Assembly: GCF_011089895.1 (NCBI RefSeq)
Contig: NZ_JAANAT010000001.1
Span: 806,001 to 870,000, forward strand
Direction of reading: 5' to 3'
DNA: 64,000 bases
Source: Mucilaginibacter inviolabilis
Lineage (GTDB): Bacteria; Bacteroidota; Bacteroidia; Sphingobacteriales; Sphingobacteriaceae
The notes under the pieces were generated by a model that saw only the letters and a program-made list of their open reading frames with translations, searched no databases and had not been told where the DNA came from. A program made the translations under genes and the position numbers. Positions 1 to 64,000 of the stretch are shown here, in pieces. Each line of letters opens with the position of its first letter. The first letter of the stretch is position 1.

Positions 1-1
1 A

Positions 2-523
2 GCCATCATGAACGAGATCGATTTTGAAGGAAGTTTGAAAGTGGGTCACAATTCCAAGATCGGATATTTTGCCCAGAACCAGGCTGCATTACTGGATGGG
101 AATTTAACCGTATTTGAAACCATTGACCAAATCCCGTTAAGCGATGGCACAGTTAAAATCAAGGATCTTTTAGGCGCGTTTATGTTTAGCGGTGATGATA
201 CCACCAAAAAAGTTAAGGTTCTTTCCGGAGGAGAGAAAACTCGTTTAGCCATGATCAAGTTATTATTAGAGCCTGTAAATTTGTTAATACTGGATGAGCC
301 CACCAATCATTTGGACATGAAAACTAAAGACATCATTAAAGATGCGCTGAGGGATTTTGATGGCACTTTGATACTGGTATCTCACGACCGGGATTTCTTA
401 GACGGGTTAGTGAAAAAAGTATTTGAGTTTGGTAATAAACGAGTACGCGAGCACTTTGAGGATATCAAAGGATTTTTGGCCTACAAAAAAATGGATAGCT
501 TAAAAGAGATCGAACAAAGTTAA
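2..523 (+). CDS. ABC-F family ATP-binding protein, C-terminal half (5' end outside window)
   Basis: The reading frame is already open at the left edge, so this is a fragment of 173 codons. It carries the second nucleotide-binding domain of an ABC-F (EttA/Uup-like) protein. The ABC signature LSGGEK lies near nt 221-238, the Walker B LLILDEPTNHLD near nt 281-316, and the H-loop SHDRDFL near nt 379-399. No membrane segment is visible, which fits the soluble ABC-F class. These proteins act on the ribosome (translation factors or antibiotic-protection proteins) rather than in transport; which subtype this is cannot be decided from the fragment. The short tail after the H-loop ends in TAA at 521-523, so there is no long C-terminal extension. 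Family assignment is secure, function is inferred, and it looks unrelated to the polyketide locus. Confidence 0.9.
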   Translation, partial: AIMNEIDFEGSLKVGHNSKIGYFAQNQAALLDGNLTVFETIDQIPLSDGTVKIKDLLGAFMFSGDDTTKKVKVLSGGEKTRLAMIKLLLEPVNLLILDEPTNHLDMKTKDIIKDALRDFDGTLILVSHDRDFLDGLVKKVFEFGNKRVREHFEDIKGFLAYKKMDSLKEIEQS

Positions 524-968
524 AAAGGTACTTGGGCATATTATCTAACTTATTCAAGCATGTTTTGCAGGTAAGCGACTGAGCTTATCGTATGTTGCAA
601 TTCTAAGACATAATGCTGCGATTACTTTAGCAAGATCGGCGTTTCTCTGCTCGCTAAGATATGCTTCATTGCATTTATTATGTTGGGCATTTTGTCTCCG
701 AAACAGGCGTTATATATAACTAACAGAATCAATAATTATCTCATAACACTCGCCCTTATCTTTTTAAAATAGCGTTTTTTTATTCCGTTTTTTCATTGAG
801 ACGCGAGTAGTTATATTTAGTCCAATAAATATTAAAAAAATATTTATTATCGAAAATAGTATTCTACAGTACATTTGCGTTATAACTTACTCAAAACACA
901 TCAGGGTGCTTTCTGATCTGTTTGCTATTTGAAAGTCGCAAGCATTTGTAAAAGGCTGCTAATTATAT
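524..968. other. Intergenic region between the ABC-F gene and the sigma factor gene
   Basis: These 445 bases hold no open frame longer than about 20 codons that looks coding, and no RNA gene I can recognise. The stretch is AT-rich with long A/T runs at 765-850. Any promoter for the sigma-factor unit should lie in its right part. A weak five-base-pair inverted repeat (TAAGC/GCTTA, around 572-588) just after the ABC-F gene lacks a U-tract and is not convincing as a terminator. Confidence 0.6.
870..877 (+). promoter_or_regulatory. Candidate Bacteroidota -7 box upstream of the sigma factor
   Basis: TACATTTG matches the Bacteroidota -7 consensus TAnnTTTG exactly and lies 91 bases before the sigma-factor ATG. 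No good TTTG -33 box is present 19-21 bases upstream, where I see only A/T-rich sequence. This is a weak prediction. Confidence 0.2.
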
Positions 969-1562
969 ATGATTGTAGAAAATAAAGATGATAACACTTC
1001 AACTAAATACGATGGTATTTACAAGGAAGACATATCGTCTTTTGAGCATTTCTATAAAGTGAATTATAAAAAATTGCATTTGGTATCCTTCAGGTACACT
1101 AATGACCATGAACAGTCTGAAGAAATTGTTCACGATATTTTTCTTAAAATCTGGGACAATTTGGAATTACTATCTTCTATAAAAAATATTGAAGCGTACC
1201 TGTTTCGTTCGGTAGTCAATGCATCGCTTGATTTTATCAAAAAGTCGAAGAGAACAGTTTCATTACAGAAAACATTTCTCGAAAATTCCGAAACGATAGA
1301 ATGGGAAGAGAATAATTTTGATGAGCTGGAAAATCGTTTAAAACTAGTAGAAAAAGCAGTAGAACAATTACCGCCAATTTGTAAGAAAGTATTGCTGATG
1401 AGTAAATATGACAAACTTAAACAGCAAGAGATAGCAGATACCTTAAATATTTCTATAAAAACCGTCAAAAACCATTTGACCTATGGATATAAAAAAATCA
1501 AGGAATTTATAAATTCAAGTAAAACCTGGATTTTGATTTTTATTATAGTACTTTTTGGATGA
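969..1562 (+). CDS. ECF (sigma-70 family) RNA polymerase sigma factor, FecI-like
   Basis: A 197-residue extracytoplasmic-function sigma factor. Region 2 spans about residues 27-95 (an FEHFYKVNYKKLHLVSFRYT-type helix followed by EEIVHDIFLKIWDN). Region 4 spans about residues 125-183, with the helix-turn-helix QQEIADTLNISIKTVKNHLT binding the -35 region. Size and layout fit the Bacteroidota FecI-type sigma factors that partner a FecR anti-sigma factor. The last 14 residues are strongly hydrophobic (WILIFIIVLFG), a tail also seen in other Bacteroidota ECF sigmas; its role is unknown to me. The next gene, fecR-like, starts within or directly after its end, so the two are almost certainly co-transcribed. 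By family logic it activates the receptor operon when the outer-membrane receptor signals substrate binding. Its actual promoters are not identified. Confidence 0.93.
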   Translation: MIVENKDDNTSTKYDGIYKEDISSFEHFYKVNYKKLHLVSFRYTNDHEQSEEIVHDIFLKIWDNLELLSSIKNIEAYLFRSVVNASLDFIKKSKRTVSLQKTFLENSETIEWEENNFDELENRLKLVEKAVEQLPPICKKVLLMSKYDKLKQQEIADTLNISIKTVKNHLTYGYKKIKEFINSSKTWILIFIIVLFG

Positions 1563-1575
1563 TTTACAGTCATGT

Positions 1576-2586
1576 ATGCAGATGATGGAAAATAATTTCG
1601 ATAACGCCCCATATGAACTGATTGTAAACAGTTTTAGCAATTCACTTTCGCCCGGCGAGATGGAGGAATTGGAGGCTTGGTTAGCATTGTCGGCCGAAAA
1701 TGTAAAGCTTTATAATGAAATTGTTGCCATCAATCATGATCTGGATTCATTGGCTCATCAGAATCTTTTAAATACTGATGAATCATGGGTGAGATTTAAA
1801 AAGTTATCGGAGGATAGGAAAGTAGTAACCTTAACTAAGCACAATAACAGAAGTCGTATATTTTGGATTTCCTCTATCGCAGCAACATTAGTGGTAGCTC
1901 TAAGTATTGTCCTGGTAATGTGGCGCTCCCGAAATAATGATATTACTATTCTTCAAACAAAAGCAAACCAACATCTGAAAATAATTTTACCTGATGGGAG
2001 CAAGGTTCAGCTAAACAGCAACTCAGAAGTTTGCTACTCCAGAAAAGCTTTCTCTTTGTCCAGAGAATTAAAGCTTGTTAAGGGTGAGGCTTTGTTTGAG
2101 GTAATTCATAACGAAAAATATCCGTTTGTGGTTTACTCGGGTGTTTTGAAAATTAAGGATATTGGTACTATATTTAATATCAGAAATGGGAAATCGGCTA
2201 CCATTGTTTCCGTTATTTCAGGAGTGGTAGCCCTCTCAGAAAAGACTGATAAAGATTCAATTAAACTAATGGCAAATCAGGAAGCGATCTATAATGTCTT
2301 TTCAAAAAACATACAGGTGGTTCCTCAGAAGGACCTAAATACTACCTCCTGGCTTGATAAAAAGTTTAGATTTATAAAATGCCCCTTAAAAAAAGTTGTT
2401 GAGCAGTTGCAAAACGCCTATGAGGTCCGTATTGATTTATCAGACAAGGATTTGGAAAACAAGGAGCTGACTGCTTCATTTAACAATGAGTCAATGGAGG
2501 ATGCTCTTAAAGTAATTAGTGGCTCCTTGAATATAGATTTTGGAAATAAAAACGGAATTTATTATTTGAAGAGCAAAAAAATCTGA
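1576..2586 (+). CDS. FecR-family anti-sigma factor / signal transducer
   Basis: An inner-membrane regulator with a cytoplasmic N-terminus, one transmembrane helix (about residues 95-116, nt 1858-1923, ISSIAATLVVALSIVLVMW), a periplasmic FecR domain (roughly residues 130-240, with ILPDGSKVQLNSNSEV and LVKGEALFEV) and a C-terminal DUF4974-like region (about residues 265-335). I chose ATG 1576. An in-frame TTG at 1555 would overlap the sigma gene by 8 bases and is possible, as are ATGs at 1582 and 1585. It sits between the sigma factor and the receptor, the standard order for cell-surface signalling: the receptor's STN domain contacts FecR, which then releases or activates the sigma factor. Length is normal for the family, about 336 residues from this start. 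Confidence 0.92.
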   Translation: MQMMENNFDNAPYELIVNSFSNSLSPGEMEELEAWLALSAENVKLYNEIVAINHDLDSLAHQNLLNTDESWVRFKKLSEDRKVVTLTKHNNRSRIFWISSIAATLVVALSIVLVMWRSRNNDITILQTKANQHLKIILPDGSKVQLNSNSEVCYSRKAFSLSRELKLVKGEALFEVIHNEKYPFVVYSGVLKIKDIGTIFNIRNGKSATIVSVISGVVALSEKTDKDSIKLMANQEAIYNVFSKNIQVVPQKDLNTTSWLDKKFRFIKCPLKKVVEQLQNAYEVRIDLSDKDLENKELTASFNNESMEDALKVISGSLNIDFGNKNGIYYLKSKKI

Positions 2587-2599
2587 TGTATTAATTAAA

Positions 2600-5161
2600 G
2601 TGCAGCCCCATCTTTATTGCTATTTTAAAAAACAACTATGGTTCAGATTTATTCTGATCTTTAGTCTTTTATTTAAATTGCCTCTATACGGGCAAACGAA
2701 TAATTTAAATATAGCTTTTGAGAAAAGTTCTATAAGTGATGCGCTTACCAGGTTAATAGTTGAAAAAAAAATCAACCTTTCTTTTGATCCTGCGATAATA
2801 CCGCGAAACATAAAAATAACCCGTAGATTTAAAGAGGTTCCAGTTTATGAAATTTTAAATTTCATATTCAAAGATACGCCTCTAGAATATCACCTTACCT
2901 CAAATGTTATTGTTATTACAGCAAAAAAAAAGCCCTTTTTTGTAATAGGAGGTTTTATTAAAGATGCAGAAACAGGTGAATATATTATCGGCGGCTCTAT
3001 CTTTAACTCCTCCCAACATCTTACTTCCTCAAATAATTACGGCTATTTTGCTTTAGAGCTACCCGGAGGAAATGATACATTACATATTTCTCATTTAGGA
3101 TATAAAAAGAAGGAAATTGTTTTCAATGTCAGTCAGCCGATGGCCGTTAATATCTTATTGGAGAAACAAACAGATACTTTAAAAGAAGTAAGGGTAGCAG
3201 CGAAAAATAATGATCTGTTCGTGAATCCCGTTGCCGGTAGCTCGTTAAACCAGGATATTATTTGGAGCCATTTATCAGAAGGGGGCGAACCCGATTTAAT
3301 CAAATCTGTCCAATTATTGAATGGTATTCAAACCATAACTGAAGGCAGCAGCAGTTTATTTGTTAGAGGGGGCGATAAAGATCAAAATTTGATTCTTTTG
3401 GATGAAGCGCCTGTTTATAACCCTGCGCATTTATTTGGCTTGGTTTCTGTATTTAATCCGGATGCAATTAACCAGGTACAAATTTATCAAAATGAAATTC
3501 CAGCAAATTTCGGGGGCCGCTTATCATCCGTTATTGATAACGTAATGCAAAATGGAGATAACAAAACTTTCCATGTTAAAGGAGGCTTAAGTATGTTGTC
3601 TGCAAGATTGGCCGTAGAAGGACCGCTTGTATCCGATAAAGGTTCGTATCTTTTTACTTTTAGAAAAGGCTTTACCAATTTATTAAAAGCGTTTGATCCA
3701 TTTCCTTATAATGCAAATTATTCTGATTTCAACCTTAAACTAAATTATCAACTTAATACCAATAATAAAATATATATATCTGGATATTATGGGTTTGATA
3801 AACTTCGGGCTTTTGATAATTATGATAATTCCTGGGGAAATAAAATTGCCACATTTAGATGGAACCACTTATTTAATAGTCGCTTATTTTTAAATCTATC
3901 CGTTTTATATAGTAATTACTCTAATCATCTTAACATCGATGCGGATCAGTCAGATGCAAAATCTCAGTGGATCACTGGGATTATTGACAGAAGTATAAAA
4001 GCAGATTTTACATATTATGTGCATAACAGTGAACAGATTAAGTTCGGTATTAACTTAATTAATCACAAGTTTATACCCGGAGAATCCCCGTCAAGGTTTA
4101 ATGATACCATACCGGTAAATATACCAAGGCATAAAGCAATAGAAATGGCCGCCTATTTTAATCATCGTTTCAATATATTATCTGATTTGCAGTTAACTTA
4201 TGGATTGCGAATGAGCTATTTTTACAATAAAACACTATTACCAAATGGACCCGATATTGTCGATTTTTATATGAACTCGGGATATTCAGATTTATTGACA
4301 GAACCAATTAAAAACTTTTTAAAATTTGAACCACGATTGTGTTTGCAATACAATTTCAATAAAAATAGTGCCATGAAAATGGTATATAATCGTAATTACC
4401 AGTATTTACAACTGGTACAGGGCGAAGAATTAGCTTTTTCTTCATTAGAGTCATGGATACCGGCAAGTTCTACAATAGCGCCTCAAATGGCAGATTTTTA
4501 TTCCATCGGTTACTCCCTGAATAGTAAAGAAATCATTTTTACTACAACCGCCTATCTAAAGAAGCTATATAATCAGGTGGAACTGAATGATCATGCTCAG
4601 ATTATTTTAAATCCTTTTATTGAAAGTCAGCTGCAATTTGGCAAATCTACTGCCAGTGGAATAGAATTTAGTTTAACAAAATCATGGAAGAACATAACCG
4701 GGAACCTCGGCTATACCTATTCTATGGTTAATAAGCAGATACCAGGCATTAATGACAATAATACATTTAAAGCAAATTATAACATACCCCATAATTTAAG
4801 ATTTTCGGTAGATTATCAACCAGTTCCCAGAATATCCATAAATGCTTTTTTTACTTATAAATCAGGGCGCCCAGTTACGCTTCCGGTTGGTTACTACATT
4901 GAGAATGGGCAAAGGATCCCTATTTTTGAAGATCGAAATACATCTCACCTTCCTGATGAAAAAAGACTTGATTTAACGATAGAACTGAAGCCCCGAACAA
5001 GGACAGATCATAAAAAAAGATGGAAAAGTACCTGGCTTTTTTCTGTTTACAATGTGTTAAATCAAAGAAATATAATTTTTTATGCTATCGATCATCCAAC
5101 AACCGTCAATAATCTAAGCTCAGGTATTGTGCCAAGTGTTACCTATAACTTTAAATTTTGA
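2600..5161 (+). CDS. TonB-dependent outer-membrane receptor with STN signalling domain
   Basis: An 853-residue transport receptor. A signal peptide covers residues 1-32 (FRFILIFSLLFKLPLYGQ, cleavage after GQ likely). A secretin/TonB short N-terminal (STN) domain follows at about 36-108, then a carboxypeptidase-regulatory-like beta domain (about 112-190, GGFIKDAETGEYIIGGSIF), a plug (about 215-320, with LFVRGGDKDQNLILLDEAPV) and a 22-strand-type barrel ending in the aromatic YNFKF. The start is GTG at 2600, 13 bases after fecR; no ATG lies in frame before the signal peptide. It is SusC/FecA-like, but no SusD homologue follows; the next gene is a DUF4249-type lipoprotein, a common partner of such receptors. 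The STN domain implies a signalling role through the upstream FecR/sigma pair. The transported substrate cannot be read from the sequence. Confidence 0.93.
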   Translation: MQPHLYCYFKKQLWFRFILIFSLLFKLPLYGQTNNLNIAFEKSSISDALTRLIVEKKINLSFDPAIIPRNIKITRRFKEVPVYEILNFIFKDTPLEYHLTSNVIVITAKKKPFFVIGGFIKDAETGEYIIGGSIFNSSQHLTSSNNYGYFALELPGGNDTLHISHLGYKKKEIVFNVSQPMAVNILLEKQTDTLKEVRVAAKNNDLFVNPVAGSSLNQDIIWSHLSEGGEPDLIKSVQLLNGIQTITEGSSSLFVRGGDKDQNLILLDEAPVYNPAHLFGLVSVFNPDAINQVQIYQNEIPANFGGRLSSVIDNVMQNGDNKTFHVKGGLSMLSARLAVEGPLVSDKGSYLFTFRKGFTNLLKAFDPFPYNANYSDFNLKLNYQLNTNNKIYISGYYGFDKLRAFDNYDNSWGNKIATFRWNHLFNSRLFLNLSVLYSNYSNHLNIDADQSDAKSQWITGIIDRSIKADFTYYVHNSEQIKFGINLINHKFIPGESPSRFNDTIPVNIPRHKAIEMAAYFNHRFNILSDLQLTYGLRMSYFYNKTLLPNGPDIVDFYMNSGYSDLLTEPIKNFLKFEPRLCLQYNFNKNSAMKMVYNRNYQYLQLVQGEELAFSSLESWIPASSTIAPQMADFYSIGYSLNSKEIIFTTTAYLKKLYNQVELNDHAQIILNPFIESQLQFGKSTASGIEFSLTKSWKNITGNLGYTYSMVNKQIPGINDNNTFKANYNIPHNLRFSVDYQPVPRISINAFFTYKSGRPVTLPVGYYIENGQRIPIFEDRNTSHLPDEKRLDLTIELKPRTRTDHKKRWKSTWLFSVYNVLNQRNIIFYAIDHPTTVNNLSSGIVPSVTYNFKF

Positions 5162-5165
5162 TAAA

Positions 5166-6002
5166 ATGAAAAAGATTAGTGCCTTGTTGATTTCATGTAT
5201 TTTGATCACCGCTTGTAAAAATAGTTATGTATCACCAATAAAATTCAATAATCACGGCAGTACTTATGATCTGGCTGTAGAAGGCGGAATAACCACATTT
5301 CAAACAAGTCAGCAAATTAGATTATCGAAACCGGGGTTATTACCCGATGGAAAAACATCGCCGGTAAGCAATGCATTAGTAAGCGTAAATGATGGAACAG
5401 ATGAAATCTCGTTTAAAGAGACTCAAACTCCAGGATTATATGCAGGTACTATAACTAACAATACCAATTATGACGGAGTTTATACATTACACATCACCTA
5501 TAATAAAGTGGAGTATACAGCGGCTGATGTTTTAAGTATGGTAACTCCTTCTATCCAATTAAATAACCTGCCTTTTTCGGCCCGGGCTATTTCTGCAGAT
5601 CAGGTTCAGCTGAAAATACCTAAACATTTATTTGGCGCTCCAACGGCCGCAAGGTGGATAGTTATATATGATAAGAGCTCTATAACCAACTTGCTTAACA
5701 GTTTCGTCGTACCTTATATTTATACTCATCAGCTTGGAGCGCCTAATTCTTTATATTCATCAACACAGGAGTTTAGAGAACCGGTTTTAAGTCTTCGCGA
5801 CTCCATCACAGTTTATAAGTTTTCCTTGTCTGAGAGTTATAGTCAATACCTTTATACATTATTCCAGGAAACGGATTGGAAAAATATATTTTCAACTAAT
5901 CCGAGTGGCATTTACGGTAATATCAGTGGTACAGGTCAGGGGTATTTTTATTGCACAGATTATGAGATGAAAAAGATTGCTGTTAAAGATTTAATTAAGT
6001 AA
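5166..6002 (+). CDS. DUF4249-like surface lipoprotein
   Basis: A 278-residue lipoprotein starting at ATG 5166, four bases after the receptor stop. Earlier in-frame codons inside the receptor gene lack a signal peptide and are unlikely starts. The N-terminus is a classic lipoprotein signal, with the lipobox LITAC giving lipidated Cys17. The mature part begins with a beta-rich domain resembling DUF4249 proteins (YDLAVEGGITTFQTSQQIRL, variable loops, then a YTLHITYN strand). Family members are found beside STN-containing TonB receptors in Bacteroidota and are thought to act as accessory proteins on the receptor. Position and spacing indicate co-translation with the receptor. No enzyme motif is visible and the ligand is unknown. 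The family call rests on layout and the opening motif, so it is less sure than that of its neighbours. Confidence 0.8.
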   Translation: MKKISALLISCILITACKNSYVSPIKFNNHGSTYDLAVEGGITTFQTSQQIRLSKPGLLPDGKTSPVSNALVSVNDGTDEISFKETQTPGLYAGTITNNTNYDGVYTLHITYNKVEYTAADVLSMVTPSIQLNNLPFSARAISADQVQLKIPKHLFGAPTAARWIVIYDKSSITNLLNSFVVPYIYTHQLGAPNSLYSSTQEFREPVLSLRDSITVYKFSLSESYSQYLYTLFQETDWKNIFSTNPSGIYGNISGTGQGYFYCTDYEMKKIAVKDLIK

Positions 6003-6130
6003 TTCTATAAAAAGTGATATCAAAACCTTCTGCAAACTAATCACTAACGATTTTATGATATTTTAATTAATCTGTTTGGAAGAGATGGAGAAATATAGCC
6101 TGCACATTTTATTACTCAGTGGAAAAGTTG

Positions 6131-6167
6131 AAAAAATGGGGCCTCGTTAATCAATTAACTTGGCCCC
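6131..6167 (-). terminator. Rho-independent terminator of the fasciclin gene
   Basis: GGGGCC at 6138-6143 pairs with GGCCCC at 6162-6167. Inside it a second stem, GTTAAT (6146-6151) with ATTAAC (6154-6159), extends the hairpin after a 2x2 mismatch. On the minus strand the hairpin is followed by a run of six T (the A-run at 6131-6136), 19 bases past the fasciclin stop codon. The plus strand has no T-run after the hairpin, so it mainly serves the minus-strand gene. Confidence 0.8.
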
Positions 6168-6185
6168 GGTATATAGGGGTATTAA

Positions 6186-7145
6186 TTAGGGGAGCAGTAT
6201 TTTGTCGATCACATGCACTATTCCATTTTTAGCTATATTATCTGTTTTACTCAATAATATATAGTCGGTGTTAGATTTACCTTTTATTTTTAATCCACCC
6301 GTTGCGTTAAGTGTTATAGTCCCAGAAGCTAACGTTTGTACTTCAGCTTTATCCTTGAAATCGGATGAAAAAAGTCTCCGATTGATCAAATGGTATTTTA
6401 ACAGGTTTGACAGTTTTGCAGGATCAGCAGCTTTTATAGCATTGATGGTTGGATACCCTGCATCAATGAATGCCTGATTGGAAGGTGCAAAAATTGTATA
6501 CGGCCCTTTTTCAGACAGTATGGTAGATAAGTTTGCTCTTTTAATAGCTTCATCTAAATAGGTCAAATTGGGTGTGTTCTTAATTATTGCCATTACATCA
6601 ATAACAGGAACGGTTAATATTGTATTAATAACTTGAATTGTTCCGTTTGTTGCCTTCTTACTAAGTTTTACTGTTGGTATCCCGTTAACAGAGATCTTAT
6701 CATCATCTGTTCTTGTTACATATAGCTTTTCGCTGCTTTGTGTCGCGAATTCAGTATTCGCAGCAATAGGAATCGAATTCACCGGAAGAATATGGTACTG
6801 CAGAATGGAAGATAAAATACGTTTGTCGGCAGCATTTACTGCAGATTCATCTTTATAACCTGCAGCTTTGAAAGCCGTATTTGTGGGTGCGAATACAGTG
6901 AATGTTCCTTTGCCTTTTAAAGTCGTGGCTAAATCAGTCTTGATTAATGCAGCTCCAAGCAAACTAAAATTAGGATCGGCTGAAATTGTTTCAGAAATAG
7001 AAAAGGTTTTGGCTGGCGGGGGTACAGGTGCTGGATTGCTCTTTTTGTTTGTGCTACATGCCGTAACAATAAAACAAATGGAGCCAATTAGCCCTAAAGT
7101 ACATCTGTTTAAATTTTTTACTGAATAGTTTTTTCTTATTTTCAT
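6186..7145 (-). CDS. Fasciclin (FAS1) repeat lipoprotein
   Basis: A 319-residue secreted lipoprotein on the minus strand. The lipobox FIVTAC gives lipidated Cys30, followed by a Ser/Pro/Lys-rich spacer and two FAS1 domains at about residues 48-180 and 184-319. Both show the typical motifs: FTVFAPTNTAF and YTIFAPSNQAF for the first conserved box, and LQYHILP and LKYHLINR for the second. FAS1 domains mediate adhesion or extracellular-matrix contacts in many organisms; in Bacteroidota such lipoproteins are often surface exposed. The gene converges on the receptor unit and diverges from the polyketide locus. It has its own terminator just downstream. I see no clear -7 box upstream. Nothing links it functionally to its neighbours. 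Confidence 0.92.
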   Translation of the reverse strand: MKIRKNYSVKNLNRCTLGLIGSICFIVTACSTNKKSNPAPVPPPAKTFSISETISADPNFSLLGAALIKTDLATTLKGKGTFTVFAPTNTAFKAAGYKDESAVNAADKRILSSILQYHILPVNSIPIAANTEFATQSSEKLYVTRTDDDKISVNGIPTVKLSKKATNGTIQVINTILTVPVIDVMAIIKNTPNLTYLDEAIKRANLSTILSEKGPYTIFAPSNQAFIDAGYPTINAIKAADPAKLSNLLKYHLINRRLFSSDFKDKAEVQTLASGTITLNATGGLKIKGKSNTDYILLSKTDNIAKNGIVHVIDKILLP

Positions 7146-7259
7146 TTTAATTGCTTTTTTAGGGGAGACGGATCTAGACTTAATAAGTCCTAAAAGAATT
7201 TGAAAATATTTTTAAATTATATTTATCAAGGCTGCCCATTATATACTAGGTTACTATGA

Positions 7260-7385
7260 TTAGCATGAATGAATTAAAATAAACATGAGCAATTCAAACG
7301 AAGCGGACATGAGTAGTAACAGATAGAAAGAGATTAGCATAAATCCAGCGACATACAGGATTGTTTCATTAATTTGTTTTATCAT
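7260..7385 (-). CDS. Possible small hydrophobic protein (41 aa), doubtful
   Basis: An ATG-to-TAA frame of 41 codons lies upstream of, and on the same strand as, the fasciclin gene. After a short polar start (MIKQINETI) nearly all residues are hydrophobic, including LYVAGFMLISFYLLLLM and FELLMFILI, so it could be a one-pass membrane peptide. No ribosome site, promoter or homologue can be recognised. Short hydrophobic frames arise by chance in AT-rich DNA, so this may not be a gene. Confidence 0.22.
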   Translation of the reverse strand: MIKQINETILYVAGFMLISFYLLLLMSASFELLMFILIHSC

Positions 7386-7740
7386 TTTATAAATTCATCA
7401 ATTGTTGAGATTAATTAGAGTGATTTTATGAAGGGTAAGCCTTCGGAATTTTTAATTCAATTTTTGAAGTTCAATCCGACATGATCACATTCTTTTTGGT
7501 CATCTTTCTTTTTAAATAATGTTGTAGCAGGTAAAGACATATTAAAATCATACTTCATTTTATTGTATGACGCTCTAATATTTAAAAGTCCTATAGAAAG
7601 GGGTGGAATATTTTGAATTAATTAAAAGCCCCTTTTTAGATGGAGATTTTATGCAATACTTCGTCGGATTCAAGGGAGCGTAAGGTCATAAAATCCGAAT
7701 ATTTTCTTGGGAGATTTGAGTAGAATAGCGTTTTGAGAAA

Positions 7741-7779
7741 CAGTTCGAGAATGACACGATGCATTTCTCGACTGTTTTT
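7741..7779 (+). terminator. Orphan terminator-like hairpin
   Basis: CAGTTCGAGAA (7741-7751) pairs with TTCTCGACTG (7765-7774), with one bulged T, around a 13-base loop, and is followed directly by five T (7775-7779). The form is that of an intrinsic terminator on the plus strand, yet no plus-strand gene ends just before it. It could end a small RNA, be the remnant of a lost gene, or attenuate transcription into the synthase genes. Confidence 0.4.
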
Positions 7780-8092
7780 AAACATACTACATACTTAATT
7801 TAATTAAATATAGTCTTTCTTCAAATAAGTCTTTCCAAATCACTAACTCTTTTTGACCCACAGTGTAACCTGTCTATTTCAAAGTCAACTTCTTTACCCT
7901 ATAAGATCGGCAATGGCATGTATCTTGGATAAGTTTATTCTTCAAAAGCGCAGCAAAATTAAATTATATGTTGGTGTTGTTTAATACTGGTTGCGACTGT
8001 GTTCTATAGTATAATTGCTTGTTTTAATTTGATAACTCGCATAGCCAAAATCACTGTTTACATAAAACTGTTCCCGTTCGCATAGTTAACTT

Positions 8093-8121
8093 TTTGCCTA
8101 CTATTTAAACACATAATATTG
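8093..8121 (+). promoter_or_regulatory. Weak promoter candidate for the polyketide operon
   Basis: TTTG at 8093-8096 and TAATATTG at 8114-8121 (one mismatch to TAnnTTTG) are 17 bases apart, slightly less than the usual 19-21. They lie about 95 bases before the first synthase start codon. Presented only as the best match in the region. Confidence 0.2.
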
Positions 8122-8216
8122 TATAAGAGCTTATTGTAGAAAATAGAATTGGAGTCAATTCTTGTGGGGTATTTACCCTTTTTAATAAGGATATACAGCA
8201 TTAATGAGTGTATTAG

Positions 8217-11200
8217 ATGAAAGAAAAACTGAAAAGCAACTCGAGCGCAAGCGCCAGACCTTATAAAGATGAAATTGCTATAATTGGTATGTCATGCAGA
8301 TTTCCGGGAGCGGAGAATTATCATGACTTCTGGAATAATTTGGTAAACGAAAACTTCAGTGTTACAGAAATTCCCGAAAGTCGCTGGAATTGGAGAGATT
8401 ACTACGGTGATCCTAATCAGGAAAATAACAAAACCAACAGCAAATGGGGGGGATTTATAAATGATATAGACAAGTTTGATCCGCTGTTTTTTAACATCTC
8501 GCCTAAAGAAGCAAAATATATTGACCCTCAGCACCGGATATTTTTAGAAGCAGCTTGGCATGCAGTTGAAGATGCGGGATATAGTATCGGAAGTTTGTCT
8601 GGTAAGAAAATTGGTGTTTATGTTGGGGTTTCTAAAAATGACTACGCAGAAATGTTACAGTCAACTCACCAGGAAATAAGCTCTTTCGTTTCTACAGGTA
8701 CGGTGCATTCTATTTTAGCTAACCGGGTATCCTATCTGTTGGATATTTGTGGTAAAAGCGAAGTAGTTGATACCGCTTGTTCCAGTTCGCTGGTGGCATT
8801 GCACAATGCAATTCGTGATATACGTTTAGGCGGATGTGAAGGGGCTCTGGTGGGTGGAGTGAATGCGCTAATAACACCTACGATGTATCTTTCGCACGGT
8901 AAATCGGGCATGTTATCGTCAGAGGGAAAATGTAAAACATTTGATGAACGTTCCGATGGATATGTGCGTGCTGAAGGTGTAGGATGTGTTTTTATTAAAC
9001 CATTAAGTAAGGCATTAGCCGATAATGACACCATTCTGGGTATTATTAAAGGAACGGCCGTAAATCATAATGGTCGTTCAAATTCTCTTACATCGCCAAG
9101 CGCACGTTCGCAATCAGAAGTTATAGATGCTGCGCTTGAGGATGCCGGATTAGAAGCCGGGCATGTAAGTTATATTGAAGCGCATGGCACCGCTACTCCT
9201 TTAGGTGATCCTATTGAAGTAAGTGCCCTGAAAAAGGTTTTCAGTGGCTATTCAAAAGATGACGACATTCATTGCGGATTAGGCGCTGTAAAAACAAATA
9301 TTGGTCATTTGGAAAGTGCTGCAGGAATGGCTGGTCTTTTCAAGGTGTTGCTTTGTATGCGCCACAAAAAATTACCAGCCCTGTTACATTATCAAAAGCT
9401 CAATCCATATATTGATTTAGCAGGTAGTCCACTCTATGTTAATAATCATTTAACAGATTGGAAGAAATCTGCCAAAGGATTGCAAAATGGACCGCTTACA
9501 GCTGGTATTAGTTCTTTTGGAATGGGTGGCGTAAATGCGCATGTGATATTACAGGCATTTGAAGATAGTCGCCCCCAGCCTTTAATTTCATCTCAATCAT
9601 ATTTTCTAATACCACTATCTGCTAAAACGCTAAAACAGTTAAAAGTATATGCTAATAATATCGCAGTCTTTTTAAAAGGGCCAGGCCAAACACTGCCATT
9701 ACAGGATATTGCCTTTACGATGCAAACCGGCAGAGATGCCATGAATTGCAGAGTTGCATTTAAAGTGTCAACCGTAACTGAATTGATAGATCAACTACAG
9801 GAATATGTGACCAATGATAAACATATTATTACCGAAGACAGGCAAATAGAGCAATGGTTAACAGGCGCTGACATAGATTGGAACGATCCTTCGGTTGGTT
9901 TAACCAGTAAGCGGATAGCCTTACCTGGTTATCCGTTTGAGCGGCGCACATGTTGGATGGATGCACCCGCCGATCAGAAAAATACAGTTGAAACTCCTTT
10001 GCTTGAGTTCAAAAATAACGACCAAAAACGTCAATGGCAATATCAAAGCTTATTACGTAAAACAGATTATTTTGTAAGGGATCATGTAGTACAAGGCGAG
10101 TGCATGTTGCCCGGTGTTGCATATCTGGAAATAGCACGTGCCGTTGCAGAACAAGCTTGCGGCCGCAGTGTAAATGAATTAAATGATATTTGCTGGATCC
10201 ATGCGGTATTGGTAAAGGAAATGAATATGCCTTTACATGTAAACCTGCAACCAGTTGATAAAGGTTTTTCATTTGAAATAACCACTACTGATGGGGTACA
10301 TGCCAATGGAAATATCCAGCTGGAAACTAATAATACTATACCTGCATCTATTGATCTTCGAAAGATCAAAGAACGGTGTAAAGTTCACAAAACCCCGGGT
10401 GAAATATATGCTGCGCTAAGCAAAGAAGGTTTAGGCTATCTGGAAACCTTTAAAACAATAAAAGAAGGTTTTTTTGCAGAAGCAGAGGCATTGTGCTATC
10501 TGGAGCCCACAATAAGGGAGCACAAATTATCTGAAAAAGTATGGGATCCATCCCTGTTGGATGGTGTTTTTCAAGCAGTTGTAGGCTTATGTATATGGGG
10601 AGGTGTGGAGCACAGTCATCAGTTGTTGCCATTTTATTTAAAATCTATCCGTTGTTACGGAAGTCCGGCTATTGCACGTTATGCTTATGTACGGAAATCA
10701 AGCACTTATGCAGATGGCAATCATTATTCATTTGATATGTTTTTATGCGATGAGAATGGCAACGTTATTATTGCATTTGATGAATTTATAAAACGCGCCT
10801 ATAAAACAGCAACTACCAGTATAATAACTGAAACAACGATAACACCGGCCGTTGTTGAAAGTCTGCATTATACCACTGCCTGGTTAGAGCGTCCATTGGG
10901 CATTCTGAATGAACGTCCAAAATCCCTCATTCTATTTGATATAGATGAGCATTTATATGAGGAAGTAAAAAAACAGTATCCTCATACCGTTCCTGTGTTA
11001 TTATTGCCAGGCGATACTTACCAGAAGAAAGATAAAAACACATACTACATTAATCCCGCCGATGCAGCATCTTTCAAGCTCTTGGTCAACGATCTGATAG
11101 AAGATAATATCCAGATTGACAATTGGGTATATAGATGGAGTATGGAGAAGAGCGAAGAAATTACAGAAAATATTCAGGATGTATATGTCTTATTATACCT

Positions 11201-14200
11201 GTCTCAAGCCCTTATCAGTTGCTTTTACAATGGCCGGGTGAGGCTATTGCATTTATATAATTATAAGGATACCTATTCGACTGCGGTACAACAAATGGTA
11301 GGTGGTTTTTCCAGGACTTTGGCTTATGAAAATCCATTGATTTCTATTCAAACGGTTGGAATAACCGAGGATGTTAAATCCAGTTACCAAGAAATCATTC
11401 TCCAGGAAATATCCAGATACTTTATGGCCCCTTTGCGTGAGGTAATTTATCGCCAGGGACGCAGAGAAGAAAGAGTGGTAGTAACCGCTAATGTGCCACC
11501 CGCTTTAACTCAGAATATACTCAAAGAGAATGGCTGCTATCTTATTACAGGGGGTGCCGGTGGATTAGGTATGGTGTTCGCGGCTTACCTGGCAATGGAA
11601 TATAAAGCCAATATTGTGCTAGTAGGGCGAAGTTTAAAAAATACCGCAATTGAGGAGAAACTACAGGATCTGCGTCAGCTTGGAGGAAATGCCGTTTATT
11701 ATTCGGCAGATGTTTCAGATAAGAAAGCTATTATCAAGGTAATAGATAAGGTAAGGAAACAGCATAAAACAATCAATGGTATCATTCATGCCGCTGGGTT
11801 AATTGAAGATGCTTTTATCCTTAATAAACTACCAAGTTCTTTTGAAAGGGTTATCACCCCAAAAGTGTATGGTGCTATTCATTTGGACGAATGCACAAAA
11901 GATGATTCATTGGATTTCTTTATAGTGTTTTCATCCATTGCTTCTTTAATGCCAAACCAGGGCCAGTGTGATTATGCAGCAGCCAATAATTTTCTGGATC
12001 ATTTAATGCAAATCCGCAGAAATAGACAATTAGAAAAAGGTATTCATGATATCAGTCTGGCTATTAACTGGCCGCTTTGGGAAAATGGTGGGATAGATGT
12101 AACTGATGCGGAACGTGAGCACTTATGGGAAGTGTTTGGAATGAAACCTATGAGCCATCAACGGGCATTGGATGGCTTTGTCCAACTGTTAAACGTTTCT
12201 GCTAAAAGTACACCATGCCAGGCCATATTAATCGAAGGTGTTGCACATAAAATAACAGCACACCTTAACGCGGAGCAAATGCCTGTAGTTACTGTGTCGC
12301 ATGAAAAAGCGTCAGCAGGTGGTCTCTTAACCATATTACAGCATGTGGTACGGATCGTTTTACCGGTTTTAACTACCATCAAAAATACCGACAGTTTTAA
12401 TACGCTAGGCTTTGATTCAGTGAGCTTGGTGAAATTGGCTGGTAAAATACAGGAACAACTAGGGATTGCCATTAATCCTATTACGTTAATTGAGCATAAT
12501 ACTATTGCAAGGTTATCAGCTTATCTGGAAAATGAAGTTAGCAGTCCCGCCGCTATTTTGCCAGGACAAATCAGTTGTTTACCTAAAACCTCATTGGTAG
12601 ATGCAGAACGTTCTGATAAGGCACAATTACTGTTCAAAAAACGCTTTAGCAATGAGGAGTTTTTTATGCAGGATCATGTGGTAGAGGGTAAATATAATGT
12701 TCCGGGTGCTTGTTATATTGAAATGGGCAGGCAGTCTGTGACTTTATTAGACAAGAAGGTTTACAGTATGTCTAATAATTATTGGCCCGAGGTTTTGTCT
12801 TCGGCGGGAGCTCCTATTGATGCCCGTATCCAGTTAATAAATAAAGAGAACGGATATGATTACGAGGTTTACAGTTACGATGCCAGTGGAAACAAAACAG
12901 TACATGCATTAGGCGAAGTAAATACTACTACTATACTTAAATCCGGAGACCTAGGTGTATTGGATTTGGAGGCTCTTAAGCAAAAACTAAATACACCCGT
13001 ATCAAGAGAAAATGTTTATGCACAGATCATTGCGGAGGGATTACATGTAGGTCCATCCTTTATGCCGATGGAGGAATTGTGGGTAAGTAAACAGGAGGCA
13101 TTAGGCCACCTAATGTTGCCCACCCACGTAGCAGACACGTTATCTGATTACATACTGCATCCCAGCATGCTGACCGGTGTTTTTCAAACAGCCTTAATTA
13201 ATAATAAACCAAACGGAATAACTACCTCTAAGTACATACCTGTAGCTATTGAAGAAATAGTATTTACAGAACAAATTCCTGCCGAATGTTATGTACATAC
13301 TACGGCGCATGAAGACAATGAACGGATGAGCGGTATTAAAAAATTTGACGCATTGATGGCCGATAAAAACGGATTGGTTGTAGCCCGGTTAAAAGGATTT
13401 GCCATTAAAGAAATAACTAACACTAAAGAGGCAGCAAGTGAAGGATCACCAGCAATAAAGCCTGTTATTACTATCGTTGGCGCAACGGGGCCTTCCATTG
13501 AAAATGTAGAACATTTACTAAAAACGCTATTGCACGAGGGCATAGGTTTAGAGATTAGTGAACTGGATGCCGATTCGTCATTTGATGCCCTGGGGATCAA
13601 CTCCCGAATGATCATTGATCTGAATCGTCTTTTGGCAAAAACATTCGGTAATTTATCCAAAACACTTTTCTTTGAATACCGGAATATTAATGAATTAGCC
13701 GGATATTTCCAGAAAAAACATTCGGCTGTATTACAGGAACTCATAACAGAGGAACAACCTGAAGTATCGATAAAAGAACCAGAACAAGAGCTAATTACCG
13801 TTGCTAACGCAATAGCGGAAACAAAAAAGGAAGCATACACTAAAGACATAGCTATTGTAGGCATAGGGGGCAAATATCCGCAGGCCGATAACCTGTCTGA
13901 GTTTTGGGATGTATTGAAGAATGGAAAGGATTGCATTGTTGAAATTCCTGGAAACAGGTTTGATTACTCCGGTCATTTTGATGAAAATAAAGAAAAAGGC
14001 TTACTTTATTCGCGATGGGGTGGTTTTATTAATAACGTTGATCAATTTGATCCTTTGTTCTTTAATATTTCGCCCAAAGAAGCAGAGGAAATAGATCCAC
14101 AGGAAAGGTTGTTCCTTGAAGTGGTGTGGAATACCCTGGAAGATGCCGGTATTACCCGTGAAAAATTAACCTTACAGTCAAAAAAGGTAGGCGTGTTTGT

Positions 14201-17200
14201 AGGAGCCTTATGGCAGCCTTATGTTAATCTCGGGGTAGAGGAGACAATTAAAGGAAATCCTATTGCTCCAAGTGGATTGTTATATAATATCCCTAACCGG
14301 GTTTCCTATTTCTTTAATTGGACAGGTCCAAGCATAGCTATTGATACCGCTTGTTCGGCTTCGCTAACAGCTTTACATTATGCATGCGAGAGTATCAGGA
14401 GCGGAGAATCAGATAGTTGTATTGCCGGTGGCGTTAATCTTTCATTGTCCCTGAGCAAATATTTATTTTTAAGTCAGCATAATTTTCTTTCAACAGATGG
14501 ACGTTGCCGGAGCTTTGGAATTGGTGACGGTTATGTACCTGGGGAGGGTATAGGCGCGGTATTGCTTAAACCACTGGAACATGCTATCGCTAATGGCGAC
14601 CAGATATATGGTATTATTAAAGGCACAGCTGTTAATCATGGAGGGCGCACAAATGGTTATACCGTACCGAATCCTAATTTACAAGGAGAGCTGATACAAT
14701 CTGCATTAAAAAAAGCACAGATCGATGCGCGTACTATCTCCTATGTGGAAGCGCACGGAACCGGGACATCTTTAGGCGATCCGATAGAAATTACTGGTCT
14801 TTGCAAAGCTTTTGAAGATTATACCGATGATAAACAGTTTTGCGCCATTGGCTCTGTAAAATCAAACATTGGCCATCTGGAGGCTTCTGCGGGTATTGCA
14901 GGATTAACCAAAATATTACTACAATTTAAACACGCTTCCCTTGTTCCGTCAATCCATTCAACAACTATTAATCCCAATATTAGCTTTGAAGAAACTCCTT
15001 TTCATGTTCAGCAAAATCTTGCCGAATGGAAACGGCCTTTGCTCAATATAAACGGACTACAAACGGAAATTCCTTTAAGGGCTATGTTAAGCTCTTTTGG
15101 GGCCGGCGGCAGCAACGCCCATGTCATTGTTGAAGAATTCAGACAGCCGGTAATAAACAAATCGATAAATAGCAGACCCGCCATCATTGTATTATCAGCT
15201 ATTGACCCGGAGCGGCTATATGAACAAGTCCTGAATTTACATGATTTTCTACAAAAGAATACCGGTTTGGCATTACATGATATTGCTTATACCCTGCAAA
15301 TTGGCAGGGAGGCAATGGAAGAACGTTTTGCCGTTGTTGCTAATGATGTTCCATCTTTAATTGATCAGTTAAAACATTATCTAAACGGAACGTCATCTAT
15401 GGCAATTACCAATAATATCAAGCTTAATACGAGGGAGCAACTGTTATTTAATAAAGGGGCTGTCGGGCAAAGGCAAATGCAACAAGCCATACAGGCCGGT
15501 GATTGGGGAACGGCGGCACGCTTATGGGTAAATGCTTTTTCTATTGATTGGGAACTTATATACCCGGGCAATAAACCCAGCAAAATAAGCATGCCTACAT
15601 ACCCCTTTGCAAAAGAGCGGTACTGGCTACCGATGGTTGAGGTAAATACGTCGGCAGGCACCAATGTCTATTTACACCCTCTGCTACATACCAATACTTC
15701 AGATCTGGACGAACAGCAATATACCAGCATCTTTACCGGCCAGGAAATATTCCTAACAGATCATCAGGTTCAAAACAAGAAGATTTTACCGGGAGTTGCT
15801 TACCTGGAATTGGCCAGGATAGCCGGCAAGTTAAGTACGCATCAAAAAGTTACACAACTAAAACAGGTAAGCTGGATAAATCCGATATGGGTAAATGGTG
15901 GTACCAAAACTATTTATACCCACTTATACCGTAAAGGAACACATATAGGTTATGAGATCAATAGTCTGCAACAGGAAGAAGAAATTGTACACAACAGCGG
16001 AACCATTGTTTTAATGGCAATTGAGCCACCTCAGGTTATCAATATTCCTCAGTTAAAAGCTGCGGCTAAGCGCGAATTATCTGGCAAGCAAATATATAAG
16101 GCATTTGATATTGCTGGCTTAAATCTTGGAGATACTTTTCAAGGTGTCGAAAAACTATATCTCGGGGAATTGTATGCGTTGTCAAGAATAAGCCTTTTAA
16201 ATACAGAAGGGTTTGTTTATCCTCCTAATATCCTGGATAGTTTGTTACATGCTGTTTACGGGATAATGGAATCTAACGAGCAGTCATACTCCCTGGTATT
16301 ACCTTATTATGCTGGTGAAATAAATTTCTATAAAGAAATAGAGGGCGCAAAAGAACTATGGGGTTATGCCACACAGAAAGCAAATGGCCATGATCATACT
16401 AATGTTACAGCCGATTTTTATTTGTTGAATGAAAATGGTGATGTTTTAGTGTATTTCAAAGACTTTATTTTCCTTCCGCTAGATGGTGTTTCAAGAAACA
16501 AAACTCAAAAAGAAATAACTGATGCAACCACCCATTTTTTCCGTGAGCAATGGGAGGAAGCAGTACTTTCTCCTGCGGATCAACTAGAGTTAACCCACCA
16601 ACTGATCCTGTTAGCCGGTGGTTCTGTAGGATTATGTGATAAATTACAGGAACAATTAGGGTTGGAAGTATTGCCCATAATGCAGCAACAGCCCGAAGCT
16701 TATTTCAACAGTATATTAAAAGTAATAAAAGAAAAAATAGCGCAAAAGTCATCTGCGCATATTACTGTTGTTTGTCAGCATGCTGATTATCTGGATTACA
16801 GTTTTATATCCGGACTGTTAAAAACCGCGCATTTAGAACACCCGGAAATAACCGGAGGTGTGTTATTAGTTGATAGTTTATCCGTCAAGGATCTGGATGA
16901 ACTTACATCGTTGATTGAGGCTGAACAAAACACCACAGATGCAGAAGTGCGATTTTATAATGGCAGGCGCGAAGTAAAAACATTAATGCCTTTCGTACCA
17001 GAGTTTGATCCCGCTCAAAACATAACTATCCAAGAAGGTGGGGTGTATTTACTAACCGGAGGAGCCGGAGCATTAGGGCGAATGATAGCCTCACATATCT
17101 GCAGAAAAAAGAATATCAAAGTTATTTTAATTGGCAGAAATCCGTTAACTGAAGATATCTCTGCGGCACTTCGTCAAATACAAGGTGTTGTTTATTACCC

Positions 17201-20200
17201 ATGTAATGTAAGTAACAAAGAAGAAGTACAGGCTTTGATTAAAATGATTAAAGCGAACTACGGTCAATTAAATGGTGTGATACATGCTGCTGGTGTTATC
17301 AGGGATAGTTTTATTGTTAACAAAACACCGGCACAAATAAGTGATGTATTCTCTGCCAAAATATTAGGCACGCAGATTTTGGATGAGGTAACAAAAGATG
17401 AACCTCTGGATTTCATGGTATATTTCTCTTCTGTATCAGGAATTAAAGGAAACATAGGACAAGCTGATTATGCTGCTGCAAATGCTTATTTAAATAACTA
17501 CGCCGAGTTCCGGAATACGCAAAGATCAAATAAAAAACGACATGGTAAAACGCTAAGCATCAGTTGGCCCCTATGGAAAGATGGTGGAATGCAGGTAAGT
17601 GAAGAAGACGCCAAATACCTGGAAAAACAGTGGGATATGTTATTACTTCCCTCAGCTGCCGGAATAACGGCCTTTGATATGCTGCTGAATAATGCCGAAG
17701 GACAAGTAATGGTTGCTTATAAACAGGTGCCTGTTTCTGAAGAAGTAAAAGATGCGACAACTGTTGTATCAATTGAAGTTCCAGTAGGCAATATTAACCG
17801 TTTGCAAGAGCAAGCAGAACGTACAATAACAGAAATAATAGCCAAGTTATTGAAGATCAATATTACAGCTATAAAAAAGACCAAAGAATTTGGTGATTAT
17901 GGTTTTGAATCTATTTCATTAACCAAATTTGCACATACGCTGAATGAATATTATGAACTTGACTTGTTGCCTACTGTATTTTATGGTTATGCTACTGTTG
18001 AGAACCTAGCGGGCTTTTTAATAAAAGAACATGCAGCGCAGCTGTCCATCAAACACAGTAATTATACTTCTTTTGCTGTTAAACAAACCATAAGTCAGGA
18101 AGCTCCTGTAATGGCGCATGATCGGCCATCATTAACCAGATTAGGTCGGCCAGTGACTCATCAGGTTGTAAATACACAACTAGGTCAAATGCCGATAGCT
18201 ATTATAGGGATGAGCGGACGTTTTCCAGGTTCGCCAGATGTACATACTTTTTGGGATAATCTGCGTCAAAACAAAGATCTGATCACCGAAATTCAACCCG
18301 ACCGCTGGGATTGGAAAGCTTATTATGGCGATTCGCAAAAAGAGAAAAACAAGACCAAAGCCAAATGGGGAGGTTTCATTAGCGACATCGATAAATTTGA
18401 TCCGCAATTCTTTGGCATTTCGCCCAGGGAGGCAGAACTGATGGATCCCCAACAAAGAATTACGTTGGAGGCGGTTTATCAGGCTTTGGAAGATGCGGCA
18501 ATAGCACCTAATAAAATAAAAGGCAGCAACACAGGTGTTTTTATCGGCGTATCAACTTCTGATTATTCCTTATTGCTCAATAAACAAGCAGACTTTACCA
18601 GTCAGGGTCATTATGCCACTGGATCTGTTCATTCTGTTTTGGTAAATCGTATATCCTATTTGCTTGATATTTATGGACCGAGCGAACCGGTAGATACCGC
18701 ATGTTCAAGCTCCCTGATTGCTATTCATCGGGCAGTTGAGCATATCCGTAACGGCCACTGTAATATGGCTATTGCTGGTGGTGTAAACGCGTTGTTATCA
18801 CCAGAATTGACATTATCGTTTAGTGAGGCAGGTATGTTAAGTGAGGATGGTCGCTGTAAAACATTTGATCAAAATGCTAACGGATATGTTCGCGGTGAAG
18901 GCGTCGGAATAATTATTTTGAAATCACTGCAGCAAGCCGAGGCCGATGGCGATCCTATTTATGGCATAATACGCGGTACTGCGGAAAATCACGGCGGAAA
19001 AGCTAATACCCTTACCTCTCCGAATCCAAAGGCTCAGCGCGATTTATTATTAAAAGCGTATCGCTCAGCGGATATTGATCCCCGTGATGTAACCTATATA
19101 GAAGCTCATGGAACAGGTACTCCGCTCGGCGACCCAATTGAAATAGAAGGTTTAAAACTAGCCTTTGACGAATTATATAAAGAAAAAAATATTCAGCGGC
19201 CAAAAGCAGCTCATTGTAATATAGGCAGTGTGAAAACAAATATCGGACATCTGGAGGCGGCTGCCGGTATTGCAGGTGTTATGAAAGTGTTGTTATCAAT
19301 AAGGCATCAAATATTGCCGGGTAATCCTCATTTGAATACGCCTAATGAATATTTAAAGCTGGAAGGAAGCCCATTCCGCTTGCAACAAAATACGGCCGGA
19401 TGGACAGTTTCTGGAGCAAAATCAAGGATAGCAGGTATCAGTAGTTTTGGATTTGGTGGCGCCAATGCACACATTATTATTGAAGAGTATATCCCAGCAA
19501 TCAAAAATCAATATCATAGTCAACAACCGGCCATTGTCATTTTATCGGCAAAAAATGAAGATCGGTTAAAAGTGCGGGTGCAACAATTGTTAGATTATTT
19601 AAAGACCAATCCGGGTATAGATGTACACAATATTGCCTATACTCTGCAAGTAGGTAGGGAGGCCATGGAAGAGCGGCTGGCATTAGTGGTAACTGACGAG
19701 GCCGAGTTGCTGATACAACTGGATGATTATCTGGCGGGAAATAACGGACATTTATTGCGTGGCAATGATCAAGCCAATGCGGATTTTTTACTTGAAGGGG
19801 AGGCTGGAAAAGCCTACATTGAAACAGCGGTTAAAAATAAAGAAGTGCGGGCGTTGGCACAACTGTGGATAAAGGGTGTCCAATTTGACTGGACATTACT
19901 CTATGCTGATAATAAACCGGTGAAGATAAGTTTACCTGCTTATCCTTTTGCCAGGAACCGGTACTGGCTCCCTGCCGAAACTAAAACAGTGGTGTCATAT
20001 AGTAATAATAGCAGGTTACATCCTTTAGTTCATACTAATGAATCTGATCTGTATAAGCAACAATATGCCGCCAAATACACAGGTAATGAAAGTTTTCTGG
20101 CTGACCACATTGTTAGAGGAGAAAAAGTATTGCCAGGGGTTGCATACCTTGAATTGGCCAGGGCAGCTGGTGAGTTTAGCAGCCGTCAAGTTGTAACAAA

Positions 20201-23200
20201 ACTTAAAAACGTTAGCTGGATAGCACCGGTGAAAATTGTTGGTGAAACAGCTGGCGTAAACATTGTTTTAAAACCCGGCCAAACCGGTATTAAATTTGAA
20301 ATTAATAATCAGCTAAATGAATCTGTTACTCATGGTAGCGGGCACATCATTACCAGTGAACCTTCTTTAGGAGGATTCATGGATTTGCAGGTATTGAAAG
20401 CAGCCTATACAAATGAAGTGCACGGAAGTGAAATCTATCAGCTGTTTAATCAGGAGGGATTAAATCTTGGTAGCAGTTTTCGAGGTGTGGAGCGGTTATA
20501 TAGGGATGAAAATAGTGCACTGGCTTACATTAATCTGTCAGGTATTGACGGATGTGTATATTCTCCAGGAATTTTAGATAGCCTGCTGCATACCATTTGT
20601 GGTCTGGAAACTTTAAATGGTCAATCCTACTCGCTGGCGCTGCCATATTTTGTTAAAGAAGTAAACTTCCATAAAGCATTGGGAGATACCTCAATATTTT
20701 GGGGATATGCCAGAAAAAGTGCAGGCAATAGGGTAAATGACCGGGTAGTAAGCTATGACCTTGATCTGCTGAGCGAAGGTGGAGAAATATTAGTAAGTTT
20801 TAAAGACTTTGTTGCCTTGCCTCCGGATGGCTTCACCGGGATTCAAGAGGTGGAAAATGAATCTCTGTATTTATCGGATCTGAATAATGAACTGGCTGAG
20901 TTAGATAACGATGTGTTATCAGAAAAAGTAACTGATAAGATTAAAGAATTTGTTGCAGATCTGCTCAAACTGGAAGTTGCAGATGTGCGGAAAGATAGGA
21001 AATTTGGTGATTTTGGCTTCGATTCAATTTTATTAACCAGATTTACTGCTTTACTTAATGAGCATTACGGTCTTGATTTGATGCCTACCGTGTTTTATAA
21101 TTATGCAACGGTTAATAAGTTATCTTCATTTTTAATTGCGGATCATTATGATCAGCTGGCAATTCAACACAAACAAATCCCAGCTGGAGACATTCAATCA
21201 AAAACCGCTGCCAAGACCGCATTTGTTTCAACTGATAAATCAAAATTCCTGACCGAACGGCTAAGTAGATTTACTGCTGAACCTATGAGCGATCATTCAA
21301 CAGAGCCTGTAGCTATTATTGGCATGAGTGGCCGGTTTCCAGGTTCACCTGATTTAGAAATTTTTTGGGAAAATCTTTATGCTAATAAAGATTTGATTAC
21401 TGAAATCCCTGCTGATAGGTGGAATTGGAAACAGTATTACGGAGATCCGCAAACAGATAAAAATAAAACAAAGGCAAAATGGGGTGGCTTTATAAGAGAT
21501 ATTGACAAGTTTGATCCCTTGTTCTTTAACATCTCGCCACTTGAGGCAGAACTGATGGATCCTCAGCAACGCATTTTGCTGGAGGCTGTATATCTGGCGC
21601 TGGAAGATGCGAATATAGCTGCCGACAAAATTAGTGGTAGCAATACAGGGGTATTTATTGGTGTATCAGGTTCTGATTATGCTACTCTGTTGAGTAATCA
21701 AACAGATCTGTCGGGCCATATGCATTATACTACAGGGTCGGTGCATTCCATCCTGGTTAACCGTATATCTTATTTATTGGATATTAATGGCCCGAGTGAA
21801 CCTGTAGATACTGCTTGTTCAAGTTCATTAATTGCTATTCATCGTGCCGTTGAACATATTCGTAATGGTACCTGTAACATGGCTATTGCCGGTGGTGTAA
21901 ACGCGTTGATATCTCCCGAGTTAACCCTGGCCTTTAGTCAATCGGGTATGTTGAGCGAGGATGGACGTTGTAAAACTTTTGACGAGCGTGCTAACGGATA
22001 TGTCAGGGGTGAGGGTGTTGGTATCATTGTTCTTAAATCGCTGCGCCAGGCTCAAGCAGATGGGGACTCCATTTTAGCTGTAATTCGCGGTACGGCTGAA
22101 AACCATGGTGGAAGAGCCAACACCCTAACCTCACCTAACCCTGTTGCACAAAAAGATCTGTTACTGCGTGCATACCGTTCAGGAGGTATTGATCCTCGCC
22201 GGGTAAGTTATATAGAAGCACATGGCACTGGTACACCACTTGGTGACCCGATAGAAATAGAAGGCTTAAAATTAGCCTTTACCGAGTTGTATCATGAAAA
22301 TAACCTACAACAAGCGCAACACCCACATTGCAGTATTGGGAGTGTTAAAGCAAATATTGGTCACCTGGAATCAGCGGCAGGCATTGCCAGCGTAATAAAG
22401 GTATTGTTATGTCTTCGTCATCGCACGTTGACTGGTAACCCTCATCTGCTAACACCAAATCAGTATTTAAAACTGAATGGCACACCATTCTGCCTACAAA
22501 AAGATACGACAGCATGGACTACCGAAGAAAATCAACTCAGGGTTGCAGGAATCAGCAGTTTTGGATTTGGTGGCGCTAATGCACATATCATTATAGAAGA
22601 ATATATACCACAGCCTGTCAATTTTTATAAAAATGATGACCCTGCCCTTATACTTTTATCAGCCAAGAATAAAGAGCAGTTAAAAAAGCAAGCTATTAAT
22701 CTTCAGAAATATCTGCAGGGAAATAGCACTGCAGATCTGAATAATATCGCTTATACCTTGCAAACAGGCAGAGCCGGAATGGAAGAGCGGCTGGCGTTTT
22801 TAGCCGATGATAGAGAACAGTTGATGCTTAGACTTTTGGCTTATCTGGCAGGCAAGGAAGAAAACTTATATACAGGTAATATCAAACAAAATAAAAGCGA
22901 ATCGTTATTAGAAGGAAATGCTTTAGAAATTTATATCCAGCAGCTAATAGCCCAAAAAGAAACATCATCCTTGATCCGTTTATGGTTGGAAGGGGTAAGT
23001 ATTGATTGGAACTTGTTATATGAGGGGGCAAGACCAGCTAAAATTAATTTACCGACTTATCCTTTTATAAAGGATCGTTATTGGGTACCTGCCGATGCTA
23101 TAAAAACAATCACAACAGGTGCTTCCCAGCTACACCCATTACTTCATCGTAATGAATCTGATCTGAATGAACAGAAATATAGCAGTGTTTATACCGGATA

Positions 23201-26200
23201 CGAGATCTTTCTGCAAGATCACCAGGTGAAAGGAAAAAAAATATTGCCAGGTGTGGCTTATTTGGAGCTCGCCAGAATTTCAGGTTCACTGAGCACTGGT
23301 AGGCCAATAACACAGATCAGAAACATAAGCTGGTTAAACCCTATAACAATAAACAATCAGTCTGAAGAAATAAAGGTGAATGTTTATACAGAAGGGGATC
23401 ATTTAAACTATGAAGTATATGGTGTGGTAAAAAACGAACCTGTTGTACATGGAAGTGGCAGCATGTCTGCTATTGTACTTCCAGAACCTGGCAAGATAGC
23501 TATTGAACAGTTGAAATCAACGGCGGTTCAGGAGTTGAATGGAAATGAAATGTACGAACAATTTCGGCTTTCAGGATTAGAATTGGGAACCTCTTACCAG
23601 GGAGTTCAAATTATGTACGCGGCCGCAGATGGTTGCTTATCTAAAATTAAGCTGGAAAGCCTGAAAGGATTTATGTATTCACCTGGGATATTGGATAGTA
23701 TGCTGCATACTATTTATGGTTTACAGTTTGTAAATAACGAACCATATACACTGGCGCTACCTTATTTTATGGGAGAGGTAAATTGTTATAAAAACATAGC
23801 AGATTCATCATCGGTGTGGGCATACGCACGCAGAAGCAAGGCATATAAGACTGCCGATAAAGTGTTGGGCTATGATATTGATTTGTTGAATGATCATGGT
23901 GAGGTATTGATCAGCTTTAGAAACTTTGTAGCCCTGCCATTAACAAAGGAGCCTCAGGAAACTGATAATATTGATTTTATATATCAGCCTGTCTGGGAAC
24001 CAATAATTATTGATGATAACAACAAGCACTCTGAAAAAACGCAACAACAGGTAATATTTTTAGCCGATGGTTCAGATATACTTGCCCGTGAATTACGGGA
24101 ACGTGTAGGCATAGAAATAAAAACCATATCAATTACTGATCCAATCAATTATTTTGAAACGGTATGCATTAAAATAAAGGAGCTTCAGGAACAAAAAAAT
24201 CCATTCAGGATAACGGTTATTTATGAAAATAAAAATCATGTAAAGGCAGGCTTTATAAATGGTTTATTAAAAACAGCCGCGCAGGAAAATAACCATATAA
24301 GCGGAAAAACGGTAGGCATTGAAAGTTTCGGGATTCAATATCTGGATGACTTATCAGCCATCATAAAAGCAGAGCAACATAATGCAGATACCGACATCCA
24401 GTATCATGGAGGTATCCGAGAAACGAGGCAGCTCAAACCTATAGACATTACTGATGACATATCTTCTGATATGGAGATTCGCGAAGATGGTGTTTACCTG
24501 GTAACCGGTGGTGCGGGAGGCCTTGGGCGCATTTTTGCAGAGTATATCAGTAAAACTAAAAATGTAAAGATCATATTAACCGGCCGGTCTCTACCGGGTG
24601 AAGAAATAAACAGGTTACTGGCGGTTATACCGGGAACGGTTTATTATCAATGTGATATCAGTAATGAGCAAGAAGTGGCAGCATTGTTCAAAACAATCAA
24701 ACAAACTTATCTTCAATTAAATGGCATCATACACAGTGCGGGAACTTTACGTGATAGTTTTATCATTAATAAGACATCCGATCAGATCACTCAAGTTCTT
24801 ACCCCCAAAATACTAGGCGCACAGTATCTGGATGAGAGCACAAAAGACGAGCCGCTCGATTTCATGGTATTCTTTTCATCTATCGCGGGCATCAGTGGTA
24901 ATATTGGGCAGGCAGATTACGCCTCAGCTAATGTTTATCTGGATCATTTTGCGCAATACCGGAATGAGGCAGTAGTAAAAGGACAAAGGCAAGGGAAAAC
25001 CTTTAGTATCAACTGGCCATTATGGAAAGAAGGCGGTATGCAGGTAGATGTTGCCATTGAACAATACCTTGAAAAAAAATGGGGCATATTACCGATGCCT
25101 ACTGCTACAGGAATAAATATTTTTAATAAAATTTTAAAAAATAAACCAGGCCAATACGCCTGTTATTATGGAAAAAAAGCAGTCATAACGGAAAAAGCCG
25201 AGAGAAATGTAGCTACAAACAGGTCTCAATCCATTACAAATACAGCTGTAAATGATTTACAGGAAAAAGTATCAGCAAGCGTTATTGACACCATAGCAAA
25301 GATTTTAAAGCTGGATGATCATCTTATAAGTTCGCAACAGGAATTTGGTGATTATGGTTTTGATTCGCTTTTACTAACGCGTTTTGCAAAGACATTGAAC
25401 AATCTTTATGGGTTGGATTTAACGCCAACCATATTCTATAATTATCCAACGGTAGAAAGCTTAACCTCATTCTTGCTGGATGAATATCAGGATCGCTTTA
25501 TTACTGAAGATGATCATCCTCAACAGTCAACAGTAACTGCACCTGATGACCACCTGGTAAATAATTACAAATTCAGCAAGCCTAAGGTTTCTGGTAATGT
25601 GATTGTGAGTCGGCCGGAGAAAGAAACCATAGCCATTATAGGTATTAGCGGTCGCTTTCCGGGATCTCCTGATTTAGCTACTTTTTGGCACAACCTTAAA
25701 AACAATAAAGACCTGATTACCGAGGTGCCGGCTGATAGATGGGACTGGCGGAAGTATTTCGGGGATCCCAATAAGGATAAGCGAAAAACACGGGCAAAAT
25801 GGGGGGGATTCATTACTGATATAGATAAGTTTGATCCATCATTTTTTAATATTTCACCCCGCGAGGCAGAGTTGATGGATCCCCAGCAACGCATAGCACT
25901 TGAATCGGTGTATGAGGCGCTTGATGATGCCGGCATTACCATTGGTAAAGTTAAAGGCAGTAATACAGCCATATTTATAGGTGTGTCGGGTTCAGATTAT
26001 ACCACTTTACTTAATAAACATCCCGATTTGATTAATGATGCCCAATTTCCTACTGGTACGGCACATTCGGTATTGGTGAACAGAATTTCTCATCTGTTGG
26101 ATATTCATGGGCCAAGCGAACCTGTAGATACTGCTTGCTCCAGCTCTTTAATTGCTATACATAGGGCAGTAGAGTATATCATGAATGGGCATGGAGACTT

Positions 26201-29200
26201 GGCTATTGCCGGAGGTGTTAATGCGATGTTATCGCCTGCACTGACGCTTTCGTTCTCACAGGCTGGCATGTTGGGAGCTGATGGCAGGTGCATGGCCTTT
26301 GATCAACGCGCCAACGGCTATGTACGAGGAGAAGGCGTAGGCATGGTGATACTTAAATCATTGCGGAAGGCAGAGGAAGATGGTGATCATATTTACGGCA
26401 TAATAAGGGGAACCGCTGAAAATCATGGTGGAAAAGCTAACACATTAACATCCCCTAATCCTAATGCACAAAAGGAATTATTGACAAAAGCCTATCGATT
26501 GGCTGGGATAGATCCCCGTGATGTAAGTTACCTGGAGGCGCATGGCACAGGAACTCCTTTAGGTGACCCAATTGAAATAGACGGATTAAAACGTGCATTT
26601 AAGGAGTTGCATAAAGATTATATGCTACCTGATGCAACGATGCCTTATTGTGGTATCGGTAGCGTAAAAGCTAATATCGGGCATTTGGAATCAGCAGCAG
26701 GAATCAGCGCTTTTATCAAAGTTATACTGGCAATGAAAAATAAAACCTTGCCAGGTAATCCACATTTACAAGTACCTAATGAATATCTTCATTTAACGAA
26801 TAGTCCGTTCTATTTAGTTAAAGAAAGTACTCCATGGCTTACTACGAATGGAAAACCAAGATTAGCGGGTATAAGCAGTTTTGGCTTTGGAGGAGCTAAC
26901 GCGCATGTTATCGTTGAAGAATACGTACCTGTACAGCAACAATTGTATAGAGGAACTGAACCTGTAATTATTTTACTATCTGCTAAGAATGCTGATCGTT
27001 TAAAGGCACAGGTTTTAAATTTAAAAACCTTTCTTGACCATCATCCCGATACTTCTATTCATGATATAAGCTTCACCCTGCAAATACACAAGGATGCAAT
27101 GGACGAACGCATAGCAATTGTAGTGCAAACCGTACAGGAATTAGGAATACAATTAAATAACTACCTGAATGGAAATATAGGTGATTGGTTTGTTGGCAAT
27201 GTTAAGGCAAATAAGAAAGAGCTATTGCTGGAGGGGGAAGTTGAAAAAGAAGATGTCAATACTGCTTTAAAGGAACGTGACAGCCACTCGCTTGCTCAGT
27301 TATGGATTAGAGGCGTAGGAATGGATTGGGTTTTATTATACCCTTTAAATAAGCCCCGCCGGGTAAATTTACCGTCTTATTCTTTCGCACGGGAAAGCTA
27401 TTGGATACCAAATGCTGCTGATATTATTAGCGATGCACGTAGCAAGATTCATCCATTACTGCATGTTAACAATGCCAACTTAAATGAACAATGTTATAGC
27501 AGTTTCTATTCCGGTCATGAAATTTTCCTGGCGCAGCATCAGGTACGGGAGACAAAAGTGTTACCGGGTGTTGCCTACCTGGAACTGGCCAGAATAGCGG
27601 GTACACTTGGTGCACAACAAAAGGTTACGGGCTTGAAAAATATTAGCTGGTTACACCCGCTGAGTGTAAGCGGAGAGGGCCAAGCCGTAAAAACCAGACT
27701 CCTTTCAAAAGATAAGGGTATCGTTTATGAAGTGTCTAGCCAAAATAATGATGGCGACATTCTCCATTGTAGCGGAGATATTTTGTTGCACGAAATGAAA
27801 GCTCCTGAGGCCATAGATATTCAAAATTTGATTCAGAGTGCCCAACGGCAGATAAAAGGAAGTCAGGTGTATGAACTATTCAAGAAAGAAGGCCTTGATT
27901 TAGGCGATACATTCCGCGGCGTAGAAACGATTTATGTGGGAGAGCATAGTGCTTTGGCAAGAATAAAGCTTCTTCATTTAGATGGTTTTATGTATAGCCC
28001 TGGTATTTTAGATAGTTTGCTGCATACTACCTACGGGCTTGTAGCCGAACTAAATGAAGGTTACGAGCTTGCATTACCTTATTTTCTGGGAGAGGTGAAA
28101 TTTTATCAGGATATCCAAACCTCATCGGCTCTTTGGGGCCTCGCAAGGAAAAGTAAAAAGAACAGCACTGGAGATAAAATAACTGCCTACGATATAGATC
28201 TGTTAAATGAGCAAGGTGAAGTAATGGTAAGTTTATGTGATTTTGTTGCATTGCCTATTGATAATTTTCTTAAACAGGATTTGATTAATGAAGGTCAACT
28301 ACAGCTTGATGTTCTAAAACCAGTATGGAAGGAGAGGTCTTTAATACCAACCCCGACGAAAGGTGAGTTGATATCACAGCTGATAGTATTGGCGGGTGGT
28401 ACGGCAGATCTTGCCGATAAGCTTCAGGATAATTTAGGTATTGAAGTGATTGCTTTACACCAGGAAGATACCATTACTTATTTCTATGAAATGTTGGAAA
28501 TAGTAAAACAGCAGATCGAAAAAAAGGGAATGGTACAGGTAACGGTAATTTGCCAATTTGCAGACTATCTGGATAAAGGTTTAGTAACCGGGCTGCTAAA
28601 AACGGCTACTCATGAGAATCATCAATTTATAGGTAAGCTAATCTTGATGGATAATTTATCTATAACTCATTTGAATGAACTGGTCGGGATTTTAGAGGAA
28701 GAACATGGCAATAATGACGCCGAGGTAAGTTACAGAAACGGTAAGCGGTCAGTAAAAACACTGCAAACGGTATCATTAACTGATAGTATAAGCCAATCGG
28801 CGATTAAAGAAGGTGGGGTTTATCTCATTACGGGGGGAGGGGGAGGCCTTGGAAAATTGTTCGCGAGTTATATCTGTAACGTTAAAGACACAAAAATTAT
28901 TCTGACAGGCAGAAGCCAGCTGCCAATTAAACAAAAAGAGATGTTACGGCAAATACCAGGTGCCGTTTATTACCCATGTGACGTATGCGATTCAGAATCT
29001 TTAAATGATTTATTAAATATTATAAAAAGGGAATACCGTCAGTTAAATGGCATATTTCATAGCGCAGGTGTAATCAATGATAGTTTTATTGTGAATAAAA
29101 CACCTGGTATAATGAACCCTGTAATGTTTCCAAAAATTAAGGGAATGTTGAACCTGGATGAAGCGACAAAAGGTGAACCGCTTGATTTTATAGTACTCTT

Positions 29201-32200
29201 TTCCTCTGTTTCCGCAGTATTTGGCAATGCTGGTCAGGCTGACTATGCTGCGGCCAACAGTTATCTTGATCATTATACAGCTTATCGCAATGAGTTAGTG
29301 GCAAAAGGGAAAAGAAGTGGAAAAACTGTATCCATTAACTGGCCTTTATGGAAAGATGGGGGCATGCAGCTAACTGTTGAAAACGAAAATTTCCTGAAAC
29401 AACAGTGGGGGTTGCATATTTTACCAACATCTGAGGGGCTTAGGGTTTTTGAACAATTGTTACAAAGTGCTCCCGGCCAGTATGTGGTATTGTATGGGAA
29501 CAGAAACAAAATAAATAAAAAACTATTAAGCGTCCCCATCCAATCAAATGGAGAAAAGAAAAATACCGTGGCAAGCCCAGAATTATTAGAGGCGGTAAAA
29601 CTTCAAATAGTTACAGGTATTGCCAAACTATTAAAGTTGGATGTTTCACTGATAAAGGGTAATGAACCATTCGGTGAATATGGTTTGGAGTCTGTTTTGT
29701 TAACTCGTTTTGCCAACAACCTTAATAACTACTACGATCTGGACTTGATGCCAACTGTTTTCTTTAATCATGCAACTATTGATGAATTGTCGTCTTGGCT
29801 CATAACCACTCATTTATCAGCTATGATAAATAAACATGGTAAAGAGGGAGGGCAAATACAGGTAGAGAATAAGGATGATAAGATTCAGCCGATCGTAGAG
29901 CTCAATAAAAAGAACAGGTTCATACAAACAGCCGCCGCCACAAATAAATATCCAGACCCTGTAGCCATCGTCGGTATTAGTGGGCGCTTTCCCGGGTCGC
30001 CAGATATAAATGCTTTTTGGAAGCAGATTGCAGAGAATAATGACTTGATAACGGAAATACCCCCTGACCGGTGGAATTGGAGACAGTACTATGGGGACCC
30101 TCAAAACGGGGCGCTCAAAACCAAGGCTAAATGGGGAGGGTTCATCACTGATATTGATAAATTTGACCCGCTATTTTTTAATATTTCTCCTAAAGAGGCG
30201 GCATTGATGGATCCGCAGCAGAGAATCGCCCTGGAAGCTGTAATTCACGCCCTGGAAGATGCCGGCACAGCACCATCCGGGCTGAAAGGTTCCAATACAG
30301 GTGTTTTTATAGGTGTTTCAGGAGCTGATTATGCCGCATTACTCAATAATGGTACTGATTCCATCAATCAGGGGCAGTATTCAACAGGTATAGCCCACTC
30401 TATGCTGGTAAACAGGATTTCCTACTTGCTGGATATACATGGCCCCAGCGAACCAGTAGATACCGCTTGCTCCAGTTCATTGATCGCTATTCACAGAGCA
30501 GTAGAGCATATCCGAAATGGGCATTGCGATATGGCTATTGCAGGGGGGGTAAACGCGATACTGTCACCAGAGTTAACGCTATCATTTAGCAGGGCAGGAA
30601 TGTTAAGTGACGATGGACGTTGTAAAACATTTGATCAAAGTGCCAACGGCTACGTGCGTGGTGAGGGAGTAGGTATTATTATACTGAAATCTTTAGCTAT
30701 GGCTGAGGCGGATGGTGATCACATTTATGGTGTTATACGAGGTACCGCGGAAAACCACGGAGGTAGGGCTAACACATTGACATCGCCCAATCCTAAAGCG
30801 CAAAAAGACCTGCTGTTAAAAGTCTATCGTACATCAAATACGGATCCGCGCGATGTAAGTTATATAGAAGCTCATGGAACGGGTACAGCTTTGGGCGATC
30901 CTATAGAAGTGGAAGCTTTAAAGATGGCTTTCGACGAACTGTACAATGATAGAGAATTGTTGCCATCAGAAAATCCTTATTGCAGTATAGGTAGTGTGAA
31001 AGCTAATATAGGACATCTGGAATCTGCGGCAGGAATGGCTGGTGTGATCAAAGTATTGATGGCCATTAAACATAAAACTTTGCCCGGAAATCCACATTTA
31101 CAAACGCCCAATGCATTTCTAAAATTAGAAAACAGTCCTTTTTCATTACAAAAGGAAACAACAGCCTGGGAAACAGAAAATAACAAGCCCAGGATAGCCG
31201 GTATTAGCAGTTTTGGGTTTGGTGGCGCAAACGCGCACATTATTATTGAAGAATATCGCGAGCCAGCACAATCGGAACCTAATAATAATTATCCGGCTGT
31301 TATTCCTTTATCGGCTAAAAATAATCAACAGCTACAGTTGCAGGTAAATAATCTGAAGCACTATCTGGATGTAAATCATCAAATCAGTATACATGCCATG
31401 GCCCGCACTTTACAGGAAGGTAGGGATGCTATGAAAGAAAGGATTGTTTTTATGGCGATTGATATAACAGGATTAATAAAACTTTTATCAGGTTATAGCA
31501 TCGGGCAAGTGGGCAAATTGTTGGCAGATGATAGCATATCTTTTGATAATAAACAACCATTAGAGGTCATTTCAAATGCCTGGCTAAATGAAGGACAGGC
31601 TGACTGGTCTGTGCTATATGCAGGTAGGAAGCCAGGTAAAATTAGCTTGCCGGTATATCCATTTATCCGTAATCGTTACTGGGTACCCGAAAATGCCCAA
31701 AAAATAGAAAAAGTAGCAGCTCGGGAAATAAACTTAGTTGATGCGCCCGAAGTTATGGAAGCTAAAACTGGATACACTTATACGCCAATCTGGAACCGGA
31801 TTAAGATAGAGCCATCAGCCATTTCCAATGATTCGGGTAAACATCTGATCATATCTGGCCAGGGAGTTCCGAAACAAGCAGCTCAAGTGTTGGAGTTTCT
31901 TTCTGGGAAGGGTATACCTATAACCACTGTAGAAACCCTTATTGACATACCTCCCGGTGTTACTGACATCTATTTATTACAGGGGCTCCTCAACGCTGTA
32001 AATGATCAGGGATTAAACAGCAGATATGATCAAAGAGAGCTACCAGTATTCCGTGTCATAAAAAAGATCTTAGCTACAGCTTATGCTGAAACAAAGCTGA
32101 ATGTGACAGTTTTAACCGCCAATACCCAACAGGTTTTTTCGGCTGATAAAGTGCAGGAGGCTGGCAGTGGAATATCCGGACTTATCGGCTCGTTGGCAAA

Positions 32201-33086
32201 AGAACAGCCACAATGGCAATTCCGGGTAATAGATGTGGAATTAGATACCGATGGGCGGATAAAAACAGATATACAAAAAATGCTGCTTACTCCATTTAAT
32301 AATATGGATGTGATGGTAAGTTATCGCAACGGATACGCTTACAAGCGGGAGCTTTTTCAGATAGAACTACCTACTGATAAAAAAAGTAAGCTGAAACAAA
32401 ATGGAACCTACGTAATACTTGGAGGTGCAGGTGGTATTGGTAAAGCTACTACGGCATATCTGGTAAACAATTATCAGGCACAGGTAATATGGTTGGGCAG
32501 ACGTAGCCCGGATGCTGCTATTTATCAGGCGCAGGATGAAATGGCTCAATTAGGTGTTCGCCCATTGTATATACAGTGTGATGCAAATAATAAAGCTGAT
32601 TTAATCAAGGCTTACCGGGAAATCAAGAACGCTAATATGGCGGTGAATGGTTTATTCCACTCGGCTATTGTATTAAATGATAAGTCGTTGAGGAACATGA
32701 GCGAAGAGGATTTTGTAAGATCATTTGAAATCAAATCAACAGCGAGTCATCACCTTATCGAAACATTTAAAGGAGAGCCACTTGACTTTATTTGTTTTTA
32801 CTCATCAGTACAAGCGCAATGGAGCGCACCTGGGCAGGCCAATTACGCAGCCGGTTGCACCTACAAAGATAGCTATGCACATAGTGTAAGACATAAATAT
32901 AATATCCCGGTCAATATCATTAATTGGGGGTATTGGGGAGATGTTGGAATTGTTACTTCTGCTGATTATAGAAAACGAATGAAACGATTAGGGATCGAAA
33001 GCATATCCTCAGAAAAGGGAATGTCCATTTTGGAACAGGTACTATCTAATAATGAATCACAGGTGTTTGCCGTAAAACTTACATAG
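8217..33086 (+). CDS. Trans-AT polyketide synthase, modules 1-5 and first part of module 6 (8289 aa)
   Basis: A giant modular megasynthase with six ketosynthases, each with an intact Cys-His-His set. Active-site Cys are at residues 188, 2046, 3496, 4534, 5974 and 7418. Domain order: KS1-DH1-KR1-ACP1-DH*-ACP2, KS2-DH2-KR2-ACP3, KS3-DH3-ACP4, KS4-DH4-KR4-ACP5, KS5-DH5-KR5-ACP6, KS6-KR6. No module contains an acyltransferase; each KS is followed only by the KS-to-AT-type linker ending in a YPFxxxRYW-like motif, as in trans-AT synthases. The protein opens just 17 residues before KS1, with neither loading module nor docking helix. It stops right after KR6, leaving that module's carrier protein on the next gene, one base downstream. 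ATG 8217 is the only sensible start. The frame stays open for 24.9 kb, so sequence errors here are unlikely. Individual modules are described in separate entries. Confidence 0.97.
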   Translation: MKEKLKSNSSASARPYKDEIAIIGMSCRFPGAENYHDFWNNLVNENFSVTEIPESRWNWRDYYGDPNQENNKTNSKWGGFINDIDKFDPLFFNISPKEAKYIDPQHRIFLEAAWHAVEDAGYSIGSLSGKKIGVYVGVSKNDYAEMLQSTHQEISSFVSTGTVHSILANRVSYLLDICGKSEVVDTACSSSLVALHNAIRDIRLGGCEGALVGGVNALITPTMYLSHGKSGMLSSEGKCKTFDERSDGYVRAEGVGCVFIKPLSKALADNDTILGIIKGTAVNHNGRSNSLTSPSARSQSEVIDAALEDAGLEAGHVSYIEAHGTATPLGDPIEVSALKKVFSGYSKDDDIHCGLGAVKTNIGHLESAAGMAGLFKVLLCMRHKKLPALLHYQKLNPYIDLAGSPLYVNNHLTDWKKSAKGLQNGPLTAGISSFGMGGVNAHVILQAFEDSRPQPLISSQSYFLIPLSAKTLKQLKVYANNIAVFLKGPGQTLPLQDIAFTMQTGRDAMNCRVAFKVSTVTELIDQLQEYVTNDKHIITEDRQIEQWLTGADIDWNDPSVGLTSKRIALPGYPFERRTCWMDAPADQKNTVETPLLEFKNNDQKRQWQYQSLLRKTDYFVRDHVVQGECMLPGVAYLEIARAVAEQACGRSVNELNDICWIHAVLVKEMNMPLHVNLQPVDKGFSFEITTTDGVHANGNIQLETNNTIPASIDLRKIKERCKVHKTPGEIYAALSKEGLGYLETFKTIKEGFFAEAEALCYLEPTIREHKLSEKVWDPSLLDGVFQAVVGLCIWGGVEHSHQLLPFYLKSIRCYGSPAIARYAYVRKSSTYADGNHYSFDMFLCDENGNVIIAFDEFIKRAYKTATTSIITETTITPAVVESLHYTTAWLERPLGILNERPKSLILFDIDEHLYEEVKKQYPHTVPVLLLPGDTYQKKDKNTYYINPADAASFKLLVNDLIEDNIQIDNWVYRWSMEKSEEITENIQDVYVLLYLSQALISCFYNGRVRLLHLYNYKDTYSTAVQQMVGGFSRTLAYENPLISIQTVGITEDVKSSYQEIILQEISRYFMAPLREVIYRQGRREERVVVTANVPPALTQNILKENGCYLITGGAGGLGMVFAAYLAMEYKANIVLVGRSLKNTAIEEKLQDLRQLGGNAVYYSADVSDKKAIIKVIDKVRKQHKTINGIIHAAGLIEDAFILNKLPSSFERVITPKVYGAIHLDECTKDDSLDFFIVFSSIASLMPNQGQCDYAAANNFLDHLMQIRRNRQLEKGIHDISLAINWPLWENGGIDVTDAEREHLWEVFGMKPMSHQRALDGFVQLLNVSAKSTPCQAILIEGVAHKITAHLNAEQMPVVTVSHEKASAGGLLTILQHVVRIVLPVLTTIKNTDSFNTLGFDSVSLVKLAGKIQEQLGIAINPITLIEHNTIARLSAYLENEVSSPAAILPGQISCLPKTSLVDAERSDKAQLLFKKRFSNEEFFMQDHVVEGKYNVPGACYIEMGRQSVTLLDKKVYSMSNNYWPEVLSSAGAPIDARIQLINKENGYDYEVYSYDASGNKTVHALGEVNTTTILKSGDLGVLDLEALKQKLNTPVSRENVYAQIIAEGLHVGPSFMPMEELWVSKQEALGHLMLPTHVADTLSDYILHPSMLTGVFQTALINNKPNGITTSKYIPVAIEEIVFTEQIPAECYVHTTAHEDNERMSGIKKFDALMADKNGLVVARLKGFAIKEITNTKEAASEGSPAIKPVITIVGATGPSIENVEHLLKTLLHEGIGLEISELDADSSFDALGINSRMIIDLNRLLAKTFGNLSKTLFFEYRNINELAGYFQKKHSAVLQELITEEQPEVSIKEPEQELITVANAIAETKKEAYTKDIAIVGIGGKYPQADNLSEFWDVLKNGKDCIVEIPGNRFDYSGHFDENKEKGLLYSRWGGFINNVDQFDPLFFNISPKEAEEIDPQERLFLEVVWNTLEDAGITREKLTLQSKKVGVFVGALWQPYVNLGVEETIKGNPIAPSGLLYNIPNRVSYFFNWTGPSIAIDTACSASLTALHYACESIRSGESDSCIAGGVNLSLSLSKYLFLSQHNFLSTDGRCRSFGIGDGYVPGEGIGAVLLKPLEHAIANGDQIYGIIKGTAVNHGGRTNGYTVPNPNLQGELIQSALKKAQIDARTISYVEAHGTGTSLGDPIEITGLCKAFEDYTDDKQFCAIGSVKSNIGHLEASAGIAGLTKILLQFKHASLVPSIHSTTINPNISFEETPFHVQQNLAEWKRPLLNINGLQTEIPLRAMLSSFGAGGSNAHVIVEEFRQPVINKSINSRPAIIVLSAIDPERLYEQVLNLHDFLQKNTGLALHDIAYTLQIGREAMEERFAVVANDVPSLIDQLKHYLNGTSSMAITNNIKLNTREQLLFNKGAVGQRQMQQAIQAGDWGTAARLWVNAFSIDWELIYPGNKPSKISMPTYPFAKERYWLPMVEVNTSAGTNVYLHPLLHTNTSDLDEQQYTSIFTGQEIFLTDHQVQNKKILPGVAYLELARIAGKLSTHQKVTQLKQVSWINPIWVNGGTKTIYTHLYRKGTHIGYEINSLQQEEEIVHNSGTIVLMAIEPPQVINIPQLKAAAKRELSGKQIYKAFDIAGLNLGDTFQGVEKLYLGELYALSRISLLNTEGFVYPPNILDSLLHAVYGIMESNEQSYSLVLPYYAGEINFYKEIEGAKELWGYATQKANGHDHTNVTADFYLLNENGDVLVYFKDFIFLPLDGVSRNKTQKEITDATTHFFREQWEEAVLSPADQLELTHQLILLAGGSVGLCDKLQEQLGLEVLPIMQQQPEAYFNSILKVIKEKIAQKSSAHITVVCQHADYLDYSFISGLLKTAHLEHPEITGGVLLVDSLSVKDLDELTSLIEAEQNTTDAEVRFYNGRREVKTLMPFVPEFDPAQNITIQEGGVYLLTGGAGALGRMIASHICRKKNIKVILIGRNPLTEDISAALRQIQGVVYYPCNVSNKEEVQALIKMIKANYGQLNGVIHAAGVIRDSFIVNKTPAQISDVFSAKILGTQILDEVTKDEPLDFMVYFSSVSGIKGNIGQADYAAANAYLNNYAEFRNTQRSNKKRHGKTLSISWPLWKDGGMQVSEEDAKYLEKQWDMLLLPSAAGITAFDMLLNNAEGQVMVAYKQVPVSEEVKDATTVVSIEVPVGNINRLQEQAERTITEIIAKLLKINITAIKKTKEFGDYGFESISLTKFAHTLNEYYELDLLPTVFYGYATVENLAGFLIKEHAAQLSIKHSNYTSFAVKQTISQEAPVMAHDRPSLTRLGRPVTHQVVNTQLGQMPIAIIGMSGRFPGSPDVHTFWDNLRQNKDLITEIQPDRWDWKAYYGDSQKEKNKTKAKWGGFISDIDKFDPQFFGISPREAELMDPQQRITLEAVYQALEDAAIAPNKIKGSNTGVFIGVSTSDYSLLLNKQADFTSQGHYATGSVHSVLVNRISYLLDIYGPSEPVDTACSSSLIAIHRAVEHIRNGHCNMAIAGGVNALLSPELTLSFSEAGMLSEDGRCKTFDQNANGYVRGEGVGIIILKSLQQAEADGDPIYGIIRGTAENHGGKANTLTSPNPKAQRDLLLKAYRSADIDPRDVTYIEAHGTGTPLGDPIEIEGLKLAFDELYKEKNIQRPKAAHCNIGSVKTNIGHLEAAAGIAGVMKVLLSIRHQILPGNPHLNTPNEYLKLEGSPFRLQQNTAGWTVSGAKSRIAGISSFGFGGANAHIIIEEYIPAIKNQYHSQQPAIVILSAKNEDRLKVRVQQLLDYLKTNPGIDVHNIAYTLQVGREAMEERLALVVTDEAELLIQLDDYLAGNNGHLLRGNDQANADFLLEGEAGKAYIETAVKNKEVRALAQLWIKGVQFDWTLLYADNKPVKISLPAYPFARNRYWLPAETKTVVSYSNNSRLHPLVHTNESDLYKQQYAAKYTGNESFLADHIVRGEKVLPGVAYLELARAAGEFSSRQVVTKLKNVSWIAPVKIVGETAGVNIVLKPGQTGIKFEINNQLNESVTHGSGHIITSEPSLGGFMDLQVLKAAYTNEVHGSEIYQLFNQEGLNLGSSFRGVERLYRDENSALAYINLSGIDGCVYSPGILDSLLHTICGLETLNGQSYSLALPYFVKEVNFHKALGDTSIFWGYARKSAGNRVNDRVVSYDLDLLSEGGEILVSFKDFVALPPDGFTGIQEVENESLYLSDLNNELAELDNDVLSEKVTDKIKEFVADLLKLEVADVRKDRKFGDFGFDSILLTRFTALLNEHYGLDLMPTVFYNYATVNKLSSFLIADHYDQLAIQHKQIPAGDIQSKTAAKTAFVSTDKSKFLTERLSRFTAEPMSDHSTEPVAIIGMSGRFPGSPDLEIFWENLYANKDLITEIPADRWNWKQYYGDPQTDKNKTKAKWGGFIRDIDKFDPLFFNISPLEAELMDPQQRILLEAVYLALEDANIAADKISGSNTGVFIGVSGSDYATLLSNQTDLSGHMHYTTGSVHSILVNRISYLLDINGPSEPVDTACSSSLIAIHRAVEHIRNGTCNMAIAGGVNALISPELTLAFSQSGMLSEDGRCKTFDERANGYVRGEGVGIIVLKSLRQAQADGDSILAVIRGTAENHGGRANTLTSPNPVAQKDLLLRAYRSGGIDPRRVSYIEAHGTGTPLGDPIEIEGLKLAFTELYHENNLQQAQHPHCSIGSVKANIGHLESAAGIASVIKVLLCLRHRTLTGNPHLLTPNQYLKLNGTPFCLQKDTTAWTTEENQLRVAGISSFGFGGANAHIIIEEYIPQPVNFYKNDDPALILLSAKNKEQLKKQAINLQKYLQGNSTADLNNIAYTLQTGRAGMEERLAFLADDREQLMLRLLAYLAGKEENLYTGNIKQNKSESLLEGNALEIYIQQLIAQKETSSLIRLWLEGVSIDWNLLYEGARPAKINLPTYPFIKDRYWVPADAIKTITTGASQLHPLLHRNESDLNEQKYSSVYTGYEIFLQDHQVKGKKILPGVAYLELARISGSLSTGRPITQIRNISWLNPITINNQSEEIKVNVYTEGDHLNYEVYGVVKNEPVVHGSGSMSAIVLPEPGKIAIEQLKSTAVQELNGNEMYEQFRLSGLELGTSYQGVQIMYAAADGCLSKIKLESLKGFMYSPGILDSMLHTIYGLQFVNNEPYTLALPYFMGEVNCYKNIADSSSVWAYARRSKAYKTADKVLGYDIDLLNDHGEVLISFRNFVALPLTKEPQETDNIDFIYQPVWEPIIIDDNNKHSEKTQQQVIFLADGSDILARELRERVGIEIKTISITDPINYFETVCIKIKELQEQKNPFRITVIYENKNHVKAGFINGLLKTAAQENNHISGKTVGIESFGIQYLDDLSAIIKAEQHNADTDIQYHGGIRETRQLKPIDITDDISSDMEIREDGVYLVTGGAGGLGRIFAEYISKTKNVKIILTGRSLPGEEINRLLAVIPGTVYYQCDISNEQEVAALFKTIKQTYLQLNGIIHSAGTLRDSFIINKTSDQITQVLTPKILGAQYLDESTKDEPLDFMVFFSSIAGISGNIGQADYASANVYLDHFAQYRNEAVVKGQRQGKTFSINWPLWKEGGMQVDVAIEQYLEKKWGILPMPTATGINIFNKILKNKPGQYACYYGKKAVITEKAERNVATNRSQSITNTAVNDLQEKVSASVIDTIAKILKLDDHLISSQQEFGDYGFDSLLLTRFAKTLNNLYGLDLTPTIFYNYPTVESLTSFLLDEYQDRFITEDDHPQQSTVTAPDDHLVNNYKFSKPKVSGNVIVSRPEKETIAIIGISGRFPGSPDLATFWHNLKNNKDLITEVPADRWDWRKYFGDPNKDKRKTRAKWGGFITDIDKFDPSFFNISPREAELMDPQQRIALESVYEALDDAGITIGKVKGSNTAIFIGVSGSDYTTLLNKHPDLINDAQFPTGTAHSVLVNRISHLLDIHGPSEPVDTACSSSLIAIHRAVEYIMNGHGDLAIAGGVNAMLSPALTLSFSQAGMLGADGRCMAFDQRANGYVRGEGVGMVILKSLRKAEEDGDHIYGIIRGTAENHGGKANTLTSPNPNAQKELLTKAYRLAGIDPRDVSYLEAHGTGTPLGDPIEIDGLKRAFKELHKDYMLPDATMPYCGIGSVKANIGHLESAAGISAFIKVILAMKNKTLPGNPHLQVPNEYLHLTNSPFYLVKESTPWLTTNGKPRLAGISSFGFGGANAHVIVEEYVPVQQQLYRGTEPVIILLSAKNADRLKAQVLNLKTFLDHHPDTSIHDISFTLQIHKDAMDERIAIVVQTVQELGIQLNNYLNGNIGDWFVGNVKANKKELLLEGEVEKEDVNTALKERDSHSLAQLWIRGVGMDWVLLYPLNKPRRVNLPSYSFARESYWIPNAADIISDARSKIHPLLHVNNANLNEQCYSSFYSGHEIFLAQHQVRETKVLPGVAYLELARIAGTLGAQQKVTGLKNISWLHPLSVSGEGQAVKTRLLSKDKGIVYEVSSQNNDGDILHCSGDILLHEMKAPEAIDIQNLIQSAQRQIKGSQVYELFKKEGLDLGDTFRGVETIYVGEHSALARIKLLHLDGFMYSPGILDSLLHTTYGLVAELNEGYELALPYFLGEVKFYQDIQTSSALWGLARKSKKNSTGDKITAYDIDLLNEQGEVMVSLCDFVALPIDNFLKQDLINEGQLQLDVLKPVWKERSLIPTPTKGELISQLIVLAGGTADLADKLQDNLGIEVIALHQEDTITYFYEMLEIVKQQIEKKGMVQVTVICQFADYLDKGLVTGLLKTATHENHQFIGKLILMDNLSITHLNELVGILEEEHGNNDAEVSYRNGKRSVKTLQTVSLTDSISQSAIKEGGVYLITGGGGGLGKLFASYICNVKDTKIILTGRSQLPIKQKEMLRQIPGAVYYPCDVCDSESLNDLLNIIKREYRQLNGIFHSAGVINDSFIVNKTPGIMNPVMFPKIKGMLNLDEATKGEPLDFIVLFSSVSAVFGNAGQADYAAANSYLDHYTAYRNELVAKGKRSGKTVSINWPLWKDGGMQLTVENENFLKQQWGLHILPTSEGLRVFEQLLQSAPGQYVVLYGNRNKINKKLLSVPIQSNGEKKNTVASPELLEAVKLQIVTGIAKLLKLDVSLIKGNEPFGEYGLESVLLTRFANNLNNYYDLDLMPTVFFNHATIDELSSWLITTHLSAMINKHGKEGGQIQVENKDDKIQPIVELNKKNRFIQTAAATNKYPDPVAIVGISGRFPGSPDINAFWKQIAENNDLITEIPPDRWNWRQYYGDPQNGALKTKAKWGGFITDIDKFDPLFFNISPKEAALMDPQQRIALEAVIHALEDAGTAPSGLKGSNTGVFIGVSGADYAALLNNGTDSINQGQYSTGIAHSMLVNRISYLLDIHGPSEPVDTACSSSLIAIHRAVEHIRNGHCDMAIAGGVNAILSPELTLSFSRAGMLSDDGRCKTFDQSANGYVRGEGVGIIILKSLAMAEADGDHIYGVIRGTAENHGGRANTLTSPNPKAQKDLLLKVYRTSNTDPRDVSYIEAHGTGTALGDPIEVEALKMAFDELYNDRELLPSENPYCSIGSVKANIGHLESAAGMAGVIKVLMAIKHKTLPGNPHLQTPNAFLKLENSPFSLQKETTAWETENNKPRIAGISSFGFGGANAHIIIEEYREPAQSEPNNNYPAVIPLSAKNNQQLQLQVNNLKHYLDVNHQISIHAMARTLQEGRDAMKERIVFMAIDITGLIKLLSGYSIGQVGKLLADDSISFDNKQPLEVISNAWLNEGQADWSVLYAGRKPGKISLPVYPFIRNRYWVPENAQKIEKVAAREINLVDAPEVMEAKTGYTYTPIWNRIKIEPSAISNDSGKHLIISGQGVPKQAAQVLEFLSGKGIPITTVETLIDIPPGVTDIYLLQGLLNAVNDQGLNSRYDQRELPVFRVIKKILATAYAETKLNVTVLTANTQQVFSADKVQEAGSGISGLIGSLAKEQPQWQFRVIDVELDTDGRIKTDIQKMLLTPFNNMDVMVSYRNGYAYKRELFQIELPTDKKSKLKQNGTYVILGGAGGIGKATTAYLVNNYQAQVIWLGRRSPDAAIYQAQDEMAQLGVRPLYIQCDANNKADLIKAYREIKNANMAVNGLFHSAIVLNDKSLRNMSEEDFVRSFEIKSTASHHLIETFKGEPLDFICFYSSVQAQWSAPGQANYAAGCTYKDSYAHSVRHKYNIPVNIINWGYWGDVGIVTSADYRKRMKRLGIESISSEKGMSILEQVLSNNESQVFAVKLT
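8265..13721 (+). other. Module 1: KS-DH-KR-ACP-DH*-ACP
   Basis: KS1 about residues 17-450 (Cys188 in DTACSSS). DH1 about 595-865 has His623 in an intact HxxxGxxxxP motif and Asp782 in LLDGVFQ. KR1 about 1080-1330 has a GGAGGLG cofactor loop from 1112 and Tyr1253, with an Asp at the LDD position (B-type). ACP1 carries Ser1401 (GFDS). A second DH-like domain (about 1460-1725) follows: His1487 and its HxxxGxxxxP motif are intact, but the catalytic Asp position is Thr1653 (MLTGVFQ). ACP2 carries Ser1796 in GINS. The Asp-less DH resembles the enoyl-isomerase or pyran-synthase DH relatives of trans-AT systems. Domain edges are estimates. Confidence 0.85.
13842..18011 (+). other. Module 2: KS-DH-KR-ACP
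   Basis: KS2 about residues 1876-2310 (Cys2046, DTACSAS). DH2 about 2490-2760 has His2516 and Asp2674, but Asn replaces the Gly of HxxxGxxxxP. KR2 about 2920-3165 has its loop from Gly2948 (GGAGALG) and Tyr3085, B-type by Asp in GVIRDSF. ACP3 has Ser3232 in GFES instead of GFDS. Expected product is an alpha,beta-alkene. Confidence 0.88.
18189..21131 (+). other. Module 3: KS-DH-ACP, no ketoreductase
   Basis: KS3 about residues 3325-3760 (Cys3496). DH3 about 3938-4205 is intact (His3964 in HIVRGEKVLP, Asp4121 in GILDSLLH). ACP4 follows directly (Ser4270, GFDS), about 65 residues after the DH; there is no Rossmann GGxGGLG motif in between. The DH therefore has no in-module hydroxyl donor. It either stays idle, giving a beta-keto group, or depends on a KR acting from another module. 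Confidence 0.87.
21300..25466 (+). other. Module 4: KS-DH-KR-ACP
   Basis: KS4 about residues 4362-4800 (Cys4534). DH4 about 4975-5245 (His5002 in HQVKGKKILP, Asp5160). KR4 about 5400-5650 (loop from Gly5431, Tyr5568, B-type Asp in GTLRDSF). ACP5 Ser5717 (GFDS). All catalytic residues are present, so an alkene is expected. Confidence 0.9.
25623..29792 (+). other. Module 5: KS-DH-KR-ACP
   Basis: KS5 about residues 5803-6240 (Cys5974). DH5 about 6415-6685 has His6441 and Asp6599, but Glu replaces the motif Gly (HQVRETKVLP). KR5 about 6845-7095 (loop from Gly6873, GGGGGLG; Tyr7010; B-type Asp in GVINDSF). ACP6 Ser7159 sits in GLES. Alkene expected if the DH variant is active. Confidence 0.88.
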
Positions 33087-33852
33087 TATGCAGTACATTA
33101 ACAAGAACAAAAAATTCGTAAAAGCAAGTGCCATATCTATGCTGAAGCTGGAGGCTCTTGCAAGTACAAATGCTTTACCTCGTCATTCTGGTTTACTGTT
33201 TGAATTGATACAAGAGGGGTTAACTGAAAGTATTCCGCACCTTCAACCCGGAGAGAAGTTCCATATTATGGGAATAAATGCTGGTAATGAAGAACTATAC
33301 CAGGAATTCGCAATTTTCGAAGACCAATTAACACTCATTTTAGATGCGAAACTGATAGTACCAACAGGTAGTTGTGACATGGTTATTAGTGTTGATGTAT
33401 TAAGTCAACCTCATCAGCTCTCTCATCTTAAAACATACTTGAAGCAAGATGGGATACTCGTACTACAAGAATCTGCAATAAATGAAGATACCATTTACTT
33501 GCTGGGCGAGGACGGATACGAGCAAATGGCCGTTTATTTATTAGAAAACGGTACTTGGATTATACTGGCAAAAAGCAATGGAATTATACAAATACAGGAA
33601 ATAGAATCTATTCCGGCCTCTCAATTCGGAAATACTTCTGATGCTGAGTGTTTAACGTCACGACTGATAAACATTGCTGCTGCTATTATTGAATTGCCGG
33701 AAGATGAATTTGATACTTCAATGCAGTTCAAAGATTTTGGATTTGACTCCATCCTGGGGGTAGAACTAATTAATAATATTAACGAAGCGTTAAGTATTAC
33801 ATTAAAAGCAACCGATCTCTATAACTACCCAAATCTTACTCAATTAGCAAAC
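29952..33852 (+). other. Module 6: KS-KR-(decayed MT)-ACP, split over two genes
   Basis: KS6 (Cys7418) is followed by the usual post-KS linker and then directly by KR6 (about residues 8040-8289; loop from Gly8069, GGAGGIG; Tyr8210 in QANYAAG). No DH lies between them. The first gene ends there; the second begins with a shortened methyltransferase-like stretch and ACP7 (Ser221 of gene 2, GFDS). Expected outcome is a beta-hydroxy group, probably unmethylated. Confidence 0.85.
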
Positions 33853-36800
33853 TATATACACGATCAATATCAGGGTGTATTAGTAAAACCTGTCGTACCA
33901 ATTGGAGTTGGTGTAAATAACAATACTGAAAAAGTGGCGCCCACTTTTTCAAATCCAGCTTTAAATAGCATAGCTATTATAGGTATCAGTGGGCAATTTG
34001 GTTCAGCTAATGATTTAGCCGCTTATTGGGATGCGCTAAAAGAAGGAAGAAACCTGGTTGAGATTATACCTTCTAATAAATGGAACAACGATTCACAACA
34101 TAATTTACCGGAAGTAAAATGGGCGAGTTGTTTAAAAGATGTTGATTGTTTTGATCCGTTATTTTTTAAACTTTCTGGAACAGAAGCTGAAATGATGGAT
34201 CCTAAACAGCGGTTGTTTCTTGAACATTGCTGGAAAGCGTTTGAAGATGCAGCTGTTAATCCGGATACCTTATCATCAACAAAGTGTGGGGTATATGTAG
34301 GTGTTGGCCAAAGTGATTACGCGGCCAGAACAGAAGGTACTTTACCATCAGCACTTTGGGGTAATTCCAGCGCCATACTGGCATCGCGGATATCTTATTT
34401 TCTTAATCTCAAGGGGCCGGCGATAGCCGTCGATACGGCTTGTTCCAGTTCTCTGGTAGCTATGGATATGGCTTTCACCAGCTTACAAAGAGGAGATACC
34501 GATCTGGCAATTGCAGGTGGCGTTAATATTATTAACACAGCTAATGCTTATACCATGGCTAACAGAGCCGGTATGCTATCTGCTGATGGGCGTTGTTACA
34601 CTTTTGACGACCGGGCCAACGGTTTTGTAATGGGTGAAGGTGTGGGCGTAATCGTGATGAAAAGACTGGCAGATGCAGAACGGGATAATGATCGTATTTA
34701 TGGCGTGATTAGAGGCTGTTTAACTAACCAGGATGGAGCTACCAATGGCATAACAGCTCCAAGTGTAATATCCCAACAAGAGTTGGAAAAAGAAGTATAC
34801 GAACGATTTAATATAAATCCTGAAACTATTACTTATGTGGAAGCACATGGCACTGGTACCAGTTTAGGAGATCCGATTGAGTTTGAAGCATTAACCACTT
34901 CTTTTCGAGCTTTTACAACTAAGCAACAGTTTTGCAGTCTTGGAAGTGTAAAAACCAATATTGGTCATACCCTGGAAGCGGCAGGAGTTGCGGGTTTGTT
35001 GAAAGTTTTGCTGGCCATGCAACATCAGCAATTGCCTCCAACTATCAATTACAAACAGCATAACCCACTTATTAAATTAGAGGGTAGTCCCTTTAAGATA
35101 CAAACTAAATTAGCTGACTGGGTAACTCCAGAAAACTCCCCCCGACGCGCTGCACTTAGCAGTTTTGGGTTTAGTGGCACTAATGCACATATGGTAATAG
35201 AAGAATACATTCCGACTAAAACTCCTTTATATCAAAGCTTTGGATCTGTAATCTTTTTGTTATCTGCTAAAAACAGAGATCAATTACAGACACAAGCCAG
35301 ACAATTTTGTCAATACCTGCAAACAAAAGCTATATCTAATATTCATGATATAGCCTACACCTTGCAAATCGGGAGAGTGGCAATGGAAGAACGTTTAGCC
35401 ATAGTTGCAGATTCTGTTAGTGAGCTACTTCAGCGTTTGACAGCCTTTTCAGAAAACCGGACAGATAAAGTTTTTACAGGGAATATCAGAAAAAAACAAG
35501 GACTGTTAAAAGGTGAGGCTGATCAGACATTTATTCAACAGGCTATAGCAGATAAGGCGCTGGATACTTTAGCACAGCTTTGGGTAAACGGCAAAAATAT
35601 CGACTGGAAAATGCTTTATTCGGAGCAGTTACCTAATAAGATCAGTTTACCTACTTATCCATTTGCTAGAGAGCGTTATTGGATAACCTCTGATAATAAT
35701 AATCATACAACGACTGTTAATAACTTTATATACCCTTTATTACATTGTAATTGCTCAACCCTGAGCGAGCAAAAATTCAGCAGTATTTATACTGGGGGCG
35801 AGTTTTTTTTACGAGATCATCAAGTATTAGGGGATCAGGTATTACCAGGAGTAACGTATCTGGAAATGGCACGTGCTGCGGGAGAGTATGCAGGGGGGGG
35901 CAGGATCACGCAATTAAGAGATATCAACTGGCTGCAACCGATTAAGGTAAATGAATCAGCAGTAGAAGTGCATATCAGTCTTTTTGCAACAGATGAGGCA
36001 ATAGGGTATGAGATCTATACAGAGGCAGGCGATCGGCAATTGCACGGACAGGGGATCCTTTTAAGCGGAGCTCAGCCAGAACCTGCGCGTCATGATATCG
36101 GGGCGTTAAGATCCAGCCTGTCTCATACAGAACAAGGAGATAGTTATTACGAAAAATTCCGCTCTGTTGGTTTGCATTACGGGGAGAGCTTCCAGGGCAT
36201 CCGGGAGATCAGTTATAGCGAAGAGTCTGCCTTATCACGGATTGCACTACCACATCAGGCAGGTTTCGTATTGTCACCAGGACTGCTGGATAGTGCGCTT
36301 CAAACCTGCATGGGGATAAGCTTGGCCTCAGGCGAGCAGCAGCTGATGCTGCCTTTTAGTGTTCGTGAGGTTACTATTTATCAGGAGTTACCGGAAGAAG
36401 TATGGTGTTATGCGCGCCAGGACCGGAGCGGTAAACACTCGGGTAGTTATGATCTGGAGCTGCTTAATGCTTCAGGCGAAGTATTGGTTCAGTTTACCGA
36501 GCTGGTATTATTATCGCTGGAAAACAATACGGAGAAGACATCACCGGAAACAACCAGCATCGGTATGCAGCTGTATACTTCAGGCTGGCAAATGGCAAAA
36601 TCAGAGACAACAAACCAGACCGAATCTTTACCCACATTGGTATTATTGGCCGGTGGCCCGGCATTGTTAGCAGATAAACTGCAGGAAGCCCTGGCATGCG
36701 AAGTAAAAACAATCACTGCATCACAGCCGGAGACTTTCTTTATAGCGATACAGGAAGAGTTGCAAAAGAGCTGGCAGCAAAAGCCGGGTATGGAGGTACA

Positions 36801-39800
36801 GGTGGTTTGTACCCATGCCGATTACCTGGATTATGGGTTTATCTCGGGGCTATTGCAAACAGCAAGTCAGGAAAACCCCAAAATACGGGGAAAGGTTGTA
36901 GTAGTAGACAGCCTGAGGATGAATGATGTAGAAGCATTAACGCTTATCCTATCCTCAGAGCAAAATAGTAAAGATCAGGAAGTTCGGTACCTGTCAGGCG
37001 TTCGTGAGGTAAAAGGGATAGCACCATTAAATCCCATAGAAAAGCCAAATGGTCTCAGTATTAAAGCCGATGGTGTTTACCTGATCACAGGAGGCAATGG
37101 CGGTTTAGGTGAGCACTTTGCTCAGCACATCAGCAAAGTATCCGGGGCGCGGGTAGTGCTCGCGGGAAGAAGTGAATTGAATCAAAGCAAACAGGCATTA
37201 ATAAATAGTCAAAAAAACACCGCCTATTGCCGCTGCGATGTAAGCAAAGCCGAAGAAGTGACCACCCTGATCAGTACGATCATGGAAACGTATGGCCGGC
37301 TGGATGGTATTATTCATAGCGCAGGTGTTATCCGGGATAGTTATATCCTGAATAAAACAGCAAAAGAGATACAGGAAGTATTTGGTGCCAAGGTAAAGGG
37401 AGCGAGAAACCTGGACAATGCCACATCGTCAATAGCACTTGACTTTATGGTTTACTGTTCGTCGTTGGCGGGTGTATTTGGGAATGCGGCGCAGGCGGAC
37501 TATGCCTCGGCAAATGCCTGGCTGGATAACTATGCACATTACCGGGAAACGGAGCGGAAGGCAGGCAAACGGCATGGGCAAACGCTGAGTATCAACTGGC
37601 CATTATGGGCATCGGGTGGTATGCAGATCGGGGCAGAGAACGAGCGTTATATGGCCTATCATTATGGTCTGTTACCCATGCCGACATCGGAGGGGTTAGA
37701 TGCGTTTGAAAAGTTATTAAACAATGCAACGGTACAGGGTATCGTATTATATGGGTATCATGATCAACTATCGGCCTTAACTGGTCAACCCACTCAAGCA
37801 ACAAGATCCAACATAACTGCGCCGGTTGCTGATGAGGCACTGTATATAGCTACTTTAAAATATTTAGGAGACTTGTTGGCGAGTGCGCTAAAGATACCGG
37901 TAGCCAAGATGCAGCCCGATGTTTCTTTTGAGCAATTTGGTATTGACTCTACCATGATCGTTGGATTAACCAATCGTTTAGAAGAAGTATTTGGTAAGGT
38001 TTCCAGGACACTTTTTTTTGAATGCCAGACACTCGATGAACTATCCGTTTATTTTTTAACTACGCAAAGCAACAGGCTACTGGAATTAACAAGTATTAGT
38101 CCCGTATCAATAACTACAATAAATATCCATACAGATAAAATTAAGGAAGTCAAAAAGTCACGGTTTTTACATAGCCGGTCATCGTTAGAAACGCATCATT
38201 ACGCTGTAAATAAATCATCTGAAGTAATAAAAGATATTGCCATTATCGGGATCAGCGGCCGTTATCCAGGCGCAAAGAATCTGACGGAGTTCTGGGAAAA
38301 TCTGAAAGCGGGTAAGGACAGTATTACAGAAATTCCCTCAACCAGGTGGGAAATGACAGGTTTCTACGATGAAGAAAAAGGTAAACCTGGGAAAAGCTAC
38401 AGCAAATGGGGAGGGTTTATGGACGATATTGACAAATTTGACCCTCTATTTTTTAATATATCTCCACGTGAAGCTGCGTTGATGGATCCGCAAGAACGCT
38501 TGTTCCTGCAAACAGCCTGGGAAACCATGGAAGACGGTGGCTATACCCGAACCAGGCTGCAGGAAATGGATCATGATGAAAATGGACTGGCGGCTCAGGT
38601 AGGTGTTTATGTGGGAGTAATGTACGAAGAGTATCAATTATTTGGCCCAGAAGAAACAGTCAAAGGGAATCTCGTTTCATTATTGGGCAATCCTAGCGGA
38701 ATAGCTAACCGGGTGTCATACTTTCTGAATCTTCATGGCCCAAGCACCGCTGTTGATACGATGTGTTCTTCGTCTTTAACAGCAATACACCTGGCTTGTA
38801 AAGATCTCCAGTCGGGCGAAATACAAATGGCTATTGCAGGCGGTGTAAATGCAAGTATCCATCCTAATAAGTATCTTATACTCAGTCAAGGCGGTTTTGC
38901 CTCAAGTACAGGTCGTTGTGAAAGTTTTGGTGAAGGAGGAGATGGTTATGTACCCGGTGAGGGCGTGGGCGCGGTATTATTAAAACCACTTCAACAGGCC
39001 ATAGCCGATGGCGACCGGATATACGGCGTTATCAAAGGAACCGCAGTTAACCATGGTGGTAAAACCAATGGTTATACGGTACCTAATCCAAAAGCACAAA
39101 CAGCGGTGATCAAAGCTGCCATGAAAAAGGCAGGTGTTCAGGCCGAAGATATCAGTTATATAGAAGCCCATGGCACCGGTACGAGTTTGGGAGACCCGAT
39201 AGAAGTAGCCGGATTAAGCAAAGCTTTTGGAACCACGAGCAAACAGTTCTGTAGTCTGGGATCAGTGAAATCGAATATTGGTCATTGTGAATCGGCAGCA
39301 GGTATATCCGGGCTAACGAAGGTATTGTTACAACTGCAACACCGTCAACTGGTGCCATCGCTGCATTCGGCTGTTTTAAACCCAAATATCGATTTTGAAA
39401 ATAGTCCCTTCAAAGTACAGCAGGAGCTAGCAGCCTGGAAATCACCGACAGGTAAAGCTCGCATAGCCGGTATCAGCGGTTTTGGAGCTGGCGGCAGCAA
39501 TGCACATATCATTATTGAGGAATACACTGGTAAATCAGCAACGGTCTATCAAAATACAGATCCGGTAATCATTGTATTATCAGCACGTGATAGCACGCGT
39601 TTGCAGGAGCATGTATTCAATCTGAAAAAACATATAGAGACTTATCCTGAGATCAATATTCATGAGGTAGCTTACACGTTACAAACCGGTCGTGAGGCGA
39701 TGGAAGAGCGACTGGCATTTATTGCAGCTGATAAGGAAGAGTTGTTGCAGCATTTGAGTAATTACCTGGAAAACAAAATACAGGAGCTGTTGACCGGTAA

Positions 39801-40143
39801 TATCCGAAAAGATGCCCCTTGCTTTTTATTGGAAGGCAAAGCAGGTAAAGCATACCTGGAAAGTGCAATTGGTGAAAAGGAAGGTCGTTCATTGGCACAA
39901 TTATGGACTAACGGTATTCACATTGACTGGAATCTGTTGTATACCGATGAACGTCCATCGCTGGTCAGCTTACCAACTTACCCTTTTGCTAAAGACTATT
40001 GCTGGTTCGAGAAATCCACGGCCGTATCTCCGGTAACAGCATCCAGACTACATCCTTTATTACACAGTAACACTTCTAACCTTAAAGAGCAACCACTACA
40101 TCCACTTTTACATACCTATAATTCAGAAAAACAACTTAATTAA
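33088..40143 (+). CDS. Trans-AT polyketide synthase, end of module 6, module 7 and first part of module 8 (2351 aa)
   Basis: Starts one base after the preceding stop codon, in a different frame. Residues 1-185 are a methyltransferase remnant: LQPGEKFHIMGINAG aligns with LQPGEKIRILEVGAG of the intact cMT in the third synthase, and GSCDMVISVDVL with GNYDIVIGANVV, but the S-adenosylmethionine glycine motif is gone and the domain is about half length. Then come ACP7 (Ser221), KS7 (Cys452), DH7 (His911, Asp1068), KR7 (loop from Gly1335, Tyr1472), ACP8 (Ser1621) and KS8 (Cys1893, DTMCSSS). The protein ends about 200 residues after KS8, a few residues into a DH domain (LHPLLHSNTSNLKEQ), followed by a second, similar LHPLLH motif and TAA at 40141. 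The following gene continues in the same frame and supplies the rest of that DH. So both ends of this protein lie inside modules. Confidence 0.96.
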   Translation: MQYINKNKKFVKASAISMLKLEALASTNALPRHSGLLFELIQEGLTESIPHLQPGEKFHIMGINAGNEELYQEFAIFEDQLTLILDAKLIVPTGSCDMVISVDVLSQPHQLSHLKTYLKQDGILVLQESAINEDTIYLLGEDGYEQMAVYLLENGTWIILAKSNGIIQIQEIESIPASQFGNTSDAECLTSRLINIAAAIIELPEDEFDTSMQFKDFGFDSILGVELINNINEALSITLKATDLYNYPNLTQLANYIHDQYQGVLVKPVVPIGVGVNNNTEKVAPTFSNPALNSIAIIGISGQFGSANDLAAYWDALKEGRNLVEIIPSNKWNNDSQHNLPEVKWASCLKDVDCFDPLFFKLSGTEAEMMDPKQRLFLEHCWKAFEDAAVNPDTLSSTKCGVYVGVGQSDYAARTEGTLPSALWGNSSAILASRISYFLNLKGPAIAVDTACSSSLVAMDMAFTSLQRGDTDLAIAGGVNIINTANAYTMANRAGMLSADGRCYTFDDRANGFVMGEGVGVIVMKRLADAERDNDRIYGVIRGCLTNQDGATNGITAPSVISQQELEKEVYERFNINPETITYVEAHGTGTSLGDPIEFEALTTSFRAFTTKQQFCSLGSVKTNIGHTLEAAGVAGLLKVLLAMQHQQLPPTINYKQHNPLIKLEGSPFKIQTKLADWVTPENSPRRAALSSFGFSGTNAHMVIEEYIPTKTPLYQSFGSVIFLLSAKNRDQLQTQARQFCQYLQTKAISNIHDIAYTLQIGRVAMEERLAIVADSVSELLQRLTAFSENRTDKVFTGNIRKKQGLLKGEADQTFIQQAIADKALDTLAQLWVNGKNIDWKMLYSEQLPNKISLPTYPFARERYWITSDNNNHTTTVNNFIYPLLHCNCSTLSEQKFSSIYTGGEFFLRDHQVLGDQVLPGVTYLEMARAAGEYAGGGRITQLRDINWLQPIKVNESAVEVHISLFATDEAIGYEIYTEAGDRQLHGQGILLSGAQPEPARHDIGALRSSLSHTEQGDSYYEKFRSVGLHYGESFQGIREISYSEESALSRIALPHQAGFVLSPGLLDSALQTCMGISLASGEQQLMLPFSVREVTIYQELPEEVWCYARQDRSGKHSGSYDLELLNASGEVLVQFTELVLLSLENNTEKTSPETTSIGMQLYTSGWQMAKSETTNQTESLPTLVLLAGGPALLADKLQEALACEVKTITASQPETFFIAIQEELQKSWQQKPGMEVQVVCTHADYLDYGFISGLLQTASQENPKIRGKVVVVDSLRMNDVEALTLILSSEQNSKDQEVRYLSGVREVKGIAPLNPIEKPNGLSIKADGVYLITGGNGGLGEHFAQHISKVSGARVVLAGRSELNQSKQALINSQKNTAYCRCDVSKAEEVTTLISTIMETYGRLDGIIHSAGVIRDSYILNKTAKEIQEVFGAKVKGARNLDNATSSIALDFMVYCSSLAGVFGNAAQADYASANAWLDNYAHYRETERKAGKRHGQTLSINWPLWASGGMQIGAENERYMAYHYGLLPMPTSEGLDAFEKLLNNATVQGIVLYGYHDQLSALTGQPTQATRSNITAPVADEALYIATLKYLGDLLASALKIPVAKMQPDVSFEQFGIDSTMIVGLTNRLEEVFGKVSRTLFFECQTLDELSVYFLTTQSNRLLELTSISPVSITTINIHTDKIKEVKKSRFLHSRSSLETHHYAVNKSSEVIKDIAIIGISGRYPGAKNLTEFWENLKAGKDSITEIPSTRWEMTGFYDEEKGKPGKSYSKWGGFMDDIDKFDPLFFNISPREAALMDPQERLFLQTAWETMEDGGYTRTRLQEMDHDENGLAAQVGVYVGVMYEEYQLFGPEETVKGNLVSLLGNPSGIANRVSYFLNLHGPSTAVDTMCSSSLTAIHLACKDLQSGEIQMAIAGGVNASIHPNKYLILSQGGFASSTGRCESFGEGGDGYVPGEGVGAVLLKPLQQAIADGDRIYGVIKGTAVNHGGKTNGYTVPNPKAQTAVIKAAMKKAGVQAEDISYIEAHGTGTSLGDPIEVAGLSKAFGTTSKQFCSLGSVKSNIGHCESAAGISGLTKVLLQLQHRQLVPSLHSAVLNPNIDFENSPFKVQQELAAWKSPTGKARIAGISGFGAGGSNAHIIIEEYTGKSATVYQNTDPVIIVLSARDSTRLQEHVFNLKKHIETYPEINIHEVAYTLQTGREAMEERLAFIAADKEELLQHLSNYLENKIQELLTGNIRKDAPCFLLEGKAGKAYLESAIGEKEGRSLAQLWTNGIHIDWNLLYTDERPSLVSLPTYPFAKDYCWFEKSTAVSPVTASRLHPLLHSNTSNLKEQPLHPLLHTYNSEKQLN
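33964..38052 (+). other. Module 7: KS-DH-KR-ACP
   Basis: KS7 about residues 293-708 of the second synthase (Cys452; distinctive SGQFG opening shared with KS11). DH7 about 885-1150 (His911 in HQVLGDQVLP, Asp1068 in LLDSALQ). KR7 about 1305-1560 (GGNGGLG loop from 1335, Tyr1472, B-type Asp in GVIRDSY). ACP8 Ser1621 (GIDS). All residues needed for an alkene are present. DH7-KR7 is nearly identical to DH8-KR8. Confidence 0.9.
35761..37784 (+). repeat. Direct repeat, DH-KR cassette copy 1
   Basis: About 2.02 kb, repeated at 40150-42173 with a constant offset of 4389 bases. By eye I count seven mismatches in the 900 bases 36061-36960. The copy begins at the codon that matches the start codon of the third synthase gene. 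Confidence 0.93.
38230..40095 (+). repeat. Direct repeat, KS plus linker copy 1
   Basis: KS8 with its post-KS linker recurs as KS9 at 42616-44481 (offset 4386). The C-terminal half and linker are almost unchanged (39547-39770 looks identical), while a patch around 38641-38880 differs clearly, giving a mosaic. Confidence 0.85.
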
Positions 40144-40149
40144 GTTATT

Positions 40150-42173
40150 ATGAGCGAGCAAAGATTTAGCAGTATTTATACGGGGGCAGAGTTTTTTTTA
40201 CAAGATCATCAAGTATTAGGAGATCAGATATTACCAGGAGTAACGTATCTGGAAATGGCACGTGCGGCAGGAGAGTATGCAGGTGGAGCCAGGGTCACGC
40301 AAATAAGGGATATCAACTGGCTGCAACCGATTAAGGTAAATGAATCAGCAGTGGAAGTGCATATCAGTCTTTTTGGAACAGATGAGGCAATAGGGTATGA
40401 GATCTATACAGAGGCAGGCGATCGGCAATTGCACGGACAGGGGATCCTTTTAAGCGGAGCTCAGCCAGAACCTGCGCGTCATGATATCGGGGCGTTAAGA
40501 TCCAGCCTGTCTCATACAGAACAAGGAGATAGTTATTACGAAAAATTCCGCTCTGTTGGTTTGCATTACGGGGAGAGCTTCCAGGGCATCCGGGAGATCA
40601 GTTATAGCGAAGAGTCTGCCTTATCACGGATTGCACTACCACATCAGGCAGGTTTCGTATTGTCACCAGGACTGCTGGATAGTGCGCTTCAAACCTGCAT
40701 GGGGATAAGCTTGGCCTCAGGCGAGCAGCAGCTGATGCTGCCTTTTAGTGTTCGTGAGGTTACTATTTACCAGGAGCTGCCGGAAGAAGTATGGTGTTAT
40801 GCGCGCCAGGACCGGAGCGGTAAACACTCAGGTAGTTATGATCTGGAGCTGCTTAATGCTTCAGGCGAAGTATTGGTTCAGTTTACCGAGCTGGTATTAT
40901 TATCGCTGGAAAACAATACGGAGAAGACATCACCGGAAACAACCAGCATCGGTATGCAGCTGTATACTTCAGGCTGGCAAATGGCAAAATCAGAGACAAC
41001 AAACCAGACCGAATCTTTACCCACATTGGTATTATTGGCCGGTGGCCCGGCATTGTTAGCAGATAAACTGCAGGAAGCCCTGGCATGCGAAGTAAAAACG
41101 ATCACTGCATCACAGCCGGAGACTTTCTTTATAGCGATACAGGAAGAGTTGCAAAAGAGCTGGCAGCAAAAGCCGGGTATGGAGGTACAGGTGGTTTGTA
41201 CCCATGCCGATTACCTGGATTATGGGTTTATCTCGGGGCTATTGCAAACAGCAAGTCAGGAAAATCCCAAAATACGGGGAAAGGTTGTAGTAGTAGACAG
41301 CCTGAGGATGAATGATGTAGAAGCATTAACGCTTATCCTATCCTCAGAACAAAATAGTAAAGATCAGGAAGTTCGGTACCTGTCAGGCGTTCGTGAGGTA
41401 AAAGGGATAGCACCATTAAATCCCATAGAAAAGCCAAATGGTCTCAGTATCAAAGCCGATGGTGTTTACCTGATCACAGGAGGCAATGGCGGTTTAGGTG
41501 AGCACTTTGCTCAGCACATCAGCAAAGTATCCGGAGCGCGGGTAGTACTCGCAGGAAGAAGTGAGTTAGACCAAAGCAAACAAGCATTAATAAATAGTCA
41601 AAAAAACACCGCCTATTGCCGCTGCGATGTAAGCAAAGCAGAAGAAGTAACATCACTGATCAGTACGATCATGGAAAGGTACGGACGGCTGGATGGTATT
41701 ATTCATAGCGCAGGTGTTATCCGGGATAGTTATATCCTGAATAAAACAGCAAAAGAGATACAGGAAGTATTTGCGGCTAAAGTAGGGGGGGCGAAAAACC
41801 TGGACAATGCCACATCGTCAATAGCACTTGACTTTATGGTTTACTGTTCGTCGTTGGCGGGAGTATTTGGTAATGCAGCACAGGCGGACTATGCCTCGGC
41901 AAATGCCTGGCTGGATAACTATGCGCATTACCGGGAAACGGAGCGCAAGGCAGGCAAACGGCATGGGCAAACGCTGAGTATCAACTGGCCATTATGGGCA
42001 TCGGGTGGTATGCAGATCGGGGCAGAGAACGAGCGTTATATGGCCTATCATTATGGTCTGTTACCCATGCCGACATCGGAGGGGTTAGATGCGTTTGAAA
42101 AGTTATTAAACAATGCAACGGTACAGGGTATCGTATTATATGGGTATCATGATCAACTATCAGCTTTAACTGG
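40150..42173 (+). repeat. Direct repeat, DH-KR cassette copy 2
   Basis: Second copy of 35761-37784, starting at the first base of the third synthase gene and ending in the KR-ACP linker, where the two sequences diverge abruptly. Confidence 0.93.
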
Positions 42174-45100
42174 ACAGGCATCACCGGTAACCAAACTTGC
42201 CACAGCTGCACCGGTTGCTGTAGCTGATGAGGTGTTATATGCCGCTGCTGTAAAATACCTTCGTGGTTTATTAGCCGCAGTGTTGGGAATGGCGGAGGAG
42301 AAGCTGAAAGCGAAAGTTCATTTTGAAAACTACGGTATCGATTCCATCCAGATTACCCGGTTAACCAATCGTCTGGAAGAAGTATTTGGCCGTTTGCCAC
42401 GTACCTTATTTTTTGAATACCGGAACCTGGAAGAGCTTTGCCATTATTTTATACAAGATCATCAAGCAAGCCTGTTAATCCTTACTGGTTTAAATACAAG
42501 CAAGCCCGTTAAAACCAATGCGCTAAGAATCGCACAGGAAAATAAACTTAGTGAGTTGGCAAATAAAAAGGCTGTTCAGACAAAGTCCGAAACACTAAGC
42601 AAAGCCATACCGAACAAAGATATTGCCATTATCGGGATCAGCGGCCGTTATCCGGAGGCAAAGAATTTGAAGGAGTTCTGGGAGAACCTGAAAGCAGGTA
42701 AAGACAGTATCACAGAAATTCCCTCAACGAGGTGGGAAATGACAGGTTTCTACGATGAAGAAAAAGGCAAGCCAGGTAAGAGCTATAGCAAATGGGGTGG
42801 CTTTATGGATGATATTGACAAATTTGACCCTCTATTTTTTAATATATCTCCACGTGAAGCTGCGTTGATGGATCCGCAAGAACGCTTGTTCCTGCAAACC
42901 GCATGGGAAACCATAGAGGACGGTGGCTATACCCGAACCAGGCTGCAAGAAATCGACCATGATGAAAATGGATTGGATTCGCAGGTTGGTGTTTATGTAG
43001 GAGTGATGTATGAAGAGTATCCATTATTTGGCTTGGAGGAGAGATTAAAAGGAAACTTTATTAACCCGGGGGGCAGTCCGAGTGGTATAGCTAACCGGGT
43101 GTCATACTTTCTGAATCTTCATGGCCCAAGCACCGCTGTTGATACGATGTGTTCTTCGTCTTTAACAGCAATACACCTGGCTTGTGAAAGTATTCAAAAC
43201 GGTAGCTGTAAATTGGCTATTGCAGGTGGAGTAAATTTAAGTGTACATCCCAATAAATACCAGATGCTGAGTCAGGGCGGTTTTGCCTCAAGTACTGGTC
43301 GTTGTGAAAGTTTTGGTGAAGGAGGAGATGGTTATGTACCCGGTGAGGGCGTGGGCGCGGTATTATTAAAACCACTTCAACAGGCCATAGCCGATGGCGA
43401 CCGGATATACGGCGTTATCAAAGGAACCGCAGTTAACCATGGTGGTAAAACCAATGGTTATACGGTACCTAATCCAAAAGCACAAACAGCGGTGATCAAA
43501 GCCGCCATGAAAAAGGCAGGTGTTCAGGCCGAAGATATCAGTTATATAGAAGCCCATGGCACCGGTACAAGTTTGGGCGACCCGATAGAAGTAGCCGGAT
43601 TAAGCAAAGCTTTTGGAACCACGAGCAAACAGTTCTGCAGTTTGGGCTCAGTAAAATCCAATATCGGTCATTGTGAATCGGCAGCAGGTATATCCGGGCT
43701 AACGAAGGTATTGTTACAGTTGCAACACCGTCAGCTGGTGCCATCGCTGCATTCGGCAGTTTTAAACCCGAATATAGATTTTGAAAATAGCCCCTTTAAA
43801 GTACAGCAGGAACTGGCAGCCTGGGAGTTACCGAATGGTAAAGCCCGCATAGCCGGTATTAGCGGTTTTGGAGCTGGCGGCAGCAATGCACATGTCATTA
43901 TTGAAGAATACACGGGTAAACCAGCAACTGTTTATCAAAATACAGATCCGGTAATCATTGTATTATCAGCACGTGATAGCACGCGTTTGCAGGAGCATGT
44001 ATTCAATCTGAAAAAACATATAGAGACTTATCCTGAGATCAATATTCATGAGGTAGCTTACACGTTACAAACCGGTCGTGAGGCGATGGAAGAGCGACTG
44101 GCATTTATTGCAGCTGATAAGGAAGAGTTGTTGCAGCATTTGAGTAATTACCTGGAAAATAAAATACAAGATTTGTTAACCGGCAATATCCGGAAAGATG
44201 CCCCCGGCTTTTTACTGGAAGGCAAAGCAGGTAAGGCGTATCTGGAAAGCGCAATAAATGAAAAGGAAGGCCGTTCATTAGCACAGTTATGGACTAAAGG
44301 TATTCACATTGATTGGAATCTGTTGTATACCGATGAAAGTCCGTCGCTGATCAGCTTGCCAACATATCCTTTTGCCAGGGAACGTTGCTGGTTCCCGCAA
44401 TCCACGGCTGTATCTCTCGTAACAGCATCCAAACTACATCCTTTATTACACAGTAACACTTCTAACCTTAAAGAACAACAATTTACCAGCACTTATACAG
44501 GTAATGAACCATTTCTAACGAATCATCAGATAAAGGGAATAAGAACATTACCAGGTGTGGCTTATCTGGAAATAGCCCGGGCCGCGGCCGAAATAGCTGT
44601 TCAAGAAAAAATAACGCAATTAAAAGATATAGTCTGGTATAGTGCTATACAAGTCAAAGATATCCCTCAAACAGTTTATACCAGCTTGTATACAGTAAGT
44701 GATAATGTTGAATATGAAATATATACTAACAACGGAACGGAACAGTTGCACTGTAGTGGGACATTGGTTACAAAAACGCAGGCTATTCCTGAAAAACATG
44801 ATCTGGCCGCTATAAAGACAGGGTTAGTACATGAAAAAGAAGGGAGTGCCTGTTATGATTTGTTTAAAGCAGCAGGCTTGGAATATGGTAACAGCTTTCG
44901 AGGTATACAAACGTTGTATTATAACGAAGATGTGGCATTATCCAAAATTCATTTACCTATAGAAAAAGAATACGTATTTACTCCGGGTATATTGGATAGT
45001 GCTTTACAAACCTGTATTGGTATTCAGTTGGCTGAAGAAAAACAGGAAATACTATTGCCTTTTAGTGTAAGTGAAATCACGAATTACCTGCCATTGTCTG

Positions 45101-48100
45101 AAGAAATATGGTGTTATGTACGAAAAAACCGGACGAGTAAACAGATAAGCAGTTATGATATTGATCTGTTAAATACAGCAGGAGAAGTATTAATCCGCTT
45201 TACGGAACTAGTGCTGGTATCACCAGACGGATTTTCGACTGGCAAAAATGATTCTGAAAAAACAACTGCTGAAATGCATTTGTATACCACCGAATGGCAG
45301 GCAAAATCGATCCAAACAACCGATTTGGCGTTAAATGGGTTAAGTCCGTTAATTATATTAGCCGGAGGTGATGCTGCTTTGGCTGGCAGGCTTCAGGAAA
45401 ACTTGGCATCGGTAGTAAAGGTCAGCAATCATGATGCCGAAGAGAGTTTTTTTAATGATGTTTTATTAACGGTTAAGACAATACTACCACAAAAAAGAGC
45501 AGCTCAGGTCATTGTGATTTGTAATAATACTAACTATTATAAATATGGTTGTATAACAGGTCTTTTAAAAACAATAACTCAGGAAAATTCCCAGGTCAGC
45601 GGAAAATTGATCCAGGTGGATGACGTCATATTTCAGGATGTAGAAGCATTAACACTTATCCTATCCTCAGAGCAAAATAGTAAAGATCAGGAAGTTCGGT
45701 ACCTGTCAGGCGTTCGTGAGGTAAAAGGGATAGCACCATTAAATCCCATAGAAAAGCCAAATGGTCTCAGTATTAAAGCAGATGGAGTCTACCTGATCAC
45801 AGGAGGGATCGGGGGATTGGGTCAGCACTTTGCCAAGCACATCAGTAAAGTATCCGGAGCGCGGGTAGTACTCGCAGGCAGAAGCGAGTTAGACCAAAGC
45901 AAACAGGCATGGGTAGCCAGCCAACCCGGCACGACTTATTACCGCTGCGATGTAAGCAAAGCCGAAGAAGTGACAGCGCTGATCAGTACGATCATGGAAA
46001 GGTACGGACGGCTGGATGGTATTATTCATAGCGCAGGTGTTATCCGGGATAGTTATATCCTGAATAAAACAGCAAAAGAGATACAGGAAGTATTTGCGGC
46101 TAAAGTAGGGGGGGCGAAAAACCTGGACAATGCGACAGTTGGAATAGCGCTTGACTTTATGGTTTACTGTTCGTCGTTGGCGGGAGTATTTGGTAATGCA
46201 GCACAGGCGGATTATGCCTCGGCAAATGCCTGGCTGGATAACTATGCGCATTACCGGGAAACGGAGCGGAAGGCAGGCAAACGGCATGGGCAAACGCTGA
46301 GTATCAACTGGCCATTATGGGCATCGGGTGGTATGCAGATCGGGGCAGAGAACGAGCGTTATATGGCCCATCATTATGGTCTGTTACCCATGCCGACATC
46401 GGAGGGGTTAGATGCGTTTGAAAAGTTATTAAACAATGCAACGGTACAGGGTATCGTATTATATGGGTATCATGATCAACTATCGGCCTTAACAGGTCAA
46501 CCCACTCAAGCAACAAGATCCAACACAACTACGCCGGTTGCTGATGAGGTGTTATATCCTGCTGCCGTAAAATATCTGCGTGGTTTATTGGCCACAGCAT
46601 TGGGAATGGTAGAAGAGAAGCTGGAAGCGAAAGTTCATTTTGAAAACTACGGTATCGATTCCATCCAGATTACCCGGTTAACGAACCTTTTAGAAGAAGT
46701 ATTTGGCCGCTTGCCGCGCACCTTATTTTTTGAATATCGGAACCTGGAAGAGCTTTGCCATTATTTTATACAAGATCATCAAGCAAGCCTGTTAACCCTT
46801 ACAGGTTTAAATATAATGGCAACGGAACAAAACGCTATTGTCAATACTGTTCAACCACAGATACAGGCAGGCAAGAATCGTCGCCAGCGTTTTGTGGCAA
46901 TACAGCCAGTGAATGATAATCAGAATAACATTAAAGATATTGCAATTATAGGTATCAGTGGCCGCTATCCGGGAGCAAATAACCTGAATGAATTTTGGGA
47001 GAACCTAAAAGCAGGTAAAGATTGCATTACTACAATACCAGGCGAGCGGTGGAATGCAGATGAAATTTATAGCCTGGAAAAAGGACAACCTGGTAAAAGC
47101 TATAGCAAATGGGGGGGATTTATGGACGATATTGACAAATTTGATCCCCTGTTTTTTAATATATCTCCACGTGAAGCAGAACTTATGGATCCGCAGGAGC
47201 GCTTGTTTTTACAAACTGTTTGGGAAACTATAGAGGATGCTGGCTATACAAAAGATAATCTGAGATCAGCAGGTAGTAAAAACGGTGCAGATGTAAAAAT
47301 TGGTGTATATGCAGGTGTAATGTACGAGGAATACCAATTGTTTGGTGCCGAAGAAAGATTAAAAGGGAATTTCGTTACCCCGGCGGGTATTGCCAGTAGT
47401 ATTGCCAATCGGGTATCGTATTTTTTTAATTTTAATGGCCCTAGCATGGCTATAGATACCATGTGTTCATCATCTTTAACAGCCATTCATTTAGCTTGCA
47501 GAGATATGCAGGCAGGGGATGCAGATATAGCTATTGCGGGTGGTGTGAATATAAGTGTACATCCCAATAAATACCTGATGTTGAGTCAGGGGCGCTTTGT
47601 GTCGGGCGCAGGTCGTTGTGAAAGTTTTGGAGAGGGAGGAGATGGCTATGTACCCGGCGAAGGCGTAGGTGCGGTATTATTAAAACCACTGCAACAGGCC
47701 GTAGCTGATGGCGACCGTATATATGGCGTTATCAAAGGAACCGCAGTTAACCATGGTGGTAAAACTAATGGTTATACGGTACCTAATCCAAAAGCACAAA
47801 CAGCGGTGATCAAAGCTGCCATGAAAAAGGCAGGTGTTCAGGCCGAAGATATCAGTTATATAGAAGCCCATGGCACCGGTACAAGTTTGGGCGACCCAAT
47901 AGAAGTAGCCGGATTAAGCAAAGCTTTTGAAACCATCAGCAAACAGTTCTGCAGTTTGGGATCAGTAAAATCGAATATTGGTCATTGTGAATCGGCAGCA
48001 GGTATATCCGGGCTAACGAAGGTATTGTTACAGCTGCAACACCGTCAGCTGGTGCCATCACTGCATTCGGCTGTTTTAAACCCAAATATCGATTTTGAAA

Positions 48101-51100
48101 ATAGCCCCTTTAAAGTACAGCAGGAGCTGGCAGCCTGGGAGTCACCGAATGGCAAAGCTCGCATAGCCGGTATCAGTGGCTTTGGGGCTGGTGGCAGCAA
48201 TGCTCATGTCATTATTGAGGAATATCAACCCGCTGTGACTAAACTTGTTGAGTATCCATTACAGGCAATTATTGTTCTTTCTGCCAAACAGCATAACCGG
48301 ATAAAATTGCAGGTAACCAACCTTGTGCAATTTTTGGAATCGCATCCTGGTTCCAAATTGCATGATGTGGCCTATACGCTCCAAAACGGTCGCGAAGCAA
48401 TGGATGAACGACTCGCTTTTGTTACAGATAGTATAGATCATCTACTTTCACAATTGAAAGCGTTTTTAGATAACAAGATTACTGAACCCATTATAGGGAA
48501 TATCCGGAATGTACAATTAAGAGAGTTACCCGCCTATGAATCAAAAGAAGATCTTCAAAGGGCTATACTGAGTAAAAACTATACCGAGCTGGCTAAACTA
48601 TGGGTACGGGGGGAAACCATAGATTGGACATTGTTATATGCTAATGGTAAGCCAGCCAAAATTAGTTTGCCTGCCTATCCTTTTATCAAAGATCGTTATT
48701 GGATACCGGTAACTGAGCAGCATGTTATTCAACAACAATCAGATAAACTGCACCCGTTATTGCATAACAATGAATCGAATCTGCATGAACAGTTATTTAC
48801 CAGTATTTACAGTGGTAAGGAAGCTTTTCTATCGGCAAGCAAAATACCTAATATAAAAGAACTTTCGGCATCGGCATTGCTTGAACTGGTACGTGAGGCC
48901 GGTGAAAGAAGTTTGCGTGCAAAAGTTACACAAATGAGAGAGGTCACCTGGGCGGACCCAATCAGAATAAATGGTACTCCCGCCAAAGTGAATATAAGCG
49001 TATTCCCAACAGGTAAGGATATTGCCTATTCAATTTACACGCACAATAAAGATGGCGAAGAGCAAGTAAACGGTCAGGGTATGCTGGTTATACAACAACA
49101 ACCTGAGCCTGAAAGTTTAAATATAAAAGAGATTCTCTCCCGCCAGCAACGCACTATAGAAAAAGATGCTTTTTACCAACTATTTTCCAAAATGGGAATA
49201 ATTAATAATAGCTCATTTATGGAAATTGAAGCATTATACTATAGTGAAACAGAGGCACTATCGAAGGTAAGCTTACATGTCGTTGAAAACTTTGTATTAT
49301 CCCCGGGTATACTGGATAGCGTTGTGAAAATATGTATGGGGTGGCTGTTTGATACAGGTGGTCGGTTTATATATCGACCAGCTGGAGCAGCAGAGGTGAC
49401 ACTTTATAACCCATTGTCCCATGTGGCATGGTGCCACGTTGTTCGTCGTGATCGACAGAAAGCTAATAATAGCACAGTTTGCTATGATGCAGAACTTTTA
49501 GATGATCAGGGTAATGTTTTGCTTCGTTTTAAAAACTTAATATTAGAGCCGGAAAATGAACAGATAGAAGCCGCTGAACAGGAAAATGTTCACTTCGATG
49601 CTCCTTGTGTTTACAAACCTGTATGGGAACGTGTTCTCATAACGCCATCATTTTCGTTAAGAAAAGGAAAGCATTTAATTGTAGCAGGTAATTCAATGCC
49701 ATCATTTGCAGGTGAGCTGCAGCAGCTACTTAAGGAAAAGGGGTGTGAAGTTGAAATTGTTAAAAATCTGGAAATTGTTCCATTGTGCATAGTAAGCATA
49801 TATTTATTGCAGGGCTTATTCAATTTATCAAAAGAAGTTTCGCCTAAGAATGATTATTTGCAGAAAGAACAGGCCGTATTTAACTCTATTCAGACATTAT
49901 TACGTTCGCCGCTAAAAGAACAGCCGTTGAATTTAATGGTTTTTACATCTAATACGCAGCGAGTATTAACCACAGAAGAAGTAATGGCATCAGGTAGTGG
50001 CATTATCGGCTTAACCGGTACGTTACTAAAAGAACAACCCCAATGGACTGTAAGCAGAGTTGATCTGGAAAGTACAGATACCAATAAAATTGATTGGGTG
50101 AGCGCTCTGATGGCGGGCAATAACAAGGATAATGATTTAATCTGCTTGCGTAGTGGCCATAGCTATCGTCAGCGCTTGTATCAGGTAAATCTTTCAACGA
50201 ATAAGCCTTCTCGGTTTAGAAATGGTGGTGTTTATGTTTTATTAGGCGGAGCAGGCGGCATCGGGAAAACTACAACAGCATACTTGGTTAAAAACTATAA
50301 CGCACAAGTGATTTGGCTGGGCAGACGGCCTCTGGATACAACAATTATTACCTCGCAAGAGGAAATAGGATGTTTAGGAGTGAAACCAGCTTATTTTCAA
50401 TGTGATGCAACCAGCAAACAGGAGGTAGAGCAAGCCTATGAGGCCATCAAAAAGGTTTATAAGGAAGTACACGGTCTTTTCCATTCAGCTATTGTGCTGA
50501 ATGATATGTTACTTAAAAACATGACGGAGGATGACTTTAAAACCGTTTTTGAACCTAAATCATTAGCGAGTCATTACCTGGTTGATGCGTTTCAGTCTGA
50601 ACCGCTTGATTTTATCTGTTTTTATTCATCGGCACAATCATTACTGCAAACACCCGGGCAAGGAAATTATGCGGCAGGATGTTCTTATAAAGACAGTTAT
50701 GCGTTAAATTTAAAACATAAACTGAAGGCTCCGGCATACATTATTAATTGGGGTTATTGGGGTGAAGTAGGTATTGTTGCGGCGCCGGTTTTCAGGGAAA
50801 GAATGGAGCTTGCAGGTGTGGGAAGTATTACTGCTGAAGAAGGAATGCGTTTATTGGAAACCGTATTAAGCGGTGACCAGGAACAAGTTTTGGCTATAAA
50901 ACTGAATGACACGGTGATAACAGCTATACCGTCTATCATAAACAATGTGATTATCGAGCCTGTGTATACAAATTCCATAGTGAGAATTGAAGTATTAAAA
51001 ATCGATGCGCTCACAAAATCAGATGACGCTGATAAGGCCTTTTTAGAGCTTTGCAGTAAAGGCATATTACAAGTTCTGTTGAAAATGGGACTTGAAAGTA

Positions 51101-54100
51101 AGCAACAGGATAATCAAAGTTTACATGAGTTAAGAAAAGCACTTGATATATCAGATACTTATGAGCCCTTGTTTTTTGTGATCATTAAGCTATTAAAAGA
51201 AAAGCACTATCTGGAAGAAAAAGGAGGCAGGCTGTTTATTAAGCAAGACATACAAGATTTCTTATTGCAAAATGCTGTAGCCCTTATTACCGCCGAGCAT
51301 AAAGAATACTTACCTCATGGTACTTTATTAAGTCTTTGTTTAAATGCCTTTCCTGAAATTTTAACAGGTAAACAACAGGCTACGGAGGTTATGTTTCCGG
51401 GTGGTAGTTTAGATTATGTAAGTGGAATTTATCAAGGAAATAGACAATCTGACTATTTCAATACATTATTGGCTGATATTATTAAAAACAGCGTAGCCAA
51501 TGGTATTAAACAATTACAACCAGGCGAAAAGATTAGGATACTGGAGGTAGGGGCAGGAACAGGAGGAACCAGCAATATTGTTTTTAAGGCTCTTGCTCCT
51601 TATAAGGATCATCTCGAATATATGTACACTGACCTGTCACGAAGCTTTCTTTTATATGCAGAACAGCACTTTAAAGAAATAGCCCCCTACCTGGAAACCG
51701 GCATCCTGAATATTGAACAACCACCAGTTGAACAGCACATGTTAGCGGGCAATTATGATATTGTTATAGGTGCCAATGTGGTACATGCTACTAAAAACAT
51801 GACCGTAACGCTTAATAATATCAAATATCTATTAAAAAAAGACGGACTGCTGTTATTAAATGAAATAGCGAGAACTGAGTTGTTTACCACCTTAACCTTC
51901 GGTTTGCTTGATGGCTGGTGGTTATATGAAGATAGTGACATCAGGCTAAGTGGTAGTCCGGGCTTATCCGCAGTAAATTGGAATACCGTATTATCTGAAA
52001 CGGGCTATTTGAATACACAAAGTTTACCGGCTATATCAGGGTTATCTCAACAGATCGTATGTGCTAAAAGTGATGGTATGATTCATACCGTGCCGGTTAA
52101 ATCAAAACAAACCAATATGAAGATAAATATTGATGCTGATAAAAGTATTAGATACACAGAAGCACAGGATAGCAGTTGGTTAACGGATACACTAATTAAT
52201 ATTGCGGCTAACCTAATCAAGTTGCCCCCACAAGATTTTGATGTACATACCCAATTTATGGATTATGGATTTGACTCCATTCTGGGTATGGAGCTGATTA
52301 AAAATATCAACGAAAAATTAGAGGTTTCTCTGAAACCTACTGATTTATTTAGTTATTCCAGCATAACGCAAATGACCAGCTATCTGCAACAAACCTATCC
52401 AGATAAATGGCGGTTTGAAACAGTAGTAAATACGGTTCGGGTTTTACCCATTACATCGCAGGTTACAACACCAATTATTCCAGCGAAGAAGACCAGATTT
52501 ACTGCTGAAACAGGTAACACAACTACCTCAATGGTGGTAGAAAACGATATTGCTATCATTGGCTTAAGCGGTCAGTTTGGTACTGCCGGGAATATGGATG
52601 CATTTTGGCAAGTTTTAAAAGAGGGTAAAAGCCTTATAGGTGAAATACCCGCGGATAGATGGGACGGTGAGGTTACTAGCAATGCTTCAAAATGGGTAGG
52701 AAGCTTTTTGAATGATATCGACAAATTTGATCCGATGTTCTTTAAAATATCAGGCAGTGAAACCGAAATGATGGATCCGCAGCAACGTGTATTCCTGGAA
52801 CATTGCTGGAGAGCTATTGAAGATGCCGCAATTAATCCCCGGACACTCAAAGGAAGCAAATGCGGCGTTTACGCGGGAGTATCACCCAGCGATTATAACA
52901 TCCGTGAAAGTGAAGAGGCTTCTGTAATGTGGGGTAACTCCAGTGCTATATTGGCTTCCCGTATATCCTATCTGTTAGATTTGAAGGGACCTGCGATATC
53001 TGTGGATACGGCTTGTTCAAGCTCATTGGTAGCTATGGATATGGGGTGCGCAAGTTTGCAAAAAGGAGACACGGATTTGATTATTGCCGGAGGGATTAAT
53101 ATCATGACCACCTCCGGGTTTTATACATTGGCTTCCAGGGCTGGAATGATGTCGGCCAATGGCAAATGTTACACATTTGATAAACGGGCTGACGGTTTTG
53201 TTCCGGGTGAGGGCGTAGGCGTGGTTGTTTTAAAACGCTTGTCAGACGCAGAACGCGATGGCGATCATATTTATGGGGTTATTAAAGCCAGCTTAACTAA
53301 TCAAGACGGGGCCTCCAATGGTATTACAGCACCGAGTGTTTTATCACAGCAGGAACTGGAAAAAGAAGTTTATCAAAAATTCAATATTAACCCCGAGTCT
53401 ATCAGTTATGTAGAAGCGCATGGTACGGGCACTAGTCTTGGTGATCCTATTGAACTGGAAGCCTTAACCGCGGCTTTCCGAACCTATACACAAAAACAAC
53501 AGTATTGTGCCATAGGAAGTGCTAAAACTAATATTGGTCACACGCTGGAAGCATCGGGCATGGCTGGTGTATCAAAAATTCTATTATCGTTAAAGCATAA
53601 GCAATTACCGCCAAGCCTTAATTATGAGGAGTGCAACCCATTAATAGATATTATTAACAGTCCGTTCAAGGTACAGCGGGATCTGGGCGAATGGAAAACA
53701 GAAAACAACCAGCCCAGACGTGCAGCTATCAGCGGCTTTGGCTTTAGTGGCACCAATGTGCATATGGTTATAGAAGAATATATCGCACCGCAAAAAGCAA
53801 CTCAACATAATTCTGGACCTGCTATCATAGTACTTTCAGCTAAAAATGCCGAGCGGCTAAAAGATCAGGTTAATAATTTATTAAACTTTATTAAATCGCA
53901 CCCAGACGATCATCTGCAAGATATGGCTTATACCTTACAGGTAGGCAGAGAAGCGATGGAAGAACGGCTGGCAATAATTGCCCGCGATAAAACAGAGTTA
54001 CAAAAGTTATTATCTGAGTTTCTGGCCGGGAAAAATGATCAGTTAATCGCTGGCAATATCAAGAAGGATAAAGCAGACTATTTATTACAAGGCGGCGCCG

Positions 54101-57100
54101 CGCAAGCGTATATCAGTTATGCCCTGAAGCATCAGGAATTGAAATCTATTGCTGCTTTATGGGTTAAAGGCGTTGATTTTAACTGGAATTTATTGTACCC
54201 TTTTAATAGGCCCCAACGAATCAGCTTGCCAACTTATGCTTTTGCCCGCCAACGGTATTGGGTATCTAAACAAGAAAAGCAGGTAGTGCAGGTGAATAGC
54301 GATAGCCTCCATCCTTTACTGCATAGCAATACTTCTAATTTGAAAACGCTGCAATTCACCAGCATTTTCACAGGTAAAGAATCGTTCCTGGAGCATCATA
54401 AAATTAGTACCGAAAAAATACTTCCAGGAGTAGCTTACCTGGAAATGGCCCGAATTGCAGGATGTAAATTAACAACACAGCAGGTTACCCGGTTAAAAAA
54501 TGTTTCCTGGTTAAGCCCAATTCATGTAAACGGTAAGCCGGCGACGGTCAATATCCGTTTGCAGGGTGCAGGCGATGATGTAAAATATGAAATTTATACA
54601 TCGGCAACTGAAGATCGAATACACAATCAGGGCCGTATCAGCATACAACCAGCGCAAGCTCCACCACGTTTAGATCTGGAAGGGATCAAAAATAGGTTCA
54701 CACAATCAGTTGATCGTGAAAAATGCTATGATATATTCAGGCAAATTGGATTAAACTACGGCTCCAGTTTCCAGGGGATTGAGAGGTTATATTATAGCGA
54801 TAATGAGGCGCTTTCAAAGATCAGCTTACCCAAAGAGGGGGCTTTTATGCTTTCGCCAGGATTATTGGACAGTACGCTGCAAACCTGCATGGGGCTGAGT
54901 TTTGGAAGAAAGGAAACATCAATGGAGTTACCTTTTAGTGTCAAAGAGGTTACTATTTATCATGAACTGCCGGAAACAGTGTGGAGCTATGTCAGGAAAA
55001 GTGATCTGAATAACAGTGATCAGATAACTAATTATGACGTTGATATAGTAGGAGAACAAGGCGATATTTTAGTAACCTTTAAAAATTTTGTTACTCTCCC
55101 CGCTCCCGGATCAGTAAAAGCCATCAAATCGGATGATAATGAAGGCGTACTTCTTTTTACCAGTAAGTGGGTGGATCAACCTGCTGTAAACCCGTTGCAA
55201 CCAGAGTGGGATACCATGCCTATGATTTTGCTTGCCGGTGGTTCTTTTCAGCTTGCTGAAAATTTAAGCGCTACGCTTGAAATAGAAGTGAAAATCATTT
55301 CTGGAGAAACCGCTGAAGAAGCATTGTTAAATGTATTAACGATTGTAAAAGAGAAAATGAAGGGCAAGGTTGCTTCACATATTCTGGTATTGTGCAGCAA
55401 TGAAGATTATGTGGAATACGGCTATATATCCGGATTCCTAAAAACCGCTAAGATCGAAAATGCAGAATTAAGTGGTAAAGTTTTAGGAGTAGATAGTTTG
55501 TCAATAAAAAACGTCACTGATTTGACAGAGATTTTACTGGCAGAACAGTTTACTACCGATACAGAGGTACGTTATGAAGCAGGTGTAAGAAAGATAAAAC
55601 AGATCCAGGAAATAAAAGTAGACGATTGCGATCTGGTTAAAATTAAACCGGGTGGCGTATATCTGATTGTGGGTGGCGCCGGCGGACTTGGAAGCGTTTT
55701 TACAGACTATATCAATAAAGTACCGCAAACAAAAGTGATCCTGATTGGCCGTAGCGAATTGAGCGAAGAAAAGCGAGCTGCATTAGCAGCATTATCTTCT
55801 GCAGAATATTTTAAATGTGATGTGAGCAACAAAACTGAGGTTGTTAACCTGGTTCGCCTGATCAAAGAAAAGTATCAACGGCTTGATGGTGTTATACATT
55901 GTGCAGGTGTTTTGCGCGATGGTTTAATTATCAACAAAACCGCCGATGATGTACGGCAGGTATTGGCATCTAAGGTTACTGGAATAAAAAATATTGACGA
56001 GGCTACTAAAGAAGAAGCGATTGACTTCATCGTATTCTTTTCAGGAATAGCAGCCACAATAGGCAATATAGGGCAGGCCGATTATTCGGCTGCCAACGCC
56101 TATATGGATAACTATGCACAGTACAGGGAGGCCGAGCGGGTAAGAGGAAAAAGAAAAGGCAAAACATTAAGCATTAACTGGCCCTTCTGGAAAGATGGGG
56201 GCATGCAAATTAATACGGATAGCATTACCCATCTTGAAAACAATTGGGGCATGTTGCCTCTGCCTTCTGATGCAGGTACCTGGGCTTTTGAAAAACTACT
56301 GGGAAGCATTTATAGCCAGGGAATGGTGGTATATGGGCATGAAAATAAAATACGACAAAAATTATTGTCAGAACCTGTAATAAAGGAAAAAAGAATTATT
56401 CGTAAATCATCTGAACAAACAGATATACCTGGCTTGAAAGAGGTAATAGCCGAAAAAATACTGGAAATCACGGCTGCGCTGTTAAGGCTACCTGTAAGTG
56501 ATATTGAACAGGATGAAAAATTAAGTGATTATGGATTTGACTCTATTTTACTGATCAAATATTCTAATGAAATCAATGATTTTTATGATATTGATTTAAC
56601 CCCAGCAATATTCTACAATTACCTTACTGTTAATGATCTTACTCAGTTTCTATTAGAGGAATACAGGGAGAAGCTATTAATCAGGCATCCTATAAAATTG
56701 GATCAGGAAGAGGTCATAGCTCCCGTAACCAAAACCCAGGATATGCTGCAGGTTATAGACCCAGAGCATTATCCGCTTTCAGAAGGGCAAAAAGGCTTAT
56801 GGTTTATACAACAATTGGAACCCGCAAATATTAATTACAATGTGCCCGTATCATTTATTATTCCTGGTAATATTAATGAAAGACTCATCAAAGAATCATT
56901 TCGGTTACTATTGGAAGAACACCCTTTATTAAGATCTAGCTTTAGGAAAGATACTCTTACCGGAGATGTATATAATCAGATCAATACAGTAGAACAGTCG
57001 CTGTTTTTTGATTACGCCGAAATTGATGAGCAGCAAGATATAAAGGAAATGTGTTGGTCGCTGATCCGAAGGCCTTTCAACCTTGAGCATGATAGTCCTG

Positions 57101-60100
57101 TACGGTTGTTTATCAGGACTAAGAAGAGCACGCAGAAAAACTATATTCTATTTGTATTTCACCATATCATATTTGATGGTATGTCAAGCGCTATATTTTT
57201 AGCTTCCTTTTTTGAGAAGTATCAATATCTACTGACTGGTAAAGGGACAATTACAGCTAATGAACCTGATTTTTCATACTTCAGTTTTGCCAAATGGGAA
57301 CAGGAGTTTATCAATAGTAGCAAGGGCGCAAAATGCTTAACCTACTGGCAGCAAAAGCTGTCGGGGGCTTTACCAGTACTGGCATTGCCTTATGACAAAC
57401 CTGTAAAGTTAAACGTAAGTACCACGAGCATAGGTAGTGAAAGTATTCAAATTGACCAACAGGAATTTCAACAGCTAAAAACCTTATGCCGTACACTGGA
57501 TGTGAATATGCCTGTAATGATAGCCGGTATATTTAATATGCTGCTTCATAAGCTCACCGGACAAGAGGATCTTTTAATACTGATGCCTACAGTGGGCAGG
57601 CCTCGTAAGGAATATGAAAAAAGCATTGGTTATTATGTAAATATGATGGTTGTCCGTAATCATGTTTCAGCTGAAATGACATTTAATGAGCTATTACGGT
57701 CAATTAAAAATGAGTTCATCAATGGTATGTCTAATGCGGCTTATCCGTTGCCAAGGCTATTAGCAGATCTGCATATAGAGCGCTCAGGCGGCCGGGAAAC
57801 GCCGCTCAAGGTATCCTTCATTTATCAAAGCATCTTTGATGGAATGTCCTCTGAGGGGGGCATACCCGGAATCGAGATCTATGATGAGGTATATCAGGAA
57901 ACCGCACATATATATTCCCTTGATATACAGGAAATGCATAAAGCATTGATTATCAATTTAAAATATGATGATGATATGTTTTATGCAGCCACAATTCGCC
58001 AGCACCTGGGATATTTCAGCCAAATGCTGAAGGAGGTAATGGAAGATGCCTCTAAACCATTGAAGGCATATGAAATACTGTCGACTGAGGAAATTCGTCA
58101 CCTGTTACTAGAGCGTAATGAATCGGCTGCTGAATACCCAAAGAACAAAACGCTGGCTGATCTTTTTGATGAGCAGGTATTGAAAACGCCTCAGAATTTA
58201 GCAGTGGTGCACGATGGTAAACGAGTCACCTATCAGGAACTAAATGATATGGCAAATCGATTAGCAAATTTTCTAAAAAAATCAGGTGTTCCAAAAAATG
58301 CTCCTATATCCATTGTTTCTCACAAAAGTTTAGAACAAATATGGGGGGTACTCGGCATTGCTAAGGCAGGATGCTATTATATACCAGTAAAAGGTGGGCT
58401 ACCGAAAAACAGGATCAATGAATTGATTGTGCAATCAGAATCAAAGGTTGTGCTTGTACAACGTGATTATCTCGACAAGATTGACCATTCAGAAACCGTA
58501 AATGTGGTTGTTCTGGAAGAAGCATTATTTAGCGATGAAGCGTCAACCCATGAAACTGTAAAAGTGTCTGATACCGAACTGGCCTATATCATATTTACAT
58601 CCGGCTCTACAGGTAAGCCAAAAGGGGTAATGATTGACCACAGGGGCGTTGTGAATACGCTATATGATATGAACGCTCGTTTCAAGATCACGCAAAACGA
58701 TAAGATTTTCGGTATATCTGATTTGAACTTTGATCTGTCGGTTTATGATATCTTCGGCGTACTCGCTTGCGGGGCTGCATTAATATTACCACTTGAAAGT
58801 GAAAGACATCATCCCGATATATGGATGAAGTACGTAAAGGATGAAGGCGTAACCGTTTGGAATTCTGTTCCTCAAATTGTTAACCTGCTTATTGACAGGC
58901 AAGAAGAAACAGATGATAACCTGCTTACAAGCTTGCGCTTATATTTTATGAGCGGAGATTGGATACCCCTGGAGCTTCCGGATAGAATAAAACGGATCAA
59001 TGCACATAGTGAGGTATTTAGTCTTGGCGGTGCTACAGAGGGCTCTATCTGGTCTATTTACTTCCCAATCGGAGAAATTGATCCGTTATGGAAAAGTATC
59101 CCATATGGCTATCCGCTTGGTAATCAGGAAATGTATGTACTGGATGTTAACTTGGCGCCATGCCCGGTTAATGTTCCCGGCGATATTTATATTGGAGGGA
59201 TAGGCGTAGCCAAGGGGTACCATAAAGATCCGGAAAAAACAGCCGCCAGTTTTATTGATCACCCTAAATTGAATAAACGTTTGTATCGTACCGGCGATTT
59301 AGGTTTTCAACATCCAGGTGGATATATGATGTTTCTGGGCCGGCAGGATGGACAGGTAAAGATCAACGGTTTTAGGGTAGAATTAGGTGAAATTGAAACC
59401 ATATTGCAACAATCTGAGTTTGTGAAGCAATGCGTTGTGCTTACTACAGATGATGCTCAACGGAATAAGCTCTTAGTAGCATATGTGGTTGTAAATGATG
59501 AGCTTAATGTCATAACTCTTCAGCAATATCTACGAATCTATCTGCCTGATTATATGGTGCCATCCATTTTTGTAGAGATTGATAAAATACCCTTGTCTTC
59601 AAATGGTAAAGTTGATCGTAATGCCTTACCCTCCGTAGATATGAGTAGTGTAAATACACAACAGTATGAAGCAGCCCGCGATGAGGTAGAACAAGAATTG
59701 GTTGCCATTTGGTCGCAGTTATTAAACGGAGTCCAGGTTGGTATTCATGACGATTTCTTTCAGGTGGGTGGTAATTCCTTAACCATGATACAATTAGTAC
59801 ATAAAATAAACACCAGGTTTAATAAAGACTTACAACTGATTGAAATTATGAAAAATCCAACCATTGCTCAAATGAAAACACTCCTTGATGTTGTGACAAA
59901 AGATCAGGATTCAAACGCTTCCATTTTAACACTAAGAGAAGGCTCTACGCAAGATGCTTCATTTATTATTCCAGGAGCATTAGGATCAACAGATGGTTAT
60001 TATCATCTGGCTACTAACTTGCCGGGCCAGGGGGCTGTATATGGTTTGCAGATGAAGGGACTTAATGGCAAAGAAGAGCCAAATAGCTCCATACAGGAAA

Positions 60101-60732
60101 TGGCTGCCCACAACTTGGCATTGATTAAATCAATTAACCCAATAGGTAAGATCTCGCTGCTGGCACATAGCTATGGAGGTATTGTAATATATGAAATGCT
60201 GAAGCAGGCCGCGTTAATAGCTATTGAAGTTGATGAAGTCATATTACTCGATTGTTTTGTTGATCCTCTTTTATCGTTCCATGCATTGTCGGAGCTTGAT
60301 AAGCTGGGTACCTATTTCAGGGCGCTGCTTAAGTTTAGTCAACCTGAGCTTGATGAGGAAGAAGCTGAATTTATAATTACCTGCATGGGGCAATCAGATG
60401 CAGATAAACGGATGGAGTTTATTTGTGATATCGTAAATACGTTGCCGGCCAACCTGATAATACAAATGTGGAAAGTATTTTATGCTTCAGTATCTGCCAG
60501 TTACAAGATGACTGAAAAGCTTGATTATGCCATCACGTTTGTACAGGCGGATAACTCACAGCTTTCCGGAGAAGATTGGGGAGAAGAAGGTTCTGCAGCC
60601 GGATGGGATCAATACTTCAGCATAATAAAGTTAATGAATACAGAGGCTAACCATTTTACAATTGTAAACGAGCCTCATTGTACCGAGTGGTTAACAAAAA
60701 TCAATAACGAACAAATTTTATCAGCTATATGA
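40150..60732 (+). CDS. Trans-AT PKS-NRPS hybrid, modules 8 (rest) to 12 with thioesterase (6860 aa)
   Basis: Begins inside DH8 at an ATG only six bases after the TAA of the second synthase and in the same frame. Order: DH8-KR8-ACP9, KS9-DH9-KR9-ACP10, KS10-DH10(dead)-KR10-cMT-ACP11, KS11-DH11-KR11-ACP12, C-A-PCP-TE. KS Cys are at residues 1001, 2439 and 4289. The condensation domain has HHIIFDG (His5671-5672). The adenylation domain shows FTSGSTGKPKG (6149-6159) and a cysteine-like specificity code. PCP Ser6543 is in GGNSL. The thioesterase has Ser6674 (AHSYGG), a plausible Asp6701 and His6835. As the last synthase before the trans-acting enzymes, and the only one with a thioesterase, it completes and releases the chain. 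Its stop overlaps the next start by four bases (ATGA), indicating translational coupling. Confidence 0.96.
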   Translation: MSEQRFSSIYTGAEFFLQDHQVLGDQILPGVTYLEMARAAGEYAGGARVTQIRDINWLQPIKVNESAVEVHISLFGTDEAIGYEIYTEAGDRQLHGQGILLSGAQPEPARHDIGALRSSLSHTEQGDSYYEKFRSVGLHYGESFQGIREISYSEESALSRIALPHQAGFVLSPGLLDSALQTCMGISLASGEQQLMLPFSVREVTIYQELPEEVWCYARQDRSGKHSGSYDLELLNASGEVLVQFTELVLLSLENNTEKTSPETTSIGMQLYTSGWQMAKSETTNQTESLPTLVLLAGGPALLADKLQEALACEVKTITASQPETFFIAIQEELQKSWQQKPGMEVQVVCTHADYLDYGFISGLLQTASQENPKIRGKVVVVDSLRMNDVEALTLILSSEQNSKDQEVRYLSGVREVKGIAPLNPIEKPNGLSIKADGVYLITGGNGGLGEHFAQHISKVSGARVVLAGRSELDQSKQALINSQKNTAYCRCDVSKAEEVTSLISTIMERYGRLDGIIHSAGVIRDSYILNKTAKEIQEVFAAKVGGAKNLDNATSSIALDFMVYCSSLAGVFGNAAQADYASANAWLDNYAHYRETERKAGKRHGQTLSINWPLWASGGMQIGAENERYMAYHYGLLPMPTSEGLDAFEKLLNNATVQGIVLYGYHDQLSALTGQASPVTKLATAAPVAVADEVLYAAAVKYLRGLLAAVLGMAEEKLKAKVHFENYGIDSIQITRLTNRLEEVFGRLPRTLFFEYRNLEELCHYFIQDHQASLLILTGLNTSKPVKTNALRIAQENKLSELANKKAVQTKSETLSKAIPNKDIAIIGISGRYPEAKNLKEFWENLKAGKDSITEIPSTRWEMTGFYDEEKGKPGKSYSKWGGFMDDIDKFDPLFFNISPREAALMDPQERLFLQTAWETIEDGGYTRTRLQEIDHDENGLDSQVGVYVGVMYEEYPLFGLEERLKGNFINPGGSPSGIANRVSYFLNLHGPSTAVDTMCSSSLTAIHLACESIQNGSCKLAIAGGVNLSVHPNKYQMLSQGGFASSTGRCESFGEGGDGYVPGEGVGAVLLKPLQQAIADGDRIYGVIKGTAVNHGGKTNGYTVPNPKAQTAVIKAAMKKAGVQAEDISYIEAHGTGTSLGDPIEVAGLSKAFGTTSKQFCSLGSVKSNIGHCESAAGISGLTKVLLQLQHRQLVPSLHSAVLNPNIDFENSPFKVQQELAAWELPNGKARIAGISGFGAGGSNAHVIIEEYTGKPATVYQNTDPVIIVLSARDSTRLQEHVFNLKKHIETYPEINIHEVAYTLQTGREAMEERLAFIAADKEELLQHLSNYLENKIQDLLTGNIRKDAPGFLLEGKAGKAYLESAINEKEGRSLAQLWTKGIHIDWNLLYTDESPSLISLPTYPFARERCWFPQSTAVSLVTASKLHPLLHSNTSNLKEQQFTSTYTGNEPFLTNHQIKGIRTLPGVAYLEIARAAAEIAVQEKITQLKDIVWYSAIQVKDIPQTVYTSLYTVSDNVEYEIYTNNGTEQLHCSGTLVTKTQAIPEKHDLAAIKTGLVHEKEGSACYDLFKAAGLEYGNSFRGIQTLYYNEDVALSKIHLPIEKEYVFTPGILDSALQTCIGIQLAEEKQEILLPFSVSEITNYLPLSEEIWCYVRKNRTSKQISSYDIDLLNTAGEVLIRFTELVLVSPDGFSTGKNDSEKTTAEMHLYTTEWQAKSIQTTDLALNGLSPLIILAGGDAALAGRLQENLASVVKVSNHDAEESFFNDVLLTVKTILPQKRAAQVIVICNNTNYYKYGCITGLLKTITQENSQVSGKLIQVDDVIFQDVEALTLILSSEQNSKDQEVRYLSGVREVKGIAPLNPIEKPNGLSIKADGVYLITGGIGGLGQHFAKHISKVSGARVVLAGRSELDQSKQAWVASQPGTTYYRCDVSKAEEVTALISTIMERYGRLDGIIHSAGVIRDSYILNKTAKEIQEVFAAKVGGAKNLDNATVGIALDFMVYCSSLAGVFGNAAQADYASANAWLDNYAHYRETERKAGKRHGQTLSINWPLWASGGMQIGAENERYMAHHYGLLPMPTSEGLDAFEKLLNNATVQGIVLYGYHDQLSALTGQPTQATRSNTTTPVADEVLYPAAVKYLRGLLATALGMVEEKLEAKVHFENYGIDSIQITRLTNLLEEVFGRLPRTLFFEYRNLEELCHYFIQDHQASLLTLTGLNIMATEQNAIVNTVQPQIQAGKNRRQRFVAIQPVNDNQNNIKDIAIIGISGRYPGANNLNEFWENLKAGKDCITTIPGERWNADEIYSLEKGQPGKSYSKWGGFMDDIDKFDPLFFNISPREAELMDPQERLFLQTVWETIEDAGYTKDNLRSAGSKNGADVKIGVYAGVMYEEYQLFGAEERLKGNFVTPAGIASSIANRVSYFFNFNGPSMAIDTMCSSSLTAIHLACRDMQAGDADIAIAGGVNISVHPNKYLMLSQGRFVSGAGRCESFGEGGDGYVPGEGVGAVLLKPLQQAVADGDRIYGVIKGTAVNHGGKTNGYTVPNPKAQTAVIKAAMKKAGVQAEDISYIEAHGTGTSLGDPIEVAGLSKAFETISKQFCSLGSVKSNIGHCESAAGISGLTKVLLQLQHRQLVPSLHSAVLNPNIDFENSPFKVQQELAAWESPNGKARIAGISGFGAGGSNAHVIIEEYQPAVTKLVEYPLQAIIVLSAKQHNRIKLQVTNLVQFLESHPGSKLHDVAYTLQNGREAMDERLAFVTDSIDHLLSQLKAFLDNKITEPIIGNIRNVQLRELPAYESKEDLQRAILSKNYTELAKLWVRGETIDWTLLYANGKPAKISLPAYPFIKDRYWIPVTEQHVIQQQSDKLHPLLHNNESNLHEQLFTSIYSGKEAFLSASKIPNIKELSASALLELVREAGERSLRAKVTQMREVTWADPIRINGTPAKVNISVFPTGKDIAYSIYTHNKDGEEQVNGQGMLVIQQQPEPESLNIKEILSRQQRTIEKDAFYQLFSKMGIINNSSFMEIEALYYSETEALSKVSLHVVENFVLSPGILDSVVKICMGWLFDTGGRFIYRPAGAAEVTLYNPLSHVAWCHVVRRDRQKANNSTVCYDAELLDDQGNVLLRFKNLILEPENEQIEAAEQENVHFDAPCVYKPVWERVLITPSFSLRKGKHLIVAGNSMPSFAGELQQLLKEKGCEVEIVKNLEIVPLCIVSIYLLQGLFNLSKEVSPKNDYLQKEQAVFNSIQTLLRSPLKEQPLNLMVFTSNTQRVLTTEEVMASGSGIIGLTGTLLKEQPQWTVSRVDLESTDTNKIDWVSALMAGNNKDNDLICLRSGHSYRQRLYQVNLSTNKPSRFRNGGVYVLLGGAGGIGKTTTAYLVKNYNAQVIWLGRRPLDTTIITSQEEIGCLGVKPAYFQCDATSKQEVEQAYEAIKKVYKEVHGLFHSAIVLNDMLLKNMTEDDFKTVFEPKSLASHYLVDAFQSEPLDFICFYSSAQSLLQTPGQGNYAAGCSYKDSYALNLKHKLKAPAYIINWGYWGEVGIVAAPVFRERMELAGVGSITAEEGMRLLETVLSGDQEQVLAIKLNDTVITAIPSIINNVIIEPVYTNSIVRIEVLKIDALTKSDDADKAFLELCSKGILQVLLKMGLESKQQDNQSLHELRKALDISDTYEPLFFVIIKLLKEKHYLEEKGGRLFIKQDIQDFLLQNAVALITAEHKEYLPHGTLLSLCLNAFPEILTGKQQATEVMFPGGSLDYVSGIYQGNRQSDYFNTLLADIIKNSVANGIKQLQPGEKIRILEVGAGTGGTSNIVFKALAPYKDHLEYMYTDLSRSFLLYAEQHFKEIAPYLETGILNIEQPPVEQHMLAGNYDIVIGANVVHATKNMTVTLNNIKYLLKKDGLLLLNEIARTELFTTLTFGLLDGWWLYEDSDIRLSGSPGLSAVNWNTVLSETGYLNTQSLPAISGLSQQIVCAKSDGMIHTVPVKSKQTNMKINIDADKSIRYTEAQDSSWLTDTLINIAANLIKLPPQDFDVHTQFMDYGFDSILGMELIKNINEKLEVSLKPTDLFSYSSITQMTSYLQQTYPDKWRFETVVNTVRVLPITSQVTTPIIPAKKTRFTAETGNTTTSMVVENDIAIIGLSGQFGTAGNMDAFWQVLKEGKSLIGEIPADRWDGEVTSNASKWVGSFLNDIDKFDPMFFKISGSETEMMDPQQRVFLEHCWRAIEDAAINPRTLKGSKCGVYAGVSPSDYNIRESEEASVMWGNSSAILASRISYLLDLKGPAISVDTACSSSLVAMDMGCASLQKGDTDLIIAGGINIMTTSGFYTLASRAGMMSANGKCYTFDKRADGFVPGEGVGVVVLKRLSDAERDGDHIYGVIKASLTNQDGASNGITAPSVLSQQELEKEVYQKFNINPESISYVEAHGTGTSLGDPIELEALTAAFRTYTQKQQYCAIGSAKTNIGHTLEASGMAGVSKILLSLKHKQLPPSLNYEECNPLIDIINSPFKVQRDLGEWKTENNQPRRAAISGFGFSGTNVHMVIEEYIAPQKATQHNSGPAIIVLSAKNAERLKDQVNNLLNFIKSHPDDHLQDMAYTLQVGREAMEERLAIIARDKTELQKLLSEFLAGKNDQLIAGNIKKDKADYLLQGGAAQAYISYALKHQELKSIAALWVKGVDFNWNLLYPFNRPQRISLPTYAFARQRYWVSKQEKQVVQVNSDSLHPLLHSNTSNLKTLQFTSIFTGKESFLEHHKISTEKILPGVAYLEMARIAGCKLTTQQVTRLKNVSWLSPIHVNGKPATVNIRLQGAGDDVKYEIYTSATEDRIHNQGRISIQPAQAPPRLDLEGIKNRFTQSVDREKCYDIFRQIGLNYGSSFQGIERLYYSDNEALSKISLPKEGAFMLSPGLLDSTLQTCMGLSFGRKETSMELPFSVKEVTIYHELPETVWSYVRKSDLNNSDQITNYDVDIVGEQGDILVTFKNFVTLPAPGSVKAIKSDDNEGVLLFTSKWVDQPAVNPLQPEWDTMPMILLAGGSFQLAENLSATLEIEVKIISGETAEEALLNVLTIVKEKMKGKVASHILVLCSNEDYVEYGYISGFLKTAKIENAELSGKVLGVDSLSIKNVTDLTEILLAEQFTTDTEVRYEAGVRKIKQIQEIKVDDCDLVKIKPGGVYLIVGGAGGLGSVFTDYINKVPQTKVILIGRSELSEEKRAALAALSSAEYFKCDVSNKTEVVNLVRLIKEKYQRLDGVIHCAGVLRDGLIINKTADDVRQVLASKVTGIKNIDEATKEEAIDFIVFFSGIAATIGNIGQADYSAANAYMDNYAQYREAERVRGKRKGKTLSINWPFWKDGGMQINTDSITHLENNWGMLPLPSDAGTWAFEKLLGSIYSQGMVVYGHENKIRQKLLSEPVIKEKRIIRKSSEQTDIPGLKEVIAEKILEITAALLRLPVSDIEQDEKLSDYGFDSILLIKYSNEINDFYDIDLTPAIFYNYLTVNDLTQFLLEEYREKLLIRHPIKLDQEEVIAPVTKTQDMLQVIDPEHYPLSEGQKGLWFIQQLEPANINYNVPVSFIIPGNINERLIKESFRLLLEEHPLLRSSFRKDTLTGDVYNQINTVEQSLFFDYAEIDEQQDIKEMCWSLIRRPFNLEHDSPVRLFIRTKKSTQKNYILFVFHHIIFDGMSSAIFLASFFEKYQYLLTGKGTITANEPDFSYFSFAKWEQEFINSSKGAKCLTYWQQKLSGALPVLALPYDKPVKLNVSTTSIGSESIQIDQQEFQQLKTLCRTLDVNMPVMIAGIFNMLLHKLTGQEDLLILMPTVGRPRKEYEKSIGYYVNMMVVRNHVSAEMTFNELLRSIKNEFINGMSNAAYPLPRLLADLHIERSGGRETPLKVSFIYQSIFDGMSSEGGIPGIEIYDEVYQETAHIYSLDIQEMHKALIINLKYDDDMFYAATIRQHLGYFSQMLKEVMEDASKPLKAYEILSTEEIRHLLLERNESAAEYPKNKTLADLFDEQVLKTPQNLAVVHDGKRVTYQELNDMANRLANFLKKSGVPKNAPISIVSHKSLEQIWGVLGIAKAGCYYIPVKGGLPKNRINELIVQSESKVVLVQRDYLDKIDHSETVNVVVLEEALFSDEASTHETVKVSDTELAYIIFTSGSTGKPKGVMIDHRGVVNTLYDMNARFKITQNDKIFGISDLNFDLSVYDIFGVLACGAALILPLESERHHPDIWMKYVKDEGVTVWNSVPQIVNLLIDRQEETDDNLLTSLRLYFMSGDWIPLELPDRIKRINAHSEVFSLGGATEGSIWSIYFPIGEIDPLWKSIPYGYPLGNQEMYVLDVNLAPCPVNVPGDIYIGGIGVAKGYHKDPEKTAASFIDHPKLNKRLYRTGDLGFQHPGGYMMFLGRQDGQVKINGFRVELGEIETILQQSEFVKQCVVLTTDDAQRNKLLVAYVVVNDELNVITLQQYLRIYLPDYMVPSIFVEIDKIPLSSNGKVDRNALPSVDMSSVNTQQYEAARDEVEQELVAIWSQLLNGVQVGIHDDFFQVGGNSLTMIQLVHKINTRFNKDLQLIEIMKNPTIAQMKTLLDVVTKDQDSNASILTLREGSTQDASFIIPGALGSTDGYYHLATNLPGQGAVYGLQMKGLNGKEEPNSSIQEMAAHNLALIKSINPIGKISLLAHSYGGIVIYEMLKQAALIAIEVDEVILLDCFVDPLLSFHALSELDKLGTYFRALLKFSQPELDEEEAEFIITCMGQSDADKRMEFICDIVNTLPANLIIQMWKVFYASVSASYKMTEKLDYAITFVQADNSQLSGEDWGEEGSAAGWDQYFSIIKLMNTEANHFTIVNEPHCTEWLTKINNEQILSAI
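42223..42498 (+). repeat. Direct repeat, ACP copy 1 (ACP9)
   Basis: ACP9 and its downstream linker match ACP10 at 46540-46815 (offset 4317) with few differences. ACP8, by contrast, is clearly different, so this tract was copied separately from the DH-KR tract. Confidence 0.8.
42616..44481 (+). repeat. Direct repeat, KS plus linker copy 2
   Basis: KS9 copy of 38230-40095. The match ends in the DH start motif (SNTSNLKEQ), after which copy 1 runs into the gene 2 stop codon region and copy 2 continues as a normal DH. Confidence 0.85.
45637..46539 (+). repeat. Partial third copy of the DH-KR cassette (KR part)
   Basis: Matches 36925-37827 (offset 8712), including the linker sequence GGTCAACCCACTCAAGC that copy 2 lacks. 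A divergent patch around 45790-45960 interrupts it. The tract therefore looks like a conversion mosaic rather than one clean duplication. Confidence 0.85.
46540..46815 (+). repeat. Direct repeat, ACP copy 2 (ACP10)
   Basis: Match to 42223-42498. The left neighbour resembles copy 1 of the KR tract and this part resembles ACP9, so a switch point lies near 46540. Confidence 0.8.
46933..52380 (+). other. Module 10: KS-dead DH-KR-cMT-ACP
   Basis: KS10 about residues 2262-2692 (Cys2439). DH10 about 2872-3140 is degenerate: the catalytic His position is Ser2897, and the Gly and Pro of HxxxGxxxxP are Asn and Ser. Asp3056 remains, but the Q/H four residues on is Lys. KR10 about 3335-3590 (GGAGGIG from 3366, Tyr3507 in QGNYAAG). 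An intact C-methyltransferase at about 3630-3975 has the SAM motif EVGAGTGGTS from 3799. ACP11 Ser4043 (GFDS). Expected product is alpha-methyl, beta-hydroxy. Confidence 0.88.
47611..48215 (+). repeat. Partial third KS copy (C-terminal half of KS10)
   Basis: Matches 38911-39515 in KS8 (offset 8700) and the same part of KS9 closely. The N-terminal half of KS10 is much more divergent, again a sharp mosaic boundary. Confidence 0.82.
52543..56649 (+). other. Module 11: KS-DH-KR-ACP with altered KR active site
   Basis: KS11 about residues 4132-4545 (Cys4289, SGQFG type like KS7). DH11 about 4725-4990 (His4750, Asp4907; Thr replaces the motif Gly). KR11 about 5145-5400 has an intact GGAGGLG loop from 5175 and Tyr5312, but the catalytic Ser position is Gly5299 (FFSGIAA where other KRs read FSSIAG). 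ACP12 Ser5465 (GFDS). The beta-carbon state is uncertain: keto if the KR is dead, alkene if it works. Confidence 0.85.
56767..60729 (+). other. Module 12: NRPS C-A-PCP with terminal thioesterase, cysteine predicted
   Basis: Condensation domain about residues 5540-5980 (HHIIFDG; not the DxxxxD of heterocyclisation domains). Adenylation domain about 6000-6500: read against GrsA, the pocket residues are Asp6195, Leu6196, Tyr6199, Asn6238, Phe6266, Ser6268, Leu6292, Ile6300, Trp6301 and Lys6487. That gives DLYNFSLIWK, one change from the cysteine code DLYNLSLIWK as I recall it. PCP Ser6543. TE about 6595-6860 (Ser6674, Asp6701, His6835). It adds one amino acid and releases the chain by hydrolysis or cyclisation. 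Confidence 0.88.
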
Positions 60733-62993
60733 AAGTAGTTATGTTTCCCGGACAGGGATCGCAGTATAAAGGGATGGGTAAGGAGTTATTTAACTCTTTC
60801 AAACAGGAAACCCTTATGGCATCAGACATATTAGGATATGATCTGGAAGAGTTATGTATAAAAGACCCAAACAAGCAGTTAAACAGAACTGATTTTACGC
60901 AACCAGCTCTATACGTAGTTAATGCATTTGCCTATTATGCCAATCAACCACACAGTCGGCCCAGTTATTTAATAGGTCATAGCCTGGGAGAATACAATGC
61001 ACTGCTTGCCGCAGAAGCTTTTGATTTTAAAACCGGGTTAAAGCTGGTGAAAAGAAGAGGGGAACTGATGGCTGCGGCATCTGGCGGCGGTATGGCGGCA
61101 GTATTGGGCCATAAAGCCGAAGTTGTGCAGCAAATGCTTTTAGATGGAGGATATACCGATATTGATATCGCCAATTTTAATACTTCCACACAAATTGTGA
61201 TTGCAGGGCCCCAGCATACTATTGACCGGGTTGTAGAGGATTTTGAAGCTCAAAGTATTAAAATAATTCCATTAGTTGTTAGTGCTCCGTTTCATTCTCG
61301 CTATATGCAGCCTGCAGCAGTAGAGTTTAATAATTTTCTGCAAAACTTTCAGTTTTTGCCCTTGCAAATACCCGTAATATCTAACGTAACGGCAAATCCA
61401 TACACAAATGAAGAAGTGAGTACTTTGCTGGCCAGGCAGATTGTAAGTTCTGTGCGATGGACCGATACCATACGCACCCTGATGGGCATCGGAATTACCG
61501 CTTATGAAGAAATTGGGAGTTCTATTTTAACCAAAATGGTTAACGACATTAAAGAGAACTGTACGCCACTTACAAGAATCGAAGATAGGGCCAAAAGTAT
61601 TTCTGATGTACCGGCAACTGCTGCGACAAATGAAAAAACATGTTTATCTACGCGTTTAGGCAGTTTGGCATTTCGCGAAAACTACGGTATAAAGTATGCT
61701 TATGTTGCAGGCGCTATGTATAGAGGAATAGCATCGCCCCAATTAGTAGTACGTTTAGGGAAGGCAAATATGCTGGGATTTTTAGGTACAGGCGGAATGT
61801 CATTGGAACAAATGGAAAAAGGCATTCAGCAAATTCAACAACAGCTTACTAAGAATGAGGCATATGGGGTGAATCTTCTTCACAATCTGAATGATCCGGA
61901 GTTTGAAATGAAGGCAGCCGAACTTTTCCTGCGTTATGGAGTTAGCAATATCGAGGCTTCTGCTTATATGCAGATTACTCCGGCCCTTGTATATTATCGT
62001 CTAAACGGTTTGTACAAGAATCAGGATGGTCAGCCTGTTTGTAAACATAATATACTTGCAAAAGTGTCAAGACCAGAGGTTGCCGAAATATTTATGAGGC
62101 CGGCTCCTGAAAAAATGGTTAGACACCTCCTGGAAGACGGACTAATCACATCTGAACAGGCTGAACTCTCCAGATTAATACCTATGAGTCATGATATATG
62201 TGTAGAAGCTGATTCAGGCGGACACACAGACAGGGGAGTAGCCATGGTTTTATTGCCTTCTATTCAACGTTTAAAAAAAGATATAACAGAAGAATACGCC
62301 TATGGTAGCCTGATCAGAGTAGGTCTTGCAGGTGGAATAGGCACACCCCAAGCGGCAACCTGTGCTTATATGATGGGAGCAGATTTTATTTTGACCGGAT
62401 CCATTAACCAATGCACAGTGGAGGCAGGCACAAGTGATGCCGTAAAAGATCTTTTACAAGATATCAATGTACAGGACACTGATTACGCACCAGCTGGTGA
62501 TATGTTTGAAATTGGGGCTAAAGTGCAGGTATTAAAAAAAGGGGTGTTGTTTGCAGCAAGAGCTAATAAACTTTATGTATTGTATAATCAACACGCAGGA
62601 CTGGAAGAGATACCAGAAAAAACATTAACGCAATTGGAGAAAACCTATTTCAATAAGCCTATTACAGATATATGGGAAGAAGTGAAGGTTTATTTTAACC
62701 GTATAGGGCAACCTGCAGAAATCAGTAGAGCAGAACAGAATCCAAAAAATAAAATGGCACTCATATTTCGCTGGTATTTTGGATATACTAATAACCTGGC
62801 ATTTGAAGGTAATATAGAAAATAAAGTAAACTTTCAGATACATACAGGGTCTGCGTTGGGGGCCTTTAACCAATGGGTAAAAGGTACTCCATTGGAAAGC
62901 TGGAAAAAAAGGCATGTGGATGAAATAGGAGTGAGCATTATGGAAGGCGCAGCAAAAATGTTAGAAGAAGCATCATTAATGATCAATAATTAA
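60729..62993 (+). CDS. Trans-acting acyltransferase / FMN enoylreductase fusion (AT-ER)
   Basis: A 754-residue two-domain protein typical of trans-AT clusters (PksE-like in layout). The N-terminal acyltransferase (about 1-285) has GQGSQYKGMG near residue 8, Ser85 in GHSLGEY and His189 in SAPFHS, a pattern normal for malonyl-CoA-specific enzymes. It would load the AT-less modules. The C-terminal part (about 305-754) is a PfaD-type flavin-dependent enoylreductase of the nitronate-monooxygenase fold (GSLAFRENYGIKYAYVAGAM, GFLGTGGMSLEQ, VEADSGGHTD, GLAGGIGTPQAA). It may reduce selected alkenes in trans, since no in-line ER exists in the synthases. Its start overlaps the third synthase stop (ATGA). 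Which module the ER serves cannot be told from sequence. Confidence 0.95.
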   Translation: MKVVMFPGQGSQYKGMGKELFNSFKQETLMASDILGYDLEELCIKDPNKQLNRTDFTQPALYVVNAFAYYANQPHSRPSYLIGHSLGEYNALLAAEAFDFKTGLKLVKRRGELMAAASGGGMAAVLGHKAEVVQQMLLDGGYTDIDIANFNTSTQIVIAGPQHTIDRVVEDFEAQSIKIIPLVVSAPFHSRYMQPAAVEFNNFLQNFQFLPLQIPVISNVTANPYTNEEVSTLLARQIVSSVRWTDTIRTLMGIGITAYEEIGSSILTKMVNDIKENCTPLTRIEDRAKSISDVPATAATNEKTCLSTRLGSLAFRENYGIKYAYVAGAMYRGIASPQLVVRLGKANMLGFLGTGGMSLEQMEKGIQQIQQQLTKNEAYGVNLLHNLNDPEFEMKAAELFLRYGVSNIEASAYMQITPALVYYRLNGLYKNQDGQPVCKHNILAKVSRPEVAEIFMRPAPEKMVRHLLEDGLITSEQAELSRLIPMSHDICVEADSGGHTDRGVAMVLLPSIQRLKKDITEEYAYGSLIRVGLAGGIGTPQAATCAYMMGADFILTGSINQCTVEAGTSDAVKDLLQDINVQDTDYAPAGDMFEIGAKVQVLKKGVLFAARANKLYVLYNQHAGLEEIPEKTLTQLEKTYFNKPITDIWEEVKVYFNRIGQPAEISRAEQNPKNKMALIFRWYFGYTNNLAFEGNIENKVNFQIHTGSALGAFNQWVKGTPLESWKKRHVDEIGVSIMEGAAKMLEEASLMINN

Positions 62994-63003
62994 TAGAAAA
63001 TTC

Positions 63004-64000
63004 ATGCAAAACACGAAAATCATTGATCGTCATGTCGTGTTGTTATTCTCTGGGCAGGGTAGCCACTACCGGGGAATGGGACAGCAACTATATGAGCAAA
63101 ACGAGGTATTCAAAAATAGCATCGAAAAGATGGACCTGGTTGTACGGCAACAATTGAGGCGGTCACTGATAGATGAATTATATATTAAGACCGACGAACC
63201 TTTTGATGATCTGCTCATAACTCATCCGGCAATAGTTGCAGTTGAAATTGCATTATTTCATGTGATTCAGGAACTGGGAATTAAACCAGCGTATGTGTCT
63301 GGTAATAGTTTAGGCGAATTTGCTGCAGGAGTAGCAAAAGGCATATGGAGCGCGGAGACTGCTGTAATAGCAGCAATAGAACAGGCTAAATCAATCCAGC
63401 GATGCCATATAGAAGGTGGATTGCTTGCTGTTTTAGCTGAAGAAGAAAAAATGCGCAGCCTTTACAAACAACATCAGCTTTTTTTGGCTGCCGATAACTT
63501 TCCGGGACATTTTACATTGGCAGGTAGCCTGTCGCAGCTTGATCAGTTTGAGATGATTCTGACAAAGCAAAATATCACTTTTTTAAGATTACCTGTAGCG
63601 AGTCCGTTTCATTCGCCATTAATGAGGGATGCCGAGCGCAGTTTTAGGTATCATACAGGCTGTAGCCCTCAATTGCGTCAGGCAGAACATGGGTTCGTTT
63701 CAGGTTTCTCCGGTCAGGAATTGTCTGTATTGCCAGAAAATTACTTTTGGGAAGCTATATTTCAGTATACCAATTTCCCGGCAGTTATAGATTTCTTTAT
63801 TAAAAAAGGCCCCTGCTTATTTCTTGATATGGGGCCATCAGGTACAATTGCTACGTTTAGTAAATATAATTTACGGCCCTCTGCCAATTCTGTAGTTTTT
63901 CACATTATGAATCCCTTTAAAAAAGAAATGGAACAATTAGAAAAATTGAAGGAAATGATAATGGCAGACCAGAAAGCAAAAGTGGAAAAATTCCATGTCT
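63004..64000 (+). CDS. AT-like protein, acyl hydrolase or second trans-AT (3' end outside window)
   Basis: ATG 63004 lies 10 bases after the AT-ER stop and the frame stays open for 332 codons to the window edge. It is an acyltransferase-fold protein: FSGQGSHYRGMG near residue 16, nucleophile Ser102 in GNSLGEF and His203 in SPFHSPLM. Asn replaces the usual His of GHSxG. A stand-alone protein of this size next to an AT-ER matches the PedC-type acyl hydrolases that remove stalled acyl groups from carrier proteins in trans-AT systems. A second transferase delivering another unit is the alternative. It already exceeds a normal AT (about 280-300 residues), and the last 30 residues are Lys/Glu-rich, so a C-terminal extension or fusion may follow beyond the window. 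Confidence 0.88.
   Translation, partial: MQNTKIIDRHVVLLFSGQGSHYRGMGQQLYEQNEVFKNSIEKMDLVVRQQLRRSLIDELYIKTDEPFDDLLITHPAIVAVEIALFHVIQELGIKPAYVSGNSLGEFAAGVAKGIWSAETAVIAAIEQAKSIQRCHIEGGLLAVLAEEEKMRSLYKQHQLFLAADNFPGHFTLAGSLSQLDQFEMILTKQNITFLRLPVASPFHSPLMRDAERSFRYHTGCSPQLRQAEHGFVSGFSGQELSVLPENYFWEAIFQYTNFPAVIDFFIKKGPCLFLDMGPSGTIATFSKYNLRPSANSVVFHIMNPFKKEMEQLEKLKEMIMADQKAKVEKFHV

Follow-up and report, generated by a model that had tools for sequence, protein, structure and literature searches.

A trans-AT PKS-NRPS locus from Bacteroidota with a terminal cysteine-type module, and a sister line lacking one module

Gene and domain organisation

The window analysed here is the whole stretch of 64,000 nt (C1:806001-870000) from a 7.15 Mb genome, and positions are counted from its first letter. 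ORF reading identified three adjacent open reading frames on the + strand (8217-60732), genes A, B and C, which together encode 17,500 residues of a modular trans-AT PKS-NRPS (Table 1). We cut the three proteins at their KS domains, scanned the segments with Pfam, and rechecked the module order with our own HMMs. Eleven ketoacyl-synthase domains were found (E 1e-75 to 1e-96), every one of them followed by RhiE-like_linker PF22336, a trans-AT-type post-KS subdomain, and Acyl_transf_1 was absent from all 13 segments covering the PKS proteins. Genes for trans-acting ATs follow, and the first-pass annotation of a trans-AT PKS-NRPS with 11 KSs was thus borne out. After the last ACP, the assembly line ends in Condensation, AMP-binding, PP-binding, and Thioesterase domains. 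A hidden loading module upstream of KS1 was rejected because 7146-8216 contains no + strand ORF of at least 80 aa and KS1 is also N-terminal in a homologous line, found in genome G827 and described below. The locus is an intact and apparently uncharacterised trans-AT PKS-NRPS of a known type of system; the functional cluster reaches beyond the window, to about 66175.

Table 1. Genes, modules and domains of the locus, in window positions
Feature	Position	Strand	Basis
PKS gene A, 8289 aa: M1-M5 and KS6-KR6 of M6; no loading domain ahead of KS1	8217-33086	+	ORF, Pfam
M1: KS1-DH-KR-ACP-DH*-ACP	8217-13781	+	Pfam, motifs; identical order in G827
M1 second dehydratase-like domain DH*, His present, catalytic Asp to Thr	12573-13439	+	motifs; lowest dN among DH pairs
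M1 second carrier domain ACP1b	13509-13715	+	83% identity to G827; best-conserved ACP
M2: KS-DH-KR-ACP	13782-18131	+	Pfam, motifs
M3: KS-DH-ACP, KR absent	18132-21242	+	Pfam; no KR in G827 either
M4: KS-DH-KR-ACP	21243-25562	+	Pfam, motifs
M5: KS-DH-KR-ACP; no counterpart in G827	25563-29894	+	Pfam, G827 comparison, trees
M6: KS-KR (gene A) / degenerate MT-ACP (gene B), DH absent	29895-33906	+	Pfam, motifs, alignments
PKS gene B, 2351 aa: remainder of M6, M7, KS8	33088-40143	+	ORF, Pfam
Degenerate methyltransferase remnant, gene B N-terminus, no SAM-binding motif	33088-33657	+	blastp to M10 MT-ACP, alignment with G827
M7: KS-DH-KR-ACP	33907-38172	+	Pfam
M8: KS (gene B) / DH-KR-ACP (gene C)	38173-42555	+	Pfam
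PKS-NRPS gene C, 6860 aa: remainder of M8, M9, M10, M11, NRPS module, TE	40150-60732	+	ORF, Pfam
M9: KS-DH-KR-ACP	42556-46872	+	Pfam
M10: KS-DH(inactive)-KR-MT-ACP	46873-52482	+	Pfam, motifs
M10 C-methyltransferase, EVGAGTGG motif	50920-52092	+	Pfam, motif
M11: KS-DH-KR-ACP	52483-56652	+	Pfam
Condensation domain, HHIIFDG, not heterocyclisation type	56755-58107	+	Pfam, motif
Adenylation domain, cysteine-like pocket	58150-59622	+	alignment
Peptidyl carrier domain	59665-59892	+	Pfam, motif
Type I thioesterase, AHSYGG	59920-60729	+	Pfam, motif
Fusion of a trans-acting malonyl AT with a PfaD-type enoyl reductase	60729-62993	+	profile matches
Second AT-like domain (GNSLG) fused to SolJ-like metallo-beta-lactamase-fold (MBL) hydrolase	63004-64000, gene to 64629 outside window	+	profile matches

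We then assessed the catalytic motifs. All 11 KSs carry the Cys-His-His site (DT(A/M)CS, EAHGT, and NIGH motifs), and therefore none resembles a non-elongating KS0. DH and KR occur together in nine modules (M1, M2, M4, M5, M7, M8, M9, M10, and M11), in keeping with the eight or nine sets counted earlier. His and Asp are both retained in DH1, 2, 3, 4, 5, 7, 8, 9, and 11, that is, in eight of the nine DH-KR modules, the exception being M10, where DH10 has lost its His. The KRs of M1, M2, M4, M5, M7, M8, M9, and M11 contain the catalytic Lys, Ser, Tyr, and Asn as well as the LxD aspartate. KR6 and KR10 read YAAGC, and since Cys occupies the position of the catalytic Asn, these two domains could be inactive and yield ketones. 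The only complete C-methyltransferase is that of M10, in agreement with the single C-methylation already proposed. The first 190 residues of gene B form a truncated methyltransferase; blastp matched its flanks and ACP to the M10 MT-ACP (40% over 146 residues, plus a short LQPGEK match), and beyond its KS, M6 shares 47% identity with M10. In the second dehydratase-like domain of M1, DH*, the His is retained and Thr replaces Asp (HPSMLTGVFQ). This DH*-ACP tail, the KR-less M3, the DH-less split M6 with its degenerate MT, and the dead DH10 were absent from the first-pass annotation.

The terminal module was found to be C-A-PCP-TE, as had been expected of a cysteine-type module with TE. Its adenylation specificity stretch aligns with the bacillamide synthetase BmdB (165 bits) and shares the pocket motifs FDLSVYD, WN-VP, SGDWIPL, and SLGGATE-SIWSIY; all pocket positions visible in the alignment match but one, which is Phe here, Trp in G827, and Leu in BmdB. 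The BmdB A domain activates cysteine, and the terminal A domain is likely to select cysteine as well. It is unlikely that an intact line ends instead in serine, alpha-methylserine, or another small residue and makes a sulfur-free product: the specificity stretch does match BmdB and the NRPS structure 6LTA at similar scores, and the Phe/Trp position departs from BmdB, but the other visible pocket motifs all agree with BmdB, and G827 has an A domain 76% identical to this one.

Cyclised cysteine had been considered as one form of the product. The DxxxxDxxS motif of Cy domains is absent, and the canonical HHxxxDG is present as HHIIFDG both here and in G827; therefore, a thiazoline is not expected. 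A thiolactone on cysteine, also proposed, is unlikely on chemical grounds, because joining the carboxyl to its own thiol would require a four-membered ring, which nothing at the locus encodes. The TE serine sits in AHSYGG, and release by hydrolysis or by macrolactonisation onto the M6/M10 hydroxyl is chemically more likely. Tetramate formation via the TE was rejected because the DH and KR of M11 are expected to leave no beta-keto amide.

The AT-ER protein scored 306 bits over the cut-off for fabD and 668 bits over the cut-off for pfaD_fam. Its AT carries GHSLG, and the second AT-like domain has GNSLG in its place and may be a proofreading acyl hydrolase instead of a second malonyl-AT. The MBL half fused to this domain matches SolJ with a score below the cut-off. 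Beyond the window, the AT-MBL gene is followed by a TetR regulator and then a phosphopantetheinyl transferase.

Flanking genes were also considered. Two sets of neighbours were rejected as cluster members because neither adjoins the G827 cluster: the ECF sigma/FecR/TonB/DUF4249 and fasciclin genes at 969-7145, and the lantibiotic dehydratase gene on the downstream side. The cassette at 969-6002 (ECF sigma factor, FecR, carboxypeptidase-regulatory/TonB plug protein, and DUF4249) is A+T-rich, with a G+C of 0.34. The lantibiotic/thiopeptide-type dehydratase gene adjoins the cluster at 66434-69343 on the window scale and is not conserved at G827; by eye, sensor kinase-like and response regulator-like genes come after it, and an NRPS condensation-like fragment at 72075-72545 is followed by frame-broken remnants, possibly of a decayed NRPS gene. 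The G+C of the PKS is 0.413; the 20 kb preceding the window have 0.411, and the downstream sequence has 0.389. Composition thus gave no signal of horizontal transfer.

A sister line in another genus

The AT-MBL protein was used to search for related lines. Among 400 genomes of the order, one full-length relative was found (61% over 533 residues), in G827, which belongs to another genus of the same family. None of the other 148 genomes in the window's genus has the fused protein, and a family sample of 399 genomes yielded matches to halves of it only. A wider genome-collection scan, which needs exact short peptide words and is unreliable for 61% relatives, returned two distant partial matches only. 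L029 and L030, relatives from that collection, were dismissed, as their similarity is confined to the MBL half and the sizes of their ORFs show no sign of a large PKS. Gene content and the phyla of the partial matches point to Bacteroidota as the phylum of the source organism.

We read the G827 line from 100 kb around the match. It lies at C1 about 2758900-2811400 (2.759-2.811 Mb), and its order, with bars at gene ends, is KS-DH-KR-ACP-DH-ACP-KS-DH-KR-ACP-KS-DH-ACP-KS-DH-KR-ACP-KS-KR / ACP-KS-DH-KR-ACP-KS / DH-KR-ACP-KS-DH-KR-ACP-KS-DH-KR-MT-ACP-KS-DH-KR-ACP-C-A-ACP-TE / AT-ER / AT / MBL. It contains 10 KSs and otherwise has the same gene and module order as the 11-KS line, including the terminal C-A-PCP-TE, AT-ER, AT, MBL, and PPTase. 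Orthologous domains pair in order, with identities of 77-84% for KS, 50-67% for DH, 60-73% for KR, 61% for C, 76% for A, and 61% for TE. By contrast, G827 lacks KS5-DH5-KR5-ACP5, has no TetR gene, and carries AT and MBL as separate genes; the protein that is a single fusion here is encoded there by two same-frame genes parted by a stop.

No further copy of the assembly line was found in either genus (148 other genomes and 145 genomes searched), and among the 145 genomes of G827's genus the M1 tail was present in G827 only. Two members of that genus, G296 and G384, have different, very large trans-AT PKS-NRPSs (the first protein in G296 has 14,010 residues), which were rejected as homologues since their architecture differs.

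At the point of difference, the G827 KR4-ACP4 pairs with our M4 and the following KS with our KS6, placing the switch in the ACP-KS linker or early in the KS. M5 branches ahead of the pair formed by our KS6 and G827 KS5 in the KS tree, and it falls outside every orthologue pair in the trees of DH and KR. Because the trees place M5 before the split, they favour loss of M5 in G827 over a recent gain here, the alternative being import of M5 from an unsampled donor. The two lines agree domain for domain except for one missing module and thus represent a natural experiment in module loss. Trans-AT lines evolve via module exchange, and this pair offers a clean natural template for PKS engineering, with the G827 ACP4/KS junction marking a point of module removal at which the downstream domains are still under purifying selection.

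Both lines also share their oddities, namely the M1 DH*-ACP with Asp-to-Thr, the KR-less M3, the split M6 with a broken MT, the split M8, and the dead DH in the MT module. In comparisons of the orthologous pairs, dS was mostly at saturation (undefined or >1), and dN was far lower. DH10 without His, MT6 without a SAM motif, M3 without KR, and the extra DH*-ACP might be taken as signs that the cluster is decaying and the line non-functional. This is very improbable, as the three ORFs are open across about 17,500 codons, the KS triads are intact throughout, and the same degenerate domains recur in G827 while the remaining line is under strong purifying selection.

Among the DH pairs, dN was lowest for M1 DH* (0.22) and highest for the dead DH10 (0.41). 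Among the ACP pairs, it was lowest for the ACP after DH* (0.10; 83% identity) and highest for the ACP before DH* (0.45). The M1 DH*-ACP tail is probably a functional part under constraint and no relic, because its protein divergence is the lowest of all DH and ACP domains compared. A retained His without the Asp is a signature associated with double-bond-shift domains. In both clusters, M1 DH* has the sequence features of an enoyl-isomerase, being a double-hotdog DH relative with the catalytic His and without the catalytic Asp. The tail would most likely alter the first double bond, e.g. by shifting it from the alpha,beta to the beta,gamma position.

KS clades, internal repeats and known systems

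A KS tree was built from our KSs, those of bacillaene, macrolactin, and thiomarinol, and seven orphan plasmid loci. Our KSs did not form a group of their own but were spread over several clades together with KSs of bae, mln, and tml, in line with the grouping by substrate across pathways that marks trans-AT systems. KS3-6 are placed with bacillaene KS7/8 and with further KSs, most of which stand behind DH-KR modules, and KS2 and KS8-10 belong to another large clade. KS7 and KS11, whose preceding modules M6 and M10 are of KR-MT type, share a weak node (90/56) with thiomarinol KS8 and KS10 and with Agrobacterium/Rhizobium KSs; both thiomarinol KSs and the Agrobacterium KS in that group follow MT modules. 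In plain BLAST, the best matches of KS7 and KS11 were Eleftheria KSs with no MT detected upstream, so the clade gives only a moderate indication of alpha-methyl substrates. As the MT of the preceding module is broken, the KS7 clade may record an ancestral methylated substrate. KS4, behind the KR-less M3, lies nearest to KS3; this is a weak argument for an ene at the M3 position.

M7 and M8 share 91-93% DNA identity along about 4.2 kb, including exact tracts of up to 393 bp, and KR7-9 cluster together in the KR tree. Such near-identical blocks could reflect misassembly, with a real module number other than 11; we regard this as highly improbable, because the M7-M9 repeats differ at many sites and the corresponding stretch of G827 (there M6-M8) independently supports the count. 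G827 keeps the same module number with more diverged copies, indicating that the near-identity of M7-M9 is probably due to recent gene conversion and is not a count made by assembly. The near-identical tracts extend over 35762-48224, where G+C is locally 0.455 versus 0.40.

This pathway was not found in literature searches, and no characterised cluster with this module order was present in the papers or genomes searched; among the genomes, G827 alone repeats the order, with one module fewer. Bacillaene is similar in its trans-AT KS-DH-KR runs, MBL-fold hydrolase, several ATs, and terminal TE, and our KS3-6 lie near its KS7/8, but it has mid-chain NRPS modules and a beta-branching cassette and no terminal cysteine module. 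Macrolactin is likewise DH/KR-rich, 11 KSs were found in mln, and our KS2 and KS10 are close to mln KS4; its line has no NRPS module and another module order, and its product is a macrolactone. Thiomarinol (tml, pTML1) has KS8 and KS10 behind KR-MT modules, near our KS7 and KS11, but differs in module order, and a separate NRPS system supplies its sulfur heterocycle. Neither the elansolid nor the cuniculene cluster is known to end in a cysteine module. Elansolid (Chitinophaga) and cuniculene (Aquimarina) are Bacteroidota trans-AT PKS systems (PMC9248904, PMC9323603). Solanimycin, whose SolJ is matched below cut-off by our MBL, also joins a trans-AT polyene acyl chain to an NRPS, but sol is a three-module, proposed iterative PKS with a dehydroalanine/glycine peptide and no terminal cysteine module described (PMC10204066). 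The pDMB05-1 record of Bacillus velezensis carries no annotation for the early bacillaene PKS genes, which show up there as broken reading frames.

Proposed biosynthesis and product

The domain order, catalytic motifs, and orthology with G827 are best explained by a functional trans-AT PKS-NRPS that builds a long, multiply unsaturated chain capped with cysteine, a reading to which we give a probability of roughly 75%; its chemical steps and product are predicted from these features. KS1 would be primed without a dedicated loading module, probably with a small acyl unit such as acetyl, and eleven rounds of malonyl extension would follow, with malonyl delivered in trans by the AT-ER protein. M1, M2, M4, M5, M7, M8, M9, and M11 are predicted to perform reduction and dehydration and thereby install double bonds, and the LxD aspartate of a KR usually predicts E olefins. 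M3, with DH and no KR, would leave a ketone or borrow a neighbouring KR. M6 would give a hydroxyl and M10 an alpha-methyl-beta-hydroxyl unit, and the trans ER may saturate some positions. The final module would join cysteine in amide linkage to an alpha,beta-unsaturated acyl chain, and the TE would free an acyl-cysteine acid or a macrolactone on the M6/M10 hydroxyl. Removal of stalled chains is the probable role of the second AT-like domain and the MBL hydrolase.

With an acetyl starter, the chain would have 24 carbons plus one methyl, in the order ene units M1, M2, M4, and M5, hydroxyl M6, triene M7-M9, hydroxyl/methyl M10, and ene M11; the G827 congener should be two carbons shorter. The first-pass annotation suggested a polyene-type product. 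A continuous polyene is weakened, since hydroxyls are the most likely outcome at M6 and M10 and M3 lacks a KR, and the predicted product is better described as ene blocks parted by hydroxyls than as one polyene. Bacteroidota hybrid clusters are mostly without linked products (PMC9248904), and a cysteine-terminated polyunsaturated polyketide, if made, would add a thiol-bearing scaffold from this phylum.

A joint reading of the M1 tail and the line pair is more tentative, and we consider it rather less probable than its negation. It holds that DH*(Asp to Thr)-ACP acts as a KS-free in-module isomerase, or another starter-tailoring station, on the first double bond, as a truncated shift bimodule, and that the two lines are a working one-module deletion making cysteine-capped polyenes one two-carbon unit apart.

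Follow-up and report, generated by a model that had tools for sequence, protein, structure and literature searches.

Why does a single in-frame stop codon lie just behind the dehydratase (DH) boundary motif between two synthase genes of Mucilaginibacter inviolabilis, and does it mark damage to one long gene or a real border between two proteins? In the 64,000-nucleotide stretch of DNA analysed here (the window), gene 2 encodes a PKS subunit of 2351 aa (positions 33088–40143, forward strand, from the list of open reading frames), its terminal parts being the KS of a split module and then an HPLLH tail. Gene 3 encodes a PKS subunit of 6860 aa (40150–60732, forward strand) which opens with DH-KR-ACP-KS. 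Sequence and reading frames both confirmed the layout described in an earlier note on this DNA, in which gene 2 ends at a TAA stop codon (40141–40143, forward strand) and gene 3 begins at ATG 40150 after a spacer of 6 nt in the same frame. That note left four options, a split but functional DH, read-through of the stop, a recent disabling mutation or an error in the sequence. We give a probability of about 0.7 to the reading of the locus as a true border between subunits within a single trans-AT PKS module, where the HPLLH tail would help the two subunits to pair.

The C-terminus of gene 2 reads ...SRLHPLLHSNTSNLKEQPLHPLLHTYNSEKQLN up to the stop, and the N-terminus of gene 3 is MSEQRFSSIYTGAEFFLQDHQVLGD (also given as MSEQRFSSIYTG). 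Pfam matches placed the domains at the end of gene 2 in the order KS, flanking subdomain and a tail with two HPLLH motifs, and the last KS carries the motifs DTMCS, EAHGTGT and KSNIGH. The flanking subdomain (RhiE-like linker, PF22336; 39574–39774, forward strand, gene-2 aa 2163–2229) is closed by the LPTYPFx5W motif LPTYPFAKDYCW (39970–40014, forward strand), named as in the accessible part of PMC11260071. Twelve residues separate it from the first HPLLH, which belongs to LHPLLHSNTSNLKEQ (40048–40092, forward strand) inside a tract common to the next module (44.4 kb), and the second motif and tail end follow as LHPLLHTYNSEKQLN (40096–40140, forward strand). The earlier note had seen a second LHPLLH ahead of the stop, and indeed both HPLLH motifs (40051–40065 and 40099–40113) precede it, contained in an 18-nt direct repeat that is 83% identical. 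The Pfam tables list no AT family for gene 2 or for gene 3 up to residue 2333, and AT-like genes (MFPGQGSQYKGMG...) lie downstream of the synthase genes, as in trans-AT synthases. A KS thus ends one subunit, the DH of the same module opens the next and the module lacks an AT, as the definition of a split module has it; in this trans-AT PKS the module is split between KS and DH, and HPLLH stays behind as the tail of the KS subunit.

HPLL is described in the accessible text of PMC6697708 as a conserved DH boundary motif located before the first strand. Gene 3 starts four residues ahead of that strand, the first core strand region being RFSSIYT (40162–40182, forward strand), which is the first strand of the AlphaFold model. 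In gene 3 the match to Pfam PKS_DH_N begins at profile position 14, and a DH N-terminus profile built here (locus L100) placed its positions 2–52 on gene 2 and 48–149 on gene 3. Because the cut falls between HPLL and the first core strand, the catalytic His (gene-3 residue 20, HQVLGDQILP; 40207–40209, forward strand) and the catalytic Asp (gene-3 residue 177, LLDSALQ; 40678–40680, forward strand) are both encoded in gene 3, and only the boundary motif HPLL stands before the stop. The DH therefore loses its boundary motif and not a part of the catalytic fold. The earlier note was right to place the DH start motif before the stop and the catalytic His after it, with the qualification that the catalytic core lies in gene 3.

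A lone in-frame stop, six nucleotides from the next ATG and in a repeated region, is what a sequence error or a recent nonsense mutation in an unsplit gene might look like. The same cut was sought in other genomes. A scan of GTDB genomes with an alignment of the window DHs returned 67 loci, in which 17 of 234 DH matches lay near a frame start (six of the 17 were cut by the end of the locus and left out of judgement). Two genes other than gene 3 start at the same strand. These are in Chryseobacterium paridis (L029), where the upstream gene ends ...EQKLHPLLHAYKN before its stop, and in Chitinophaga sp. CF118 (L035), where it ends ...KLHPLLHFREDNNSIHPLLHKQEKAHTSY. A Methylosinus locus (L130) was rejected as a split, its DH being unsplit despite the annotated start; apparent “double” motifs in 3 of 146 proved to be the YPFI or YPFV of LPTYPF and not HPLL, and the 80 counted with HPLL stem from a loose search.

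We also scanned for a DNA pattern in which HPLLH is followed by FLx(D/N)H across an over-long gap, in slightly overlapping genome sets: the 44 genomes behind the 67 loci, 394 of the Chitinophaga family, 173 of the genus Chryseobacterium, 395 of the window’s phylum and 299 of the Aquimarina family. As a control, the reversed pattern gave matches in 7 of the 394 genomes of the Chitinophaga family set and in 1 of the 299 of the Aquimarina family set, so raw matches mean little without translation, and since the pattern demands HPLLH it is blind to junctions of this kind with an altered motif. The scans gave 33 distinct loci, 25 of them chance matches and eight with a DH, and translation placed the split here in seven (the window, G060, G584, G607, G063, G498 and G575); the sole unsplit DH locus, from Tolypothrix (L101), has a longer spacer. 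The same cut was found in six genomes besides the window, and its recurrence exceeds chance. Three clusters in all share this type of cut: an orthologous cluster (the window and three Chryseobacterium genomes), one in Chitinophaga and one in two more Chryseobacterium genomes.

The orthologous cluster of C. paridis comprises genes of 8603 and 6844 aa followed by AT genes, and the window is colinear with it. Residue 1 of gene 3 aligns with residue 1 of the 6844-aa gene, the match being 59% over residues 1–6855, and residues 185–2346 of gene 2 match residues 6423–8603 of the 8603-aa gene at 60%, the last KS of each being reciprocal best matches (69%). An orthologous DH occurs in three of the 173 Chryseobacterium-genus genomes (G060, G584, G607) and opens its own gene in all three, with none fused; the comparison with relatives that the earlier note had proposed thus turned up no unsplit orthologue. 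In G607 the split gene carries a further frame break (1979 aa). The orthologous cluster was absent among 36 congeners of the window’s genus (best KS identity 42–43%), distant blastn searches against plasmids gave no match, and the 14 regions from protein searches of plasmids held no junction of the window’s type.

Catalytic motifs are intact in all seven split DHs, with the Gly of HxxxG replaced by Glu in G063, and these sequences speak for a DH that is split but probably functional, the first of the options left by the earlier note. An orthologue split at the same residue in all three genomes that have it, with other clusters cut likewise, makes an error or a recent mutation scarcely credible; the same cut in six other genomes, with catalytic residues intact in seven of seven, refutes both of these options. 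Programmed read-through of the stop, or frameshifting, to give a fused giant protein has in its favour the frame shared across the junction in the window, G063, G498 and G575. In G060, G584 and G607, however, the downstream reading frame is another one, with spacers of 13, 10 and 22 nt, and because of this read-through could not join the two; in G498 two consecutive in-frame stops separate them, the spacer length drifts between genomes and the stop codon is either TGA or TAA. Read-through is accordingly excluded for the Chryseobacterium orthologues, unlikely for G498 and very unlikely in the window, and a fused product as the general explanation has next to no credence from us.

The two HPLLH copies in the window appear to have separate origins. 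The DNA at 38260–40098 (forward strand, KS and linker) matches a stretch in the next module (~42.65–44.48 kb, ending at 44484), mostly at 80–100% per 60-nt bin, and that from 40149 to ~42190 (forward strand, DH-KR-ACP) matches the previous module at 35760 to ~37800 (35.76–37.8 kb), mostly at 95–100%. The 51 nt between them (40099–40149) have a best ungapped partner of at most 29/50 elsewhere in the window. The terminal KS of gene 2 shares 87% identity with the next KS in gene 3 and 69% with its orthologue, whereas for the first 794 residues of gene 3 the identity is 90% to a gene 2 module and 49% to the orthologue. As KS and DH are both closer to neighbouring modules than to orthologues, the modules have been homogenised in the window lineage, up to the junction from both sides. 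The first HPLLH (HSNTSNLKEQ) falls in the KS tract, and the second, LHPLLHTYN with its TTATT-ATG context, was judged by eye, without scoring, to be the counterpart of the single Chryseobacterium tail LHPLLHAYKN. The motif is doubled because the flanking modules were homogenised up to the junction, the first copy being imported from the KS tract of the next module and the second being the ancestral tail. The suggestion in the earlier note that two DH beginnings were joined here was right in substance. G063 also has two copies, and its KS has no close paralogue in the stretch read (best 67%), so homogenisation leaves this case uncovered.

A quick tree of 71 DH cores (LG+G4) rejected a single clade for the split DHs (p-AU 5.5e-5) and required four changes, at least three of them forced by starred branches. 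Either the identical cut arose repeatedly, or the junction persisted as recombination exchanged the DH that follows, which is what the window shows.

In DHD (dehydratase docking), a disordered tail is bound to the surface of a DH, and the junction described here most likely works in a similar way, the KS subunit attaching by its tail to the DH that opens the next one. The accessible text of a review (PMC9113145) sorts trans-AT docking into two classes, helical pairs of ~25 residues, and DHD, which occurs at KS|DH junctions whose KS has no flanking subdomain. The gladiolin junction GbnD4-GbnD5 (Jenner et al. 2018, as given in the accessible part of PMC9113145) has the same KS|DH border, a C-terminal tail on the KS protein as the only element and a DH without extension, so that our locus might be taken for a DHD junction of the gladiolin kind. 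We regard this as improbable, and rejected DHD membership, since the KS at our junction keeps the flanking subdomain (PF22336, 77.6 bits), whereas the KS there is described without one. Our junction also has an elongating KS, a KR behind the DH and HPLLH in the tail. A DHD adds ~70 residues after the KS and none before the DH; here the tail after the W of LPTYPFx5W has 42 residues and the DH has no extension. Three other members scanned, C. paridis (L141), the Chitinophaga locus (L035) and G498 (L147), share PF22336 and, like the window, have a C-terminus of HPLLH and a few residues. In the DHD-like loci L121, L122 (both from the plasmid searches) and L072, on which together with the review’s description this contrast rests, the KS lacks PF22336 and HPLL is found on neither side. 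Dehydrating bimodules, in the accessible part of PMC8456789, are usually split after the second KS and consist of a non-elongating KS with a KS-DH-ACP half; this assignment was rejected too, the KS motifs being intact here and a KR lying behind the DH. Judged on flanking subdomain, KS motifs and KR, all read from sequence, the junction is a variant form of split between KS and DH, distinct from DHD.

Four-helix-bundle pairs (VirA-VirFG, macrolactin; accessible text of PMC9113145) are also used at split modules, including KS|DH. At four loci of this type (L073, L062, L055 and L090, the L073 junction being the same as in L075) the KS linker is kept, as here, but the DH proteins open with ~40 extra residues and then a complete HPLL-DH; the upstream tails of these four were judged helical by eye only. 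L041 and L084 have upstream tails similar to the L073 group and a DH without HPLL. Four-helix docking, with ~25 helical residues on each partner, was rejected for the window, as gene 3 has no N-terminal docking segment because it starts so close to the first strand. In cremimycin CmiP3/CmiP2 (accessible part of PMC11284099; fusion structure 6k97) a DH is likewise divided between consecutive PKS proteins, the trait of that class being activity when joined. That system is cis-AT and actinobacterial and is likened here by description, and in our locus just the boundary motif is separated.

Structure prediction showed how the tail might sit on the DH. An AlphaFold model of the read-through chain with both copies had a mean pLDDT of 84.5 and a pTM of 0.81, with 88 for the ten-residue block holding the first HPLLH and 52 and 56 for the next two blocks, which hold the second. 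With the second copy alone the values were 87.2 and 0.84, the block of that copy reached 86, and residues 14–19, at the stop, fell below 50. Given these block values, either copy can be placed at the HPLL site in the models, a placement pulled by alignments to unsplit DHs. VIA-align of the Foldseek matches gave Z 38.3, rmsd 1.6 and 266 aligned residues for 7zsk and 7zmf. The structures 5e1v (PksL) and 5kku (difficidin), like gene 3, are of DHs that open a subunit of a split module, and their alignment starts only at model residue 64 (gene-3 residue 2).

As 5e1v and 5kku begin to align at the first strand, HPLL is not needed for a DH core to fold, and the split could be real and harmless with the HPLLH tail a remnant that has no docking role, the subunits meeting through KS and DH surfaces alone. 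The variation of the tails in sequence and length outside HPLLH fits this too. On the other side, seven of seven split junctions retain HPLLH and what follows it up to the stop (the pattern required HPLLH, but L029 and L035 were first found without it). Neighbouring copies overwrote both flanking modules in the window, and the 51-nt junction escaped this. Between G498 and G575, in a comparison of ~20 codons from one genome pair, the tail GKLHPLLHQVK and its stop (TGA and TAA, respectively) differ by silent changes only, and four replacements fall in seven codons (GAA to AGT) shortly before it. Codon counts for the DH in pairs with G584, which were one codon out of register, were left out. We consider a mere remnant unlikely, and the tail probably helps the two proteins to pair.

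At the junction, gene 2 ends with the KS and flanking subdomain and gene 3 opens with the DH-KR-ACP of the same module, the chain being cut right behind HPLL, so that the KS subunit keeps the HPLLH tail and the DH subunit begins at the first core strand. As we picture it, the tail would bind the downstream DH in trans, at the site where HPLL sits in unsplit modules, and this binding would help subunit 2 to pair with subunit 3, keeping the KS and DH of the module together. If so, the two motif copies in the window and in Chitinophaga could form a bivalent tail, raising affinity or serving both DHs of the dimer. Our literature search, mostly without subscription papers, found no description of an HPLL tail. 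On balance, we lean towards a third class of KS|DH junction in trans-AT synthases, in which the flanking subdomain is kept and the HPLL peptide belonging to the DH, left at the end of the KS subunit, completes the next DH in trans, present in at least three clusters and persisting while recombination swaps the modules on both sides.

At split modules these assembly lines are put together from separate proteins, and few KS|DH pairing elements have been described. Such a peptide, very short and belonging to the DH in any case, would offer a compact tag with which to re-pair subunits, and the HPLLH tail lies 12 residues downstream of the LPTYPFx5W site, which has been used for building chimeric trans-AT synthases (accessible part of PMC11260071). 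For annotation, the locus is a warning that a genuine border between subunits can take the form of an in-frame stop inside a DH motif. In the window, module homogenisation also reaches right to a junction that has survived it.

Two adjoining modules of about 4.39 kb each, located at 35.76–44.48 kb of the window, are mostly 95–100% identical across their DH-KR-ACP portions and mostly 80–100% identical across the KS, and identity falls sharply to 53–75% in the approximately 0.4 kb preceding the KS. At the sequence level, the pattern is that of patchy gene conversion between these neighbouring modules. Further downstream, the DH encoded from 48751 onward (gene 3, residues ~2868–2915) reads SASKIPNIKELSAS in its HxxxG....PG region. 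As the catalytic His has been lost, this domain is probably inactive.

Interrupted reading frames were also observed elsewhere. The split-DH gene of the Chryseobacterium genome G607 stops after 1979 residues, then resumes as further ORFs (15699–15774 of its locus, L150); these breaks are frameshifts, either in the genome or in the assembly. Plasmids of Rhizobium lusitanum (L120, from 19524) and Klebsiella grimontii (L129, from 39486) carry PKS frames that are interrupted inside or after a KS, and these interruptions look like frameshifts rather than subunit junctions.

Comparison with the colinear Chryseobacterium paridis cluster revealed an extra stretch at ~27.4–33.6 kb of the window, comprising residues ~6404–8289 of gene 1 and 1–185 of gene 2, for which that cluster has no counterpart. 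The stretch starts near a KS/DH (HPLL) border and shares 49% identity with the beginning (residues 2–1820) of the split-DH gene of a Chitinophaga genome (G063), which suggests that modules have been shuffled at this border.
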